DNA of 64,000 bases, from positions 551,672 through 615,671 of the forward strand of contig JAHDVF020000212.1 in NCBI GenBank assembly GCA_022606425.2, written 5' to 3'. Under the pieces are notes generated by a model, which searched no databases, had not been told where the DNA came from, and saw nothing but the letters and a program-made list of their open reading frames with translations. Source of the stretch: Lepidostoma basale. Lineage: Eukaryota; Arthropoda; Insecta; Trichoptera; Lepidostomatidae. The translations under genes and the position numbers were made by a program. Shown here one piece after another: positions 1-64,000 of this stretch (position 1 is the first letter of the stretch; every line of letters starts with the position of its first letter).

Positions 1-199
1 TTAAAAAAAATCTTTGACACAATGTTAAATCTTCTTTCAAAATTGATTATGGAATATCTCAGTATTAATAAAGTGAAAATATAGACACAGATTGAATAAA
101 GTGAAAATATAGACACATTGATGATGAAAGTTAATAATATTCTAAATCAAAACCCGATAAAGCAAAAATAAGAACAATGTATATGATTTTTTTTTTGTG

Positions 200-345
200 G
201 AATTTCATAAAAAACGAGTATTTTTCATGAATCAAATTTATGGTTTATATCGTGATGATGGTAGTGAAAAATCTCCGAAACATGGCGAGAAAAATAAACA
301 AAAAGTTGAAAAAACGTTCGAATTTTAGATAAATTATGCACACAG
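200..345. repeat. H1 foldback relic
   Basis: Degraded half of the H1 family (reference copy 6674-6933). A CCGAAACATGGCGAG piece at about 278-292 corresponds to the CGAAACATGTCGAG core of H1 and is followed by the usual AAAAATAAAC stretch. The opposite arm is missing. Confidence 0.6.
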
Positions 346-482
346 TAGAATTCCATAATGAAGATTTTTATGAATTAAAACGATATAAACTGTTTGGAGT
401 TTATATCGTTATCCCGATGATGAAGATGTAAAGCCTTTGAAACATGTCGAGAAAAATGAACTAAAATGTTTTAATTTATAAT
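345..482. repeat. H1 foldback copy, partial
   Basis: Contains the H1 order: GAATTAAAAC, TATATCGTTATCC, a CCGATGATGAAG core, CTTTGAAACATGTCGAG and AAAAATGAACT. Stem I of the hammerhead-like motif (TATCC against GAG) is weaker than in the reference copy. Confidence 0.65.
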
Positions 483-1290
483 GTTAGAATTCATTAAAAT
501 TTCGCCTGTAATTTCCACTTTGGATTAACTTCTTTAGACGTTCATTTAAAAATTCGTCATTTAATTCGATCTCACAAAACAGTTTACAAAATTAAATCCG
601 GAAACACTTGGCCCTCGCTTTGTGCCTATAAATAAACAAACACTCAACCAATCGATACGGCTGGCTGAAAATGGAACAAAACACGAAGCCACTCGGAGCA
701 GTAAAATTTTTACTCAGAGCTGATGCATGATTGTAAACTGTATCATAAAAGCGAAGAGATTACATACAATCCGCGAGAGAACGTTTCCAATCAATTAAGC
801 CAGATAAGAGGACCTGATACAGAATTCTTCGGCGCTATCGACTTATAGAGGCATCTCTTGCTGTATTACATGGAAAATATGATAATACTCTTTTTAAATT
901 TGTAATTTTCTCCAATTTATATGCAAATGACATCATTAATATCGAATGTAATTACTTGATAGTAGAATTGAAAACTGAATCATTCGAATACCTCGTCTAT
1001 ATTCGCCTTCAATAATTAGTGTTATTAATTTGAATTTGCATTTATATAACAATTAAATAACATAACACGCTTCTGCGAAAAGATTTTTTTCTTAATTTAA
1101 AACTATTTGTTAATTTAAAATAAACGTTTTTAATTTATTAATTTATATAACGAAATAAACAGACGTATCTCCAGGTATCACAAATTGACATCGATTAAAC
1201 AGTAACATTAATTTTGCCATTATTTTGTAACAAAATTATCATAATTAATAACTTCTTCTAAATTAAAAAAATAAAAAATATTTATATTTA
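483..1290. other. No gene seen
   Basis: AT-rich sequence with stops in all frames. The stretch about 585-850 has more balanced composition and no match to other parts of the window; I see no splice-flanked ORF in it. Confidence 0.5.
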
Positions 1291-1292
1291 TT

Positions 1293-1445
1293 AAAACGTA
1301 TGTTTTCTAGAAGATTAACGGTATTGAAGGGGAGTGACATGTATCGCCTTTTTATTAAACATGCTATATTGCCCCAGCAGGCCAAATATGATACTCCCAT
1401 AAAATATAAGAAAACTTTGAGATAACGGACATTTTCATCATCATG
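1293..1445. repeat. H3 foldback half
   Basis: AAAACGTATGTTTTCTAGAAG, then GGGAGTGACATGTATCGCC and a GCCAAATATGATACTCCC return arm, match the H3 family (reference 62095-62475). Badly eroded. Confidence 0.55.
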
Positions 1446-1527
1446 TTTTTATTTAATAATCCATATGAACTTTACATAATTGTCCTATAAATTCTAAATT
1501 AAACATAAAATACTTATTTTTTCTTCT

Positions 1528-1668
1528 ATATTCGCCATTACTTTGTGTTGCGGATTCATATTTGAATTACTTTTTGATAACTTTGTATCACAACACTTTT
1601 TTACACTTTTCAAGTGTAAAAAAGTGTTGTGATACAAAGTTATCAAAAAGTAATTCAAATAAAATACT
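1528..1668. repeat. H7-type perfect hairpin
   Basis: Arms 1561-1608 and 1612-1659 are perfectly complementary over 48 bp around a 3-nt loop (TTC). The outer sequence (TTTGAATTACTTTTTGATAA) matches the ends of the long H7 element at 42548-42965. The central part with the GAAAC motif is missing here, so it is a collapsed palindrome. Confidence 0.9.
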
Positions 1669-2025
1669 TATATCAAAATGTTGATGTAACTGATGAAATA
1701 AAATTTTAATGTAATAAACAAAGTTTTTTCCTTTTTGAGTTTATTTTTATCTATATCTTTCGAAGGTTTAATACCTTCATCATCGGAAGAACGATGTAAA
1801 CTAAACAAAAATATCTTTAACAAAATACAAAAATATAATTCTGTTCCCAGAAAAAAACAATTTACGTCTTCGTCTCTATTTAGATACAATTAATCCTTAT
1901 AAAACAAAAATATAAGTTTATATGTAACATAAGTGAATTTTTTTTTAATACATAAAATAATCGTCATAATGGAATTCCACATTGTTAACTAACGCCTTAT
2001 GTTTATCAGCAACAACAAAGAAAAT
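1669..2025. repeat. H1 foldback with foreign insert
   Basis: Left arm with TTTCGAAGGTTTAATACC and CATCATCGG (minus-strand H1 core) at about 1755-1790, H1 tail GGAATTCCACATTGTTAAC near 1970. Between them lies CGTCTTCGTCTCTATTTAGATACAATTAATCC, the end of the retroposon also found at 4696-4977 and 55447-55803. Confidence 0.65.
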
Positions 2026-2878
2026 AATAGAATTTTTCAAATTAATATAACAAAAAAAAATTCTGAAACATTTAATCTTATCAAACATATCGATTTAAAC
2101 AATTTAGTTGATTTGATTTATAAGTCCTTTCCCAGATATCGTAAACCATTGTGATAAGTTATTCGTGAATATCATACTCGTGTATTTTTTTCCATTTATA
2201 CGTCAAAATCTATACGATCCCTTCGTAATTTTGTTAACTCTGCTCTGCATTATCTTTAAACGGAGTTCTACATCATGTCGTAAAATATATATGAACAAAA
2301 CGTTCATGGCCGGGAGAGTTGATAAGAGACGCGCAGACGTAAAACTGACTCTTATCAATTCCCCGACGGCGATTTTACTATAGCATTTGAGATAACGAGT
2401 CGGTGATATTCAAGGCTACGTCGGTGACATTACGGTGCTGTTGCGGTCACTGTCCAGTGTAAATGGACCTAAGTCTAAAATATGTTATATTACAATCCCG
2501 CTAATCCGCACGTTGCGGACTTCGACGATTTCAGTTTACTGAAAGTATCGGATTACCGAGCGCCATCTAAAAACAGGTGGGAACATAGTGCGAGAGATAT
2601 ACAGAACCATAAGGGCATCTAACTAATAATTAAATTTTTAATTATAATGGATAAAAAAAGTACACGTTTTTGCTGAGACACATTTTTGGCTATACAATAT
2701 ATGACAATTCTAAGATTTCATATTTATATCAAGCTTCACCTCTACTGTATATATTAAATAATAGTATTTAACATAGTACATTAAATGTTTTTAATTTTAT
2801 TTACTTTAAAAATTAACACCTAATGTTGTTTTGTTTTTTTTTAATCAGACTTTTTCTTCAGCTTCAATTCCAACAGGA
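2026..2878. other. No gene seen; possible regulatory DNA
   Basis: The part 2240-2600 is less AT-rich than its surroundings and resembles no repeat in the window. It carries an inverted pair of TTGATAAGAG boxes (2319-2328 and 2349-2358). No ORF with splice signals is visible. Confidence 0.4.
2319..2358. promoter_or_regulatory. Inverted pair of GATA-like sites
   Basis: TTGATAAGAG and its exact reverse complement CTCTTATCAA are separated by 20 bp. Each contains WGATAR, the GATA-factor core. Regulatory use is only an inference; it could also be an eroded hairpin. Confidence 0.25.
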
Positions 2879-3126
2879 TTCGGAGAAATCGACGTGCGTG
2901 CATTACACGATGTATGAATGTTGAAGCAATAGAGGTATGTCAGCAATTAAGAGTTTGACAGTCCATTATCAGAGTTTGACATGTTTGATTTGCAATTCTG
3001 CGAAGTAGTATGGCTTTATTATTAGGGTGGCAGAGATAGCCAAAAAGAAGTTAAAAAGAAGTTAGAAAGGTGAGAGGGGTGAGAAGAATGAGAAATGAAA
3101 ATGAGCGGCGTGGTGGTTAGTTAGTA
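2879..3126 (+). repeat. LINE-A 3' end, eroded
   Basis: 2881-2943 reads the LINE-A RRACITRCMNVEAIEVCQ region; the end at 3106-3124 (GGCGTGGTGGTTAGTTAG) is the LINE-A stop and (GTTA)n tail. The middle does not align. Confidence 0.5.
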
Positions 3127-3660
3127 TTAGATCAGAGATCAGCGTTCCACGGTTAAGGAAGGCTAGAATGTTACATAATCTCGCAACACATCTGACAAGA
3201 TGAAACTGTTCTCACAAGTCATCCATTATCGTCTCGTCCGTGGAGGGTTCTGCAGATTCGCATCTAGAGGTCACGTCATCATCATCAACATTAAGGTCGC
3301 CGAGATATTTTTATTAATAGAAATCACGTGATGCAACGACTGGAGGCATAGAGCGTTCTCTGTACGTTTTATGCGCAATGTGTTAAGGTATAAACATAAT
3401 TCGTTTCGTGTCTTACGGCGATTTAACATGAGCATAAAAGATTCGGAAATTTTAAAATGGTATTCACGAAGAAACAGATATCTGAGTACACTGTTTATTT
3501 CAAGTGCGATTCAGAACTGAAAACATTAAATATTGTAATTTTAACTTGTATATGGACATACTAAAGACAAATAATGTTTCAAATACTCGTATACAATATA
3601 ATCACATGTTTCACTACTTTATAATCACTTCTTCCAAATGTATTCAAAAATACATAATTT
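3127..3660. other. No gene seen
   Basis: No long ORF and no clear repeat. A short ATCATCATCAAC run at about 3279 could be an old LINE tail. Confidence 0.4.
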
Positions 3661-3838
3661 GATGACCTTCGTGGCCGAGAGGTAAGTGCATTGAATGCCT
3701 CCCCGAAGGTTCCGGCTTCGATTCCCGGCGAGAATGTTGAGGAATCGAGAGAAATATGTCAGGAAAGAAAAGAGTGGCAGTCCATTTTTTCTGCCTACCC
3801 CTTCGGAGAGACGGCACGATGGTTAGTTATTTAGTTGA
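3661..3838 (+). mobile_element. SINE S1: tRNA head fused to LINE-A tail
   Basis: The head has an A box (TGGCCGAGAGG, 3672-3682) and a B box (GCTTCGATTCCC, about 3715-3726), the internal RNA polymerase III promoter of tRNA-derived SINEs. From about 3731 the sequence is the LINE-A 3' end (GAATGTTGAGGAATCGAGAG to GGTTAGTTATTTAG). This is the classic SINE layout that borrows the LINE reverse transcriptase by sharing its 3' end. Orientation is plus. Confidence 0.8.
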
Positions 3839-3926
3839 TTTTATTTTGTGAAAGTGACATGTTTCGATTCACTAGGGCATTTTCAAATGGCTTTTGATAA
3901 TACCCTGGCAAGGCGAAACATTAACT
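3839..3926. repeat. H3 foldback centre
   Basis: GTGACATGTTTCG ... GGCATTTTCAAATGGC and TTTGATAATACCCTGGCAAGGCGAAACA face each other. It is bracketed by SINE S1 (plus) and a LINE-A copy (minus), whose tails both point towards it. Confidence 0.65.
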
Positions 3927-4358
3927 AACTAGCTAACTAACCATCACGCCGTCTCCCCGGAGGAGTAGGCAGAAAGAATGGACTGCCACACTTTTCTTTC
4001 CTGACATATTTCTCTCGCTTCCTCAACATTCATACATCGTGTCATGCACGCGTGTCGATTTCTCTGACTCCTCACATAGCCATCACGCCGTCTCCCCGAA
4101 GGGGTAGGCAGAAAGAATGGAACGCTACACTTTTCTTTCCTGACATATTTCTCTCGCTTCCTCAACATTCATACATCGTGTCATGCACGCGTGTCGATTT
4201 CTCTGACTCCTCACATGGCCGACATTCAATATTTGATTTATTTGATCATGCCATTTTTCTCGGTCTTCCTCTATTTCTGGTTCCATTTACATCGTTTAAT
4301 ATATACTAGGTATATACTTTTTTTACCATTCCTTCATTAATTCTTTCCATGGGTTGTT
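3927..4358 (-). mobile_element. LINE-A 3' end with 139-bp tandem duplication
   Basis: Minus-strand LINE-A fragment. The terminal unit is present twice in tandem (3941-4079 and 4080-4218, about six differences seen). Because the unit is not a multiple of three, a continuous reading frame crosses the junction in a shifted frame before returning to RACMTRCMNVEEAREICQ and SGETA-stop. The inner part continues to the WHDQI and GNRNRGRP region up to about 4358. Confidence 0.85.
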
Positions 4359-4375
4359 TGTGTCTGTTTACGTAC

Positions 4376-4521
4376 CAGGGTCTCCGCTGAGTGACAGCAT
4401 CATGAGCATGTCTGCCTCCGGCGGCTGCGGGCCCCCCAGCGGGTAGTCGCCGTCCAGCAGGTGAGTCTTCACGGGCTCTTCCCCGCCCACCACAACTATG
4501 CTGGAGCCCGAGCGCCGGCGC
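4376..4521 (-). CDS. Internal exon of an unidentified host gene
   Basis: A 146-bp GC-rich block stands out sharply from its AT-rich flanks. On the minus strand it is bounded by an acceptor (TTACAG, AG at 4523-4522) and a donor (CTG then GTACGT, GT at 4375-4374). The frame that leaves one base at each end is open for 48 codons, with mostly G or C at third positions (reads ...VVVGGEEPVKTHLLD...PQPPEADMLMMLSL...). A second frame is also open, but its composition is less protein-like; the third frame has a stop. I do not recognise the protein: the stretch is hydrophilic with a short acidic and proline-rich centre and no membrane segment. It lies between LINE-A and L2 fragments, as expected of an exon in a repeat-filled gene. 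The neighbouring exons are not in view with certainty; the weak candidate at 43507-43595 does not fit in phase. Confidence 0.7.
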
Positions 4522-4671
4522 CTGTAACCAAACACACCACTGTTAATATCAAAAATAACCTAGATGCGATAAACCATCGCTACCTTTCCAAAAATATTAT
4601 ATATAAATAGAAAGCGAGTAAAAAAGAGCGAAAAGTACAATGTAGACCATGGGTCGGCAACCGGCGGCCCT

Positions 4672-5157
4672 CAATGAAAGATCAGTCTCTAGATGCTTAA
4701 TGCTTAATGCTTAAAATACAATCTTCATAGATGGCGCTAGTGTGTAGATTGAAAACTACCATGTGAAGTGTGGTGTTACAGATTAACATATATACAACTT
4801 CCAAAAAAAAAACTGTCAGACATGGTAGTCATAAGAAAAGGTGGAATGGGGAATGTTGTATTACATAAAGCTTGCGCTTAACCCAACCAATGACAGGTCA
4901 TAAGTCCTGTAAACACCTCGATCACCATATTCTGTTTCCAATTTGCATCTTCGTCTCTATTGAGATACAATTAATCCCAGTCTCTAGATGTACGCCAAGA
5001 AGTTTTATTGAATTTTTAGGAGAGATATCTGTGTCCGATGTAGGTACTGGGAAGCGATCAATTAAGTTTTGGCGCTTCATAGAAGCAGTCCATAGAAATT
5101 CTGTTTTATTTGAGTTTTTTCGAAGCCATCCAATTTGATACAGCGTCAATGCACTTG
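4672..5157 (-). pseudogene. L2-like LINE fragment, interrupted
   Basis: Minus-strand RT C-terminal region: KTEFLWTASMKRQNLIDRFP, then SDTDISPKNSIKLLGVHLET (4978-5150), and the next few codons at 4672-4695. The two pieces are separated by the retroposon 4696-4977 and share the 13-bp site duplication. Closely similar to 42080-42240. Confidence 0.85.
4696..4977 (-). mobile_element. Unclassified retroposon with 13-bp TSD
   Basis: Exactly flanked by CAGTCTCTAGATG (4683-4695 and 4978-4990) inside an L2 fragment, so the boundaries are certain. On the minus strand it ends in a (TTAAGCA)-like tail. The other end has ATTGTATCTCAATAGAGACGAAG. A TSD of this length and a simple tail indicate target-primed retroposition. 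I see no A or B box, so it is not an obvious tRNA SINE. A related copy is at 55447-55803. Confidence 0.8.
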
Positions 5158-5199
5158 ACCGTCGAAGATTTGAGATGGCTTGTATCAGTGTGGGTAGGA

Positions 5200-5267
5200 G
5201 GCGGTGACGGGCTTTGGGAGAGGCCTACATTCAGCATTGGATGACAGACGGCTGATGATGATGATGA
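5200..5267 (+). repeat. LINE-B-like 3' tail
   Basis: GGGAGAGGCCTACATTCAGC reads EAYIQHWMTDG-stop, followed by (GATGAT)n. This is the C-terminus and microsatellite tail of an AYIQQW-type LINE. Confidence 0.7.
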
Positions 5268-6165
5268 GTGGGGTCACAGAAAGAGTATAATCAGCATAGC
5301 AATGCGACAGCAAGCCGAAGGATTTTATTATTTTGGCCATGAGGTCAACATAGTCAAATAAAATACAATTGTGATATATAAAACAAATTTATTTAATTTA
5401 ACAGTTTAAAACATAGAAGTTTAATATATGTATTAAATAATATCAAATCACATATTTGGTATTTTAATCTAATGTTTCCAAATAAAAATGTCGCAGAAAT
5501 AGTTTAATTTGAATTATTTAAGATAAAGCTTTCAATAAATTATAAATGAATATTTTTGGATGGATTAAGTCATTTCTCATACGGAGAATCATGCCATAAA
5601 AAATCAATTAAATCGAATACTTCTCATTTTAGAAGACTTAAAAAATGTGAAGTCTTAAGAAGCGTGTCACGAGAGAATAACTTCGGGAAATGTCGTGGCA
5701 GTTAATTATTTCGTGATAATTAGGGGATATTACTAAACGTCAAAAACAGAGACGCAAGCGTTATCCATTAACATTTAAACAAATGATGTTGAACTTTAAC
5801 CGTTAGTACTAACGATTTTCTTGAGCTAATCTTCTGATGAGACTCCTACCACCGGTAAACGAGAGAAAAATGCTGCACCGAGATAATGTGTTTTGATTGA
5901 CGTCCGTTGCCGTGATGTCTCTTAAGCACTTAAAATCATCATTGATAAAAAGGAACATTGGAAATAGGCGAGATTGATCTAACAGGGATTAAAAAAAATA
6001 CTCCTTGTTTCCCATAGAAAATGTCTTAAATTAGATGTGTCGGAAGGGGGTTAGCTTCACTCCATAAAAGTAACTCAAATTTGACTCTGTACTGAAATTA
6101 TTGTGAATAATATAACAAAATTTATTAACCAATCACTGAACCAAAATCTATAAATAATATTACAC
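5268..6165. other. No gene seen
   Basis: AT-rich. 5690-5960 is of balanced composition and unlike any repeat in the window, but has no convincing ORF. Confidence 0.4.
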
Positions 6166-6169
6166 CTAA

Positions 6170-6470
6170 CTAACCATCACGCCGTCTCCCCGGAGGGGTA
6201 GGCAGAAAGAATGGATTGCCACACTTTTCTTTCCTGGCATATTTCTCTCGCTTCCTCAACATTCATACATCGTGTCATGCACGCGCGTCGATTTCTCTGA
6301 CTCCTTACATGGCCGACATTCAATATTTGATTTATTTGATTGTGCCACGTTTTCCGCGGTCTTCCTCTATTTCTGGTTCCATTTTTTTACCATTCTTTCT
6401 TCATTCATTCTTTCCATATGTCCAAACCATCTAAATGATCCTTTCATTATTTTGTTCATAACACCATGAC
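6170..6470 (-). mobile_element. LINE-A 3' end
   Basis: Runs on the minus strand from the MNKIMKGS/HMERM region (about 6465) to SGETA-stop and the tail CTAACTAACC at 6171. Internal frame breaks; 5' truncated. Confidence 0.85.
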
Positions 6471-6517
6471 GTTACACGTAGCTTTTAAAAAAAAAAATCA
6501 TACACTAATTGAAATCT

Positions 6518-6960
6518 TCTTCTTTTCTTCTTCCTTGTTGTAAACCTATGTGGTCTGTTCTCCAGAGTGTTGCCCCTCCTGTGAGGTAGACTCCTAACTG
6601 TCCTTCCATCTTTTAGGAGGTCCCCCACGAGAACGAGTCCCATGAGGCTGATTATGCAATGCAATATAGGGGACGAATTTTATGAATTAAAACACTGTTT
6701 TTTCCACTTTTGAGTTTATTTTTCTCGACATGTGTTGAAGGCTTACACCTTCATCATCGGGAGAACGATATAAACTTTATATCAGTTTATATCGTTCTCC
6801 CGATTATGAAGGTGTAAGCCTTCGAAACATGTCGAGAAAAATAATCTCAAAAGTGAAAAAAAACATTGTTTTAATTCATAAAATACGTTATTATGGAATT
6901 CCGCAATGTTAACGCCTTAAGTTTATCTAAAATCAATATAGGGGAGTCTAGTGGTGTCCA
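6518..6960 (-). repeat. LINE-C-like 3' end split by H1
   Basis: Minus strand reads RGTRSRGGPPKRWKDS with STSQ after one stop, ending in a (GAA)n-type tail near 6520. The continuation at 6934-6960 is separated by the nested H1 element. A second copy is at 38085-38290. Confidence 0.65.
6674..6933. mobile_element. H1 foldback element, reference copy
   Basis: Full 260-bp element flanked by the 12-bp duplication CAATATAGGGGA (6662-6673 and 6934-6945). Two inverted arms (about 6678-6780 and 6781-6890) are followed by a unique tail (GGAATTCCGCAATGTTAACG ... AAGTTTATCT). The plus-strand arm holds TTCTC, CCGATTA, T, GAAGG-loop-CCTTC, GAAAC, AT, GTC, GAGAA (6795-6837). The TTCTC and GAGAA parts pair. 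This is a hammerhead-like layout as in Penelope-type retroelement ends. The cleavage point would be after 6833. No protein is encoded. Confidence 0.8.
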
Positions 6961-8255
6961 TTGTTTTAACATGATAATTGAAATCAACTATTTAATTATG
7001 AAAATTTAGACGAACGTCAGGATGACGTTTTACTTGATGCATTGTTGGTTAATCAGAAGATTCTGCTCAACATTGCGGCGATGAGTTAAAGTTGCCGGTA
7101 AAAAATCCTTTGAATAACTACATATGATAGCTACCTTCAACTTATTTATTGTTTTTTGAACTATTATGTAAGACTCCATCTATATAAATAAAACTCAAAG
7201 TGTGTTATTGTGAAGACATTTTACTCGGCAAATAGGAAGCCGATCGAGCTGATTTCTTCAGGATTGATAAAATGGAACCTAGCGGTGGTTATAGGCATAA
7301 TTTTGTTAAGAATCGAGCTTTAATTAACTTTAGAAATTAATAAATTAATTGATTATTTTCGTAGCACAGGCGAATATAGACCTTAATAATCGAGCTCTGA
7401 GTCCAATTTTTAGAGTTCATATTTGCTTGGCATAGCCAGGAAGGGATTTATATTAAATAATGAATAAGAATGAAAACGTTAGATTTCTGTATGGATTTGT
7501 ATAAGTCAGGTGTGTATGGCTTGAAACAATACATCAAAATATAATATCTTCCATAAAATACTTATAAAAAAATACATTAGAAATGAAACAATACGTTAGC
7601 TTTCAATTTAGTAAAATATGCAAAACTACGAAAGCAAAAGTTCGAATGACTAATTATTGATCAATTTTCCAAGTGATTACGTACAGACGTTTGAATTTAT
7701 TCCCCTTACTGCATTGTCAGAGGCAGATTCCTTCTGCTAGTTAAGCTATACGTTGATGGTAATTTAATAGCAAAAAAATCAAAAACAGCAAAGAGTGTCG
7801 CTACCAACATTACGCTTGTAATCTGAATCAATCATAATGAAAATCCGTTCAACGTATTGATGTTTTATAAATCGACTATTAAGTGTCGCTGTTGGTACAC
7901 GTGCTGCTAGAAAGTACAGGAAGCCACCGGAACGCTGCGTACGATGCATTCAGATTTCTATTTTCTATGAAGATGGAGGACCAGCTTAGTGCATTTACAT
8001 TCACGAGACGAACGCCGTTATGGTTTTGGAAACGCATAATACCGTGAAGAGTGCAGATGGAATTTCAATGGAATCGCTTTTATCATTAATCGATTCAAGA
8101 TGTCGCTAAGTGGTAACAAACTTGCAATAAAAATGGTCAACTTTATGGCTACTGTGACGAAAATCAAAACAATTATTTTCATTAGACTTGAATGTCAAAA
8201 ATTATATAGAAATATATTTTTACATATTTGAGTCATAGTTTGACATATTTAAAAA
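6961..8255. other. No gene seen
   Basis: Longest unassigned stretch of the first 10 kb. 7690-8110 is moderately GC-balanced and unrepeated in the window. I see no splice-flanked ORF. Confidence 0.45.
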
Positions 8256-8259
8256 CAAA

Positions 8260-8425
8260 ATTAAATAGTTTTCTCTTAATATAAACCACTTCATTGACTT
8301 AATATAACTAAACAAAACTGTATAGCACCTTACTATTTTGTGTATAGCCCTGAGGAAGTCGCTACAGATTGAAAACGGTTGGCGCTACTAACTTAATAAA
8401 GTGGTTTATATTAAGTGAAAAGTAT
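8260..8425. mobile_element. H8 foldback with hammerhead-like motif
   Basis: Arms CTTAATATAAACCACTT (8275-8291) and its exact complement (8399-8415). Plus-strand centre: TATAGCC, CTGAGGA, AGTCGCTACAGATT, GAAAAC, GGTT, GGCGCTA (8343-8387). Flanks TAGCC and GGCGCTA can pair with a 2-nt bulge. Only one copy in the window. Confidence 0.65.
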
Positions 8426-8689
8426 TTAATTTTATTTTCAAAAAATATATGATACGTATTACTTGAAGATTTAAATTAAATAAAATTGATATCTGAAGAA
8501 AACGAGGTGTTCTGATAGTCGCTATAAAGTTGGGGAACGTCGTCTGTGATGGTATGGTTATGTGAGCAAGAAGAACAATTGCTACATTGTCCACAAGGCC
8601 CAGCAACTTAAAAATTAAACAAGCGGACCAGGTCGGGCTCCTGCAACTTTGATATCCACAGTCAAGATTTATTTGAAGGCGCTGCGACT

Positions 8690-8792
8690 CTACAGCCAGA
8701 TGACCGAAGGCCGTAAACCTTGGTGGAGTTATATTAGGAGAGCCGACTCCAAATATCGGGAAATAGCTAAGAGAGGGGAGAATTAATTTCGA
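8690..8792 (+). repeat. LINE-F 3' end fragment
   Basis: Reads RRADSKYREIAKRGEN-stop, the same type of end as 39119-39425 (ESRPH). Short and eroded. Confidence 0.55.
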
Positions 8793-8883
8793 AGAAGCAG
8801 CGAGCTGCAGAAACCGTAACTATAAGGACAAGTGTAAAAAATAAACATAATATTATTTTATGATTTGAGATTGAAATCTATGT

Positions 8884-9030
8884 ATTAGAATTTATAATAC
8901 AATCTCCAATGTGAGCAGAAATAGCTCATTATTATGAAGAATGAATCCGATCGTGTCTAGATATCTCCCATATGTCCCATATCCTCTGGGTCAGGAGCCG
9001 AACACAAGCAAGAACCACCACCCGGATTCG
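8884..9030 (-). mobile_element. SINE S5, partial
   Basis: Shares TGTGAGCAGAAATAGCTCATTATTATGA and the CCTCTGGGTCAGGAGCC ... ACCACCACCCGG block with the better copy at 22707-22862. The A-box region is damaged. Confidence 0.65.
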
Positions 9031-9094
9031 TTCGTAAATATCCGCATTTTATTAACAAACTTCATTAACGAAATTATTCAAAACAAATCAGTTT

Positions 9095-9455
9095 ATTATC
9101 TCAACAGACATCAAAAACAATATTAATGTTTCAGGCATCTATTGAGTACAGGTGAAATATAATCATATATAGTATATACAATATAATACCACGAACGCAT
9201 GAGAGATGGTTCGACATTAGGAAGACAAGATACCCTATAAAGTCAAGAGTATTTGCCTTCTAAGCGTACTTCACTAATATGAAAAATGTCGATCTCCGAG
9301 GAGACCGCGTTCAGCAAACTAATTGCTCTTCCCAGCGGTGTCACCAGAAGCAGGTTGGTTCTGGCGGCCGGTAGGTAAAACATTATATTCTGTCGCTTTT
9401 GGAGATATTTATCAGGGACAAAAAGACCAACATCCTCTAGCACAGCCGAGTTAAG
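9095..9455 (-). pseudogene. LINE-J 3' end
   Basis: Minus strand reads LFVPDKYLQKRQNIMFYLPA, then AARTNLLLVTPLGRAI and LLNAVSSEIDIFHISEVRL. The 3' UTR runs left to about 9095. Same family as 51413-52168. Confidence 0.8.
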
Positions 9456-9940
9456 TTTTATACCAGTATTAATAATTATTATAATGCTACAAATATATTA
9501 TATAAATTTAAAGTATTTTTTAAATCGGATGTTGACTATATTAAAACCCTAGACCTTGGGATGACGAGTACTATAAATAACGCCTCTAATAGCGATTTTT
9601 TTACACAATTTCCTCGGGTTTATGCTAAACGCAGCAACATCTATCACCCGCCAGAGCAATCTATCAGGGGGTTATTGATAAGGGAGGTTAGCGGTGCCCC
9701 AGTGCGAAATGCGAGGGATTTCTCTGAAGGGTGAAAATGGAAATGATAGGGTCGGATTTACGTACGTGAAGATGGGCGTACTACATATTTAAACTATTTG
9801 AAAAAATGAATCTACTCTCTATAATTATATATTAATATGATTAAATAATCCATTGTTTTGGCGGGAACATTACGATACTTTAATATATTATTTTCTGTTT
9901 AATTGAGAATACTGTTAAAATATCACCAATAATTTATTTT
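9456..9940. other. No gene seen
   Basis: AT-rich. GAACATTACGATACTTTAATATA near 9865 resembles the H2 tail (GAAGTATCATAGTGTTTCGG). Confidence 0.4.
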
Positions 9941-10484
9941 TCATTGGGATATCCTATCTCTCCCCACAATAGGGTGCAATGTTCTCATTTCTGCTAATCT
10001 AAAGAGATGTTTGGTTCTGACGGTGTCTGCTCTTGCTTCGATTCCGTAGGTCATTATGGGCCTGATGCATGTTTTATAAATTCTAACTTTGCTTTTCACT
10101 AGCATATGCTTATTGTCCCAGACAATGTCCCATAGGCATCTGGAGATAACTGCAGCTTTATCAGTCTGTTTAACTTCATTATCGATATAGATCGCTGAAA
10201 CTAGATATCTCCACACCCAGATATCTAAACTTCAAATCGTTTATCGTCTACAACCAATTTGCATCTGGGAGGCTGTCTGGATATTGTTAGACATTTTGTT
10301 TTGGCGACGGATATCATCATATTATACTTCTCAGATGCAAATGGATCCCATAAAGCATTCCCTGTAGATCGTCTTCACTTTCTGCCAGTATTGTTGCATC
10401 GTCAGCATAGCATTCCACATTGATGAGTTTTTCTCCCGTCCCATATCCGAGGTTAAGAGATGCGACCTCCTCTATGATCCACCT
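9941..10484 (-). pseudogene. LINE-C reverse transcriptase fragment
   Basis: Minus strand. At 10484-10325 it reads IIEEVASLNLGYGTGEK, then NVECYADDATILAESEDDLQ: YADD is the RT catalytic box. A stop and frame change follow, then YKTCIRPIMTYGIEARADT and LAEMRTLHPIVGRD (to 9941). This is palm end to C-terminal domain of a non-LTR RT. It is 5' truncated and broken by several stops. Confidence 0.8.
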
Positions 10485-10781
10485 CTAAAATTTATATATT
10501 ATAGTAATATCATAGATAATGTGTGTAACTTGGTGTGGAATCCGTCCCTTCGTACAAGATCGCTGGGAAATTCGCGGAAAAAGAGATTTTAGGTTTAATT
10601 TATGGCACGTTTTAGTTTCCGCTAATATGCCAAAAAATATATATAATACTCACGGAAAGAATACCACACGGAGAATTTATTTTTCCATGATGTTGTATTG
10701 TTAGGACTATTTTGTTTTTAATGAACATTCTTAACAGCAGTCTTTAGGAAGCGATGTTATTTACATAAAAAAAACTAATTA

Positions 10782-10850
10782 AACCATCACGCCATCTCTC
10801 CGAAAGGGTAGGCAGAAAGAATGGGCCGCCACACCGTTCTTTCCTTACTA
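10782..10850 (-). repeat. LINE-A terminal scrap
   Basis: AAACCATCACGCCATCTCTC to CCACACCGTTCTTTCC, the last part of LINE-A, minus strand, just ahead of a longer copy. Confidence 0.7.
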
Positions 10851-10875
10851 AATCTTGAAGGTTCTAAAGCAACCA

Positions 10876-11490
10876 ACTCACTAACTAACCATCACACCGT
10901 CTTCCCGGAGGGAAATGCAGAAACAATGGACTGCCACACGGTCCTGTCCTAACATACTTCTCTCGATTCCTCTACATTCATATATCTTGTCATGCACGCA
11001 TGTCGCGACCCCTCACGTGACCGAGATTTAATATTTGATTGATTTGATCATGCCACGTTATCCTCGGCCTTCCTCTATTTCTAGCTCCGTTCACGTCGTT
11101 TACATATACCTTCCTCACCATTCTATCTTCACTCATTCTTTCCATGTGTCCACACCATCTTAACGACCCTTTCATATTTTTGGTCACAACACTTTCATTC
11201 GGACCGCATTCACTTATTATACTTGCATTCTCTCTGCACTCTTATCATACACAGATTAATGCATTTATTCTACTTTAATCCTTCTTTTGCCAGTTCCATG
11301 CTTCACTTCCATACATAAGGGTCGGCGCAAGAACACAATTATGCACTGCCATCTTAGCTTTTGGATAGGCTTTTGTTTTGCGATGACAACTTTAAGTGCG
11401 CCATTTACTCTGTGCCCTGCCTCAACCCTTCTTTCAATATCCTTCTCCACTCTCTCGTCTTTTGTAAACATACTTCCTAAATAAACAATT
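10876..11490 (-). mobile_element. LINE-A 3' end, long copy
   Basis: About 610 bp on the minus strand from FTKDERVEKDIERRVEAGHRVNGALKVVI, through VLAPTLMYGS and SLRWCGHMERMSEDRMVRKVYV, to SGETA and the tail. Several frame breaks. Confidence 0.85.
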
Positions 11491-11515
11491 TCATCGTTTT
11501 TTCAAGATTGTAATA

Positions 11516-12090
11516 TCATTGGCGTAAGTCTTTAAAAAAAACCTTCTCTTCTCAGTTTGAGGGAGATATACCCTAGTATACCCAAGAGAAATGCCATTGG
11601 ATACAGTTATTATTATTTTGTTGAAAAAACTTCTTACATCATTACAGCGCGAGTCAAATCGATGTAAAGGGTGAAAAAAAAATATCAAAGGATATATACA
11701 TAGAACCTTATGAATAGGAAAAGCCAGTTATTTGCTTGCTGCCTTTATCGTAAGGGTATTTACGAATTCGCCATTATTGCATCCAAAGATCTAAACCTTT
11801 TGCAACCTCATTAAAGAGACGAATCGCTTTCAATACGGGAGAACCTCGAAGGGCTTCTGTGCGGCAATTTGGGGCATAAAATAATATATTCCCCCTTGCT
11901 CTGCTATAACTATGGGGAACGTACAGATTATGTGACGAATGGCTTCTACTTTGTATGAATGACCTAAAAAAAACCTTCCCTTCTCAGTTTGAGGGAGATA
12001 TACCCTAGTATACCCAAGAGAAATGCCATTTGATACAGTTATGTGACGTATTCGTCTGTACTTTGTATGAATGACCCGGTTATATAGTAT
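11516..12090 (-). repeat. LINE-J fragments, rearranged
   Basis: The piece reading YPMAFLLGYTRVYLPQTEKRRF is present twice (about 11537-11610 and 11966-12040, same strand). Between them 11740-11960 reads the more C-terminal YVPHSYSRARGNILFYAP, then LKAIRLFNEVAKGLDLWM. The order on the minus strand is therefore duplicated and not collinear with the intact family. Confidence 0.7.
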
Positions 12091-12420
12091 GACTGTAAAG
12101 AAGAGTTAGAACGTCAAATATTTAAGTAGTAAATCATTGTTTTCGCCCGATGGAGTGTACAGATATTACCGGCCACGCCCATACATAAAGTGCTGTAGTA
12201 TGCTTTCTCGCGCGGCTCGCTGTGTGGCTGACTTTCACTGAGGCCGGCCTGCATAGCAAGCCCGAGGCTCCCCGAGGCCTGAGGCCACTCAATGTCAATA
12301 ACTTTATTATTATATGTTCCTCACATTTTAACACGAGTCGGCAATCCGTACAAGAATCGAAATATATACCAATTAAAAAATCTATTTACATCAATTCAAT
12401 TATCAATATTTATACCAATT
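12091..12420. other. No gene assigned; GC-richer block
   Basis: 12140-12300 is richer in G+C than its surroundings (CCCGAGGCTCCCCGAGGCC near 12260). No splice-flanked ORF was convincing on either strand. Confidence 0.35.
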
Positions 12421-12715
12421 AAACTAACTAACTAACCATCACGCCGTCTCCCCGAAGGGGTAGGCAGAAAGAATGGACTGCCACACTTTTCTTTCCTGAC
12501 ATATTTCTCTCGCTTCCTCAACATTCATACATCATGTCATGCACGCGCGTCGATTTCTCTGACTCCTCACATGGCCGACATTCAATATTTGATTTAATTG
12601 ATCATGCCACGTTTTCCTCGGTCTTCCTCTATTTCTGGTTCCATTTACATCATTAACATATAATTTTTTTACCATTCTTTCTTCATTCATTCTTTCCATA
12701 TGTCCAAACCTGATC
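12421..12715 (-). mobile_element. LINE-A 3' end
   Basis: Tail CTAACTAACTAACC at 12424, then the C-terminal coding region on the minus strand up to about 12711. Very close to 3927-4358 and 23738-24140. Confidence 0.85.
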
Positions 12716-12744
12716 CTTATACCAATTATAAAATCTATTAATCA

Positions 12745-12797
12745 TTTCTTCTTCTTCAGCCTATTCCCGTCCATTCCTGGACAAAGGCCTCCTCAAG
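12745..12797 (-). repeat. RTE-like LINE tail scrap
   Basis: TTCTTCTTCAGCCTATTCCC and GTCCATTCCTGGACAAAGGCC match the widespread arthropod RTE-type 3' end with its (GAA)n tail, here on the minus strand. Confidence 0.5.
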
Positions 12798-13064
12798 ATG
12801 AGGGAAGAATGGTTAAAAAGATATATACAAGTAGTGTGAATGGGAAAAGAAGTCGAGGAAGGCCAAGGAAGTCATGGCATGACCAAATTAATCAATTACT
12901 GAAAGGCGGCCATGTTCCAAGTAGGAACAATCGACGAGCGTGCATGTCACGATGTGTGAATGTAGAAGAGGCGCGAGAATTATGCCAGGATAGAACAATG
13001 TGGCGATCCATCCTCTCTGCCTGCCCATCCGGAGAAAAGGCGTAATGGTTAGTTAGTTAGTTTT
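12797..13064 (+). mobile_element. LINE-A 3' end, clean frame
   Basis: Open from MVKKIYTSSVNGKRSRGRPR and HDQINQLLKGGHV to SACPSGEKA-stop, followed directly by GTTAGTTAGTTAG. It shows well that the coding region reaches the tail with only a few bases of 3' UTR. Confidence 0.85.
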
Positions 13065-13354
13065 TGTACTGTTCATCGTCTATTGAGAGATTGAAGCAAA
13101 TTAAAACACATTAAGAAGAAAATCATTAAAAGATTCTATGAAAATAAATACATCCGCACCGGACACACCGTGAGAAAATTGAGAAGTTTATACGCTTTCG
13201 AAACTGCAGATTCCCGATTTTCCGTACCTTCATTAAAAGCTCATTACGATATTTTATGGCTACTGGAACCGACCAACTCGTTTCTGGGGAGTTTCACTAC
13301 TAAGTACCTACCCAATAGTCAAACTAAAATACGCATTTGGGACTACTTATTGTT

Positions 13355-13452
13355 AATAATAATAATAAATTGGATGATTTATAGAGCGCCATTTATGAAT
13401 CTCTCACCTCAAGAGCGCTGTAGAAAATGTTCATTTTATGAACTACCGTATT
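13355..13452 (-). repeat. L2-like LINE 3' end
   Basis: (AAT)n at 13356-13367, then GAGCGCCATTTATGAATC and CTCAAGAGCGCTGTAGAAAATG. Same as 41287-41400: the 3' UTR and ATT-repeat tail of an L2 subfamily on the minus strand. Confidence 0.75.
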
Positions 13453-13488
13453 TTACGGACTATAAGACGCACTTTTTTATTTAAAAAA

Positions 13489-14335
13489 TCTAAGATGGCA
13501 GTGCACAATAGTGTTCTTGTGCCGACGGTTCTGAATGGAGATGAAGCATGAAGCTGACAATAGAAGATTTAACGTAAAATAAATGGAACAAAATAATAAG
13601 ATCTCTAGGACGTATGTATGGTAAATCTGTATATGATACAGTGTCAAATGCAAGTGTAAGAAGTGAATGCGGTGCGAATGAAAGTGTTATGAACAAAATA
13701 ATTAAAGGGTCGTTTTGGACACATGGAAAGACTGAATGAAGCAGAATGGTGAAGAAAATATATGTAAACGACGTGAACGGAGCTAGAAAAAGAGGAAGGT
13801 CGAGGAAAATGTGACACGATCAAATCAATCAAATATTAAATGTCGGTCACGTGAGGAAAAAAACCGCATAAGAAACGAAGAAATCAGACGCCGCACCAGG
13901 GTTGCTGACGTCATGGACCGAGTGGCCAAATTGAAATGGCAATGGACTGGACACTTGGCTAGACAGGGTGGCAACAGATGGACACCCAGGATACTCAGTT
14001 GGAGACCATGGGAAAATAGACGAAGTGTCGGAAGGCCACCGATGAGATGGACCGATGATATTATCAATTGGGTTGGAAAATCTTGGATGCAAAAGGGGCA
14101 GGATAGAGACGAGTGGAAGAAATTGGAAGAGGCTTATATCCAGCAGTGGAGGGAAGAAGGCTAGCAAAGAAGAAGAAGAAGGTCTCGTGAGGAGTCGAAG
14201 AAATCGACGTGCGTGCATGATACGTTATATGAATGTATATAAATCGAGAGAAGTACGTCAGGTCAGAACAATGTAGCGGTCCATTCTTCCTACCTACCCC
14301 TCCGAGGAGAGGGTGTGGGGGTTAGTTAGTTAATG
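13489..14335 (+). pseudogene. LINE-A copy, split by LINE-B
   Basis: 5' part 13489-13857 (MAVHNSVLVPTVLNG, then WTHGKTE and NDVNGARKRGRSRKM), 3' part 14181-14335 (RRACMIRYMNVYKSREVRQ, GTTAGTTAGTTAATG tail). Multiple stops; the LINE-B insertion with matching site duplications lies in between. Confidence 0.85.
13858..14180 (+). mobile_element. LINE-B 3' end nested in LINE-A
   Basis: Open frame RNEEIRRRTRVADVMDRVAK ... KLKWQWTGHLARQ, GRPPMRWTDDIINWVG, ending KLEEAYIQQWREEG-stop and (GAA)n. Flanked by GGTCACGTGAGGA (13845-13857) and GGTCTCGTGAGGA (14181-14193), a 13-bp duplication with one difference. A 5'-truncated, fairly young insertion. Confidence 0.9.
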
Positions 14336-14805
14336 TTAATCAGTCGAACACAAAAATAATTAAGCAGCATAATATATAATAGTAAAATACTTTCTTATCG
14401 GATGTGAGAAAAGGCGTGGAAGATTATTCGCAGATGAATGCATGAAACACGTCTTCACTGGGTACTTTGTACGTACTTACAACTACACATGCGATCATCG
14501 ATGAATGGATCGACTTGTGAATGAATCGAAGAATTCCAGCCAATAATTGCTCAGCTCATTGAATCAAGTAGTAAACTTTTCCAGCCAACCGGACAATTGG
14601 TGCGGTCAAATTAATGCGCATAAAAATAAATGAACGCAGAAAACATAAACGAAAGAAAGTTTATTGAATAATGAATTTGGAAGAAATCAGCAGCTCTTAA
14701 CGCGAAGTTTTAAATAGTAAAAAAAACTGACCTACTTCTTATATCTAAAAAAATATTTAAATTTACTGTTTGTTTAACTATGATGAAAAACTCTACATTT
14801 AATAA
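14336..14805. other. No gene seen
   Basis: Unique-looking AT-rich sequence; 14400-14620 is somewhat less AT-rich. No exon signal recognised. Confidence 0.4.
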
Positions 14806-14960
14806 TCAATACGTATGCAAATGTTTGTTTTCTGAAAGTTTTATTATATTATATGGAAATGACATCTGAATCAATGTTTTATATTTGATAATGCATTAGC
14901 AATGCGAAACATTTCATTCCCATGTAATATAATAAAACTCTAAAAAAACAGATGTTAAAT
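14806..14960. repeat. H3 foldback
   Basis: Arms TTTTATTATATTATATGGAAATGACAT (about 14838) and CATTTCATTCCCATGTAATA (about 14909), with TTTGATAATGCATTAGCAATGCGAAACAT between them: H3 core with a GCATT / AATGC stem II. Confidence 0.75.
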
Positions 14961-15055
14961 TCATTTATTATTTAATTTAAATATAATACAATAATATGTT
15001 ACACGCTTAACAAGGATTATTATTTATGTAACCAATTTAGTCGGCGTCGCTTGTA

Positions 15056-15510
15056 AAACAAACCATCACGCCGTTTCCCCGCAGGAGTAGGCAGAGAGAA
15101 TGGACAGCCACACTACTCTATCCAGGCACACCTCTCTAGATTCCACCACATTCATACAGCGAGTCATACACGCACGTCGATTCCTCCGACTTCTAACATG
15201 ACCAACCTTTAAAACTTTATTAATTTGGTCATGTCATGTTTTCCTCGGTCTGCTTCGACTCCGCACCCCATTTACATCATTAACTTATACTTTCTTAACC
15301 ATTATTTCTCCATCCATGCGTTCCATATGTCCGAACCAACGCAGCGATCCTTTCATAATTTTGTTCATAATACCTTCTTCCGCTCTACATTCCTTTCTTA
15401 TATCAGCATTTGAGATTCTGTCGTAACCACACATACGTCTTAGGGACCTCATATCTACCGCATTTATTCTGCTCTCATCCTTCTTCTGCCAGTTCCATGC
15501 TTCGCTTCGT
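15056..15510 (-). mobile_element. LINE-A, second subfamily
   Basis: Minus strand; differs from the main type by CCGTTTCCCCGCAGG and CTACTCTATCC near the tail. Continues inward to the GCGAAGCATGGAACTGGCAG region. Pair with 58120-58728. Confidence 0.85.
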
Positions 15511-15965
15511 TTTTCAATTACATTTTTGTAAAATTGTTTATTTCTGAATGAAGGAAAATATGTTTAGATTCATATTTTTTTTTTAATTAACTACTTTTTG
15601 AATGAATTAAATATATTAAATATATTTCACTCGCCATTATAGAACTATTTTTATATACTTTTTCTGTCAACCGATTTTAATACTTATTTATTTGGACTTC
15701 GGAGTGACCTAGTATTTGTACACGACTATATTAATTATTCGTAGTACAAAATTGTTTGGCCCCCGCACAGTTGTTGATTGTTTCCCCAGCACCCACTACC
15801 ATAACCTTAAAATTGAAATCATGACTTATGGGTATTAATTTATACACTTTTCTAATGTGGTCAGTCACAATATGTTTTAGAAGTCAAAGATATATAGAAC
15901 GTATTACAGTAAATAACAGGTCCTAAGACCTGTATAGAACCCGCTCATTGCAATATTGGAACAAC
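15511..15965. other. No gene seen
   Basis: AT-rich; no repeat or ORF recognised. Confidence 0.4.
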
Positions 15966-16115
15966 AAAAAACCATCACGCCGTTTCTCCGGAAAGGTAGG
16001 CAGGGAGAATGGACCATCACACTACTCTATCCTGACACACATCTCTAGATTCCTCAACATTCATACACGCACGTCGATTCTTCCGACTTCTAACATGATC
16101 GATATTTGAATTTGA
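15966..16115 (-). repeat. LINE-A (second subfamily) tail end
   Basis: AAACCATCACGCCGTTTCTC to CTTCTAACATGATCG; C-terminal 45 codons only, minus strand, with small deletions. Confidence 0.75.
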
Positions 16116-16234
16116 TTTACAATGTTGCCATTTCGCAAATTGCAAGAAATGAATTTATTATTATCTACTGCGTTTGTGACTCGAATATAAAGCGTCCCCC
16201 TTTTTAACATGTCTCCTTTTTAAATAAATAAAAA

Positions 16235-16575
16235 AATGTCATTCATGGAGGGACCACATTACAAATGAAGAAGTTCTCAGCAGAGTTGAAGAGAGTAGAC
16301 ACATGTTGAACACCATAGCGGAGAGGCGCGCAAGATGAATTGGTCATGTATTGCGACACGAATGTTTCCTGCATGATGTGTTGGAGGGAATGGTCGAGGG
16401 ATCGATTGGCAGAGGACGACTTCGCCAAGAGTACCTAGACCAGATTTACCGAGATATGGGCTGCACCTCTTATGCGGAGTTGAAGAGAGTTGCCGAGGAT
16501 CGAGCGGAGTGGAAGAGGAGATGCGTCGTCTTGCTGCAGACCAATCGCTAGGTTGAGACCGGAGAGAGAGTCTTG
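16235..16575 (+). pseudogene. LINE-E2 C-terminus
   Basis: Reads SWRDHITNEEVLSRVEESRH, stop in RRARxIGHV, LRHECFLHDVLEGMVEGSIG, ending KRRCVVLLQTNR-stop. C-terminal domain of a non-LTR retrotransposon ORF2 following the RT. A second copy is at 52555-52985. Confidence 0.75.
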
Positions 16576-17785
16576 ACTCCGACTCCACCACGAAATTTCA
16601 AAATAATTTATGAGAAATTGTTTTTTTTTTTCACCATAAAACTTTCTTTTTTCGGTTAATTCTTATTCAAATCCTGTTATCAAAGATAATCAAAATTTAT
16701 CACGTGTACAAACATAATATTTTGATCGATGTATAAAATTGTAGGTAGCTGGACTTGGTGGTACCTGTATAAAATCGTTTAGTTTGAAATGTTATTATTT
16801 CTGTACCCTAAAATCAAGTTCGAAAATGCGTTTTAGGAGCCCATAATATTTTGTTACCGTAGACAGGTGCCTATCATCTTTACCTGCCACCATAAATAAC
16901 CGAATACCTGAGCTACGTGCATTCATAAAGGTGGCTCCAGACCTGTGATTTGGGTCCATTGGGAGATGAATTAACCCTCCCAACGACTGATCCTACCATT
17001 ACTATACAAAACTAGAAAAAAACATTATATAGATAGTAAAATGAACGCACTTATATAAAAAATACTGTCAAAAATACACAACTCAGATAAAAATGATAAG
17101 AATTTTTGCTGAACAACGTTCGGGTGATTTATGTCTCAACGCAGAAAAATTTCCAAACCTCAACTCTTGTATGTGAATTATAAAATAAGGCAGCTTTGTA
17201 AAAAAGTTTTAAGTATTTAAACACACGAATAAACTTTTTCATATCAGTAATAGTATTTTTTGTATTTGAAGCAGCTCCTACTGTTTATGATTTCTGTATA
17301 TTTTTGTCCAGGTAAGAATTTTGGGTTCGGTTAAAAAAAAGATTTTGTTACTAATCGTAAAGGAATTTTACAATGAAAGTATGAAGATAGTCTTTTGTAA
17401 AGTCTATATACCTAGGTATATAAGATTATGCCGGACAATGTAAGAATTATACGTTTTGGTTGATTGTTATTTTTCTTGAATGAAAAAAAAATAGAAACAG
17501 ATATTTTATGTCCTCGCGAATAGAATTTCACAATAATTTGAATTTAACTATTGGAAATAAATATAAAAGTATATAAGACAGTAGAGAGTACCAAACTTCT
17601 CTCCGATAAATGCACCTCAAATCTTCCAGCTGAGATTTTCCCTGGTTTCCTCAGCTGTAAGACAAAAGTCGGAACATAACTAGATAGCCCAAGGACCAAA
17701 GAGTTTGGCTGAGTCAAGTCTATTACAAATGAATATATAAAAGTAGACTTTATTTTAAATAGTTCAAATAAAATTAATAGTAACG
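16576..17785. other. No gene seen
   Basis: AT-rich. A TTTAGGAGCCCATAATATTT / GGTGGCTCCAG area at 16830-16950 is less AT-rich, but I recognise no exon or repeat. Confidence 0.4.
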
Positions 17786-17787
17786 AA

Positions 17788-17846
17788 TTTTTATTAATTA
17801 AAACACTGTTTTTTCCACTTTTGAGTTAATTTTTCTCGACATGTTT
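17788..17846. repeat. H1 left-end fragment
   Basis: CGAATTTTTATTAATTAAAA, CACTGTTTTTTCCAC and TTTTCTCGACATGTTTC, then abrupt change. Only the first third of H1. Confidence 0.75.
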
Positions 17847-18585
17847 CTGCTTTTAGCCTATTATGTATAGGGGCACAAAGTTAATGTGTTACTTTTTAAA
17901 TAATTTTGTCATTTCAAAGCGTGAGACCGTTTTTTGGTTAAAAATTCTATGTGTGTATTTTACTTTTTCTGCCATTTTATGAACATAGGATAAATTTTCC
18001 TTGACTATTTCTGTAGTATAATTAAATAAATGGTCTAAAATGGATGTTATTCTATTATGTATAAAAAATAAATAAGTACTCACATTGTCCTTGATGGAGT
18101 ACCATTTCTTCATTTCGCATGTAATAAGATAAAATCATTTTTAATATATATTTAAATAGATGGTTCACTAAGGTGATTTGGTCATATGGAACGAATGGAT
18201 GAATGAAAATTTTGTGCATTTCTAAAACAACATCAAATGACTTGGGTTCAAGTCTGGAAAGGGCACTATAAGGGAGGTATTTCTGCTCAGCTTGGATATT
18301 GCATAATAGATTATAATGCTATTATATTTAGGAGTTTTAAGCTTGCTAGCTTATTGCAGCCTATGCGTATCTTACATAGTGAAATACGGAAATGTACTTA
18401 AGGAAGTTTCCTTACTATATACTCGTAGTAGACGTTTCTCCTTAGAGTGTTATAAATTCAAAACCTTAATATTATCTTAAGGAAGAAGAAACATTAATAC
18501 AGAGCAATGTCATTAGTATACTCGTATATATAAAATTACCCGAATAAATTTTAATAACAAAGTAAAAAATTAAAAAAATTACTAC
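17847..18585. other. No gene seen; LINE-A scrap
   Basis: 18172-18210 (GGTCATATGGAACGAATGGA) is a LINE-A HMERMDE remnant on the plus strand. The rest is unassigned; TGGGTTCAAGTCTGG near 18242 looks like a B box but lacks a matching A box. Confidence 0.4.
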
Positions 18586-18720
18586 GCATCACGCCGTAAC
18601 CCCGGAAGGGTAGCAAGAAATAATGGATTGCCACACTGTTCTTTCCTGACATAATTCTCTCGATTCCTTGACATTCATACACCGTGTTCTATACGCACCT
18701 CGAGTTCTCGTCACATGAAA
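18586..18720 (-). repeat. LINE-A tail end
   Basis: GCATCACGCCGTAACCCCGG onwards, minus strand, C-terminal region only, eroded. Confidence 0.75.
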
Positions 18721-18785
18721 AATATAAATAAATAAAACGATTGAAATAAACAAAATGAATAAAAATGCTTGAATTTACGCTAAAA

Positions 18786-19380
18786 AAACTAACTAATCAT
18801 CACGCCGTCTCCCCGAAAGGGTAGACAGAAAGAATGGATTGCCACACTTTACTTTCCTGACATATTCCTCTCGCTTCTTCATCATCCATTTATCGTGTCA
18901 TGCACGCGCGTCGATTTCTCTGACTCTTCACTTCAATATTTGATTGATTTGATCGTTCCACGTTTTCCTCGGCCTTCCTCTATTTCTAGCTCAGTTCACG
19001 TCGTTTACATATACCTTCTTCACCATTCTCTCTACACTCATTCTTTCCATGTGTCCAAACCATCTTGACGACCCTTTCATTATATTGTTCAGAACACTTT
19101 CATTCGCACCGCATTCACTTCTCATACTTACATTCGACACTCTATCATACATAGATTTACCACACATTCGCTTAATAGATCTCGTTTCTACTGCATTTAT
19201 TCTATTTTAATCCTTCTTTTGTCTGTTCCATGCTTCACTTTCATACATAAGGGTTGGCACAAGAACACCATTATGCACTGCCATCTTAGCTTTTTTGGAT
19301 AGGCTTTTGTTTGCGATGACAACTTTAAATGCATTATTTACATGCCTGCCCCAACCCTTCTTTCAATATCCTTCTCCATG
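18786..19380 (-). mobile_element. LINE-A 3' end, long copy
   Basis: Minus strand from ERRVGAGM-like start at about 19370 through VLVPTLMYES, SEVSSECGANESV and WFGHMERM to the tail at 18788. Frame breaks present. Confidence 0.85.
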
Positions 19381-19424
19381 AAATGAATAAAATTATATCA
19401 TACTTTCGTATGAAGCACTAAACG

Positions 19425-19560
19425 TGTTTAACAACCAATTTCTGAGAGGGTTCAAAAACGCGGGGTTACAAAAACAGTTTGTTTTTGTCACCCTGAAGAA
19501 GCTCCGACGGGCGCGAAACCGGTTGGTTTTGAAACCGATGAAAATAAAGCATTTAACTGT
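19425..19560. repeat. H12 hammerhead-like element
   Basis: Plus strand: GTTTTTGTCACC, CTGAAGA, AGCTCCGACGGGCGC, GAAACC, GGTT, GGTTTTGAAAC (19481-19535). ACC/GGT and GTTT/AAAC can pair around an internal loop. The flanking CAACCAATTT / GGTTGGTTTT are loosely inverted. Single copy here. Confidence 0.5.
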
Positions 19561-19700
19561 TAAAATTTAAAACACTGTTACATAACACAATTTCTTTTTA
19601 TTTACTGATTGTCACGACAGCTGTTTCGCCAACCGATGTTGGCATCATCAGGTGTTACAATAAACTAAAGTTACAAAGGGATAACCTTAATTTTACAAAC

Positions 19701-22349
19701 CATGGTGGTATTGTCACCATCGCCCGGCAAGGCTTGCATATTGAAAGAATTAAAATCGGAGTTTTCGAGACGTTTGAACATCTTGGGTGTCGCGTGTCAT
19801 CGGGAAGATCATCTTTCACCCTTATCACTATTTACCGACCAGGATCTAAATCAACCTGCGTTAAATTTTACGAAGAATTCTCGGAACTGCTACAATTCGC
19901 GGCCAGCCTCTCTGAACATTGGATGATTGTTGGAGACATCAATATCCGATTAGAGAGAACCTCATCGTCTAGTGATAAATTCCTAGACATGATGGAATGC
20001 TATGGGTCCAAGCAATGGGTTACCGAGCCAACACATACCGCAGGTGGATTACTGGATATCCTCATCTCCAACAAAAATGCTGTTAACACTCCGGCAAGTG
20101 TTATAGATATTGGACTCTCGGACCACAAAATGATTCGTACGGAGATCCCTTTCCATCCACCACGACCCGTGTTTCAAACTTTCACTTCACGTACATGGCG
20201 CTCTTTCAATTTCGAAAAATTTGAAAGAGACTTGATGAACTCACATGTTTGTGAAAAATATAATAACAATACCCTCGAAATGTCATTAGATGAATTAGTT
20301 CAAACCTACTACAATGTTTTTACTTTTCTTCTCGACAAGCATGCTCCACATTCGACAAAAACACTCCGGGTGCGAGTGTCTAATGCATGGTTTGATGAAG
20401 AATGTCGTAGAAACAAGAGACTAATGCGTAGGTTTGAACGTATGTACCGAAACACAGGTCTAAGCTCTTCAAGAGAGGCCTGGGTGAGATCGCAGAATTC
20501 TTTTAGAGACCTGATCAAGAAGAAAAGATCGGAGTGCTGGAAATGTAAAATTGAATCGGAAAAGGAAAATCCCCGACATCTATGGAATTCCGTTAAATCA
20601 GTACTCGGAAATAATCAACAAGAAAAGGCCTCTACCAAGTTATCTCCTCAGGACTTCGCCCAATTCTTTGAAGATAAAATCGCTGTGATTCGTGCAACGA
20701 CTTCATCTACAACACCACCAACTTTCACGACATATGAGGGAAAACTTCTAACTAAATTTAATATCACAACACCTCAAGAAGTGATTAAACTTATCTTAAA
20801 CGCACCTAATAAACAGTGTTCGCTTGATCCGATTCCGACATGGCTTCTCAAGAGATGCTGTCACCATGTTGCTCCATTTTTAGTCAAAATTTTTAACAAA
20901 TCTCTTCTAACAGGACAAGTCCCCTTTTTGCTCAAGAAAGCTATTGTTTCTCCCATATTAAAAAAACCTCAACTAGATTCCGAAAATCTTAGTAACTTCC
21001 GGCCCGTCTCAAATCTACCTTTCATCTCTAAAGTTCTTGAAAAAATTGTAGCCTCCCAAATTTCTAATCACCTTTCGACAAATAATATTTTGTCTAAATT
21101 ACAATCCGCCTACAGACGTTTCCATTCAACGGAGACGGGATTGCTTAGAGTCATGTCAGATTTAGTACTGGCAAACGAATCGGGCAAATTGGCACTGCTC
21201 TCCCTTCTGGACATGAGCGCTGCGTTTGACACAATTGATCACTCATATCTTATCCAACGATTAGCGATCACGTATGGTTTTAGAGGTAATGCCATAGACT
21301 GGCTAAATTCATATCTGTCGGATCGTTCACAAGCTGTGCAGCTAGCAGGTAAAAAATCCTCATTTACTAATATCCAATCTGGTGTGCCACAAGGCTCTGT
21401 TTTAGGACCCCTTTTATTTATCATGTTTACAAATGACGTTGCCAAAATAATAGAATCTTTTGGCCTCCTCTCACATTGCTATGCTGATGATCAGCAACTT
21501 TATTTTTTCTGCAACCCTGATGACACCAAACATCTTACGTCAACAACTGTCAACTGCATTGATGCCATATCCAGATGGATGGCATCAAACAAACTTAAAC
21601 TAAATCCATCCAAAACGGAATTTCTCTGGACTTCTTCCGCAAAGCGTCAACATCTTATCGATCATTCCTCAATTTCAACAGCTGACAATGATATCGTTCC
21701 CAAAAACTCCACAAAGCTTCTTGGTGTTTATCTTGACGCAAATCTGTCTCTAAAATCCCAAATTAATAACACGGTCAGCGCTAGTTTCTTCCACCTAAGA
21801 CGATTAAAATCCGTCAAAAGGAGTATTCCCCACGACACTTTCAAAACTCTTGTAAATTCCTTCGTTGTGTCACGACTTGATTATTGTAATGGAATTTATG
21901 CAAACATTCCAAAACAACAAATAAACAAACTTCAATCTGCGTTCAATGCAGCAGCAAGGCTCATTAAAGGCATTCCAAAAAAGTCTCATATAACACAACA
22001 TCTCAAAGAACTTCACTGGCTTAAAAGTCCAGAAAGAATCCAGTATAAACTCTGCTGGACAGTCTTCAAAGCGCTACATGGAATGGCACCAAGTTATATA
22101 TCTGAACTCTGTATAACGGACAGCCTAAATTCACGGAAATCCACACTTCGCTCGGCGAACTCCTCAGCAATAGGAAGATTAGTTGAGCCGAAGCGTTGCC
22201 CCAGTACAAATTTCGGGGATCGAGCGTTCGCGGTAGCCGGTCCATCAGCTTGGAACAATCTCCCTTCACACCTTAGATGCATAAATGATCCGACAGATTT
22301 CAGATCTAAATTGAAAACCCATCTTTTTCATATTTCATACCCAATTTAA
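19701..22349 (+). CDS. L2/CR1-like retrotransposon ORF2, 5' truncated, open
   Basis: About 880 codons with no stop. The reading frame is already open upstream of 19701, and no real start exists because the copy lacks its 5' end. Numbering from 19734: the C-terminal half of the APE-type endonuclease comes first (VGDINIRL near 66, LDILIS near 107, SDHKMI near 128). The reverse transcriptase follows (FRPVSNLPFISKVLEK near 424, AFDTIDH near 498, GVPQGSVLGPL near 550, catalytic CYADD at 582-586). A C-terminal domain ends FRSKLKTHLFHISYPI-stop. It would nick target DNA and prime reverse transcription of its own RNA. The family was recognised from the RT motif set; the exact clade within the CR1/L2 group is not certain. 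Absence of stops over 2.6 kb implies a recent insertion, but the copy cannot be autonomous. Confidence 0.93.
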   Translation, partial: HGGIVTIARQGLHIERIKIGVFETFEHLGCRVSSGRSSFTLITIYRPGSKSTCVKFYEEFSELLQFAASLSEHWMIVGDINIRLERTSSSSDKFLDMMECYGSKQWVTEPTHTAGGLLDILISNKNAVNTPASVIDIGLSDHKMIRTEIPFHPPRPVFQTFTSRTWRSFNFEKFERDLMNSHVCEKYNNNTLEMSLDELVQTYYNVFTFLLDKHAPHSTKTLRVRVSNAWFDEECRRNKRLMRRFERMYRNTGLSSSREAWVRSQNSFRDLIKKKRSECWKCKIESEKENPRHLWNSVKSVLGNNQQEKASTKLSPQDFAQFFEDKIAVIRATTSSTTPPTFTTYEGKLLTKFNITTPQEVIKLILNAPNKQCSLDPIPTWLLKRCCHHVAPFLVKIFNKSLLTGQVPFLLKKAIVSPILKKPQLDSENLSNFRPVSNLPFISKVLEKIVASQISNHLSTNNILSKLQSAYRRFHSTETGLLRVMSDLVLANESGKLALLSLLDMSAAFDTIDHSYLIQRLAITYGFRGNAIDWLNSYLSDRSQAVQLAGKKSSFTNIQSGVPQGSVLGPLLFIMFTNDVAKIIESFGLLSHCYADDQQLYFFCNPDDTKHLTSTTVNCIDAISRWMASNKLKLNPSKTEFLWTSSAKRQHLIDHSSISTADNDIVPKNSTKLLGVYLDANLSLKSQINNTVSASFFHLRRLKSVKRSIPHDTFKTLVNSFVVSRLDYCNGIYANIPKQQINKLQSAFNAAARLIKGIPKKSHITQHLKELHWLKSPERIQYKLCWTVFKALHGMAPSYISELCITDSLNSRKSTLRSANSSAIGRLVEPKRCPSTNFGDRAFAVAGPSAWNNLPSHLRCINDPTDFRSKLKTHLFHISYPI

Positions 22350-22518
22350 ACATTTATACTTTGTTCTACTATACTTTCAAACCGATCGTTTTTTTTAAGC
22401 GGTCACATATAGATTTTTAAGATTTAAAACACGTCTTAATGCGCCCTTGAGGTGATTACATCACAAAAACGGCGCTTTAAAAGTTAGCATATTATTATTA
22501 TTTATTATTATTATTAAA
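19701..22518 (+). mobile_element. L2/CR1-like LINE insertion
   Basis: ORF2 plus a short 3' UTR (CGCCCTTGAGGTGATTACAT, GGCGCTTTAAAAG) ending in (ATT)n at 22493-22516. Microsatellite-like 3' ends without poly-A are typical of CR1/L2 elements. Inserted into the centre of an H2 foldback. No clear TSD, also typical of the group. Confidence 0.88.
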
Positions 22519-22706
22519 TGAAAAGACTTACTTTTTATAGGTCAAAAAAGTTTTTTGCCCTATAAATAGTAAGTCAAATTTGGCAAGTTTTTTTTTGGCA
22601 AGTAATTGGCATTTGGAAAATAACATCGGTTGGCGAAACAGCTCTCGCGACACTCAGTAAATAATTTTTATTTTTTAAAAAAAAAAGACTAACATCAAGG
22701 ATTCAT

Positions 22707-22862
22707 ATCAATGATATTAGAATTTATTTTACAATCTTCAGTGTGAGCAGAAAATAGCTCATTATTATGAAAAAGGAACCTGGTCGTGTTCATGCTTGAA
22801 CCTATGCCCCCTGGGTCAGGAGCCAAGCGTTCTATCCCCTAGACCACCACCCGGTTATTGTG
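22707..22862 (-). mobile_element. SINE S5
   Basis: On the minus strand, GGTGGTCTAGGGGATAGAAC (A box region) and CATAGGTTCAAGCATG (B box) are spaced as in tRNA. The tail side carries CATAATAATGAGCTATTTTC. Inserted in the H2 right arm. Second copy 8884-9030. Confidence 0.75.
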
Positions 22863-22985
22863 ATATATAACAGTGTTATAAATTTTAACAGTAATAATGT
22901 TGAAGTATCATAGTGTTTCGGGGCAAAACAATGGACTATTCAAAGCATTTAAATTATTTGTTTGAATAAAATTATATTATAATAT

Positions 22986-23098
22986 AAGTGGCAATGGGGT
23001 TCGCAACCCATCACACCGAGAAGGATGGAGTGCCGCATCGGTTAAAATGTGACAGTCCTTTCTTTCTGCGGCGTGATAGTTAGTTAGTTAGTTAGTTT
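22986..23098 (+). mobile_element. SINE S6 with LINE-A tail, shortened
   Basis: Head GTGGCAATGGGGTTCGCAAC (B-box-like GGTTCGCAACCC), GGATGGAGTGCCGCATCGG, then LINE-A-derived GACAGTCCTTTCTTTCTGCG and GGCGTGATAGTTAGTTAG. The fuller copy is at 61672-61832. Confidence 0.7.
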
Positions 23099-23412
23099 AT
23101 AAAAAATAGTTTCCGCGAAGATTATTAATGACGAAGGATTATGCTAAGCCAAAAATTGGTCACATGCACTGAAAATTATCGGTGCTGGTTCTAGTGGGAG
23201 CAGTAACCCGAGTGTTTTGTGTTTGGTACTAAACACACATAAGTTGCGATAATAAACTGGGCCGACTTTGAAGTGGCTTAGGAGAGGTGGATGGCCATCG
23301 GCAGTGGCGTACGCTCTCAGACCTTTTAAAATTAGAATCACCAAAAAAATCTAATTCACCTGTTTTCGATAAATCATTATTGATCTCGATAATTCTATTA
23401 TATTATCACCTA

Positions 23413-23530
23413 TTATGACACGATTTACGAATGTTATGGAATCTAGGGTATTATGTCAGGAAAAAAGAGTACCGCGGTTCGTTCTTTCTGCCTAACTATT
23501 CGGGGTATATCATAATGGTTAGTTTGTTTG
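23413..23530 (+). repeat. LINE-A terminal relic
   Basis: GACACGATTTACGAATGTTATGG to CATAATGGTTAGTTTGTTTG; last 35 codons, many substitutions. Confidence 0.6.
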
Positions 23531-23589
23531 TTAACTCAGTCGTTTATAAAAAATATAATAACAGATTTTCAAGATGTTAAATAAACGCG

Positions 23590-23737
23590 AAATATATCGT
23601 ATGTGTAACCGTGTTAAATTGGATTTATGTATTATTAACTATTTTAATTTTAATACACTGTTATTTGTACGTATTGCAATATATTTTTATGAATTTGTCG
23701 CGATAGCTGTTTCGCCCGGATTATTTTTTTCTTCGTT
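23590..23737. repeat. H2 half element
   Basis: ACACTGTTATTTGTACGTAT, then TTGTCGCGATAGCTGTTTCGCC (minus-strand GGCGAAACAGCT motif), cut off by LINE-A. Confidence 0.6.
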
Positions 23738-24140
23738 TATTTTCTGACATATTTCTCTCGCTTCCTCAACATTCATACATCGTGTCATGCACGCGCGTCG
23801 ATATCTCTGACTCCTCACATGGCCGACATTCAATATTTGATTTATTTGATCGTGCCACCTTTTTCTCGGTCTTCCTCGATTTCTGGTTCCATTTACATCG
23901 TTAACATATAATTTTTTTACCATTCTTTCTTCATTCATTCTTTCCATATGTCCAAACCATCTTAATGATCCTTTCATTATTTTGTTCATAACACCATCAT
24001 TCGCACCGCATTCACTGCTTATGCTTTCATTCGACACTCATCATACACTGAGTATCCACACATTCGTCTAAGAGATCTCATTTCTACTGCATTTATTCTA
24101 CTTTCATCTTTCTTTTGCCAGTTCCATGCTTCATGCCATA
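23738..24140 (-). mobile_element. LINE-A 3' end without tail
   Basis: Minus strand, open over most of its length (SECGANDGVMNKIMKGSLRW, MVKKLYVNDVNGTRNRGRPR, CMTRCMNVEEAREICQ), but the tail has been lost at the junction with the H2 piece. Nearly the same sequence as 63699-64000. Confidence 0.85.
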
Positions 24141-24189
24141 TAGTAATATAGAAGTACCATAGTTTATCTATCAAAAACAATGGTTTATG

Positions 24190-24500
24190 TGTTTATTTAT
24201 TATCTTATTGGAGGAGAGATAGTTAAATCCTTGCACGCCACTGGAGGACAGTGGATACGGGATACGTGAACCATTAGGGCCTAAACAAGTGCATGTTTAC
24301 CCTAGATCCACAAGATAGTGAGGTAACACGCCCCGTGGTCCCTATTCGGGGCCGCTCCCCTGTCCTCCGCACGGATCCCGGGAATAGGATCGGCTTGACG
24401 GTTACTTGCAAAGGCCAATGAGATTCTAGAAGCTCGAAACATTCTAATTATTCGATTCAAATATGGAATTAAATTCGTTTTTTACACATCACATAATCTA
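24190..24500. other. No gene assigned; GC-rich block
   Basis: 24300-24410 is GC-rich (CGCCCCGTGGTCCCTATTCG, CCGCACGGATCCCGGGAATA). It could be a 5' UTR or LTR piece of an element, but nothing in the window supports a choice. No long ORF. Confidence 0.35.
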
Positions 24501-24529
24501 AATTAGAGATCCCAATACATATTTATAAT

Positions 24530-24930
24530 AACATCATGTGCGGGAAAACGTTGTATGATAGAATACCGAACGATGAAGTAAGAAAGAAATGTGAGGCAGA
24601 TGACTGCATCATGGATTAATTTAAAAAAGGATCCCTGAGATGGTTTGGACATATGGAACGAATGGATGAGAGTAGAATGGTTAAAAAGTTGTACACAAGC
24701 GTAAGTGGAAAAAAAAGCCGAGGACGACCGAGGAAAACATGGCATGATTAATTAATCAATTACTAAAAGGCGGTCACATTCGAAGTCGGAATAATTGACG
24801 TGTGTGCATGGTACGATGTAATGTAATGTAGAGGAAGCCCGAGAGGTATGCCAGGACAGAGCATTGTGGCGATCCATCCTCTCTGCCTACCCCTCCGGGG
24901 AAATGGCGTGATTGTTAGTTATTTAGTTTT
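24530..24930 (+). mobile_element. LINE-A, third subfamily, 3' end
   Basis: Plus strand: MLYDRIPNDEVRKKCEADDC, stop, KKGSLRWFGHMERMDESRMV, GRPRKTWHD, ending at the TTAGTTATTTAG tail. Pairs with 33851-34262. Confidence 0.8.
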
Positions 24931-24935
24931 TGTAC

Positions 24936-25635
24936 TGTTGATCATCTATGGCCTAGAAACCATTACGCTAACTGCCAATGCTGTACACAAACTAAAATGT
25001 GCGCAAAGGTCCATGGAAAGACAAATGTTAGGCGTATGTCTAACATTTGTCTTTCCATGGACTGCTGAACGCGGTCTCCTCGGAAATCGACGTCTTTCAT
25101 GTTAGTGAAAGTACGTTCAGGGGGCAAATACTATTGACTTTAGAAAGTATCTTGTCTTCCTAATGTCGAACCATCTCTAATGCGTTCCTGGTACTTTGTT
25201 GTATTTTTATGATATTTTACCTGTACTTAATAGATGCCTTAAACATTTTCCTGTTTGTAATGTCTATTGAGTTAATAAACTGATTTGATTTGATTGATTG
25301 ATTGATTGAAAATACAAAATAAGAAATGAAAAAATAAGACGCCGAACAAAAGTCATAGACATAATGGACTTTGTCGCTAAGCAGAAATGGCAGTGGGCAG
25401 GTCATGTCACCAGACAGGGAACAGAGCGATGGACACCCAGAGTCCTCAAATGGAGACCATGGGATAGAAGAAGAGGAGTGGGCCGACCCCAAAAAAGATG
25501 TGCCGACAACATTATCCCTGTCGCGGGTAGAATGTGACAAAGAAAAGCCCAAGATAGAGTGGAGTGGAAGAAAATGGAGGAGGCCTATATCCAGCAGTGG
25601 AGAGATGGCTGAGGATGAAGAAAAATAAAACTGTT
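24936..25635 (+). pseudogene. LINE-B copy split by LINE-J
   Basis: 5' part 24936-25043 (YGLETITLTANAVHKLKCAQ, RSMERQMLGVCL), 3' part 25313-25635 (KIRNEKIRRRTKVIDIMDFV, KQKWQWAGHVTRQG, then frameshift, EEAYIQQWRDG). The interruption is a LINE-J 3' end preceded by a 23-bp inverted copy of the LINE-B sequence. Confidence 0.85.
25063..25312 (+). mobile_element. LINE-J 3' end with (GATT)n tail
   Basis: LLNAVSSEIDVFHVSESTF region (about 25063-25110), 3' UTR, TTAATAAACTGATTTGATTT and (GATT)n to 25309. The whole 3' terminus is visible, so this defines the tail of the family. Confidence 0.8.
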
Positions 25636-25652
25636 AATTAGCATGTAATATC

Positions 25653-25950
25653 TAACTAACTAACTTACCATCACGCCGTCTCCCCGGAGGGGTAGGCAGA
25701 AAGAATGGAACGCCACACTGTTCTGCCCTGACATACTTCTTTCGATTCCTCTACATTCATACATCTTGTTATGCACGCAGGTGGATTTCTCCGACTCCTC
25801 ACGTGACCGATATTCAATATTTGATTGATTTGATCGTGCCACGTTTTCCTCCGTCTTCCTTTATTTCTAGCTCCGTTCACGCCGTTTACATAATACCTTC
25901 TTAACCATTCTGTCTTTACTCATTCTTTCCATGTGTCCAATCATCTTAAT
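25653..25950 (-). mobile_element. LINE-A 3' end
   Basis: Minus strand, clean last 70 codons (NGARNKGRRRKTWHDQINQI ... SILSAYPSGETA-stop), tail CTAACTAACTTACC. Confidence 0.85.
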
Positions 25951-26014
25951 ACTTTAACTAGATAGTTGTTATTTTAATCTGTCGAATAGCGGCATCAAAC
26001 CAACAAAACATATT

Positions 26015-26110
26015 GCAATAGTGTCACTAATCTGTCGATGCCAGCTAGCCTGGCGAAACCGGTCGCTGTCGAAATAAAGACAAAAGTGGAAGTAGTTAAA
26101 AAAAAACATC
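26015..26110. repeat. H4 half element
   Basis: CTGTCGATGCCAGCTAGCCTGGCGAAACCGGTCGCTGTC with a perfect GCCAG/CTGGC stem II, then AATAAAGACAAAAGTGGAAG and GTAGTTAAAAAAAAACATCG. Only one arm. Confidence 0.75.
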
Positions 26111-26781
26111 GTTTAATTTCATTATTATTTAAAATAATATTTAAAATAAGTACCTATGCTTTTAAATTGCCGACCGGTTTCAAACCTCGTTTTTTTTGTC
26201 AAAAGTGTTGACGATTTATTTTGAATTCATGTTATTTTCCACCCTTGAAATTACTTTTCCCAACTGGTTTCGATGGTATTATATAATACCTTCTTACGGG
26301 AAAACGACATTTAGCTTATATTCATACTGATGATTCCTTGAAAAATCACAAGAAATTTGATTTGTTACCTTGACTCAAAACGGTTTGTAGATTACAAATA
26401 AAATAATGGCTTTTAAAATCATTCTTCAACAATAGTATATACTACAAAAGGTCAGTACTGTATGGCACTTTACAAAATGTTTCTCTTGTGTAAAGAGGCA
26501 GTTCAGTTTGAGGAGTTAAACATTTCGATTTTATTGCATACGTTTTTGAAACAAATGAATGAGGGTGTAGTTAAACCTGAAGGGAACCAGAAGAGAATAG
26601 ATTCCCACGCCTTGGAGGTCAAACTAATGATCCGACCAGCTCGCCTGCCATCTCTAAACATTTCCCTTATAATAACCCAGTTCTTAACTGCCTTGAATGT
26701 CTTGAACCCGCTTATTATAAATTCATCTGAAAGCAGGAACTGCGTGCATCATATATAGGACAGTGATTCAACTTTACTAAT
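26111..26781. other. No gene assigned
   Basis: Contains a 98-codon ATG ORF at 26462-26758 without recognisable domain. Chance expectation for an ORF of this size is not negligible, so it is not called as a gene. Confidence 0.35.
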
Positions 26782-26942
26782 GACTACCTTCGTGGCAGAA
26801 GCTCTGACTGCCACACACAAGGTTCCGGGTTTGATTCCCGACGGTGATAGTGAGATTGTCACACGTGGTGTAGAATACACGTGACAATAAAATGGCGATA
26901 GATTAACTAACTATCACATGTCATGAGAATCAATATAAATAT
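26782..26942 (+). mobile_element. SINE S2 (tRNA-derived)
   Basis: CCTTCGTGGCAGAAGCTCTG head with B box GGTTCCGGGTTTGATTCCCG at 26821-26840, then GATTGTCACACG ... GAATACACGTGACAATAAAA and ATCACATGTCATGAGAATCAA. Same family as S3 on the minus strand at 45935-46108. Confidence 0.8.
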
Positions 26943-27094
26943 CTATAAAACAAATTGTAAACAGTTTTTTAGCTATTTATATTTGATTTTGGGTTAAATC
27001 GACATGTTGTTTACAAATAAAATTGGACGAGAATGTTTTTAATTCAAATATGAAGAACAGTTGATGCGAACGAAAACGTCTGTTTCCAAGAAGA

Positions 27095-27815
27095 TTCATT
27101 ATTTCTTCATTCATTCATGTCTCCATACCATTTTAATGACGCTTTCATTATTTTAGTCATAACACTTTCATTTACACTGCATCAGTTATTACTTTCAATA
27201 TCTGAATTTGATACTCGTACTATCATATAAACAGTAAAGTAAAAATTTATAAGACGCATGCGACCTATCGGAGTGACACTGTACGAACCAACGGTCTGCT
27301 AAGAACGTCTGAGATGAAGTTTCTTAGATCCATTATTGGAAAAACTCTTCGAGACCGTGTCCGTATCGCTGACATAAGAAAAACTTGCAAAATGGAGGAT
27401 ATCTTTCGATGCAATAGATCCAGAAGAAGATACTGGAAGGACCATGTAGTCAGAATGGATAGTGACAGACTCGCATATACAATCGCTTAGGGTACAGCCA
27501 CACCGAAGTGCCAGAGTAGATGTCAAAATGAACACCCGGTGAACCAACGTATGGCGTACTCTGGGACCGGCCACACTATACGCTCCGCGCCACAGGGCGT
27601 GATCACAAGCGAACTGCGTCTTGACTCCTACCCAGGCACTCCTGTGTGGCCGCCTTACGAAACCCCCTCTGGATTGCTGGTCCTCATTATCCCAGGATAC
27701 ATGATTTCTGTGCCACAGATCGTTAGATCTATTAAAAGAAGAGGAAGAAGAAGATCATATAGAGATTAACCACACATAAGTCTTAGAGAGAATCTACTTT
27801 ACAGCATTTATTCAA
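27095..27815 (-). pseudogene. LINE-A relic split by LINE-C
   Basis: Minus-strand pieces 27098-27229 (HMERM to VSNSDIE region) and 27762-27815 (RINAVKxILS). The LINE-C insertion in between has ATCATATA duplicated on both sides. Confidence 0.75.
27230..27753 (+). mobile_element. LINE-C 3' end nested in LINE-A
   Basis: Plus strand: LLRTSEMKFLRSIIGKTLRD, VRIADIRKTCKMEDIFRCNR, SRRRYWKDHVVRMDSDRLAY, then a divergent end with CACAGATCGTTAGATCTATT and (GAA)n. Flanked by ATCATATA at 27222-27229 and 27754-27761. Confidence 0.8.
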
Positions 27816-27839
27816 CTGTGGGACTGGGAGGATTAATCC

Positions 27840-28005
27840 TAGAAAATAAATTTTACAATGGTAGAAAAGTAATTTTACAATGGTTGAAAAGTAATTTTAC
27901 AATGGTTGAAAAGGATTTTCAGTGGTTGAAAATAAATTTTACATGGTTGAAAAGTAATTTTACAATAGTTGAACATAAATTTTACAATGGTTACCTCCGA
28001 TATCG
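27840..28005. repeat. Minisatellite, about 21-bp unit
   Basis: Seven to eight imperfect copies of a unit like AATTTTACAATGGTTGAAAAG. Variants include AGTGGTTGAAAATAAATTTT. Lengths vary by 1-3 bp between units. Confidence 0.9.
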
Positions 28006-28020
28006 TGATCGTGATCACTA

Positions 28021-28265
28021 AGGGGGGGGGGGGTGGGATTAATCCCATCCCCCCTACCTAACCTATGGCGCTAGTATGCTGGCAGCAGCATAGCGCCCCC
28101 TGGAGACAAGGACCCTGTCTTTGCTCCGGGCTTATTACCGCGTCCTTCGGTCGAACGCTCTGGCCCTATCTATTGTCATACACTTGTCGGTGCCGAAATA
28201 AATAACTGTGTACCAACCAACCTCGGACTTTTCACTTATACACCGGACCACCTAACGCTACACAA
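28021..28265 (+). mobile_element. Possible LTR fragment
   Basis: G-run and palindrome (GGGATTAATCCC) at 28021-28050, then a GC-balanced block with AGCGCCCCCTGGAGACAAGG and an AATAAA at 28198-28203, ending CGGACCACCTAACGCTACACA. The poly-A signal followed by a short CA-ended stretch suits an R-U5 region. No partner LTR or internal ORF is present. Confidence 0.35.
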
Positions 28266-28293
28266 CTATACAATTTTTTATTATTATTATACA

Positions 28294-28440
28294 TATATTT
28301 AGTGGGCTTCCACTTGTGTTTAACGTCGACCGTTTTCGTCAGCTTGCTGCCATCTTCTGGTGTCGTGTAGACTAGAAGATAGCAGCAAAATGCCGAAACC
28401 GGTCGACGCTAAACACAAGTGTAAGCCCACTAAATATATT
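28294..28440. mobile_element. H6 foldback
   Basis: Arms ATATTTAGTGGGCTTCCACTTGTGTTTA and the near-complementary right arm end at 28294 and 28440. Plus-strand motif TAGAAGATAGCAGCAAAATGCCGAAACCGGTCGACG, minus-strand motif CAGAAGATGGCAGCAAGCTG with ACGAAAACGGTCGACG. Both arms thus carry a GAAANCGGTC box. Confidence 0.8.
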
Positions 28441-28964
28441 ATATTAAAAAAGAAATTTTGTATCCAAGTTTTTTATTTATTTTTCATTATATAAAATTAA
28501 TTTCCATGTTTCACTTACTCGTATATACCATACACATGAGTCGATATAAGAATACCGTTATGCACATAAGTTATTCAAAACTCTATTAATTATTATTTTC
28601 AATCCCTTTCCAGATTTGTTTCCATGGCCCTAGCAGCACACTGATGGGGAAATGTATTGTTATTGTTGGATTAGAACATGAGCGATGTCGGTGTATAATA
28701 ATTCTAGTTCGGAGGCTGCCCTAAGCCCAGATCAGAGCGTGACGTACGATTATGGGGATGGCTTGGAACGGGTATAGTCCATAAAGTCACTATTATACTT
28801 ATTCGTTCCGGATTAGAAGCAACCATTTTTACCAGAGTACACGCCGTACGCATGTGATACGAGCACACATATTTATTTATCTATTAAATTTCCGCCCAGT
28901 ATTGGAATTGTAAATCTATATTTTAACTCTTTATCTGAGGGAAGGGTATGAATACCTGATTAAT
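28441..28964. other. No gene seen
   Basis: Unassigned; a LINE-A-like CATACACATGAGTCGATATA AGAATACCG trace near 28530 is too short to call. Confidence 0.35.
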
Positions 28965-29185
28965 ACGAATTAAAACGTCTGTTTTCTAGAAGGTTTATTG
29001 TAATTTATGGGAATGACATATTTTGCCTTTCAGGCATTATCAAATTCTGTAATTTTTTTTTTAAATCCCATAAATGATAATAAAACAAAACGAGCTTCGT
29101 GGCAGAGTGGTAAGACTACACGATAAGCCTTAGAAAGGCAAAATATGTCAATCCCATATATTACAATAAAATTTCTAGAAAATAG
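28965..29185. mobile_element. H3 foldback with SINE scrap inside
   Basis: Left arm AATTAAAACGTCTGTTTTCT, TTATGGGAATGACATATTTTGCC; right arm GGCAAAATATGTCAATCCCA, TTTCTAGAAAATAG. A tRNA-like head (GAGCTTCGTGGCAGAGTGGT, 29092-29111) of the S2/S3 SINE family sits inside the right half. Confidence 0.75.
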
Positions 29186-29215
29186 CCATTTTCATTTATA
29201 TTAACTATTTAATAC

Positions 29216-29400
29216 GGAGTTAATCAGACTGCTGAGCTTCAGAGGAGAATCGGTCTTGGGTGGGCGGCATATGGCAATCTGAAGAAGTTCGTTGATAGTA
29301 ACATTCCCCAGTGTCTGAAACGCAAAATGTATGATCAATGCGTACTTCCAGTACTGACATATGAAGCAGAAACGAAAAAACCCTTACCAAGTCGACGTGT
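29216..29400 (+). pseudogene. LINE-B fragment
   Basis: Plus strand: ELQRRIGLGWAAYGNLKKFV, DSNIPQCLKRKMYDQCVLPV, LTYEAETK. Region just after the RT domain in this family. Confidence 0.75.
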
Positions 29401-29486
29401 AGCATGTAAGACTCTCGGAACGGATAAGAAATACTGAAATACGTAGAAAGTCGGGAGTAACAAGGTTCAACATTCTCGTAGTTCAC

Positions 29487-29866
29487 AATGGAGTTTTACT
29501 TTTTTTTACCCTTATGTATGGAAAAGCATTTCAAATGCCTGATATCAGGAAGGAATATAGAAGGAAAAATATTTAACAAAATTATGAAAGGATCACTGCG
29601 ATTGGACACAACGCATGTATAAAGAAAGGATGGCTAGGAAAGTATACATTAACGATGTGAATGGAGTATGGAGTGAAGGAAGACCGAGAAATACATGGCA
29701 TCACCAAATTAATCAAATTTTAAAGGTCGGCCATGTTAGAAGTCGGAAGAATTGACGTGCTTGTATGACTCGTAGTATGAATATGGAGAAAGCTAGAGAG
29801 GTGTATGTTAGGATAGTGTGGTGGTTCATTTTCTTTGCCTACCCTTCCGGAAAAACGACGTGATGC
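29487..29866 (+). repeat. LINE-A 3' end, eroded
   Basis: Plus strand from LMYGKAFQ through NKIMKGSLRLDTTHV, YINDVNGVWSEGRPRNTWHH to GACGTGATG; tail nearly lost. Confidence 0.75.
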
Positions 29867-30818
29867 TTCGTTGTTGTTGGTGTTCTCTTAGTTTAATTAT
29901 TATACCGAAAATTGTTTATTAATTATTTCATGTCAAAAAAAAATTATTCGGTAGCAAAATACATTTTCAAGCTTTGCGTACGCATACAATCAAACCTACA
30001 ATGCAAATTTGCTTGTATTTAAATTAATTCAACGCGTAAAAGGATCAGTATAAGGACTTGACCTTAGCTAAGTTGTTATAAAACGTATCACGTACTCCTG
30101 TGAGAACAAGAAGAAAAACACAATGGAGAATATATCTAAAATAATTTATTCAACATTACATCTAGGATTAAATCGTTAGGACATACTTCTAAACAGGGAC
30201 GGTTCATGGTCTAAACAGAAAAAATATACTCCAAAAAGAATAATGTTTAACATTTTTAAAAACGTATTTAGTTTTGTTTAAAGTTTGAAATTTAGTTTTA
30301 TTGTGGAATAAGCACTATCAAACAAAACACATTATTCAAGTGTTTGTGTTGTCACAATTTATTTTGAAGTACGCAAAATTAATATTTCGAAAACACTAGT
30401 TTGTGTAATTTTTCGCAATGAAATAATACTTTAAAAATGTCCTTTATTATTAGAATTTCATATCGAATTTTGTATCATAGTTCTATAAATGATAAATGAA
30501 AAGAATTTTTATATTTTAATTAACAAATACAATATTTTATATGTTAACAAAATAGGAATGTAAAAAAACAGATGTGTTATTTTAAAAGTCTTATTTTCAG
30601 AGTACCATATAGAGTTTTTATAACTCTTAGACTTGCATCAAAACAAAAAAAAAATTGCAGAAAATATATGGAAAAGAGAATTTTTTTAAGCCGTATGACA
30701 ATAATTTCCTCGTGTAATAATAATATGTGTATATTTGACAACTATTCTATAAAAATGAAAGCGTATCAAACCGTTTAAAATCGAAAGTTTAACAAAACAT
30801 GAATGCATTGTCAAAACC
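29867..30818. other. No gene seen
   Basis: Very AT-rich; the longest ORFs are of chance size. A 68-codon AT-rich ORF at 30572-30778 shows no coding composition. Confidence 0.45.
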
Positions 30819-30908
30819 CTCACGAATGACTCCTCTCAGTGCCAACCCTCATGTATGGAAGTGAAGCTTGGAGCTGGCAAAATAAGGATGAAAGCAGGAT
30901 AAACGCCG

Positions 30909-33850
30909 CACAGTGGGGCCAAAATATGAAAACGTGTCATTAACTCATAGAAGCTATATATATAGCTATAAATCAAAGGATTTAATGTAATTAGGTAGGT
31001 TAATGAAAATAAGAGACAATGTCATGAATATTAACACTTTATTTTTCCAATAACAATGAAATATGTGTCAAATACTGTCTTATTTTTATATGCTCGTTAG
31101 TCATTTTTTATTATTTTTAATAACGTAAAATGCAGCTAAGTTTTACATAATATATACGTTTCTTGAAAGAACGTCGATTTTAACCTTCATAAATACACAC
31201 CAATATTTTTTTTACTCGTTATCAGATATTTCTGAGACACCATCATTGTCATCGGATTCATCATTTTCGCTTTGGCTGGAGGACCCTGTAGATGGAGGTA
31301 TTATCAGATCCAAAACGTCTTTGGGGAATCTAGTTAGTTTTTCTTTCGGTAATTTCCTCTTACTAGTTATTAAAGGATCTGATGAGAGTAAAAGAAAATT
31401 TAAAATATCCGTGTTTGAATTCGTTCTGCTGGATTTCCTCGAGTGGTACTCCCTAAACTTTTTAAAATCTTTGTTACGTGCTTCCTGCGCTTCTTCGGTT
31501 AATTGACCTATCGGCAATATTGACGTTTTTATTATTTCAGGTCCGTGTATTAAATATTCGTGAAGTGTGGGTGGCATATTACACCCCGGATATTTTTCTT
31601 CAAAATATCTGGCTGTATGTAACGCACACTCCCGGTATTTTTCCACACTAATTTCATGACCATATGATATAACTATTAAAATGGCGTGCATTTTTCTTAT
31701 TAATTCTACATCTAAATTGGTTATTTCTGCAGACACCTCTGCATTTAAAAAAATAAACGCCTGGCGGTATTTCCATCGTTTGTGTTACCAAGGCCCGGCT
31801 TGGTTTGTCCACGATCAAACCTAGTTTTTCTTTGAACTGAGCTTGAATTTTTTTCTTAGTTTCTTCAACGATTTCCTTGTCTGTCCCTCGAGCTTTTATA
31901 GGCAGTTTGTACGTCAAATGGAGAAGAGACTAAAAAAAGCGTATCTATCCGTGCAAGACCGAAATGCCGAATTCTAAATTTTCTGTTTTTATTTATTTTG
32001 TTAGCAATGCATCTATATATTATAATTCAATTGTTTAGATGTGGCACCACGTATGTAACATTTTTGGGTAGAAGAAGTATGTGTGATAGCATTACATACT
32101 TTGCCATCAATTAAATGATGTTTGATTACGATAACGCGCCCATCTAGTCTGACTATGGTTGTGGTAATATTTTTTATTTCTTCATCTACCCTTCGTTTCT
32201 CTTCCAAAGGTACTGCTGTGCATTCCTTAATAAATTCTATTTTCAGAGGTCTGCAATACCTCGTTGAACCAGGTCTTGGATTTTGCCAAATAATTTTGGC
32301 ACCAGACACTAGGCGTAAGGGGGCAAATGATGTGATAAAAACCGCTGCATCATCGGCATCTGCGTCAAAAAAAGCCTGTTTATGTGAACTGTGCCCCGAA
32401 CTTCCATCAACTCCCCATTTGGAATATAATATCATATTATTTAATTCTTTGGGTTTGAGTGTAAAAACAACATCTTGATGGGTGATAATTAAACGCTCAA
32501 TCGTGAGATTAAGCATGATCTGCAAATCAACATATACCAAAGTATCCGTGACATGTATATTTTCTGGCTCTGGATAACATCGTCTTTTTTAGGCCTGTAC
32601 AGTTTTATACGAAGGATATAAGTTTTTAGATTTCAACTTAATAGCGTTATACTGATGTGGAGGCAAGTCCGCTTCTATTAAAAGTGCTAAAGCATCTCCT
32701 GCTGACATGAACACGTTTCCAAAAGACTCCCTGGAAGTTTGATGAGATTTACCTGAACCTGTTGGAACAGATAAAATACCTCGAACCAACTTTGAGGCAT
32801 CTGCCTGTCATGCAGCTCTAAGTTCCATTTGTGTTGCGTAGAGTAAGTCTGGCAGAGATGCAGAATTCCTCAGATTAACCGTCTTTTGCCGCTTCACCCT
32901 TTCTGTACTCTCCTCAAAAGGAATCATCGGGCGACCGCCACTTGTTTTTGTAGCGCGAATGAAAGAAACGGATGTATCAAGCCACGTTTTATTAACATCG
33001 AGAAATCTTTCTTTCATCCAGTGAGCTGATTCCCTTCATGATTTATAATCAAATTTAAACCGAATAAAATTTTTAACACACGTAACACTTTTTCCTAACT
33101 CATCAACACACCCTGTCCGTTTTATGATTTCTTTTTGCAGGAAATCAATCTGATCCTCCAATTTTTCTTTTCCGAAACTCTTCATAAGCGTTATTAATTG
33201 ATGCTTTGTCATGAACAAAGTGCTGGAGCTGGTACCTAGGTATGCGAGAAAAGGAAAAACAGAATAAGATACAAAATTTGTGTATTTTTTTTTCATTTTT
33301 GGCTTTTCGAAATGTGCTGTTATTATAAAAAAGTGCAAAAAGTGGCAAAAAATAACATCATATCAATAAAGTACAACATTTACTTATTATAAATCAATTA
33401 AAATACTTGTGGAATTCATCGGGATACTAAATCTCTAAATGTTTTTTTAATATTACAAAAACCTCTGTATCATTTTAATGCGAAATCGGTTTAATTTTTT
33501 TACATTTAAAACAAGCCGTTATTACAATTAATTTAACTCGAAAAAGAGGATACATACCTGACGTGTAAGGTTCCATACTAAAACTTTAAATTTTTTATCA
33601 ATAATACAACTAAAGAAATGTTAGAAACTAGGTGTTGCGCTGACTTGAAATAACGGACGTGTAACCTCTATGAGTAATCGGCTCCGATTGAGGGGTGCTA
33701 GAGCGAACGTGTCACAGTCTAGCTTGTCTATCTGCTCGTGATCATATGCTAAATATATCTGAGTCATCATATAATAACAAAGCGTTTAATGAATCATAAT
33801 TTTTATTTTTTGGGTTATTGTATGAGAAATCTGAATCCTGCCCCAATGTG
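30909..33850 (-). mobile_element. Transib DNA transposon, copy 1
   Basis: 2942 bp. Ends CACAGTGGGGCC (left) and, inverted, CACATTGGGGCA (right), flanked by CGCCG on both sides (30904-30908 and 33851-33855). A 5-bp GC-rich TSD and a heptamer-like CACAGTG terminus are hallmarks of Transib, the superfamily from which the V(D)J recombinase RAG1 and its signal sequences are thought to derive. Target is a LINE-A copy. The transposase is broken (see 31212-33338). Confidence 0.93.
31212..33338 (-). pseudogene. Transib transposase (RAG1-like), decayed
   Basis: Minus strand. One frame from 33338 to 32013 is crossed by three stops (near 33034, 32807 and 32588). It holds KTSGGRPMIPFEESTERVKR, the YSKWGVDGSSGHS box (first catalytic Asp, codon 32408-32406), IIWQNPRPGSTRYCRPLKIE and HHLIDGKVCNA (second Asp, 32108-32106). 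The zinc-type pair after it is damaged (CYIRG). About 31935-32013 marks a deletion. A second frame (31917-31750, IKARGTDKEIVEETKKKIQA) shifts back to the first at about 31740. That last part has ARYFEEKYPGCNMPPTLHEY and QLTEEAQEARNKDFKKFR, with the catalytic Glu at 31484-31482. The DDE order and spacing match the RAG1 core. C-terminus is Ser/Asp-rich. The enzyme would cut DNA at the element ends; this copy cannot make it. Confidence 0.9.
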
Positions 33851-34262
33851 CGCCGTATAAATGAGATCACTAAGAAGAATGTGCGTGAAAATGTTGTATG
33901 ATAGAATACCAAAAGATGAAATAAGAAAGAAATGTAAGGCAGATGACTGCATCATGGATAAAATTAAAAAAGAATCCCGGAGATGGTTTGGACATATGGA
34001 ACAAATGGATAAGAGTAGAATGGTTAAAAAGTTGTACACAAGCAGCGTGAGCGGAGAAACAAGCCGAGGACGACCGAGGAAAATATGGCATGACCAAATT
34101 AAACAATTACTAAAAGGCGGCCACATTTGAAGTCGGAATAATCGACGTGCGTCCATGGTACGATGTATGAATGTAGAGGAATTCCGAAAGGTATGCCAGG
34201 ATGAGTATTGTGGCGATCCATCCTCTCCGACTACCCCTCCGGGCAAATGGCGTGATAGTTAG

Positions 34263-34571
34263 TTAGTCATTAATAAAATAAAATTAAAAAGTAATACGAA
34301 TGATTTTTTAATAAAATATCAACAACTGCCACTGTCTAAAATATGTTTTATGAATGTAAGTAGGTTTTATATACTTAAAATTCTGCCTTTACATCGTTTA
34401 AGAGACCATCCATTAACCTTGGAATTACACAAAACTAAGTACTATTCGTTGTCCATTGTTACTTCATTTTAACTCATTTGAATCAAAATATTATTACAGA
34501 AACACATTGAATATTCCATAAACTTTTTTTTACATATGTTACTTTTATAAACTTTGTTTATGATATACAAA
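34263..34571. other. No gene seen
   Basis: AT-rich, no ORF or repeat recognised. Confidence 0.4.
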
Positions 34572-34730
34572 TGATTTTACTGAAATCTCTTGATGGAAGT
34601 TCATTTTAAATAATAATTAAATAAAACGATGTTTTTTAACTACTTCCACTTTTGTCTTTATTTAGACAGCTGTCTAAATAAATACAAAAGTGGAAGTAGT
34701 TAAAAAACATCGTTTTATTTAACTTTGTTT
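34572..34730. repeat. H4 collapsed palindrome
   Basis: 34631-34722 folds almost perfectly: AACGATGTTTTTTAACTACT, CCACTTTTGTCTTTATTTAG, ACAGCTGT centre, then the complement. The GAAAC motif present in other H4 copies is missing. The left flank GAAATCTCTTGATGGAAGTTC is shared with 46640. Confidence 0.8.
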
Positions 34731-34771
34731 ATGTTTATAAAAATTACGTGTCCGCAATTAAAATGGCTTAT

Positions 34772-35033
34772 AGGCGGGCCACACTGTGATAAACAAGCTG
34801 GTTTGAAACCAAAATTTGTATACTGAATGTTATTACTCAAACTTAAACCATGTTCTAGACGTAGTAGAAACGTCGATTTTAGTAAACCATGAGTTAAACC
34901 GCGGACGTTTCTGCATACGGTTATCCTTTCAACAAACATGGTACGTTTATCTCTCTTCCTCGCATTATTTTACCCGGCGTAGAATGAGATAGAAGCCCTA
35001 TACAACCGATGTTTATCACAGTGTGGCCCGCCT
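34772..35033. mobile_element. Short TIR element (MITE-like)
   Basis: Perfect 23-bp terminal inverted repeats, AGGCGGGCCACACTGTGATAAAC at 34772-34794 and its complement at 35011-35033, enclose about 216 bp without ORF. The TSD is unclear (TTAT is possible). Superfamily not assigned. CACTGTG and GGGCC recall Transib ends, but the order differs. Confidence 0.75.
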
Positions 35034-35209
35034 TTTATTATTCTGTAGGTAGTAGTAAATAACGCATGTTCATGTCTTTGTATTATCCTTTATTTATTTA
35101 CTTAAACAAAATAAATATTTTTGGAAAACTATAATAATAATTCACCCGACATGTTTTTTGTTACTAATGAAAATAAATATAAAATTGTAATTAATCTTTT
35201 TAAAATGTA
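35034..35209. other. Spacer between repeats
   Basis: AT-rich, nothing recognised. Confidence 0.3.
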
Positions 35210-35385
35210 TAATTTAGTTAAAATCCACTAATGTTTGTGTCTTCGACTGGTTTTGGCGAAAGATTCAGAAGATGGCATTGAGTTGCCGAAATCGATCGAA
35301 GTCTCAAACATTATTGGATTTTAACTAAAAACACATATTTAAAAAAAAATCATTATTTACAATAAACTTCTACCACGAAATTTCA
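35210..35385. mobile_element. H5 foldback
   Basis: Arms TAGTTAAAATCCACTAATGT ... and ... ACATTATTGGATTTTAACTA (about 35216-35325). Plus-strand core CAGAAGA, T, GGCA-TTGAGT-TGCC, GAAATCGATCGAAG; the opposite arm has CGACTGGTTTTGGCGAAA. Tail ACAATAAACTTCTACCACG shared with H4 copies. Confidence 0.75.
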
Positions 35386-35977
35386 AAAAAAAAAAATAAT
35401 AATAATTGTATTTTGTTATTATTTATACTTAAGGCATTAAATAATGCATTGAAATCGCATAAACAAAAATATATGTATTAAAAGTTAAGGCATTAACACT
35501 GTGGAATTCCGTAGTAATATAATCAATAATCCGATTCCTCCTTTTACTCCTTTCTCCTTAAATACTTTGTCTACATTTGATCTCCCAAGCTCCCATTCCC
35601 ATTCAAATGCAAATTAATCATTTATTATTGTAATTTCTATATAAATTATGTCTTTTCAAATGTATGTTTTTTCTAAATTACATTATCATCATGTATTATT
35701 ATTATTTAATATTATTTATTATTTCTTACTGTTAAAAAATAATTGTTAGTACCTACTTATAACAAATAGACCAGGTTAATTTTTAAATTTGAATTATTGC
35801 ATCGAATTTTAAATGCGTTTTTTATCAGTCTTTCTTTGTTTAGTTTTTGTTTTATTTTTACACCCGGTATCCTCCGTATCCTCCGAAACGTGTCGTGTTT
35901 TTAAAAAAAAATTTTTGATTAAAAAATAGTGGATTAAAAAAAGTTTTTTAATTCCCAAAGTATAAAAATATATGTAT
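35386..35977. other. No gene; H1 tail fragment
   Basis: 35485-35520 (GGCATTAACACTGTGGAATT) is the H1 tail alone. CCGAAACGTGTCGTGTTTTT at 35885 resembles the foldback core once more. The remainder is AT-rich. Confidence 0.4.
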
Positions 35978-36155
35978 ATAGAATAAATGCAGTGGAAATT
36001 AGAACTCTTTGACGAATGTCTAGTTAATCTTTATATGATAGGTAGTGCCAATGTAGCTTTAGGAAAATTATGCCGTGCGAATGAAAGCGTTATAAACAAA
36101 ATAATGATTGGTTCATTAGGATGGTTTGGGCATACGAAAATAATGATTGAATAAA
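35978..36155 (+). repeat. LINE-A internal relic
   Basis: INAVEIRTL, CRANESVINKIMIGSLGWFG on the plus strand; no tail. Confidence 0.7.
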
Positions 36156-36179
36156 TTAATAAACAATCGTAATATATTT

Positions 36180-36370
36180 ATTTGATGTAGGTATTATCAA
36201 ATATTTGATAATGCCCTAGCTAGGCGAAAAATGACATACCTATAAAATAAAATAATATTCCTTAAACAGACGTTTCATTAGCATTAATGAAGAAATACAT
36301 GTTTTCATTCGTAATAATGGATTTAAAATGGAGTTATACAGCATTGTTCAAGAAATGATAAATCCAGAAT
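36180..36370. repeat. H3 foldback, one arm
   Basis: GTATTATCAAATATTTGATAATGCCCTAGCTAGGCGAAAAATGACAT, then AACAGACGTTTCATTAGCATTAAT and TTGTTCAAGAAATGATAAA. GCCCTAGC-TAGGC is the stem II. Confidence 0.7.
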
Positions 36371-36589
36371 TACATATCTTTTACAAAAAAATACGATGAT
36401 GTCGCTATGCGTGTAAGAATGCACTGATGCACCTCGTTCCCCTGAACTCGAAGGAATGTGAAAAATAAACTCAATGGACCAAACCCTTCCGACTTGAGGT
36501 TATCTTTCTGGCGCGTGTTGTACTCCTGTTACGGGTTAGAGCGGCTGGGATTACGACTAACGACCGCACAATCTCCTTAACCCTTCGTT

Positions 36590-37062
36590 TCATGGTTTAT
36601 TTATTTTTATTTATTTATACATAATACACAAATGAGACATAACGAAGGAAAAACATTTAGGCGACTCATTTGGACACAAAACAGTGTTAAGAAAACAAAG
36701 ATAAAACAACATGAAACCAAAAAATCATACATATCAGAAGGAATCCAAATATGTCGACGTCAGTGAGGCAGCACTCTTTCCAGAATTTGTAATTTTTTTT
36801 TTATGAATACTGCCTCACTGACACTGAAAATGTCCAAATTCGAGACGATTAGATTCAACGTCCGAATTGCTCTTCCTACTGATATCACCAAAGGCAGGTT
36901 GGTTCTGCGTGACGGAGCAAAGAACAATTGATGTCGGCGCTGTCGTAGGTAATTATCAAGAACAAAAATACCTATTTACTCTAGAGCATAGGGGTAAGCC
37001 CCGAATGAGTTTGAAAAAATGCGTTGACATTAATACTTCTCTCCTCGGTTCGGGGGAGTTAT
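36590..37062 (-). mobile_element. LINE-J 3' end
   Basis: Minus strand: LITHFF-like STHFFKLIRGLP, frame change, FVLDNYLRQRRHQLFFAPSR, RTNLPLVISVGRAIRTLN. The sequence 36655-36674 (ATTTAGGCGACTCATTTGGA) is repeated exactly at 37063-37082. GTCAGTGAGGCAG and its complement (36759-36771, 36810-36822) form a hairpin in the 3' UTR. Confidence 0.75.
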
Positions 37063-37082
37063 ATTTAGGCGACTCATTTGGA

Positions 37083-37475
37083 TATGCTATCCATTGGCGC
37101 TCCCATCCATGTATGTCCAACAATCCTCTTCAGATCGTCGGTCCATCAGGCAGGGGGACGTCCAACTCTGGGGAATCCTTTACGCGGTCTCCACTCCAGA
37201 ACCCGTCTCCCCCATCGGCCGTCGGTTCTGCGACAGATATGGCCAGCCCATCTCCTCTTCAGCCCGCCCATCCTCAGAGCCACCTCAGTCACCTTGGTTT
37301 GTTGACGAATAAATTCGTTTCGAAATCTGTCCCTCAACGTTATTCCAAGCAGGGCTCTTTCCACGGCGCGTTGGGCGACCTTGAATCTGTAGACTAGACC
37401 TTTTGTCAGTGTCCACGTCTCGGCTCCGTACGCCATGACTGGCAAGACGCACTGTGTCGTATAAAACATGTTAAT
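37083..37475 (-). pseudogene. LINE-B-like fragment
   Basis: Minus strand, open from TTQCVLPVMAYGAETWTLTK through LLGITLRDRFRNEFIRQQTK and RWAGHICRRTDGRWGRRVLE to GFPRVGRPPA; a second frame continues to 37083. Another subfamily than 13858-14180. Confidence 0.85.
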
Positions 37476-37571
37476 TCCATAACTAATAAGTTAAAACAAA
37501 ACATCTTATTGTGCATGTGTCATATGAAACATGTTAATACCATAACTAATCAGTTAAAACAAAACATCTAG

Positions 37572-37648
37572 TACATGATAGAACAGTGCGGCGGTCAATC
37601 TTCTCTGCCTACCCTTACGGGGAAAACGGCGTGATGGTTAGTTAGTAA
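37572..37648 (+). repeat. LINE-A terminal scrap
   Basis: ATGATAGAACAGTGCGGCGG to GGCGTGATGGTTAGTTAGT; last 20 codons and tail. Confidence 0.8.
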
Positions 37649-37956
37649 TAAAAAATCATGAAATGAAGGGTTAACGTCTTCTCGAGCACATCGCGGGCGT
37701 GCAGTGGAAACCATTTGCAGTTATGTCTGTATGCATAATACATTGTCTCGGATATTTCATACGTTCAGGCTTCCGTTGGATACAATAACTACACTTAGTA
37801 ATTTGAATAAAGAAGCATAAAGTAAATTAAACATTCTTCTTCCATTGAAAGAAAACGTTTATCAGCTGTGTCACGCGAGAAACATCATATCATATTTTAA
37901 TTTAATATTAATTGTTTCTTGAACAATGATACGAAATTCCATTTGTGTATTAATTT

Positions 37957-38045
37957 AAAATAAAACGTCATTTATCTACTTTATTGAACTTTGCGGGAAT
38001 GACTTGTTTTGCCTCGCTGGAAAATTATCAAATGTTACCAGAATA
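37957..38045. repeat. H3 left arm
   Basis: AATAAAACGTCATTTATCTA, GCGGGAATGACTTGTTTTGCC, AAATTATCAAATG. No right arm nearby. Confidence 0.6.
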
Positions 38046-38084
38046 AAACTATGATCAGTATACATAGAGAAATATATAATTCGA

Positions 38085-38290
38085 GTCTTCTTTTTCAGAG
38101 GGTTGCTCCTTCTGTGAGGTAGACACCCACCTGTCCTTCCATATTTTAGGAGGTTTTACACGAGAACGAGTCCCGCGAGATTGATGATATATTGAAATAT
38201 AAAGGAGTCTGGCGGTGTCCATTCTATGGACCATACCAGTCTCTTCGCTGTCTACTCCATCTTATAATATACTCAACCTCACATATCTCT
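38085..38290 (-). repeat. LINE-C-like 3' end
   Basis: Copy of 6518-6960: minus strand RGTRSRxKPPKIWKDR and VYLTEGATL, (GAA)n-like tail at 38085. Continues to the GGACACCGCCAGACTCC block, which in the other copy lies beyond the H1 insertion. Confidence 0.65.
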
Positions 38291-38369
38291 CTAATTCAGG
38301 TATTCCTCACGCAATCTCTCTGTGTCTTGCCTGCTACCGTTAATTTAAGCAAATGAGATAAAAGAAGAC

Positions 38370-38965
38370 GCTCGTTTTCTAGAAGTTTTATTACACATTA
38401 TGGGAATGAATTGTTTGCCTTGCTAAGGTTTTATATATTCAAAATGTTTATTGTTTCTTGAACTACGATGTAAAACTCCATATTGAATAATTAATACGAA
38501 TGAAAACATCAGTTTTGTAGAAGTTCTAGTATAACGAATTTTTTTATGAATTAAAACACTGTTTTTTCCACTTTTTAGTTTATTTTTCTCGACATGTTTC
38601 GAAGGCTTACACCTTCATCATCGCGAGAACATCAGTTTTATATCGCTCTCTCGATGATGAAGGTGTAAGCCTTGGAAACATGCCGAGAAAAATAAACTAA
38701 AAAGTGGGAAAAACAGTTTTTAATTCATAAAAAATGCGTCATTATGGAATTCCACAGTGTTAACACCTTAAGTTTATCTAATTTTATTATAATATATATG
38801 AATGACATATTTCGCCTCTCTAAGGCATTATCAAATAGGAAATTACATTTGAAAGTGTCTTAGATAGGCGAAACATGTTATTCACATAAATTTTAATAAA
38901 CTTCTAGAAAACAGACGTTTTTGTTCGTAATAAATATGAATAGGTATAATTATTGTCACGTAAAC
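38370..38965. mobile_element. H3 foldback with nested H1
   Basis: Outer H3 pieces: 38370-38535 (TTTTCTAGAAGTTTTATTAC, GGGAATGAATTGTTTGCC, tail, second start) and 38784-38965 (AATGACATATTTCGCC, AATAGGAAATTACATTTG, TAGGCGAAACATGTTATTCAC, AAACTTCTAGAAAACAGACG). Confidence 0.7.
38536..38783. mobile_element. H1 foldback, nearly complete
   Basis: Begins CGAATTTTTTTATGAATTAA and ends CACCTTAAGTTTATCTA, matching both ends of the 6674-6933 copy. Plus-strand core CTCTCTCGATGATGAAGGTG, CCTTGGAAACATGCCGAG: the GAAAC box is kept but GUC is changed to GCC. Confidence 0.8.
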
Positions 38966-39118
38966 CACGATATAAAGTTCCATATAAAATAAGGATCATT
39001 GCATATTCGACGGGCTAATGTATATTTAAAAATAAGGAATTATATTCGTTATAAAAATTGTACGTGCCTTGTTAAAATTTTATTAAACTTAGATAATAAC
39101 ACGGCTGACCACCTAAGA

Positions 39119-39425
39119 AATGAATATGTGAGGGGTTGCTAGAAGGTCGCCCCAATAATGGACAAGATGAGAGAATCTCGACTTCGGTGGTACGGTCATG
39201 TGACAGCGAATATTGAAAATTGTCTAAAAAGTTCTCAGCGTTCCCGCAAAATCAAGAGGAAGAGGCCACCCAACGGCAACATGCTGGATAAACATGGAAA
39301 AGATGCTGCAACATGATAATCTGATATTGGAAATGAGCCAGGACAGAAAAGTTTGGCGTGTTTGAACAAGGAGAGCCGACCCCATATGATATAATGAAAT
39401 GGCGAAGGGAAAGAAGAAGATACAA
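39119..39425 (+). pseudogene. LINE-F 3' end
   Basis: RSPPIMDKMRESRLRWYGHV, RKIKRKRPPNGNMLDK, MEKDAAT-like part, LNKESRPHMI, ending AAAGAAGAAG. Non-LTR retrotransposon C-terminus with two frame breaks. Confidence 0.75.
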
Positions 39426-39429
39426 TAAC

Positions 39430-39770
39430 ACGCTAATAGTTAATAATAATAATATGCTAACTTTTAAAGCGCCATTTTTGTGATGTAATTACCTCAAAGG
39501 CGCATTAAGACGTGTTTTAAATCTAAATATGAACGCTGCATCTCATTGATTTTCGCGATCGATTAGAAAATAATATTATAACAGAACAAACAATGCAATT
39601 TTTAAATTGGGTATGAAATATGAAAAAGATGGGTTTTCAGCTCAGATCTGAAGTCTGTCGGATCATTTATGCATCTGAGGTGTGAAAGAAGATTGTTCCA
39701 AGCTGATGGACCGGCTACCGCAAACGCTCGATCCCCGAAATTTGTACTAGGGCAAATGTACTAGGGTTAA
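39430..39770 (-). pseudogene. L2-like LINE 3' end
   Basis: (AAT)n at 39446-39457, TTTAAAGCGCCATTTTTGTG, then minus-strand coding FRSELKTHLFHISYPI (39600-39650) up to KFGDRAFAVAGPSAWNN. Closest to the intact copy 19701-22518; about 320 bp. Confidence 0.85.
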
Positions 39771-40071
39771 ATGTTTTATATACTCGTAGTTCATTCACTA
39801 TCGAGAATCGAGAAATTTGCCCGTTTTTAGTTAAAACTAAATTAAATAAGAAAACTGATGAATACATTCAAAATATACAATCATCATATTTCAAGCACTA
39901 AGCATAAAAAAACGGTTTTTCTAAGCATTAAAAAGTGCTCGCATAGCATCCACGTGTAATAAAAAAGGTTATTGAACGAATGTAATGTCTCATTTTATAT
40001 ATTGTGAGAAAGAAAAGAAATGCACTCTCTATTTAAAAAAAAAATTAAACAATGATATAATACTTTTATGA

Positions 40072-40235
40072 GATTGTCGAGACAGCGATGTCGCCAACTT
40101 ATATTGGCATCATCAGGTATTACAAACAACCTGATGATTCCAACATAGGTTGGCGAAACAGCTGTTGCGACAATCATATAGAAATAATGACAGTGTTTTA
40201 AAATTTAAACATCTTATTGTGGAAGTATCATAGTG
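40072..40235. mobile_element. H2 foldback, compact palindrome
   Basis: 40072-40175 is a near-perfect palindrome (GATTGTCGAGACAGCGATGT ... TAGGTTGGCGAAACAGCTGT TGCGACAATC) with CTGATGATTCCAACATAGGT on the plus strand. The tail AGTATCATAGTGTTTCGGA follows at 40216-40234. Confidence 0.85.
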
Positions 40236-40445
40236 TTTCGGACCGGACCTGCCCGATCTTCGAAATTTGTCCGGGAGTTGCGCTTTTGCTCAACTAATCT
40301 GCCCATTGCCGAGGAGTTTGTTGATCGAAGCGTAGATTGCCGCATGTTAGGGCTATCAGCACCACAAAGTTCCGATATATAGGCTGGTGCCATTCCGTGA
40401 AGCGCTTTAAAAACCGTCCAGCATAGTAGATCAGATAGCATTATT
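40236..40445 (-). pseudogene. L2-like LINE fragment
   Basis: Minus strand LLCWTVFKALHGMAPAYISE, SPNMRQSTLRSTNSSAMGRL, then damaged. Cut by the H2 tail on its 3' side. Confidence 0.85.
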
Positions 40446-40985
40446 TTGCAAGATTTGGAGTTATTATGTAAAGGAAGTATTGAAATAATTTTGTTACCGA
40501 AGGATGTCTAAATTAATTACAAATAATAAAAATTCGTTCGGGCGATGCCGGGCAACATAGCTAATATAAACCTAGATTTTATGTACATAATACATCCGAC
40601 TTTAGAATGAATATTGGAAGTGAACCCAGCAGAGCGTAATGTCCTTAACGCAATTTATGGATGAACGTAAGGCGATTATGAAACGAGCCGGTCTGGTCGG
40701 ATTACAGGCCATTGTGACTCCGGTATGCGGCACTCAGTCATAGCCATAGCCCATACGAAACTTGACGTATTCTCAAGTCACGCGAGAAAGGGTAATATTC
40801 TTAAGCGTTTCACGAAAACAATGCGCTTTATCGGAGATATCTGATAAATGGATTACTTTATTGATTTACGATCGATTGATTATTGATCCCGTGCTCCAAT
40901 GGCGACAATAGAACTTATTATAAATTGTATGCATTAAAGATAACGTGGATAATTCTGTGGAGTTTTGATAAAAGGTAATATGTAA
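40446..40985. other. No gene assigned
   Basis: 40600-40880 has balanced composition and does not repeat in the window. No splice-bounded ORF was convincing. Confidence 0.4.
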
Positions 40986-41283
40986 TGAAAATTTTGTTGC
41001 GTATGCAGTTTTGTCCTAAAATGTTGCATTAAGATTAGGTAAATAGATGTGTTCTTCTATGTTGTTCTTCTTTTTCTTCTTTCTCTTATTGTAGATCTTG
41101 CGATCTGTTAATGCAGAATATCAAATTTCTTCCTGTGATGACGATGTCCAGTGTAAATTTGTTGCGTATGCAGTTTTCTCTTAAAATGTTGCATTTATAT
41201 TAGGTAAATAGATGTACGTATATATATTTTTTTCTATGTTGTTCTTCTTCTTCTTCTTTCTCTTATTGTAGATCTTGCGATCT

Positions 41284-41317
<34 letters not shown>

Positions 41318-42400
41318 TGAATAATTTATAAAGCGCCATTTTTATGAATTGCTCATCTCAAGGGCGCTGTAGAAGATGCTCCGTTTTATCAACTAGATAA
41401 TAATAATAATAATAATGATAAAATATATATATAAACATATTTAGTATGAGGGCTGCACCCGACGAAATCGATCAGCCCTTCCTGTCAGGAAATGATAATT
41501 TGAAAAGGTGCGTTTTGAGTCTCGATCTAAACTCTGATTGATTCTCAATGCACTTAAGGTCTGCTGGAAGACTGTTCCAGGCTGAAGGGCCGGCTACCGC
41601 GAAGGCTCGGTCGCCAAAGTTTGTGCTTGGACAGCGTTTTGGCACAGTCAATCTACCGATCGCAGAAGACTTAGCTGATCGCAATGTAGACTGTCTAGCA
41701 TTCAGGTTCTCGTTGATGCAGAGTTCAGATATATAAGCTGGTGCCATTCCATGCAACGCCTTATAGACCGTCCAGCAGAGCTTGTATTGTATCCTTTCTG
41801 GACATTTCAGCCAGTGGAGCTCCTTAAGATGCTGTGTTATGTGACAACTCTTTGGCACACCCCTTATCAGTCTTGCTGCTGCATTGAATGCAGACTGGAG
41901 TTTATTTATTTGCTGTTTGGGGATGTTGGCGTAGACACCATTGCAGTAATCTAGTCGGGATACGACGAAGGAATTGATCAGTGTTTTAAAACTGTCAATG
42001 GGAATAGTTCTTTTTATGGATCTTAATTGCCTTAAATGAAAGAAGCAATTGCTGACTGTTTTATTGATTTGAGTTTTCAATGAAAGATCAGTCTCTAGAT
42101 GGACGCCAAGAAGTTTTATTGCTTTTTTAGGAGAGATATCTGTGTCGGATGTAGATACTGGGGAGCGATCAATTATGTTTTGGCGCTTCGTAGAAGCAGT
42201 CCAAAGAAATTCTGTTTTTGATGGGTTTAGTTTGAGTTTGCAGTAATGCAGAATATCAAATTTCTTCCTGTGATGACGATGTCCAGTGTGGTGGGCTTCT
42301 TGGTGGTCGACGGCCCTCTGGAGTCTTGTGCATCACGATCTTAGGGATCCTCGCAGGATCCATCGATGTGGTCCCTCCAGAATCGTCTTCCCAATGTTAT
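40986..42400 (-). repeat. LINE-C-like 3' end, tandemly duplicated, split by L2
   Basis: A unit of about 168 bp (GTTGCGTATGCAGTTTT ... GATGACGATGTCCAGTG) occurs at 40988-41155 and again from 41156. The second unit is interrupted at GATCTGTTAAT (41290) by the L2 copy and resumes at 42245, continuing to 42400 (minus: KIVMHKTPEGRRPPRSPPHW, SSSQEEI). Confidence 0.75.
41282..42245 (-). pseudogene. L2-like LINE 3' third, long open part
   Basis: Minus strand. Open for 202 codons (42080-41472): KTQINKTVSNCFFHLRQLRS, NSFVVSRLDYCNGVYANIPK, ending FRSRLKTHLFKLSFPDRKG-stop; the frame above it reads KTEFLWTASTKRQN and LLGVHLETDLS. 3' UTR and two (AAT)n blocks at 41397-41415 and 41287-41315. The repeated 3'-end type suggests a second L2 tail directly abutting. 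Confidence 0.88.
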
Positions 42401-42489
42401 TGTTTGATAAACATATTGAATAAAATTCTTTAACATCAGAAGTGTTACAATTCTTGAGACTAATCCAATTCCAAAAAATATATTTAAGA

Positions 42490-42975
42490 GGTTATAAACA
42501 AATTTCTTCTATATTCGCCTTCACTTTGTGTTGCGAATTCACATTTGAATTACTTTTTGATAACTTTGTATTATCACAACATTTTCTTAAATTGTTCACA
42601 GACATGTTTCGGGACACAGAAGGCCCTTCTTCAGCGTGTACAATTTTAACAGCTCAATGGGACAAAATCGTTACTTATATACTAAATTAAATTAAATTAA
42701 TAGTATAATTAATTTAACTTCCAGTCCGATATTAGATTTATTTCCCCTGCCTCATTGTTCTGCCAAAAATCCCCATTAACACTGCTACTTGGAATCATCC
42801 CCACCCCTCCTTTGCTATTTTAATTTTATTTAGTATATGTAACGATTTTGTCCCATTGAGCTGTTAAAATTGTACACGCTGAAGAAGGGCCTTCTGTGTC
42901 CCGAAACATGTCTGTGAACAATTTAAGAAAGTGTTGTGATAATACAAAGTTATCAAAAAGTAATTAATATATAAA
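42490..42975. mobile_element. H7 foldback, 127-bp arms
   Basis: Arms 42548-42674 and 42839-42965 are complementary over 127 bp with one mismatch seen. A 164-bp spacer is unrelated to the arms. The right arm carries, on the plus strand, TTGTACACG, CTGAAGA, AGGGCCTTCTGTGTCCC, GAAAC, AT, GTC, TGTGAACAA (42870-42921). The first and last parts pair over nine positions with one A-A mismatch and one G-U, directly next to the core. The left arm has the same motif on the minus strand. Confidence 0.88.
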
Positions 42976-43506
42976 CAAATTCTTTGAAGAAATAGGTACG
43001 TTATATTTTTAAGCTTTATAAAATAAATAACAGACTACTGAAAGATTCAATAAAATTACGTGATTTCATTATATGAAAAAAAATTATTGTAGCATTTTTG
43101 ATGCGGTATTCTGAGTTTATAACTATTCATTATTCATATAAGACAAAATATTTTGTAACAAATAAGACATTTTGGTTATCACAAAACCGTTATTTATCTA
43201 TATAATTAGTTTTCGAATACTCAAATTACATAACCCAATAGATTTACATTCATGTAAAATGGTGCGCAAAAAAAAAATTAACCTCGATCGTTCGTCTCTC
43301 TTTGAAAATCATTAATAATATTTACGATATGAAACCTAAAAATTTCATTACTATAGCGTATTGACAGAGAAGCTTAAAAACGAGACATAATTTTAGAACA
43401 CAAAAAATTCTTCAAGCACTTAACTCGACCCCTCTGAGAGTCTAGGACACTTAACGCGGAGAAAAACGTACGAATGGTGGTTTAAAAATTCTCAAAAGAT
43501 CCTTAC
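42976..43506. other. No gene seen
   Basis: AT-rich; no repeat recognised. Confidence 0.4.
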
Positions 43507-43595
43507 CAATACTGCTTCAGGAGCCGCATCGCTCGAGGATGCTTTCGATTCGTTAATCACACTCGAATCCTCGGAACCAGAGGAGGATTCCAGGT
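43507..43595 (-). CDS. Weak exon candidate, Ser/Glu-rich
   Basis: On the minus strand a good donor (TTG then GTAAGG, GT at 43506-43505) follows an open frame reading ESSSGSEDSSVINESKASSS, DAAPEAVL. The acceptor side is weak (CTGAG at 43596-43597, no clear pyrimidine tract), and a TGA lies just upstream in frame. Serine- and acid-rich linker composition suits an internal exon. If the frame is right, its donor phase does not join the 4376-4521 exon directly. Chance ORF or an eroded element remains possible. Confidence 0.33.
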
Positions 43596-43849
43596 CTCAG
43601 GACTCGAGGGTTCTTTGTATTCCTCGTACCAGAGCACTTGTCTTAACTAGAGAGACACTTGTTGATTCGTCCACATTATCGAGTCTCACTGTCATACTTT
43701 TTGCGAGACTAAATGAATTCACAGAAAATAAATTTTGTGCACCGTTCTTATCATAATCTCACTGTTTTATTTTACTGACACTGGCGTATAAATATTTTAA
43801 AGTCTGTAAATGCGTTAAAAGGTTCAATTAAAAAAACCAATATTTTTTT
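43596..43849. other. Flank of the exon candidate
   Basis: 43596-43700 keeps balanced composition (GGACTCGAGGGTTC, CTCGTACCAGAGCAC) with stops in each frame. Confidence 0.3.
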
Positions 43850-44145
43850 TATTTTAGAAAAACTTAAGGCATTAACACTGGAATTCTCTAATGAATATTT
43901 TACTATGAATTAAAACACTGTTTTTTTTTCACTTTTGAGTTTTTTCTCGACACGTTTCGAAGGCTACTTCATCGGGAGAACGATATAAAACTGATAAATT
44001 TTGCGTTTGTTTAAACGATATAAAACTATTAAATGTTTTATATCGTTCTCCCGATGATGAAGGTGTAGGTAGCCTTCGAAACATATCGAGAAAAATAAAC
44101 TCAACAGTGAGAGATAGTGTTTTAATTCTTAAAAAAAACGATAAA
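43850..44145. mobile_element. H1 foldback with extra centre
   Basis: Tail first (GGCATTAACACTGGAATTCT), then left arm and, at 44041-44092, the plus-strand motif CGTTCTCCCGATGATGAAGG, TAGCCTTCGAAACATATCGAG. The centre is enlarged by GATAAATTTTGCGTTTGTTT. Confidence 0.75.
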
Positions 44146-44854
44146 ATGTTTTTAAATCTATAATAAATACTTTGCATTCACTGTGAGCACAATGAATATA
44201 ATATTATTATATTTAAAAAATATTTTTTCAAAGACCAAATTTTGAATCTTAGTAATTTATCGAGTCGTTAAAAAATAGGATATACTGTACATTAATGGCA
44301 TAATTTAATTGTAACTTTTAATAGCAATATTTTCCAACACTCATTTAAATTAAGAAAGGTAAACAGCCCATTCCCATAAAATATAATTAAACCTCTAGAA
44401 AAGAGATGTTTTATTCGTATTAATAAATAAACTGATGTGAGTGGAAAAAAAAAATAGTCCATTGTTTTGGCCGAAGCACTATGATACTTTAACATTATAA
44501 ACTGTTAAATTATAAAACTCTGTTTTTATAGAATAAATTGTCTTGTCTTCTTATTTATCAGAGGATAATATGCAATAAATAACGAGAGGCGTAATAAATA
44601 AATAAATAATTAAATGATGATGTGATAGTTCAGTGTAGAGATTTTAATATATTAAGTTTCAACACTGAGGAAGGGCTTTTGTGTCCCGATACATGTTTGT
44701 GAAAAGTACATAAAATGTCTTTCCATTTCAAATATAATAAAACTCCAAGAAGACAGACGTTTTCATTCATATGAATAAGAAGAAACAATAATCCATTGTT
44801 TTGGCGGAAACACTATGATATTTCAACATTATTAACTGTTTAAATAAAAACACT
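44146..44854. other. No gene; scraps of H7, H3 and H2
   Basis: 44640-44715 (ACACTGAGGAAGGGCTTTTG, CCCGATACATGTTTGTGAA) is an H7-type motif. 44740-44770 is an H3 arm. 44455-44500 and 44780-44840 are H2 tails (CCATTGTTTTGGC ... ACACTATGATA). Confidence 0.5.
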
Positions 44855-45335
44855 CATTGAATATCACAATTAATTATATTTATTTTGGAATTGTCGAGAC
44901 AGCTATTTCACTAAACGATGTTAGCATCATCAGTGTTACAATCAACCGATGTTGATTGTAACATAGTTATAGTTAGTTCATTGTTTTGACCGAAACACTA
45001 TGATATGAGTACTTCAACATTATGATTGTGAAAATTTAAAACACTGTTATAATATCACAATTTGCTTTTATTCACTGAGAGTGCCGTACAATAAACTCAC
45101 TAGTTTATTGTAACACCTGAAGATGTCAACATCGGTTGGCGAAACAGCTGTCGCGACACTCTCAGTGAATAAAAGCAAATTGTGATATTATAACAGTGTT
45201 AATTTTAACAGTAATAGTTATAATTGATTGTAAAACCTGATGATGCTAACATCGGTTAGCGAAACAGCTGTCTCGACAATTCCAAAAGAAATATAATCAA
45301 TTGCTATATTCTATAACAGTGTTTTTATTTAAACA
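44855..45335. mobile_element. H2 foldback nested in another H2
   Basis: Outer H2: left arm 44870-44945 (GAATTGTCGAGACAGCTATTTC) and right arm 45228-45330 (CCTGATGATGCTAACATCGG, TTAGCGAAACAGCTGTCTCG, ACAATTCC). Inner H2, about 44965-45215, has its tail at the left and a full motif at 45112-45165 (CCTGAAGATGTCAACATCGG, TTGGCGAAACAGCTGTCGCG). ATAGTTATAGTT and ATAGTTATAATT border the inner copy. Confidence 0.8.
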
Positions 45336-45934
45336 GTTCATAGAAGGAACAAACAAACGCACTATTTTTTAAACATTTCAATATTTATTTTGCTTCATAT
45401 AACACTTAAATAATGATATTAAATCATTTTCACTTTTGTTTGAGTCGTATAAGCACTAGCACTCAAAGAAAATTAAATTAAATATTTTCAAGTTAGTCGA
45501 AAATCTGGCTCCTGGGACAGTGATACTGTGCGCAGGTACGCGAGCGACGCAGGCGCTTGGAGGGGGTCTGCAACCGGACTGAGTGCAGTCGGACGGAGCG
45601 AAGACAGGCGGTAATCTTCGGCGGTGTTTGCTCGCCGTCCCAGTGCGGGCGATTCTTGTTTACAGCAGTCCCTTGGGACGTCGAGCCATCAGCGCAACGG
45701 CCCAACAAAAAGTTTCTTCAACACTATACGCAAGGTTATTCCAAACAATACATAAAAGCGGAAAAAGCATGATTCATTTTGTAAACTGAAATGCAAAGAT
45801 TATTTTCTGGAAAAGGCGTTATTTTAAATAATGAAAATAAAATTAAAAATCTTTTATTTTTTATTATTTTTTTTATGTACACAACAGGTCGTTTGGACCC
45901 AATTACAGTATACAATTTTTTATTTTGTAGCTAT
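45336..45934. other. GC-rich non-repeat island; gene end possible
   Basis: 45490-45720 is CpG-containing and GC-rich, unlike any repeat here. On the minus strand an open frame runs to a stop at about 45493, and an AATAAA follows at about 45385-45390, so a terminal exon is conceivable. On the plus strand GCGCAG|GTACGC at 45530 resembles a donor. I cannot decide between exon, promoter or neither. Confidence 0.25.
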
Positions 45935-46108
45935 TATATTGATTCTCGTGACATGTGATAGGTAGCCAATCTATGGCCATTTTACTGTCACGTGAATTCT
46001 ACACCAGACCAAAGACAGTGTGACAATCACACTGCCATCGCCGGGAATCGAACCCGGGACCTTCGGCATGGAAGTCAGAGCTCGTAACCACTCTGCCACG
46101 AAGGTCGT
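45935..46108 (-). mobile_element. SINE S3, full tRNA head
   Basis: On the minus strand: CCTTCGTGGCAGAGTGGTTA (A box) and CCCGGGTTCGATTCCCGGCG (B box), then GATTGTCACACTGTC, GAATTCACGTGACAGTAAAA and CACATGTCACGAGAATCAAT. The B box is a perfect tRNA type. Best copy of the S2/S3 family. Confidence 0.88.
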
Positions 46109-46127
46109 CGTGTTTTTAAAATGTATA

Positions 46128-46600
46128 TTTAATTAAATCCACTAATGTTTGTGTCATGGTCAGTGCTGTTATGCGGGGTGGAGTCATGGACCCTTAAAGT
46201 CAATATTATGAACCGATTAGAAGCCTTTGAGATGTGGATACACTGAAGGATGTTACGCATCTCCTGGACTGACATGCTCAGCAACACAAACGTTCTCCAT
46301 AGAGCCAGAGTTGACAGAGAGTTGCTGAGCAACATTAAAGTCTGTAAGGTGTCCTACTTGGGCCATGTTCTGAGAGGCGAAAAGTACGCACTGTTACATC
46401 TGATCTTGGAGGTTAAGATTGAGGGTCGACGAGGTGTTGGGAGAAGGCAGGTTTCCTGGTTGAGGAACATCCGAGAGTGGAAAGGGCTGAGGACTATGGA
46501 GGAGCTGTTCCGAGCTGCCCAGAACACTCAAGGGTGATAGAAGAACCTAATGTTTGTGTCCTCGACCGGTTTCGGCATACATTTTAAAAATATATTTTAC
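46128..46600. repeat. H5 element split by LINE-E
   Basis: AAATCCACTAATGTTTGTGTC at 46134-46154 and CCTAATGTTTGTGTCCTCGA plus CCGGTTTCGGCA at 46547-46577. The duplicated TAATGTTTGTGTC marks the insertion site. Confidence 0.7.
46155..46535 (+). pseudogene. LINE-E C-terminus
   Basis: LCGVESWTLKVNIMNRLEAF, stop, RMLRISWTDMLSNTNVLHRA, VSYLGHVLRGEKYALLHLIL, RRGVGRRQVSWLRNIREW, MEELFRAAQNTQG. One stop; no tail. Confidence 0.85.
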
Positions 46601-46619
46601 AAAACAAATTATTTTCATG

Positions 46620-46926
46620 ATAATCGAATGATTTTACTGAAATCTCTTGATGGAAGTTCATTTTGAATAATAATTCAATAAAACGATGTTTTTTTTTACT
46701 ACGTCCACTTTTGTCTTTTTTTCGACATCGACCGGTTTCGCCAGGCTCGCTGGCATCGACCGACTGGACCAGTCTGTCGATGCCATCGAGCCTGGCGAGA
46801 CCGGTCACTGTCGTTATAAAGACAAAAAAGGAAGTAGTTAAAAAAAACATCGTTTTACTTAATTATGAATTATTTTCATTATTAACAATGAAGTTCATTT
46901 TTTAACAATGAACTTCTACAATCTGA
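46620..46926. mobile_element. H4 foldback, complete
   Basis: 46676-46860. Outer arms AATAAAACGATGTTTTTTTT and AAAAAAAACATCGTTTTACT; inner arms with ATCGACCGGTTTCGCCAGGC and GAGCCTGGCGAGACCGGTCA. Motif in both arms: TCGATGCCA, loop, TGGCGARACCGGTC. The core is CUGUCGA rather than CUGAWGA. Flanks GATGGAAGTTCATTTTGAAT and its complement lie outside. Confidence 0.85.
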
Positions 46927-47046
46927 ATAACTAACTAATTTACCATCACGCCGTCTCCCCGGAGGGGTATGCAGAAAGAATGGACCACCACACTGTTCTG
47001 TTTTGACGTACTTCTCTCGGTTCCTCTACATTCATACATCTTGTCG
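46927..47046 (-). repeat. LINE-A terminal scrap
   Basis: CTAACTAATTTACCATCACG to CATACATCTTGTCG; last 38 codons. Confidence 0.8.
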
Positions 47047-47225
47047 CTTCTAGATCGACGTCTCTAAGGATATTCAGTAATTAGGTTCAAATAAACTTTT
47101 GTAAGTAAATATATATCCAAGTGGCATCCTAAGAACTATCAAAGATTAGACTTTGCTGCAAACCAATTCCTTGGATGTAACTTTAAAAAATATATATTTA
47201 TATATATATACGAGTATATGAATTT

Positions 47226-47440
47226 AAATGGTGTCAGTTTTTGTCTTTATATCAATCGATATAAAGACAAAATTGAAAGTGGTTCTTAAAAACGTCTTAT
47301 TTTTTTAAATATATTTTTAAATACATTGCATTTTCACAACACTTTATTGCACTTTTCAGAAATATGTTTCCGACCACAGACGCCCCTTTTCAGCGTACTT
47401 GTACTTGGATCTTCTGGCTTACAGAGAGTAATTTTATCTT
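47226..47440. repeat. H4-like hairpin, then H7 arm and short repeat
   Basis: 47232-47280: TTTTTGTCTTTATATCAATCGATATAAAGACAAAA is a near-perfect palindrome. 47330-47400 resembles an H7 arm (CAGAAATATGTTTCCGACCA, GACGCCCCTTTTCAGCG). 47405-47435 matches the repeat of 48956-49186 (CTTGGATCTTCTGGCTTACA). Confidence 0.65.
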
Positions 47441-48365
47441 TTTATAAGAAATTAATTGTTATTTCCATTGTAACCGTATTACAAAAAGTTTATGAATATA
47501 TATGCGAAACTAATTAATTAAGAATTTTTTTAAACTGTAATACATGGAATATCATTATATTTAATATTTACATCGCTTGTATTTTAAGGACGATGGCAGT
47601 ATGTTAATCTAAACTATGTCAATGATATGCCTATATAATTTCTTTACAATGAAATGGTAAAACATACTAAGAAATTTCTTTATTAAATGTAGACTATTTA
47701 TAATAAAACAATTCGTTAGAATAGCGAAGCATATACAATGCATTTTATAAATGTTTGAAGTTGATAATCTCGTTTATCTGGATAAACCCGTGTACAAGCG
47801 ACCACGGGCAGCGGCTGTGCCCCGGGCTCGGAGACACTCGGCAGTGGTACAGATCTAAAGAAGCTGGGATCTGCGGTTAACTGCTGATAGTACAAAGTGC
47901 TTATGCACTGACTGCTTCGACACGGTAAACTCCACGCAACGGAATCAACACGGGAACTAAATATATTGTGGTTTCAAAATGATACCAAGAACCGTAAGTA
48001 AGCATAATACATGTATAAATTGAATAGAAATGTCTCGTTAGATCAGTATAACTCTGAAGGACCAGATTTTTTTCTTAATTAATTTACAAGTATGTTTAAA
48101 TGTTTTAATTTTGAAACACTGTTATTATACTTACGAGTATATAATTTATTTTTAATACAATAATTTTTTTAAGAAGGCCTAGACAGCGCCTAATGGATAA
48201 TGTTCTGGCTGATCTGGCTAGATTCGGTGAAACGGGCTGCTGGGAGTAAAAACCGCAAGATCGAGGAGCTTAGAAGAAAATCATCAAGGAGACCAAAACT
48301 CTTCAAGAGTCGTGTGGCCATAGGAAGTAAGTAAGTTATTATATGTACTACAATTTATCTGTGCA
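47441..48365. other. No gene assigned; GC-rich block inside
   Basis: 47790-47960 is GC-rich (GCGACCACGGGCAGCGGCTG, GGGCTCGGAGACACTCGGCA) with CAGTGGTACAG near its end. No two-sided splice pattern was found. 48170-48340 (GGACAGACTCTT-like LINE piece: GATCTGGCTAGATTCGGTG) may be an old LINE scrap. Confidence 0.35.
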
Positions 48366-48500
48366 TGATTTTTGTGAAAGCTGTTTCGCCAAACTGTGTT
48401 GGCCATATCAACTGATAATGCCAACATAGGTTGGATAAACAGCTGTTGCGACAATCTCATAAAAATTAATTGATAAACTTTTAATAACAGAGTTTAAAAA
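48366..48500. mobile_element. H2 foldback, eroded
   Basis: AAGCTGTTTCGCCAAACTGTG and CTGATAATGCCAACATAGGT, TGGATAAACAGCTGTTGCGAC: the plus-strand GAAAC has become TAAAC. Confidence 0.75.
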
Positions 48501-48532
48501 TTAAAACATTTAATCATTTTATTATGTTATTA

Positions 48533-48622
48533 ATATTAGGGAAAACGTATATTATCTAGAAGTTTAATTTAGTTTGAAGAGAGAGAGACGAGTTTTGGCT
48601 TGCCAAGGCATTATCAAATCTT
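48533..48622. repeat. H3 left arm
   Basis: GGGAAAACGTATATTATCTA, GACGAGTTTTGGCTTGCCAA, GGCATTATCAAATC. Confidence 0.6.
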
Positions 48623-48624
48623 CT

Positions 48625-49320
48625 TCTTCTTATTATTTTAATAGATCTGACGATCTGTGACACAGGATTCGTTTCTCGTGGGTTAATGAGGTCCAGCTGT
48701 CCCCCCATCTCTTAGGCGGTCTTCCAGGTGGGCGGTGTCCGGAGGGGATTTCATAAGCGGCTGTATATTCAAGTCTATTACCATCCATTCGGGCTACATG
48801 GTCCCTCCAGTATCTTCTTCTGGATCTACTCCACTGAACGATATCCTCTATTTCGCAAGTTTTTCTTATGTCTACGGTGCGGACACGATCTCGGAGAGTT
48901 TTTCCAGTAATTGATCTTAGGACTGATCTTCCCCTCGGGAACATACTTTTTTTATAAATACAATCCCAACCCTAACTGGTTTTCCATTCCTTGACAATAA
49001 TGTAAGACTTTATCATAAACCCTAAATCCCCCCTCGCCCTCTTTCGGAGGGACACTCCGGGCCATACATTTAGCCCCATCATAAAACAACTACCAAATCG
49101 CATTCCAACAATGTTTCCTACAGACGAAAGAGGAATAGCCATTAGAGCTGAACCTCTGTAAGCCAGAAGTTCCAAGTCCAGGTCCTTCATCTCCGATGTT
49201 CTTAGTAGTCCCTTGGTTCGCACAGTACCGGCCCGCGTCTCTACAGCGTACGTCATGATAGGTCGCACGTATGTTTTATCAAATGTTGGTAAAAATAACT
49301 TCCAGACTATTCGATTTCGA
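48625..49320 (-). pseudogene. LINE-C 3' end, split
   Basis: Minus strand: 49280-49187 MRPIMTYAVETRAGTVRTKG, LLRTSEMK; then 48955-48633 SVLRSITGKTLRDRVRTVDI, RKTCEIEDIVQWSRSRRRYW, DHVARMDGNRLEY, GRPPKRWGDSWTSLTH-stop and ACAGATCGTCAGATC tail. A foreign 230-bp piece sits in between. Confidence 0.85.
48956..49186 (-). mobile_element. Unknown repeat inserted in LINE-C
   Basis: Minus strand begins GACCTGGACTTGGAACTTCT and GGCTTACAGAGGTTCAGCTC, and ends with an A-rich run (TTTATAAAAAAAG). It interrupts the conserved EMK/FLRS junction of LINE-C. Related pieces: 61953-62055 and 47405-47435. An open frame (LELLAYRGSALMAIPLSSVG) runs through it; I do not recognise it. Confidence 0.6.
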
Positions 49321-49899
49321 AGATGATTTTATTATTATACTATTTTATTTCGATGTGTGCAGTGGGAGGATAGAAATCTCTGCAGCGCTAGAGCGCTCTC
49401 CTTTTTAACTGGCAGCGGTATGAAATTATCGCGTCGAACTAGTCACGAACCCAGTTCATTTATTGTACTCTACATTCAAGATCAGGTTCCGTGTTATTTC
49501 CCATTGCTCCTATTGGCGACGAGTCAACGCCCATACAAGAAGAGTTGAACTGATTTAACGAGAGGTACGAAATTACTGCTCCGATTTGTTTATAACTCAT
49601 GTTATTACATGCCAAAAGTCGTAAATTGGAAAGAAAAAAAAACGGTTATAAATCAAAAATGATCTCTTAAATCTAACAGCAAGAAAGCTGTATATTAAAA
49701 AACTTTCCGTCGCACTTTAACAGTTTTTTAATGTGTATTTTTTTACGTAATTTTGTATGCCTGTAAAACGTATTAACGTTATTAATTTATGTTATTTACG
49801 CCTAGTTACGGGCTTTCACGAAGTTATAATATCATACAAACTATTATAGAAGTGACACATGCTCTACTAACATAAAAATTCAATAAATAATTTGTATTA
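49321..49899. other. No gene assigned
   Basis: 49340-49560 is of balanced composition and unrepeated; the rest is AT-rich. No exon signature recognised. Confidence 0.4.
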
Positions 49900-50165
49900 T
49901 AAAATATGAAAGAGCTGAAAGGGTTGGATGTAGGTGCCAAAATAAGCGGAGTGTCAGTAAGCTGTCTCTTGTATGCGGATGACGCTGTCCTACTTGCAGA
50001 CAACGAGCATGAACTACAAGTCCTGGTGAATAGTATGAATGAGGTATGCATGCATGCGAAATGATCTGATGATGAATGTGAATAAGTCCAAGGTAATGAT
50101 TTTTGAAAAAGAAGAAATCGTGACCCTTATGTATGGAAGCGAAGCATGGCCTGGCAAAAGAAGTA
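49900..50165 (+). pseudogene. LINE-A reverse transcriptase fragment with YADD
   Basis: Reads MKELKGLDVGAKISGVSVSC, LLYADDAVLLADNEHELQVL, VNSMNEVC, then a frameshift and RNDLMMNVNKSKVMIFEKEE, after which it joins VTLMYGSEAW. This is the only LINE-A piece in the window with the RT catalytic box and links the family C-terminus to its polymerase. Confidence 0.85.
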
Positions 50166-50179
50166 TAAAAATGTATAAT

Positions 50180-50830
50180 AATTGCTTTCATTGTTCCTTG
50201 AACAATGATGCAAAACTCCATAAATAATTTATATGTATCAAAATGTCTGTTTTGAAAAAGTTTTATTTTATTATACTCGTACATTATTTTTATGATATTG
50301 GGATGTTTCATCTTAAGGCATTACAGCCATATTTGTGTATCCTTTAGCAAGGCGTTACAAGTCATTCCCATAAATTTTTATAAAACTTTAAAGTACAGAT
50401 TTTATAAATTATTTTATTTGAAGTTTTACATCATTGTCCAAGAAACATTTAATAACACAAAGATATGTGAAAATACCCTAACAAGGCAACACATCACTCA
50501 GGTAAAATATAATAAAGCATCTAGAAAATTAATATCTTCTGTATTATTTTATACTGATGACAGATATAGTATTTAAATTTTACAGAATATAAATAAAACA
50601 TAAAATATTCATTTCTACGATTTATTGTTTCTTGAACAATGATCTAAAACTCCATATTAAATAATTAATACGGATGAAAACGTTGTCTAGAAGTTATATT
50701 ATATTTTATGGGAATAACAGGTTTCACGTGACATGATACATGTCATTCCCATAAAATAAAACAAAACTTCTACAAAATAATATGTTTTTATCCGAATTAA
50801 TTATTTGTATGATATTATTACATTTGAATA
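50180..50830. repeat. Cluster of H3 foldback pieces
   Basis: Four arms: 50185-50290, 50330-50460, 50500-50560 and 50610-50810. The last pair (TTTTATGGGAATAACAGGTTTCACG and CATGTCATTCCCATAAAATA) still folds. TTGTTTCTTGAACAATGATC tails recur. Confidence 0.7.
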
Positions 50831-51412
50831 AACTGCGAATATACTGTATCGGTACCTAACGTAACAATTATACATTTTGGATTCACATATCCGATTGGCA
50901 ATCCTAACCATTTTCAATGAGCAAAGTAAATTCAATAGAAATCCTAGGATTCTATTGAAAAAGCAATAGAAAAACTGCTGAATAAGTATGAATTTGTATG
51001 TTTAACACAAGAAAGAAAATTGCGCATTTCTATTGTAGAATGAACGTAAGAAAGCAAGATGGAAGAAAGTATGGGGGCATCTCGGGTTCACAGACAAAAG
51101 AACCGCACAGTTCGGTATACTTTTGACACGGCCAGTAAAGATATGACGAACTGCAAGTCATTCAGATTAGAAATGTGAGATGGATAGAGAGAAGAATGGA
51201 AAATTTGATCGTCTGCTAGCAGGGCCATATCAAATTCTGTGTTTTGGGAAATAAATAGACCTACTGTTTTATCTACCGGAATTATTGGAAGATCACTAAT
51301 ACGCGTTTTATACCAAAAATATGTAATAGAATACTATAAGTGTTACTAGTATTTATATAGATAAAATGATCATCATATTTATTATTTTATGAAAGCGACA
51401 TGTTTCACTATG
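50831..51412. other. No gene seen; H3 scrap at the end
   Basis: 51380-51425 is an H3 arm (TTTTATGAAAGCGACATGTT, GCCATTATCAAATT). 51050-51230 is less AT-rich (GAACGTAAGAAAGCAAGATG); no frame is open for long. Confidence 0.4.
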
Positions 51413-52168
51413 CTAAGCCATTATCAAATTTATCAAATCAAATCAAATCAGTTTATTTCATCAACAGACATTACAAAAATTATTTTTAAGGCATCTATTG
51501 AGAACAGGTAAAATAATATATTATGTATAGTATACTACCAGAAACGCATAAGAGATGGTTCAACATTAGGAAGACAGGATACTCTCCAGAATTAAGAGTA
51601 TTTGCCTTCTGAATGTACTTTCACTAACATGAAAGACGTCGATCTCCGAGGAGACCGCGTTCAGCAGACTAGTTGCTCTTCCCACCGGCGTAAAACAATC
51701 TGTGCTGTCGCTGTCGGAGATATCTATCGGGGACAAAAGGCCGAACACCCTCCCGTACGGCCGAGTTCTCGAAGTATCCCCTAATTAATATAAAGAAATG
51801 GGTAATTAGATGTCCATCTCTTCGAAGCTGTAGAGAATTGGTTCCGAGCATTCCCAAAAGAAATGCCGTGGGATAGAGCCACGGATAGCTACCATACTCC
51901 CTCATGTAGAGATACCTCAGAATTTTTTTCTGAACCCTCTCCAGCATAACGGAATATCTCGCCTCGTGAAGACTCCATATCACAGAACCACTTTCGAGTC
52001 TGCTCCGAACCAATGCATTGTATAGGACTCTGAGCACATTGGGATCCCTGAAAACTCTGCCGGTCCGGACGATGAAGCCCAACATCTTCAGTGCAGTGCC
52101 ACAAATCCTCTCAACATGTGCACGAAAAGTCAGCCTACTCTCATAGATGATCCCGAGATCTCTCATCG
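51413..52168 (-). pseudogene. LINE-J 3' third, longest copy
   Basis: Minus strand open for 165 codons: RDLGIIYESRLTFRAHVERI, LGFIVRTGRVFRDPNVLRVL, LVRSRLESGSVIWSLHEARY, YPTAFLLGMLGTNSLQLRRD, VPDRYLRQRQHRLFYAGGKS. A frameshift precedes TPVGRATSLLNAVSSEIDVF. 3' UTR and the (TTTGA)n tail reach 51413. Post-RT domain of a jockey/CR1-group LINE; clade not certain. Confidence 0.88.
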
Positions 52169-52354
52169 AAGATTAAAATATGAAAATATAGATTTCATCA
52201 ATATTTAAAAGGAGTATTAAACTTGGAGTTTTTAATCATTGTTTAAGGAACAATAAATAGATAAATACTGATTCATTTTAAAAATAAAATAATGCATACG
52301 AGTAAATACTCGTATTTAGATGAATTACTTCACATTAGACAACAATGTGAAGTC

Positions 52355-52460
52355 TAGAAAGATGGCATATTTGGGACTTATTCTCCGCAACGAGAAATAC
52401 GATCTGCTGCACCTCATCATAAAAGGGAAGATCGAGGGTAGGCACGGTGTGGGATAGTCG
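52355..52460 (+). repeat. LINE-E scrap
   Basis: RKMAYLGLILRNEKYDLLHL, IKGKIEGRHGVG. Confidence 0.7.
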
Positions 52461-52554
52461 TATCCACCAGGCTAAACTTGCCTTCAATAGGAAAGTTAAA
52501 ATATTCGAGTCCAATAACATAAACCCTAAACCTCCGAAAACAACTAATTAAAAC

Positions 52555-52985
52555 ATTGGTGTAGAGTATTTTACTCTACGGCTGCGAGACTTGGTGCCTG
52601 GGCGAAAGAGAGCGCAAAAGGCTGGAGGCGTTTGAAGTGTGAACCTACCGACGAATTGCCCATGTTTCATGGAGGGACCACGTTACAAATGAGGAGATTC
52701 TCAGCAGAGTTGAAGAGAATAGGCACATGTTGAACACTATAACAGAGGGGCGCGCGAAATGGATTGGTCATGTGTTGCGACACGAATGTTTCCTGCATGA
52801 TGTATTGTAGGGAATGGTCAAGGGATCGATTGGCAGAGGACAACCTCGCCAGGAGTACCTAAACCAGATTTGCCGAGATATGGGCTGCACCTCTTTTGCG
52901 GAGTTAAAGAGAGTTGCCAAGGACTGAGCGGAGTGGAAGAGGAGATGCATCGCCTTGCTGCAGACCAATTTTTAGACTGAGACCG
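52555..52985 (+). pseudogene. LINE-E2 C-terminus, second copy
   Basis: YGCETWCLGERERKRLEAFE, stop, YRRIAHVSWRDHVTNEEIL, LRHECFLHDVL, stop, GMVKGSIGRGQPRQEYLNQI, WKRRCIALLQTNF-stop. More complete upstream than 16235-16575. Confidence 0.82.
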
Positions 52986-53021
52986 GAGAAGATGTCTCAT
53001 TTGTGTATAAGAAAATAAATA

Positions 53022-53095
53022 AACAGTGCGGTCATCCAGTATTATGCCTACCCACCTTCGGGAGACGGGGTGATGTTTGGTTAGTTAGTAAGTTA
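53022..53095 (+). repeat. LINE-A terminal scrap
   Basis: AACAGTGCGGTCATCCAGTA to GGTTAGTTAGTAAG. Confidence 0.75.
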
Positions 53096-53540
53096 GTTTT
53101 TTTTACTATGGTAAAGTGTGGCAATAACGTTAGGCTAGTTTCGAAGTCCATGTAACGTTAAAACCGTAGGTAAATCGCCTAGAATTAATTTCCAACAGTT
53201 CTGATATAAATCTGTTGCCCGGTTCTAAAAGTTTACCACTAATTGCTGTTTGAGATGGCCATGGTGAATGTTATCACCGGCCCGCGGTTGGCTCGTGTTG
53301 TACCGGAGAAATGGAAGTTTCAGGCCACGATGAGCGAGCGATGCTGTTAATTCCCTAGATTGCCGAGGCAGTATTTATAAGAGCCACTCAAACAAAAGTT
53401 GCACCACGCAAAGGCCTACCGTATGCCGCGTATTTGTACTTGTAGCTACCGTTCTTACACATCTACACGGTGTTTTAAAATATGTTATAGGTACTAAATA
53501 TTTATAATTGTTATAATTTGTTATATACTGGTTTGTTTAT
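53096..53540. other. No gene assigned; TATA-containing block
   Basis: 53270-53430 is GC-balanced with GCAGTATTTATAAGAGCCAC at 53369. It could be a promoter of a gene or of an LTR. Nothing downstream supports either. Confidence 0.3.
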
Positions 53541-54200
53541 TTAGGAAGTAAGTTTACAAAGGGAGGGATATTGAAAGAAGGGTTGGGGCAGGCAACAGAG
53601 TAAATGGTGCACTTAAAGTTGTCATCGCAAACAAAAGCTTATCCAAAAAGCTAAGATGGCAGAGCATAATGGTGTTCTTGTGCCAACCCTTATGTATGGA
53701 AGTGAAGCATGGAACTGACAAAAGAAGGATGAACGATCTCCAAGACGAATGTGTAGTAAATCTGTATACGATAGAGTGTCAAATGCAAATAAGAAGCGAA
53801 TGCGGTGCGAATGAAAGTGTTATGAAAAAAATAATGAAAGGGTCGTTAAGATGGTTTGGACACATGGAAAGAATGAGTGAAGAGAGAATGGTGAAGAAGG
53901 TATATGTAAACGACGTGAACGGAGCTAGAAATAGAGGAAGGCCGAGGAAAACATGGCACGATCAAATTAATCAAATATTGAATTTGGGTCATGTGCTTAG
54001 GGGAGAAAAATACCACCTCCTTCGACTGATATAAATGGATAAAGTGGAGGGACGTCGGGAAGTTGGTAGAAGGCAGCTGTCCTGGCTGCGGAACATTAAA
54101 GAGTGGACAGGAATTACAAGAGTTCAGAACCTGTTCCATGCGGCGCAGAACAGAGATGCCTTTGCAGTAGTGATAGCTAACATTGGGGGTACTTGACACG
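53541..54200 (+). pseudogene. Chimeric LINE-A / LINE-E copy
   Basis: 53541-53982 is LINE-A (ERRVGAGNRVNGALKVVIAN, NGVLVPTLMYGSEAWN, SLRWFGHMERMSEERMVKKV, KTWHDQINQIL). At NLGHV it passes without gap into LINE-E (LGHVLRGEKYHLLRLI, stop, RREVGRRQLSWLRNIKEWTG, NLFHAAQNRDAFAVVIANIG). The switch lies in TTGGGTCATGT (53983-53993), similar in both families. Confidence 0.88.
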
Positions 54201-54204
54201 GCAC

Positions 54205-54400
54205 CGAAAGAAGAAGGGTGCCGCGCGTAAAGACACCATGTGCCAGACCAAGAAAAATATGGGCAGACTGCGTAGAAGAGCTTTGGTAGAAACTAGAAAG
54301 ATCTTGGAGAGGGATGGCCAGGGACAGTAGCCAGTGGTGGACTGTTGAGGAGGACGCCAAATCGCACACAGGGATGTAGCGGCGAGACGAAGAAGAAAAA
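54205..54400 (+). repeat. LINE 3' end of another subfamily
   Basis: RVKTPCARPRKIWADCVEEL, stop, KLERSWRGMARDSSQWWTVE, then GACGAAGAAGAAAAATAAA. Confidence 0.65.
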
Positions 54401-54429
54401 TAAATTGAAAACAAATCAACAATAAAAAT

Positions 54430-54893
54430 TCATTAGTAAAATACCATGAGAATGATCAAATGCTATGTGTGGTCTGTTTTATTGTACGGGTGTGAAACTT
54501 GGACCCTGAAAGTTAACTCAATGAACAGACTGGAAGCATTTGAAATGTGGCTCCATCGCCGAATGCTCAGAGTTCCCTGGACAGACATGGTTACCAATAC
54601 CGAAGTCCTGAGGCGAGCTAGAGTTGTCAGGAAATTGTTATCTATCAAGGTTCGATTTGGGTCATGTACTGCGTGGGGAAAAGTACCACCTTCTTCAACT
54701 GATATTGGAGGGAAAAATTGAAGGACGCCGAGGGCCCGGAAGGAGACAAATGTCCTGGCTGCGAAACGTGAGGGAGTGGACCGGCGTCCGAAGTGTGGAG
54801 AAGCTGTTCCGAGCGGCGCAGGACAGGGACAGGTTCGCCGAGGTGATCGCCAACGTTGGGGGGACCCGACAGGGCACTTGAAGAAGAAGAAGA
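54430..54893 (+). pseudogene. LINE-E C-terminus with complete 3' end
   Basis: CYVWSVLLYGCETWTLKVNS, FEMWLHRRMLRVPWTDMVTN, one frameshift at about 54645, LGHVLRGEKYHLLQLILEGK, RRQMSWLRNVREWTGVRSVE, RFAEVIANVGGTRQGT-stop, (GAA)n. Only the single frame break separates it from an intact C-terminus. Confidence 0.88.
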
Positions 54894-55446
54894 AGTAAAT
54901 ACCATACATATGTAGGTGTATTTGGAAATACCAATAGGTAATATGGGATAACCGTGTTTAAGTTAATATCATATTGTGATATATCTCTTAAGATATTTGT
55001 TATTGTAATCGTTTTGGTTGCTATTGTGGGTCAAATTTCAAATATTATTCATAAAATTTCACGGTACAAAATACCCGCTTACCTGAACTAACTTAAGCAG
55101 AACAAATAACAGGTATTAGTATTAAAAATATTAGAGCCTACCGCATAACATTCACGTAATAATAATAATATTTATCATAGAGGCCGAAACACCATAACTC
55201 ACTTTTTATACCTAGAACTAAATTATGTGTTATGAGTTCATTCATCTCGACGTGTTTCAAAGGATTTATAAAAACGTTTCAATTTCTTCATTGGAATTTG
55301 AAATATAATTATTATCACTGTTTAATCAACTTTTATTTATTAAATGCTTTTACATAATAAAAATATTATATACATGATTTTTTTGTGAATGTATACTTAT
55401 AATTGTATACGAATACTGGATTTCACCCACCGTGGGTTATTAATTC
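54894..55446. other. No gene seen
   Basis: AT-rich. TCGACGTGTTTCAAAGGATT at 55239 resembles a foldback GAAAC core on the minus strand, but no arms are clear. Confidence 0.4.
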
Positions 55447-55803
55447 ATGATTTTAATTGTATCTCAATAGAGACGAAGCTAAAAATTAAAATTAATCTCC
55501 ATAGATGGCGTTAGTATGTGGATTATATAGAGTAATCTTAAAAAGATTAACATATGTAATCAAAATCTTCATAGATGGCACGTTGAAACTGACATGTGAA
55601 ATTAGGCATAGATTTGTAACATATATACAACTTCCAAAAAATTGTCAGACATTGTCATAAGAAAGGTGGAATGGGGAATGTTGTAATTACATAAAGTATG
55701 CACTTAACCCAACCAATAACAGGTCATAAGTCCTGTAAACACCTTGATCAACCATATTCAGTTTCCAATTTGCATCTTCGTCTTTATTGAGATACAATTA
55801 AAA
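55447..55803. mobile_element. Retroposon/MITE copy with inverted ends
   Basis: Ends TTAATTGTATCTCAATAGAG and (right) TATTGAGATACAATTAA are inverted repeats of about 27 bp. The right two thirds match 4696-4977. The left end contains a second, inverted start (CTCCATAGATGGCGTTAG beside CTTCATAGATGGC). It looks like two copies joined head to head or a foldback form; TTAA lies at both tips. Confidence 0.7.
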
Positions 55804-55831
55804 AAAATATTACTCGTATATAGTTTTTACA

Positions 55832-56272
55832 CCTGAGAATGAAGGCCATACAGACTAGATACGACAACTCTTACAACAAAAAGTGCGCACAGGCTCAAGT
55901 GTACATAGAGGTCCATGGACAGACAGATACTTGGTGTGAGCTTACGTGACCGCATAAGGAATGAAGAAATCAGACGCCGCACCAAGGTTGCTGACGTCAT
56001 GGACCGAGTGGCAAAATTGAAATGACAATGGGCTGGACACTTAGCTAGACAGGGTGGCAACAGATGGGCACCCAGGATACTCAGTTGGAGACCATTGCCA
56101 AATAGGCGAAGTGTCGGAAGGCCGCCGATGAGATGGACCGATGATCAATGATGGGTTGGAAAATCTTAGATACAAAGGGGGCAGGATAGAGACGAGTGGA
56201 GGAAATTGGAAGAGGCCTATATCCAGCAGTGGAGGGAAGAAGGCTAACAAAGAAAGAAGAAGAAGAAAGACC
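55832..56272 (+). pseudogene. LINE-B 3' end
   Basis: Plus strand LTTLTTKSAHRLK-like start, STWTDRYLV.., DRIRNEEIRRRTKVADVMDR, KLKxQWAGHLARQGGNRWAP, RSVGRPPMRWTDD, EEAYIQQWREEG-stop, (GAA)n. One stop and two small deletions compared with 13858-14180. Confidence 0.85.
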
Positions 56273-57079
56273 TAGCTAAGAAAAATAAACGAACTAGTTA
56301 GTAAAAAAAAATGTATTTTCATTCATTGTGATGTGACCACGATGTTACGTGATATTATAATACTCGTATATTACTTTTTTTATTTATTATATCTTAATTT
56401 TATTTTTTAATTCCAGTACTATAAGTATTTTAACTCTTAAATATTATGTATACCTTTTTTTTTACTTAGTTTAACTTCAATCTTGTTACACCCTATCATT
56501 TGTTAATTGTTAACTATTATTTTATATTTGTGGTAGCATGTAAATGACCTTATTTTAATTATTCTAAATGTTTTTTTTATATATATGTTATTGATCGCTG
56601 TATGTTACCCTTAATGAATAAATAAATAAATTAAGTAAAAACTCACATTACTTCTCTAATTTTAACTCTAAAACTCATATTATGCGAATATTTAAAAAAT
56701 TTGAGTTACGATCTTTCCGTATATAGGTCCCGATTTGTTAGAGTAAACACCGTAACAGTCGTCGCGGTCTCTAGCCATTGCAGTAATTTATAATTACTTT
56801 AATATTCACTATATGCCTCGACCGGCTCCAGATTACATCTCCCCATCATAATCACCAGGAAGGAATTACAGCAAGCCGACTACTTGGTGCAGTCTCTCGC
56901 GGTATGCTCTATTGTAGGACTTATGTTACACCTAACTGGAAATTATAACCTCAACGCATTACACATGCCGTTACTGGATGCTAGCGTCTTGATTATCATA
57001 GTGGAAAAGTGTTGTGGAAAACTACCTACGAGGCTTGACCTACAAGTCTTGATGTATATGTATAAATTATTGATGTTGT
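56273..57079. other. No gene assigned
   Basis: 56700-57050 is less AT-rich (GTAACAGTCGTCGCGGTCTC, CCTCGACCGGCTCCAGATTA). A 71-codon ORF at 56884-57099 has no recognisable features. Confidence 0.4.
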
Positions 57080-57300
57080 TGATTGAAATTTCTTGGTAGA
57101 AGTTCATTGTAAATAATGAAAATAAAAAAATAAAATTTTAAGAATTTTTCTATGTTTATTTTTAGTGTAAAATCTACTTATTAATTTACTTATTAATTTA
57201 CTACCAAAAGATGGTCGAAGACGAAAATTAATAAGTAGATTTTACACTAAAAATAAACATAGAAAAATTCTTCAATTTTTATTTTTTATTTTCATTATTG
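57080..57300. mobile_element. H5-related foldback with 47-bp perfect arms
   Basis: Arms 57140-57186 and 57226-57272 are fully complementary. The 39-nt loop holds ACCAAAAGATGGTCGAAGACG, a reduced H5 core without GAAAC. The left flank GAAATTTCTTGGTAGAAGTTC is the H4/H5 tail. Confidence 0.85.
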
Positions 57301-57316
57301 TATATGTACAACATAT

Positions 57317-57712
57317 GAAAAGCTAAGATGGCAGTGCATAATGGTGTTCTTGTGCCGACCCTTATGTATGGAAGTGAAGCATGGAGCTGGCAAAAGAAGG
57401 ATGAAAGTAGAATAAATGCAGTAGAAATGAGATCTCTAAGACGAATGTGTGGAAATTCTGTATATGATAGAGTGACAAATGCAAGTATAAAAAGTGAATG
57501 TGGTGCGAATGAAAGTGTTATGAACAAAATAAGGAAAGGGTCATTAAAATGGTTTAGACATATGGAAAGAATGAGTGAAGACAGAATGCTAAAGAAGGTA
57601 TATGTAAATGGCGTGAACGGAGCTAGATATAGAGGAAGGCCGAGGAAAATGTAGCACGATCAAACAATAAAACATTGAATGTCGGTCACGTGAGGAGTCG
57701 GAGACATCGACT
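57317..57712 (+). pseudogene. LINE-A, nearly clean internal part
   Basis: Open MAVHNGVLVPTLMYGSEAWS, RINAVEMRSLRRMCGNSVYD, SECGANESVMNKIRKGSLKW, then stop in GRPRKM; ends at GTCGGAGACATCGA. Confidence 0.88.
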
Positions 57713-57930
57713 CCCCGGAGGGATAGGCAGATAGAATGGAACACCACACTCTTCTGTCCTAACATACTTCTCTCGATTCCTCTACATTCATACATCTTGT
57801 CATGCACGCACATCGATATCTCCGACTCCTCACGTGACCGACATTTAATATTTGATTGATTTGATCGTGCCACGTTTTCCTCGACCTTCGTCTATTTCGA
57901 GCTCCGTTCACGCCGTTTACATATACTAAT
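57713..57930 (-). repeat. LINE-A 3' end facing the previous copy
   Basis: CTCCCCGGAGGGATAGGCAG to GTTCACGCCGTTTACATA on the minus strand. It abuts the plus-strand copy with both tails missing, so the two form an inverted pair. Confidence 0.85.
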
Positions 57931-57939
57931 AAATTAATA

Positions 57940-58095
57940 CTAATAAGTATTCATGAAAACTCCCGTTTACTAGAATTTTTCTTATATTATAATATTTGGG
58001 AATGTCATGTTTCGTCCTGTTAAGGCTGTATGAAATATTTATTCTGATAAATTATAATAAATATTTCATACCTATTTCTTAAATTATTGAAATTT
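57940..58095. repeat. H3 foldback, left arm
   Basis: TCATGAAAACTCCCGTTTAC, TTGGGAATGTCATGTTTCGTCC, AAGGCTGTATGAAATATTTATT. Confidence 0.6.
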
Positions 58096-58119
58096 ATTAT
58101 ACTCGTATATAAATCAAAA

Positions 58120-58728
58120 CCAACAAACCATCACACCGTTTTCCCCGCAGGGGTAGGCAGAGAGAATGGACCGCCACACTACTCTATCCTGGCAAACCTC
58201 TCTAGCTTCCTCCACATTCATACAACGAGTCATACACGCACGTCGATTCCTCCGACTTCTAATATGACCAACCTTTAAAATTTGATTAATTTGGTCATGC
58301 CATGTTTTCCTCGGTCTGCCTCAACTTCGTACCCCATTTACATCATTAACGTATACTTTTTTTAACCATTTCTTCTCCATCCATGCGTTCCATATGTCCG
58401 AACCAATGCAGCGATCCTTTCATAATTTTGTTCATAATATCTTCTTCCGCTCTACATTCCTTTCTTATATCAGCATTTGAGATTCTGTCGTATATCGTTC
58501 TACCACTCATACGTCTTAGGGACCTCATCTCTACCGCATTTATTCTGCTCTCATCCTTCTTCTGCCAGTTCCATGCTTCGCTTCTATACATTAGGGTTGG
58601 GACCAAAACTCCATTGTGAATGGCAGTTTTCGCTTTCATTGATAAATTCTTGTTTCCAATAACTATTTTTAAAGCTCCATTCACTTTATTACCCCCACCA
58701 ACCCTTCTTTCTACGTCACTATTCGTCA
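58120..58728 (-). pseudogene. LINE-A second subfamily, long copy
   Basis: Minus strand open for 127 codons: DVERRVGGGNKVNGALKIVI, NGVLVPTLMYRSEAWNWQKK, SLRRMSGRTIYDRISNADIR, IMNKIMKGSLHWFGHMERMD; then frame change to the tail at 58124. Confidence 0.87.
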
Positions 58729-59045
58729 ATGCTATATAAATACACGTAAATTACTTTACATGCGGATTTGACTTCGTAAAGCGATTTTTATTATTATTAA
58801 AATATACGATTATTACCCACGTCACTTTATGGGCTGTTAAAGGAATCCAACAAATTTCTAAATATGTGAAAAAGGAGGCATAAGTGGCCGTTTATTACCG
58901 AAGGAACCGCTATGGGAAGGAGCAGCCCGGGTAATGGTACCCGGGTACTTAGGCGGGTCTCGAAGGTCATCATTATTTCACCGAAACTCCGAGGGCTTCG
59001 GAGCCCTCGAGACACGTTTCGGAAATGCTTTCAAGTTATTCCAAG
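58729..59045. other. Two GC-rich hairpins before Transib 2
   Basis: CCCGGGTA-ATGG-TACCCGGG (58926-58945) and a two-step hairpin (CCGAAAC 58981-58987 with GTTTCGG 59016-59022, inner CGAGGGC with GCCCTCG). The block 58890-59045 may be part of an unknown element; the CCGAAAC/GTTTCGG arms resemble the foldback cores. Confidence 0.5.
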
Positions 59046-59050
59046 CGTCG

Positions 59051-61210
59051 CACACTGGAGCCGAATTAAGAATTGTCGGAATAAATTATTTTTGTGGTCT
59101 TTTAAATATGAAATAAATAAAACAATGTAAATAAATTGTTATAAAGTAATTTCAAAAAGAAAAACAGGATTTTTTAAATTTTTATTCACTATCTGAAGAA
59201 TTTTCGGCTTCGTTTTCACTGATCGTGGATTGCGTGGAAACGTCGGACGTTATAATATTAGGTGGAGCCAATAGATCTAAAGTACCCTTTTCAAAATTTA
59301 CATCTTTCTTTACAGATACTTCTCGCAAGCTGCTAATAAGAGGGTCCGAAGATATTAAAATTAAATTTAATACATCTTCATTAGTTTTTATACGTGACAT
59401 TTTTCGCGAGAAGCATTCTCTGTATCTTTTGAACTCTTTGTTTCTTGCTTCTTGGGCCTCTTCACTTAGCTGGCCTATAGGTAATAAAGCATGCTTTTTT
59501 ATTTCTGGGCCGTGAATTAAAACTTTGTGAATAGTTGGAGGCATCGGGTACCACGCATATTTTCCCGCAAAGAGTTTATGGGTCTACAGTATCGTGTCTT
59601 TCATTTTGACAAAAAACTATTTTATTTTGTAATATTAAATTGTCCGATATCAATCTTAAATGTACTTAAGACGATATAAAAATATTATTATCCTTAGAAT
59701 TTGGATCGCTACTAAACTTCTGTTTGTATTCTGACTGTGCAGATCCGTCGAAGCACCATTTGCATATTAAGGTTATATTTTTTATATTTTCTGATTTCTG
59801 AACTTCTAAAATTTCTTTATGAGCTTCCAAAAGACGAGTGGCAGTATGATCAAGTAAAATTTGCAATTTAATCTCAGCAAAAGTATCTGTGACTGCAATG
59901 CTTTCCTTTGGTGGATAACATTCGCTTTTCGCCTGTTGTATTTTTTTGCAAGATGGAAATAGGAATTTGTCATGTTCTCGAATTAAATTGTATTGATGTT
60001 TGGTGAGTTTTACTTCAATAAACATCAAAAGAGCTTCTTTTTCTGTAAGCTGCTAACCTTTTAGAGATGTTAATTTTCTTGTATGCATTTTTGTATGAGG
60101 CAGCTGTGGATAAAGTTGTCGTAACTTCCTTCAAAACTTTGGAGGCATCCACTTGACCAGCAGCTCGCAAAGTCACCTGTACTGCAAATGTTCATTCCTT
60201 AAGAGAGTGCTTTGATCTCAAAGATTTAATCTTTTGGCGTTTAGCTCTATCACAAGATTCTTCAAAATTTGTTTGAGGGCGACCCACTTTTTTACTTAAA
60301 ACAATAGAAAAGTTATGGAAACCTATTGAAGTATTTAGGCAGTCATTATTAAAAACCAAATATCTGTTCTCTTTTCTGATAGCCTTTTGCCACTTCTTCT
60401 TAAAATCAGACACAAAAAATGAAATTGTTTTATGAAGGCTTGGTAATTGGTCTTTTAGACATTTAGTACGTATTTCGACAAATTCCTTCAAACATGATAC
60501 TTGATCAGCCAATTTAACGTAGCCAGATTGTCTCATTTGATCAAATAAGGTACGTCTACTTATAAAAATATTAGTTGTACCTGATCCTGAAAGAAAAAAT
60601 AATAATTGAAATTAATTTAAAATAACTCATAAATGCTTTCTTTTTTATTATGTTTCCACATCCTGGACAAAAGTGACCTTTAAGTGAAAAAGCGCAAATA
60701 TGCGCAAAATGTTTTTTATATTTCCTTAAGAACAATGAATACGTAAGCAAATAAGCCCAAAATTGCAGACATGATATGAACTGATATCAACTAAAACTTT
60801 ACATATAAAATCAATAAACTAAAAAAAAGCAAATATTTTCCCCAGTAATGTAAATACCCCTTTAAAATATTACAATTCAGAATATATCAAAGATATTTAA
60901 AAAAAAAATATGTACCAACATGTGGGTGATAATGCCATATTGAAATAATAACAAAATTTGGAAGCACTATGAAGTATTTGCCACTCGTAGAAGGTGACTT
61001 TTCGTATTGAAATCGCAGACGGCAAAAGCTTCGCCTATGACGGACAAGTTTCGACTGGAACAGGGATAAAAGTTGACTTGCACCATGACTTTAGAGTACT
61101 GAGCAGTATGCCAGGTATATTTAACTATCAATTCCAGGAATTATTTGTGACCTAATGTTATTTTTAAAAAAGGGGTTTATTCGCACAATTCCTGGATCGG
61201 CCCCAGTGTG
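59051..61210 (-). mobile_element. Transib DNA transposon, copy 2 (internally deleted)
   Basis: 2160 bp. Ends CACACTGGAGCC (left) and, inverted, CACACTGGGGCC (right), flanked by CGTCG at 59046-59050 and 61211-61215. Same family as copy 1, but a separate lineage by its protein sequence and shorter because of an internal deletion. Confidence 0.92.
59182..60536 (-). pseudogene. Transib transposase relic
   Basis: Minus strand in three blocks. 60536-60192 (VSCLKEFVEIRTKCLKDQLP, SKKVGRPQTNFEESCDRAKR). 60028-59666 (LTKHQYNLIREHDKFLFPSC, ICKWCFDGSAQSEYKQKF with the first catalytic Asp at 59749-59747). 59544-59182 (MPPTIHKVLIHGPEIKK, GQLSEEAQEARNKEFKRYRE with the catalytic Glu at 59451-59449, acidic C-terminus). 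The segment with the second Asp and the zinc-type residues is deleted between the last two blocks, so it cannot be active. Confidence 0.88.
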
Positions 61211-61215
61211 CGTCG

Positions 61216-61447
61216 GACGCCACGACTAATGTGCACGAAAATCTAAACAGAAAAAATACCGAATTCCTAAAGTATTTTTGTCCTTATCTCTCTTGCAGAT
61301 ACACGGTCACTCCAACCTCTAACAAATAAGAGTAAATACATTCTGAATGACAACAGAAAATCACGGGTATTTCTAATATTAAAAGGTACTAAAAACATAA
61401 TAATAATTGAAATTAATTTAAAATAACTCATAAATGCTTTAAAATAA

Positions 61448-61483
<36 letters not shown>

Positions 61484-61671
61484 AGTGGATAAAAATTAAA
61501 TAAACACAAATGTCCGGATCGTCCAGCTGACGACAAGTGCACCATCTAAAATAACAATATGTGTTAAATTATTTTTCTTTGTTATAATATTTTATTTTAT
61601 ATCATTGTATTTTAGATAATTTGTTTTAGATTTATAATGTAGACGTTGAACGATCGAAGTGTGCGCGGGAG
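61216..61671. other. No gene; 34-A run and 42-bp duplicate
   Basis: A run of 34 A at 61449-61482. The 42 bp ahead of it (61399-61440, AATAATAATTGAAATTAATT...) are identical to 60598-60639 inside Transib 2. Confidence 0.6.
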
Positions 61672-61832
61672 ATGCCTTTTGGTGGCGATGAGGTTCGCAA
61701 CCCATCACACCGCGTCTCTCGCGATGGCGAAAAGAGAAGGATGGGGTGCCGCATCGATTAAAGTGTGGCAGTCCATTCTTTCTGCCTACCCTTTCGGGGA
61801 GACGGCGTGATGGTTAGTTAGTTAGTTAGTTT
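61672..61832 (+). mobile_element. SINE S6 with LINE-A tail
   Basis: GGTGGCGATGAGGTTCGCAA head (B-box-like GGTTCGCAACCC), GCGTCTCTCGCGATGGCG, GGATGGGGTGCCGCATCG, then the clean LINE-A end (GTGGCAGTCCATTCTTTCTG ... GGCGTGATGGTTAGTTAGTTAG). The A box is not clear, so polymerase III use is an inference. Confidence 0.75.
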
Positions 61833-61952
61833 ACTAAAAACATTTATTTTTAAAATTGAAGTTGAATTATCCGAAGAAGGCTTAAAAAAAATGGATAAAA
61901 AAAAATCTGTTTTAATTGTTTGTTTCTTAAACAATGATATAAAACTCCATAT

Positions 61953-62055
61953 TCAAACTTGGACTTGGATCTTCTGGCGTACAGATGTTCAGCTCATATG
62001 GCTATTTCTCTTACGTCTGATGGGAACATTGTTGGAAGTAACCATCAGGTTAATT
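61953..62055 (+). repeat. Copy of the 48956-49186 repeat
   Basis: ACTTGGACTTGGATCTTCTG, GGCGTACAGATGTTCAGCTC, GGGAACATTGTTGGAAGTAA. Plus strand here. Confidence 0.65.
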
Positions 62056-62094
62056 AATATAAATGAAAATATGATATGAAATACTTATTGTTAT

Positions 62095-62475
62095 TTATCG
62101 GAATTAATATTTGATAATGCCTTAGCAGGATGAAACATGCCATTCCCATAAATTATAATACAACTTCTAGAAAACGGATGTTTTCATTAATAATAATTAG
62201 TGTTTTAATTCGTTAAAAAAGCAATAATACAAGTTTATTGTCATACAGAATTACGTACATTGAGAATAAATACATATTATGAATGAAAACGGTTTTCTAG
62301 AAGTTTTACGATATTTTATGGGAATGAAAGGTAAGACAAGAAGACAGGACATTTGATAATGCCTTAACATGACGAAACATGTCATTTCCATAAAATATAA
62401 TAAAAATTCTAGATAACAAACGTTTTAAAATGATTGATTATGGAGTTTAACATCATTGTTCAAGAAACAATAAAT
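62095..62475. mobile_element. H3 foldback pair
   Basis: TTTGATAATGCCTTAGCAGG-ATGAAACATGCCATTCCC (62109) and, after a second start (GAATGAAAACGGTTTTCTAG, TTTTATGGGAATG), TTTGATAATGCCTTAACATG-ACGAAACATGTCATTTCC (62352). Arms 62283-62325 and 62380-62420 fold. The tail GGAGTTTAACATCATTGTTC follows. Confidence 0.78.
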
Positions 62476-63196
62476 AAAGTAAAATAAGATTTTATTTTAA
62501 GTTAACTATGAGTTTCTAGAAGTTTATGTAATATTTTTCAAAACAAAGTTATTTCCCAATCCCAGTTCAATTCACCGTCACAAACAGATCATTCGACTTA
62601 AACCACGAGGAAGAGGAAGATGAAGACTTATATTGTAAATTAATTTTGATGTTAACGCATCACATATATATAAAATATCGTTTAAGAGTAAACATTGATA
62701 TTAAGTTATCTGAAAAGATTTATGTTGGTAGCGAGATGCAACAGATAAGAGAGGACATTCGTAAAGTCATTGTATTTATGTTATGGGGGTCAAAATCGTA
62801 TTACCCCTGGGTTAGTCTATCTGTGTGGTCCAGAGCCGAGTCCATTAATAATTATTACATCTGACAGATACAGATGTGAATGCGCCTCTAAGATGGCCCT
62901 ATAGAATAAAATTTGATTGACGCAAGTTGAATTAAAGTCGTTCGTATATGAAAAATAGTAGGTACATAGCGTATTTTAGTTACGTACTTGTTTATAATTT
63001 ATCATATTCCAAGTACATGGACTTAATACCTCCATTGGATAAGCATTTATACATGTATTTCTCACTCGGTAGTTACAATTGAAAAGATTGGTTTGCAGCA
63101 TAGTTTAACATTTTTGTTGGTTAATGTGGTAGTTTCCCGTTGCTATCCATTTAATATTGTATAATATCATAATAATCATTTGATCATAATATACAT
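62476..63196. other. No gene seen
   Basis: AT-rich, no repeat recognised. A 72-codon ORF at 62646-62864 looks like chance. Confidence 0.4.
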
Positions 63197-63420
63197 TATA
63201 GCACTCTGAAGCACAGCGCAGAGACGACGCCGCTGAGAGGAGGAGGAGAAGAAAGGAGAGACCACTGGGAGACGGTGACGGCTCCACTACAGGCGCCTTC
63301 CCCTGCCCCAGATGCCCCAAAATATGTGGGTCCAGGATCGGGCTCTTCAGTCACATGACCCACAACCGTGAAGGACAGTCTTCCTCGAACACGAGGGACA
63401 GCCGATGATGATGATGACAT
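63197..63420 (+). pseudogene. LINE C-terminus with zinc-finger-like end
   Basis: Plus strand: HSEAQRRDDAAERRRRRKER, PLGDGDGSTTGAF, CPRCPKICGSRIGLFSHMTH, NREGQSSSNTRDSR-stop, (GATGAT)n. CPRC...GLFSHMTH is the Cys-Cys-His-His type finger that closes ORF2 in several non-LTR families. Clean frame, no upstream part. Confidence 0.8.
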
Positions 63421-63534
63421 TATATCATATTTTAATAATGCTTACATGGTTAAAAAATTTAAACGAAGACTTATATAAATCATAAAATATACAAAAATAG
63501 AAATACTTTAATAAGTCAAATATATCCACTAAAA

Positions 63535-63665
63535 TGTGTAAAAAATATTTATATTTTCTTCTATATTCGCTATAACTTTGTGTTGCGGATTAATTTAACA
63601 ATGTTTATTTTAACTCTTTGAGTGCTAAGGCATTAACACTGTGGAATTCCATAGTAATATACTTA
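63535..63665. repeat. H7 and H1 end fragments
   Basis: TTCTTCTATATTCGCTATAA and CTTTGTGTTGCGGATTAATT (outer H7, as at 1520 and 42505), then GGCATTAACACTGTGGAATT (H1 tail). Confidence 0.6.
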
Positions 63666-63698
63666 GGAAATTGAAAATAACTTTGTTTAATCCACAAT

Positions 63699-64000
63699 AT
63701 AAGAAGTGAATGCGGTGCGAATGATGGTGTCATGAACAAAATAATGAAAGGATCATTAAGATGGTTTGGACATATGGAAAGAATGAATGAAAAAAGAATG
63801 GTAAAAAAATTATATGTTAATGATGTAAATGGTTCCAGAAATAGAGGAAGACCAAGGAAAACGTGGCACGATCAAATAAATCAAATATTGAATGTCGGCC
63901 ATGTGAGGAGTCAGAGAAATCGACGCGCGTGCATGACACGATGTATGAATGTTGAGGAAGCGAGAGAAATATGTCAGTAAAGAAAGTTGTGGCAGTCCAT
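63699..64000 (+). mobile_element. LINE-A, cut by the window end
   Basis: Open frame: SECGANDGVMNKIMKGSLRW, MNEKRMVKKLYVNDVNGSRN, KTWHDQINQILNVGHVRSQR, CMTRCMNVEEAREICQ-stop (TAA by substitution), GTGGCAGTCCAT at the border. Close to 23738-24140. Confidence 0.87.

Follow-up and report, generated by a model that had tools for sequence, protein, structure and literature searches.

What kind of element produces the many short foldbacks in the window (the whole 64,000-nt stretch of DNA analyzed here), and why do foldbacks with dissimilar arms carry the same ribozyme-like core? The sequence-only reading described a large set of palindromic, hammerhead-carrying elements whose resemblance had arisen by convergence. 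The description of short palindromic elements in several families holds, although they need not form a new class, as the anatomy of Penelope-like retroelement (PLE) pseudo-LTRs fits them. We consider it highly probable that several PLE families gave rise to the foldbacks as short insertions, because the motif upstream of a start codon, the tail derived from the beginning of an ORF, the head-to-head arms, and the target-site duplications match published pseudo-LTRs (as described in PMC3846280 and PMC11167929). The element class is thus already known; the unusually regular rule for the start of copying and the variants of the core are less expected.

The hammerhead-like motif and its variants

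The motif in the arms is real. A pattern scan of the 64,000-base window for core, stem II, and GAAAC...GT[ACT] returned seven sites, of which five have the strict CTGANGA core, whereas 20 first-order Markov sequences gave mean counts of 0.25 (all) and 0.05 (strict core); the seven sites are related repeats, so independence does not hold, and one, at 26202 (-), falls outside groups A-F. A looser scan, mostly noise, served for candidate finding only. Under looser criteria 26 arms could be parsed into seven groups (A, B, C, D, E1, E2, and F), in all of which the core is followed by one A/T, stem II, GAAA, a weak stem III, and GTC/GTT, while arms of different families have little common sequence, at most short stretches. 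The earlier claim that one core order recurs in families with different arms is therefore borne out. Nine families had been named, and we count six element families, as E1 was merged with E2 because the E1 arm at 35266 has an E-type tail; the other E1 foldback (28268-28463) is linked to E solely through a 16-nt match (E 0.005).

Except for one extra nucleotide, the CUGANGA...GAAA core is canonical in B, D, and F. In family D, CTGATGA is found in five of six arms, with motifs at 19616..19651 (-, CTGATGA), 40131..40166 (+), 40081..40116 (-, decayed), 44898..44933 (-), 45237..45272 (+, CTGATGA), and, in a nested element, 45117..45152 (+). Two of the three family B arms have CTGAAGA (42601..42634, -, left arm, CTGAAGA; 42879..42912, +, right arm), and the family F cores are CTGAGGA with a weak stem II (8350..8380, +) and CTGAAGA (19493..19524, +). 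The other four of the seven groups are non-canonical. Family A has CCGATGA in 2/5 arms, the remainder differing by one change (6800..6833, +, CCGATTA; 38651..38684, +, right arm; 38591..38624, -, left arm; 44051..44087, +, CCGATGA), and all four family C arms have TTGATAA (14885..14915, +; 38804..38834, -; 62111..62141, +; 62353..62383, +). CAGAAGA occurs in 2/3 E1 arms (35266..35297, +, CAGAAGA; 28328..28359, -; 28373..28404, +, TAGAAGA) and CTGTCGA in 2/3 E2 arms (46774..46806, +, CTGTCGA; 46730..46762, -, CGGTCGA; and 26032..26064, +, in a single pseudo-LTR).

Between families, covariation is seen in both stem I and stem II, as the sequence-only reading had proposed for stem II. On a 24-row MAFFT alignment, RNAalifold predicted stem II unprompted, with four of five pairs compensated. 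With stem II taken as six pairs, pairing holds in 85.0% of cells and covariation scores 0.665; neither value is equaled in 500 shuffles, and sliding gives a covariation score of no more than 0.298. Pairs changed on both sides (407/500 shuffles equally high) and the number of pair types (117/500) are unremarkable for stem II. When the 3' strands were permuted between groups, the observed stem II value was reached in 1/5040 orders, the true order included, for arms whose selection leaned partly on stem II pairing; for stem I, which played no part in selection, the corresponding values were 1/5040 (5 positions) and 2/5040 (8 positions), again including the true order. Four arms folded singly were not unusually stable (z -0.39 to -1.77).

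The motif is hammerhead-like and represents a putative ribozyme. Rfam hammerhead models gave zero matches in the window, even at E<=10, and the minimal form of the motif, with its very short helix III, may score under these models. At the gathering threshold no Rfam model matched the window, and the sub-threshold matches at E<=10 were mostly microRNA models placed on hairpins. Two exact motif patterns searched in viral contigs found no match.

It is possible, if rather doubtful, that the motif is a former ribozyme that now serves as a structural binding site for a PLE protein, its core drifting while its stems are kept. Core positions 3, 4, 6, and 8 vary between families with stem II retained, as such a role would allow, and ribozyme mutants of the anole PLE still insert in vitro, according to the account in PMC11167929. 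However, G5 and A9 are retained in 26/26 parsed arms and GAA in 23/26 (positions on which the parse was anchored), and in family C positions 3 and 8 are altered jointly, as pairing would demand, giving a compensated 3-8 pair (UUGAUAA). The single core-stem II spacer nucleotide is A or T in 26/26 arms, the parse having presupposed one nucleotide there. The core variants allow testing of which hammerhead positions a PLE truly needs. We prefer to read the resemblance of the motifs across families as common ancestry of PLE pseudo-LTRs whose arms change rapidly, rather than as the convergence suggested earlier.

Anatomy of the foldbacks

Pseudo-LTR pieces make up 6762 of the 64,000 bases of the window (10.6%). 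Automatic pairing, by a rule that itself sought head-to-head order, yielded 21 head-to-head foldbacks, and 25 further pieces were left unpaired. Each arm would represent a pseudo-LTR with a short 5' part, in most cases the hammerhead-like motif, a leader of 50-68 nt, and the start codon of a missing ORF; the distance from motif to start codon lies in this range in 8/8 measured arms from five families. In some copies the 5' part of the pseudo-LTR is itself palindromic.

The two arms typically end differently. One passes through the start codon and stops about 40 nt within the would-be ORF, leaving a tail, while the other stops near the codon. One tail is seen in 16/21 foldbacks, tails on both sides in one, none in one, and three are unclassed, so that one-tail foldbacks account for 16/18 among the classable. 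Relative to the start codon, tailed arms end at +28 to +42, with tail ends bounded by the query ends, themselves trimmed near +40, and tail-less arms end at -22 to +9, under class limits chosen after the pseudo-LTR pieces had been mapped. In eight elements delimited by a flanking repeat, one of which (D-44830) has a repeat scoring just 8, the tail including the start codon measures 38-45 nt.

Family A foldbacks are located at 6674..6933 (+; tail right, ATG 6893; exact 12-bp duplications at 6662-6673 and 6934-6945), at 38538..38781 (+; tail right, ATG 38744; left edge approximate), which by eye lies within a family C pseudo-LTR, and at 43852..44135 (-; tail left; no convincing duplication), and a pseudo-LTR pair is found at 1716..2009 (+; tail right). 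Inspected by eye, the centre is partly common to the family A copies. Family B includes a foldback without the motif at 1518..1658 (-; tail left, ATG 1559; 13-bp duplications at 1505-1517 and 1659-1671) and another with arms 154 nt apart at 42505..42969 (-; tail left, GTG start 42542; 12-bp duplications at 42493-42504 and 42970-42981). The family C foldbacks at 62267..62479 (+; tail right, ATG 62440), 61916..62196 (-; tail left), 14762..14955 (-; tail left), and 50617..50807 (-; tail left; no convincing duplication) are joined by the exception at 50187..50454, which has tails on both sides. The family D foldback at 44789..45341 (-; tail left, ATG 44829) has the imperfect duplications AGAAGAAACAA and AGAAGGAACAA (score 8) and contains a second, nested foldback at about 44962-45223; another family D foldback lies at 40063..40245 (+; tail right, its start codon now a decayed TTG; left arm with an unclassable end). 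Family E foldbacks occur at 46619..46867 (-; tail left, ATG 46661; 12-bp duplications at 46607-46618 and 46868-46879), 57063..57298 (-; tail left, ATG 57107; 10-bp duplications), and 35198..35392 (+; tail right, start codon decayed to ATA), together with the E1 foldback at 28268..28463, which has no identified tail and was excluded from the tail count. A further family E foldback, at 34563..34724 (-; tail left, ATG 34604; 9-bp duplications), carries no motif, its centre being downstream of the expected motif site. The family F foldback at 8208..8437 (-) has a putative tail on the left (ATG 8246) and imperfect 13-bp duplications.

In families A-E the tail consists of the start codon, decayed in some copies, and a short open stretch, and copies of a family part ways at one common point. 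The tails translate, for example, as MEFHSVNAL (A), MNPQHKVMANIEE (B), MEFYIIVQETIN (C), MLKYHSVSAKTMDY (D), and MNFHQEIS (E). Changes at codon positions 1, 2, and 3 number 1,1,3 in B, 6,9,15 in C, 1,4,6 in D, 8,4,10 in E, and 16,14,12 in A; because the tails are short and A shows no excess at the third position, this weak test gives at most a hint of coding selection.

Flanking duplications score at least 9 in 8/15 tested foldbacks, of which one (D-45021) is doubtful, and in 3/210 mismatched control pairs. Scores of at least 12 are reached by 4/15 foldbacks, while 0/210 controls reach 11; the other 7/15 foldbacks score below 9. Short palindromic elements with duplications could also be DNA transposons of the MITE type, bounded by terminal inverted repeats and mobilized by a transposase, in which the motif is incidental. 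This seems very improbable, as the termini do not share the same sequence, 16/21 foldbacks having unequal ends with a coding-like tail on one side and a stop near the start codon on the other. Furthermore, the duplications vary in length (9-13 bp), the fold point differs within family E (34563..34724 vs 46619..46867), and covariation at the RNA level would be unexpected for such transposons. Scarcely more credible is an origin as animal retrozymes, non-autonomous elements that carry a hammerhead and propagate through circular RNAs, even though the type I hammerhead-like motif, the weak stem III, and the small size are in keeping with them. Retrozymes are described in PMC7229834 as lying in short tandem repeats, while the present elements are arranged head to head and end inside the start of an ORF, and the whole element is the repeat unit in 0/12 Tandem Repeats Finder rows.

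Proposed copying starts and joining of the two arms

Since 16/21 foldbacks have a single tail, the one-tail rule suggests two reverse-transcription starts per insertion. We propose that the motif would shorten the transcript so that a 5' leader of 50-68 nt is left, perhaps only when assisted by a protein, and that RNA-to-DNA copying would begin at fixed sites near the start codon. One arm would start about 40 nt inside the ORF, leaving the tail, and the other close to the codon; the product would be a pseudo-LTR without the ORF, because only the first ORF codons would lie upstream of the copying start. The two arms would then join head to head at their 5' ends, and insertion would create duplications of about 9-13 bp. 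Foldback copies do stop short of the ORF body. No frame for a PLE reverse transcriptase or GIY-YIG domain was found in a Pfam search of 20 of the 127 ORFs of at least 75 aa, nor in a six-frame search of the window for a few PLE motifs. An origin from the 3' end of a LINE was raised by family D arms that flank a LINE reading frame at 19535..22937 (+; arms at 19535-19667, -, and 22621-22670, +; tail at 22854-22937, +), and was dropped because the tails end past the start codon rather than at a LINE end.

In its complete form, the proposal holds that each foldback arises from two separate starts, one per nicked target strand, at about -5 and +40 from the codon in six families, that the cDNAs are joined at the pseudo-LTR 5' end, and that family C has a natural hammerhead in which a U3-A8 pair replaces C3-G8. 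We put this forward as a tentative conjecture, possible but rather doubtful. A single start could instead give PLE foldbacks by self-priming on antisense RNA, as proposed in the Discussion of PMC3846280, or by copying of a two-arm RNA as a unit, and we regard this as a serious contender, if somewhat short of an even chance. The partly common centre of the family A copies, seen by eye, and the one foldback tailed on both sides are in its favor. However, an arm copied back by self-priming would be expected to carry the tail too, yet the tail is single in 16/18 classable foldbacks, and the fold points vary inside family E.

The origin of the inverted pseudo-LTRs of PLEs is unsettled in the literature consulted, and the one-tail rule offers a simple discriminator between self-priming and two starts. 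If true, two starts per insertion would account for PLE inverted repeats without self-priming. Likewise, should short pairs of pseudo-LTRs be primary products, the many insect PLE copies without a 3' part may partly result from insertion rather than from deletion.

Comparison with known systems

Among the closest known systems are the PLEs of Adineta vaga (Pen2a_Av and others), described in PMC3846280 as having head-to-head pLTRs, a palindrome at the pLTR 5' end, a 31-bp tail on one inverted pLTR, 8-10 bp duplications, a pLTR that includes the first 12 aa of the ORF, and a pLTR and tail that together span the beginning of the ORF. Besides solo pLTRs, the Adineta elements described there mostly have pLTRs that flank an ORF or host DNA they have captured, whereas the copies in the window are mostly pLTR pairs alone; the word "hammerhead" is absent from the main text of that paper. 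The motif itself resembles that of animal retrozymes in being type I with a weak helix III, although the account in PMC7229834 is of RNAs of about 170-400 nt, short tandem repeats, and circular RNAs, and describes neither inverted arms nor an ORF start.

Another insect case of abundant PLE copies, most of them short, is monarch butterfly penelope-1_dPle, for which PMC8848866 gives 9901 copies and, in its table, 3029 of 3566 Penelope fragments as 5' fragments without the 3' part. There the missing 3' parts are attributed to deletion, and neither "hammerhead" nor "inverted" appears in the main text. Finally, the anole PLE Poseidon PAc, as reported in PMC11167929, has a hammerhead near the ORF start that is protein-assisted, reverse transcription that starts internally at two adjacent sites bounding the tail, and cutting and extension of both DNA strands, all of which resemble what we propose. 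The positions differ, as PAc is cut 26 bp inside the ORF and reverse-transcribed from 111-118 bp inside, while in the window elements the predicted cut precedes the start codon by 50-68 nt, with copies ending at about +40.

Hammerhead-like motif and pairing of its stems

The window, which has a GC content of 0.31–0.40 in 4-kb steps, contains 53 pairs of short inverted repeats at most 400 nt apart, and its blastn self-comparison gave 42 opposite-strand matches with the distance rule applied. The foldbacks consist of two head-to-head inverted arms, each read as a pseudo-LTR (pLTR) of a Penelope-like retroelement (PLE). In many arms a core and one A/T precede stem II; GAAAC comes next, then a short palindromic stretch and GTC/GTT. 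This order had been reported by the sequence-only reading and is borne out: a pattern scan yielded 7 sites against 0.25 expected, these being related repeats, one of which (26202, minus strand) lies outside all 7 arm groups. The 26 arms and 7 groups (A, B, C, D, E1, E2, and F, with E1 and E2 put together as family E) were obtained by parsing by eye. Cross-family comparison of half-elements (blastn, E ≤ 1) gave short matches only, the best being A versus E2 (22 nt, 91%, E 5e-5), located in the leader; D and E3 matched on opposite strands (37 nt, 78%, E 6e-4). Pieces of pLTR account for 6762 of the 64,000 bases (69 merged matches at E ≤ 0.01), in a search in which the F and E1 profiles matched their own foldbacks only.

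When 24 of the 26 arms were aligned with MAFFT, RNAalifold predicted stem II unprompted, with changes on both sides in 4 of 5 pairs. The six-pair stem II is paired in 85.0% of 127 cells and has a covariation score of 0.665, neither value being equaled in any of 500 shuffles, and slid versions score 0.041–0.298. The pairs with both-side change and the pair types are not exceptional, as 407 and 117 of 500 shuffles, respectively, were equally high. Since arms within a family are akin, whole 3' strands were also permuted between the 7 groups. Stem II as observed forms 4.07 of 5 pairs versus 2.65; for stem I the corresponding figures are 2.97 of 5 and 1.99. For each stem only 1 of 5040 orders (true order included) reaches the observed value; over 8 positions of stem I, 2 of 5040 do so. 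Stem I provides the cleaner covariation result because stem II pairing partly guided the choice of arms. Unless a bulge is allowed, stem I of family D is poorly paired (1.3 of 5); stem II of family F is also poor (2.5 of 5). The stem II covariation suggested earlier is upheld by RNAalifold, by the shuffles of pairing and covariation score, and by the between-group permutations.

Four groups differ from CUGANGA: in the usual hammerhead numbering, A and E1 deviate at position 4, E2 at position 6, and C at positions 3 and 8 together. De la Pena and Flores (2001) reportedly described, to go by the title, a viroid hammerhead with an extra core nucleotide. The Rfam hammerhead models gave no match in the window at E ≤ 10, four arms folded alone were not unusually stable (z -0.39, -1.77, -1.21, and -1.57), and a family C arm folded alone does not adopt a hammerhead shape. 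Judged by its sequence, the motif is hammerhead-like and a putative ribozyme.

Insertion marks, tails, and origin of the foldbacks

The best direct repeat between outer flanks scores at least 9 in 8 of 15 foldbacks, compared with 3 of 210 mismatched pairs, and 5 to 8 in the remaining seven. Exact flanking repeats of 12–13 bp accompany the foldbacks at 6674–6933, 1518–1658, 42505–42969, and 46619–46867. In D-45021, a family D foldback nested in another, the repeat found may belong to the host D element, and the 9-bp ATAGTTATA fits better by eye as the duplication. In this nested foldback (45021–45216), moreover, one arm has the hammerhead-like stretch and the other, judged by eye, is missing almost precisely that segment, as if reverse transcription had skipped it.

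In families A–E, one side bears a start codon and a short stretch, the tail, that ends at about a common point within each family, beyond which the flanks differ; family F has a similar stretch, a putative tail. Tail length, start codon included, was read in 8 elements delimited by flanking repeats: 38, 39, 41, 41, 42, 42, 43, and 45 nt. One of these elements, D-44830 (family D), has a repeat that scores only 8. Relative to the start codon, tails end at +28 to +42 and tail-less arms at -22 to +9, where the profiles stop near +40 so that longer tail matches could not appear, class limits were chosen after inspection of the pLTR matches, and ends are alignment ends accurate to a few bases. The family profiles were taken from the window itself, and automatic pairing with them, which left 25 further pieces unpaired, gave 21 foldbacks: 16 with one tail, 1 with two, 1 with none, and 3 not classable, with two nested D foldbacks merged as one and the E1 foldback at 28268–28463 lacking a profile. 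Under even odds, at least 16 one-tail foldbacks among 18 have a probability of 0.0007. The tail-less foldback (38759–38937) appears to be split in its left arm by an A element, and there is a C tail at 38481. A family C foldback at 50187–50454 bears a tail on both sides and is an exception to the one-tail rule. Predicted cleavage lies 50–68 nt from the start codon in all 8 tail-side arms measured, three of which have decayed codons (GTG, TTG, and ATA).

Most classable foldbacks have two arms and two unlike ends, and about half of those tested have duplications. We infer that an inner start site would open one arm and an outer start site the other. Foldbacks may instead be made by self-priming, the printed proposal, or by copying from RNA already holding both arms. 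With self-priming the second arm should carry a copy of the tail as well, and this is seen in one foldback only; for copying from such an RNA, family A centers appear by eye to be partly common between copies. In the accessible, mostly non-subscription literature on inverted pLTRs, tails, and priming, we found no proposal that PLE inverted repeats arise from two starts, one on each strand, and we claim no priority.

Other features of the window

Broken reading frames occur on the minus strand at 31212–32588 and 59182–60611. Within them, 31215–31784 and 59185–59583 weakly match the Pfam RAG1 recombinase (E 0.0001 and 0.0019, both below the curated cutoff), and the other frames of these stretches have no such match. 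Relatives of 31215–31784 comprise 175 of 246 candidates, and those named among the 120 matches listed include aphid, butterfly, and cockroach proteins. On the plus strand at 19557–22349, family D arms of opposite orientation flank a LINE reading frame (RVT_1), which may have been inserted in a D element or captured by one; many of its relatives also contain PF03372, an endonuclease family.

We also note a nearly perfect 54-nt palindrome at 25009–25062, and a 139-bp unit in two tandem copies (3941–4220, 95% alike) that overlaps a foldback with a decayed family C motif (3732–4031). A tRNA-like stretch at 46033–46105 on the minus strand falls just below the Rfam cutoff (26.3 versus 29 bits) and is perhaps a SINE head.

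Comparison with Penelope-like elements

The foldbacks are very probably PLE pLTR copies. No PLE ORF was found in a Pfam scan of 20 of the 127 ORFs of at least 75 aa in the window, and a search of the window for a few PLE motifs found no PLE-like site.

Penelope elements of a rotifer are described as carrying two pLTRs in direct orientation and, next to them, an inverted pLTR. A 31-bp tail is optional on one of the inverted pLTRs, the pLTR takes in the initial 12 aa of the ORF and has palindromes at its 5' end, and duplications measure 8–10 bp (PMC3846280). In an anole PLE, reverse transcription begins inside the RNA, two start sites flank the tail, the two strands of the DNA are each cut and extended, and the hammerhead requires protein (PMC11167929). 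All available PLE sequences are stated to contain hammerhead motifs, usually minimal (PMC6155905). The foldbacks described here closely match PLE anatomy as presented in these reports (PMC3846280, PMC11167929), and it is for this match that we file them as PLE pLTR copies.
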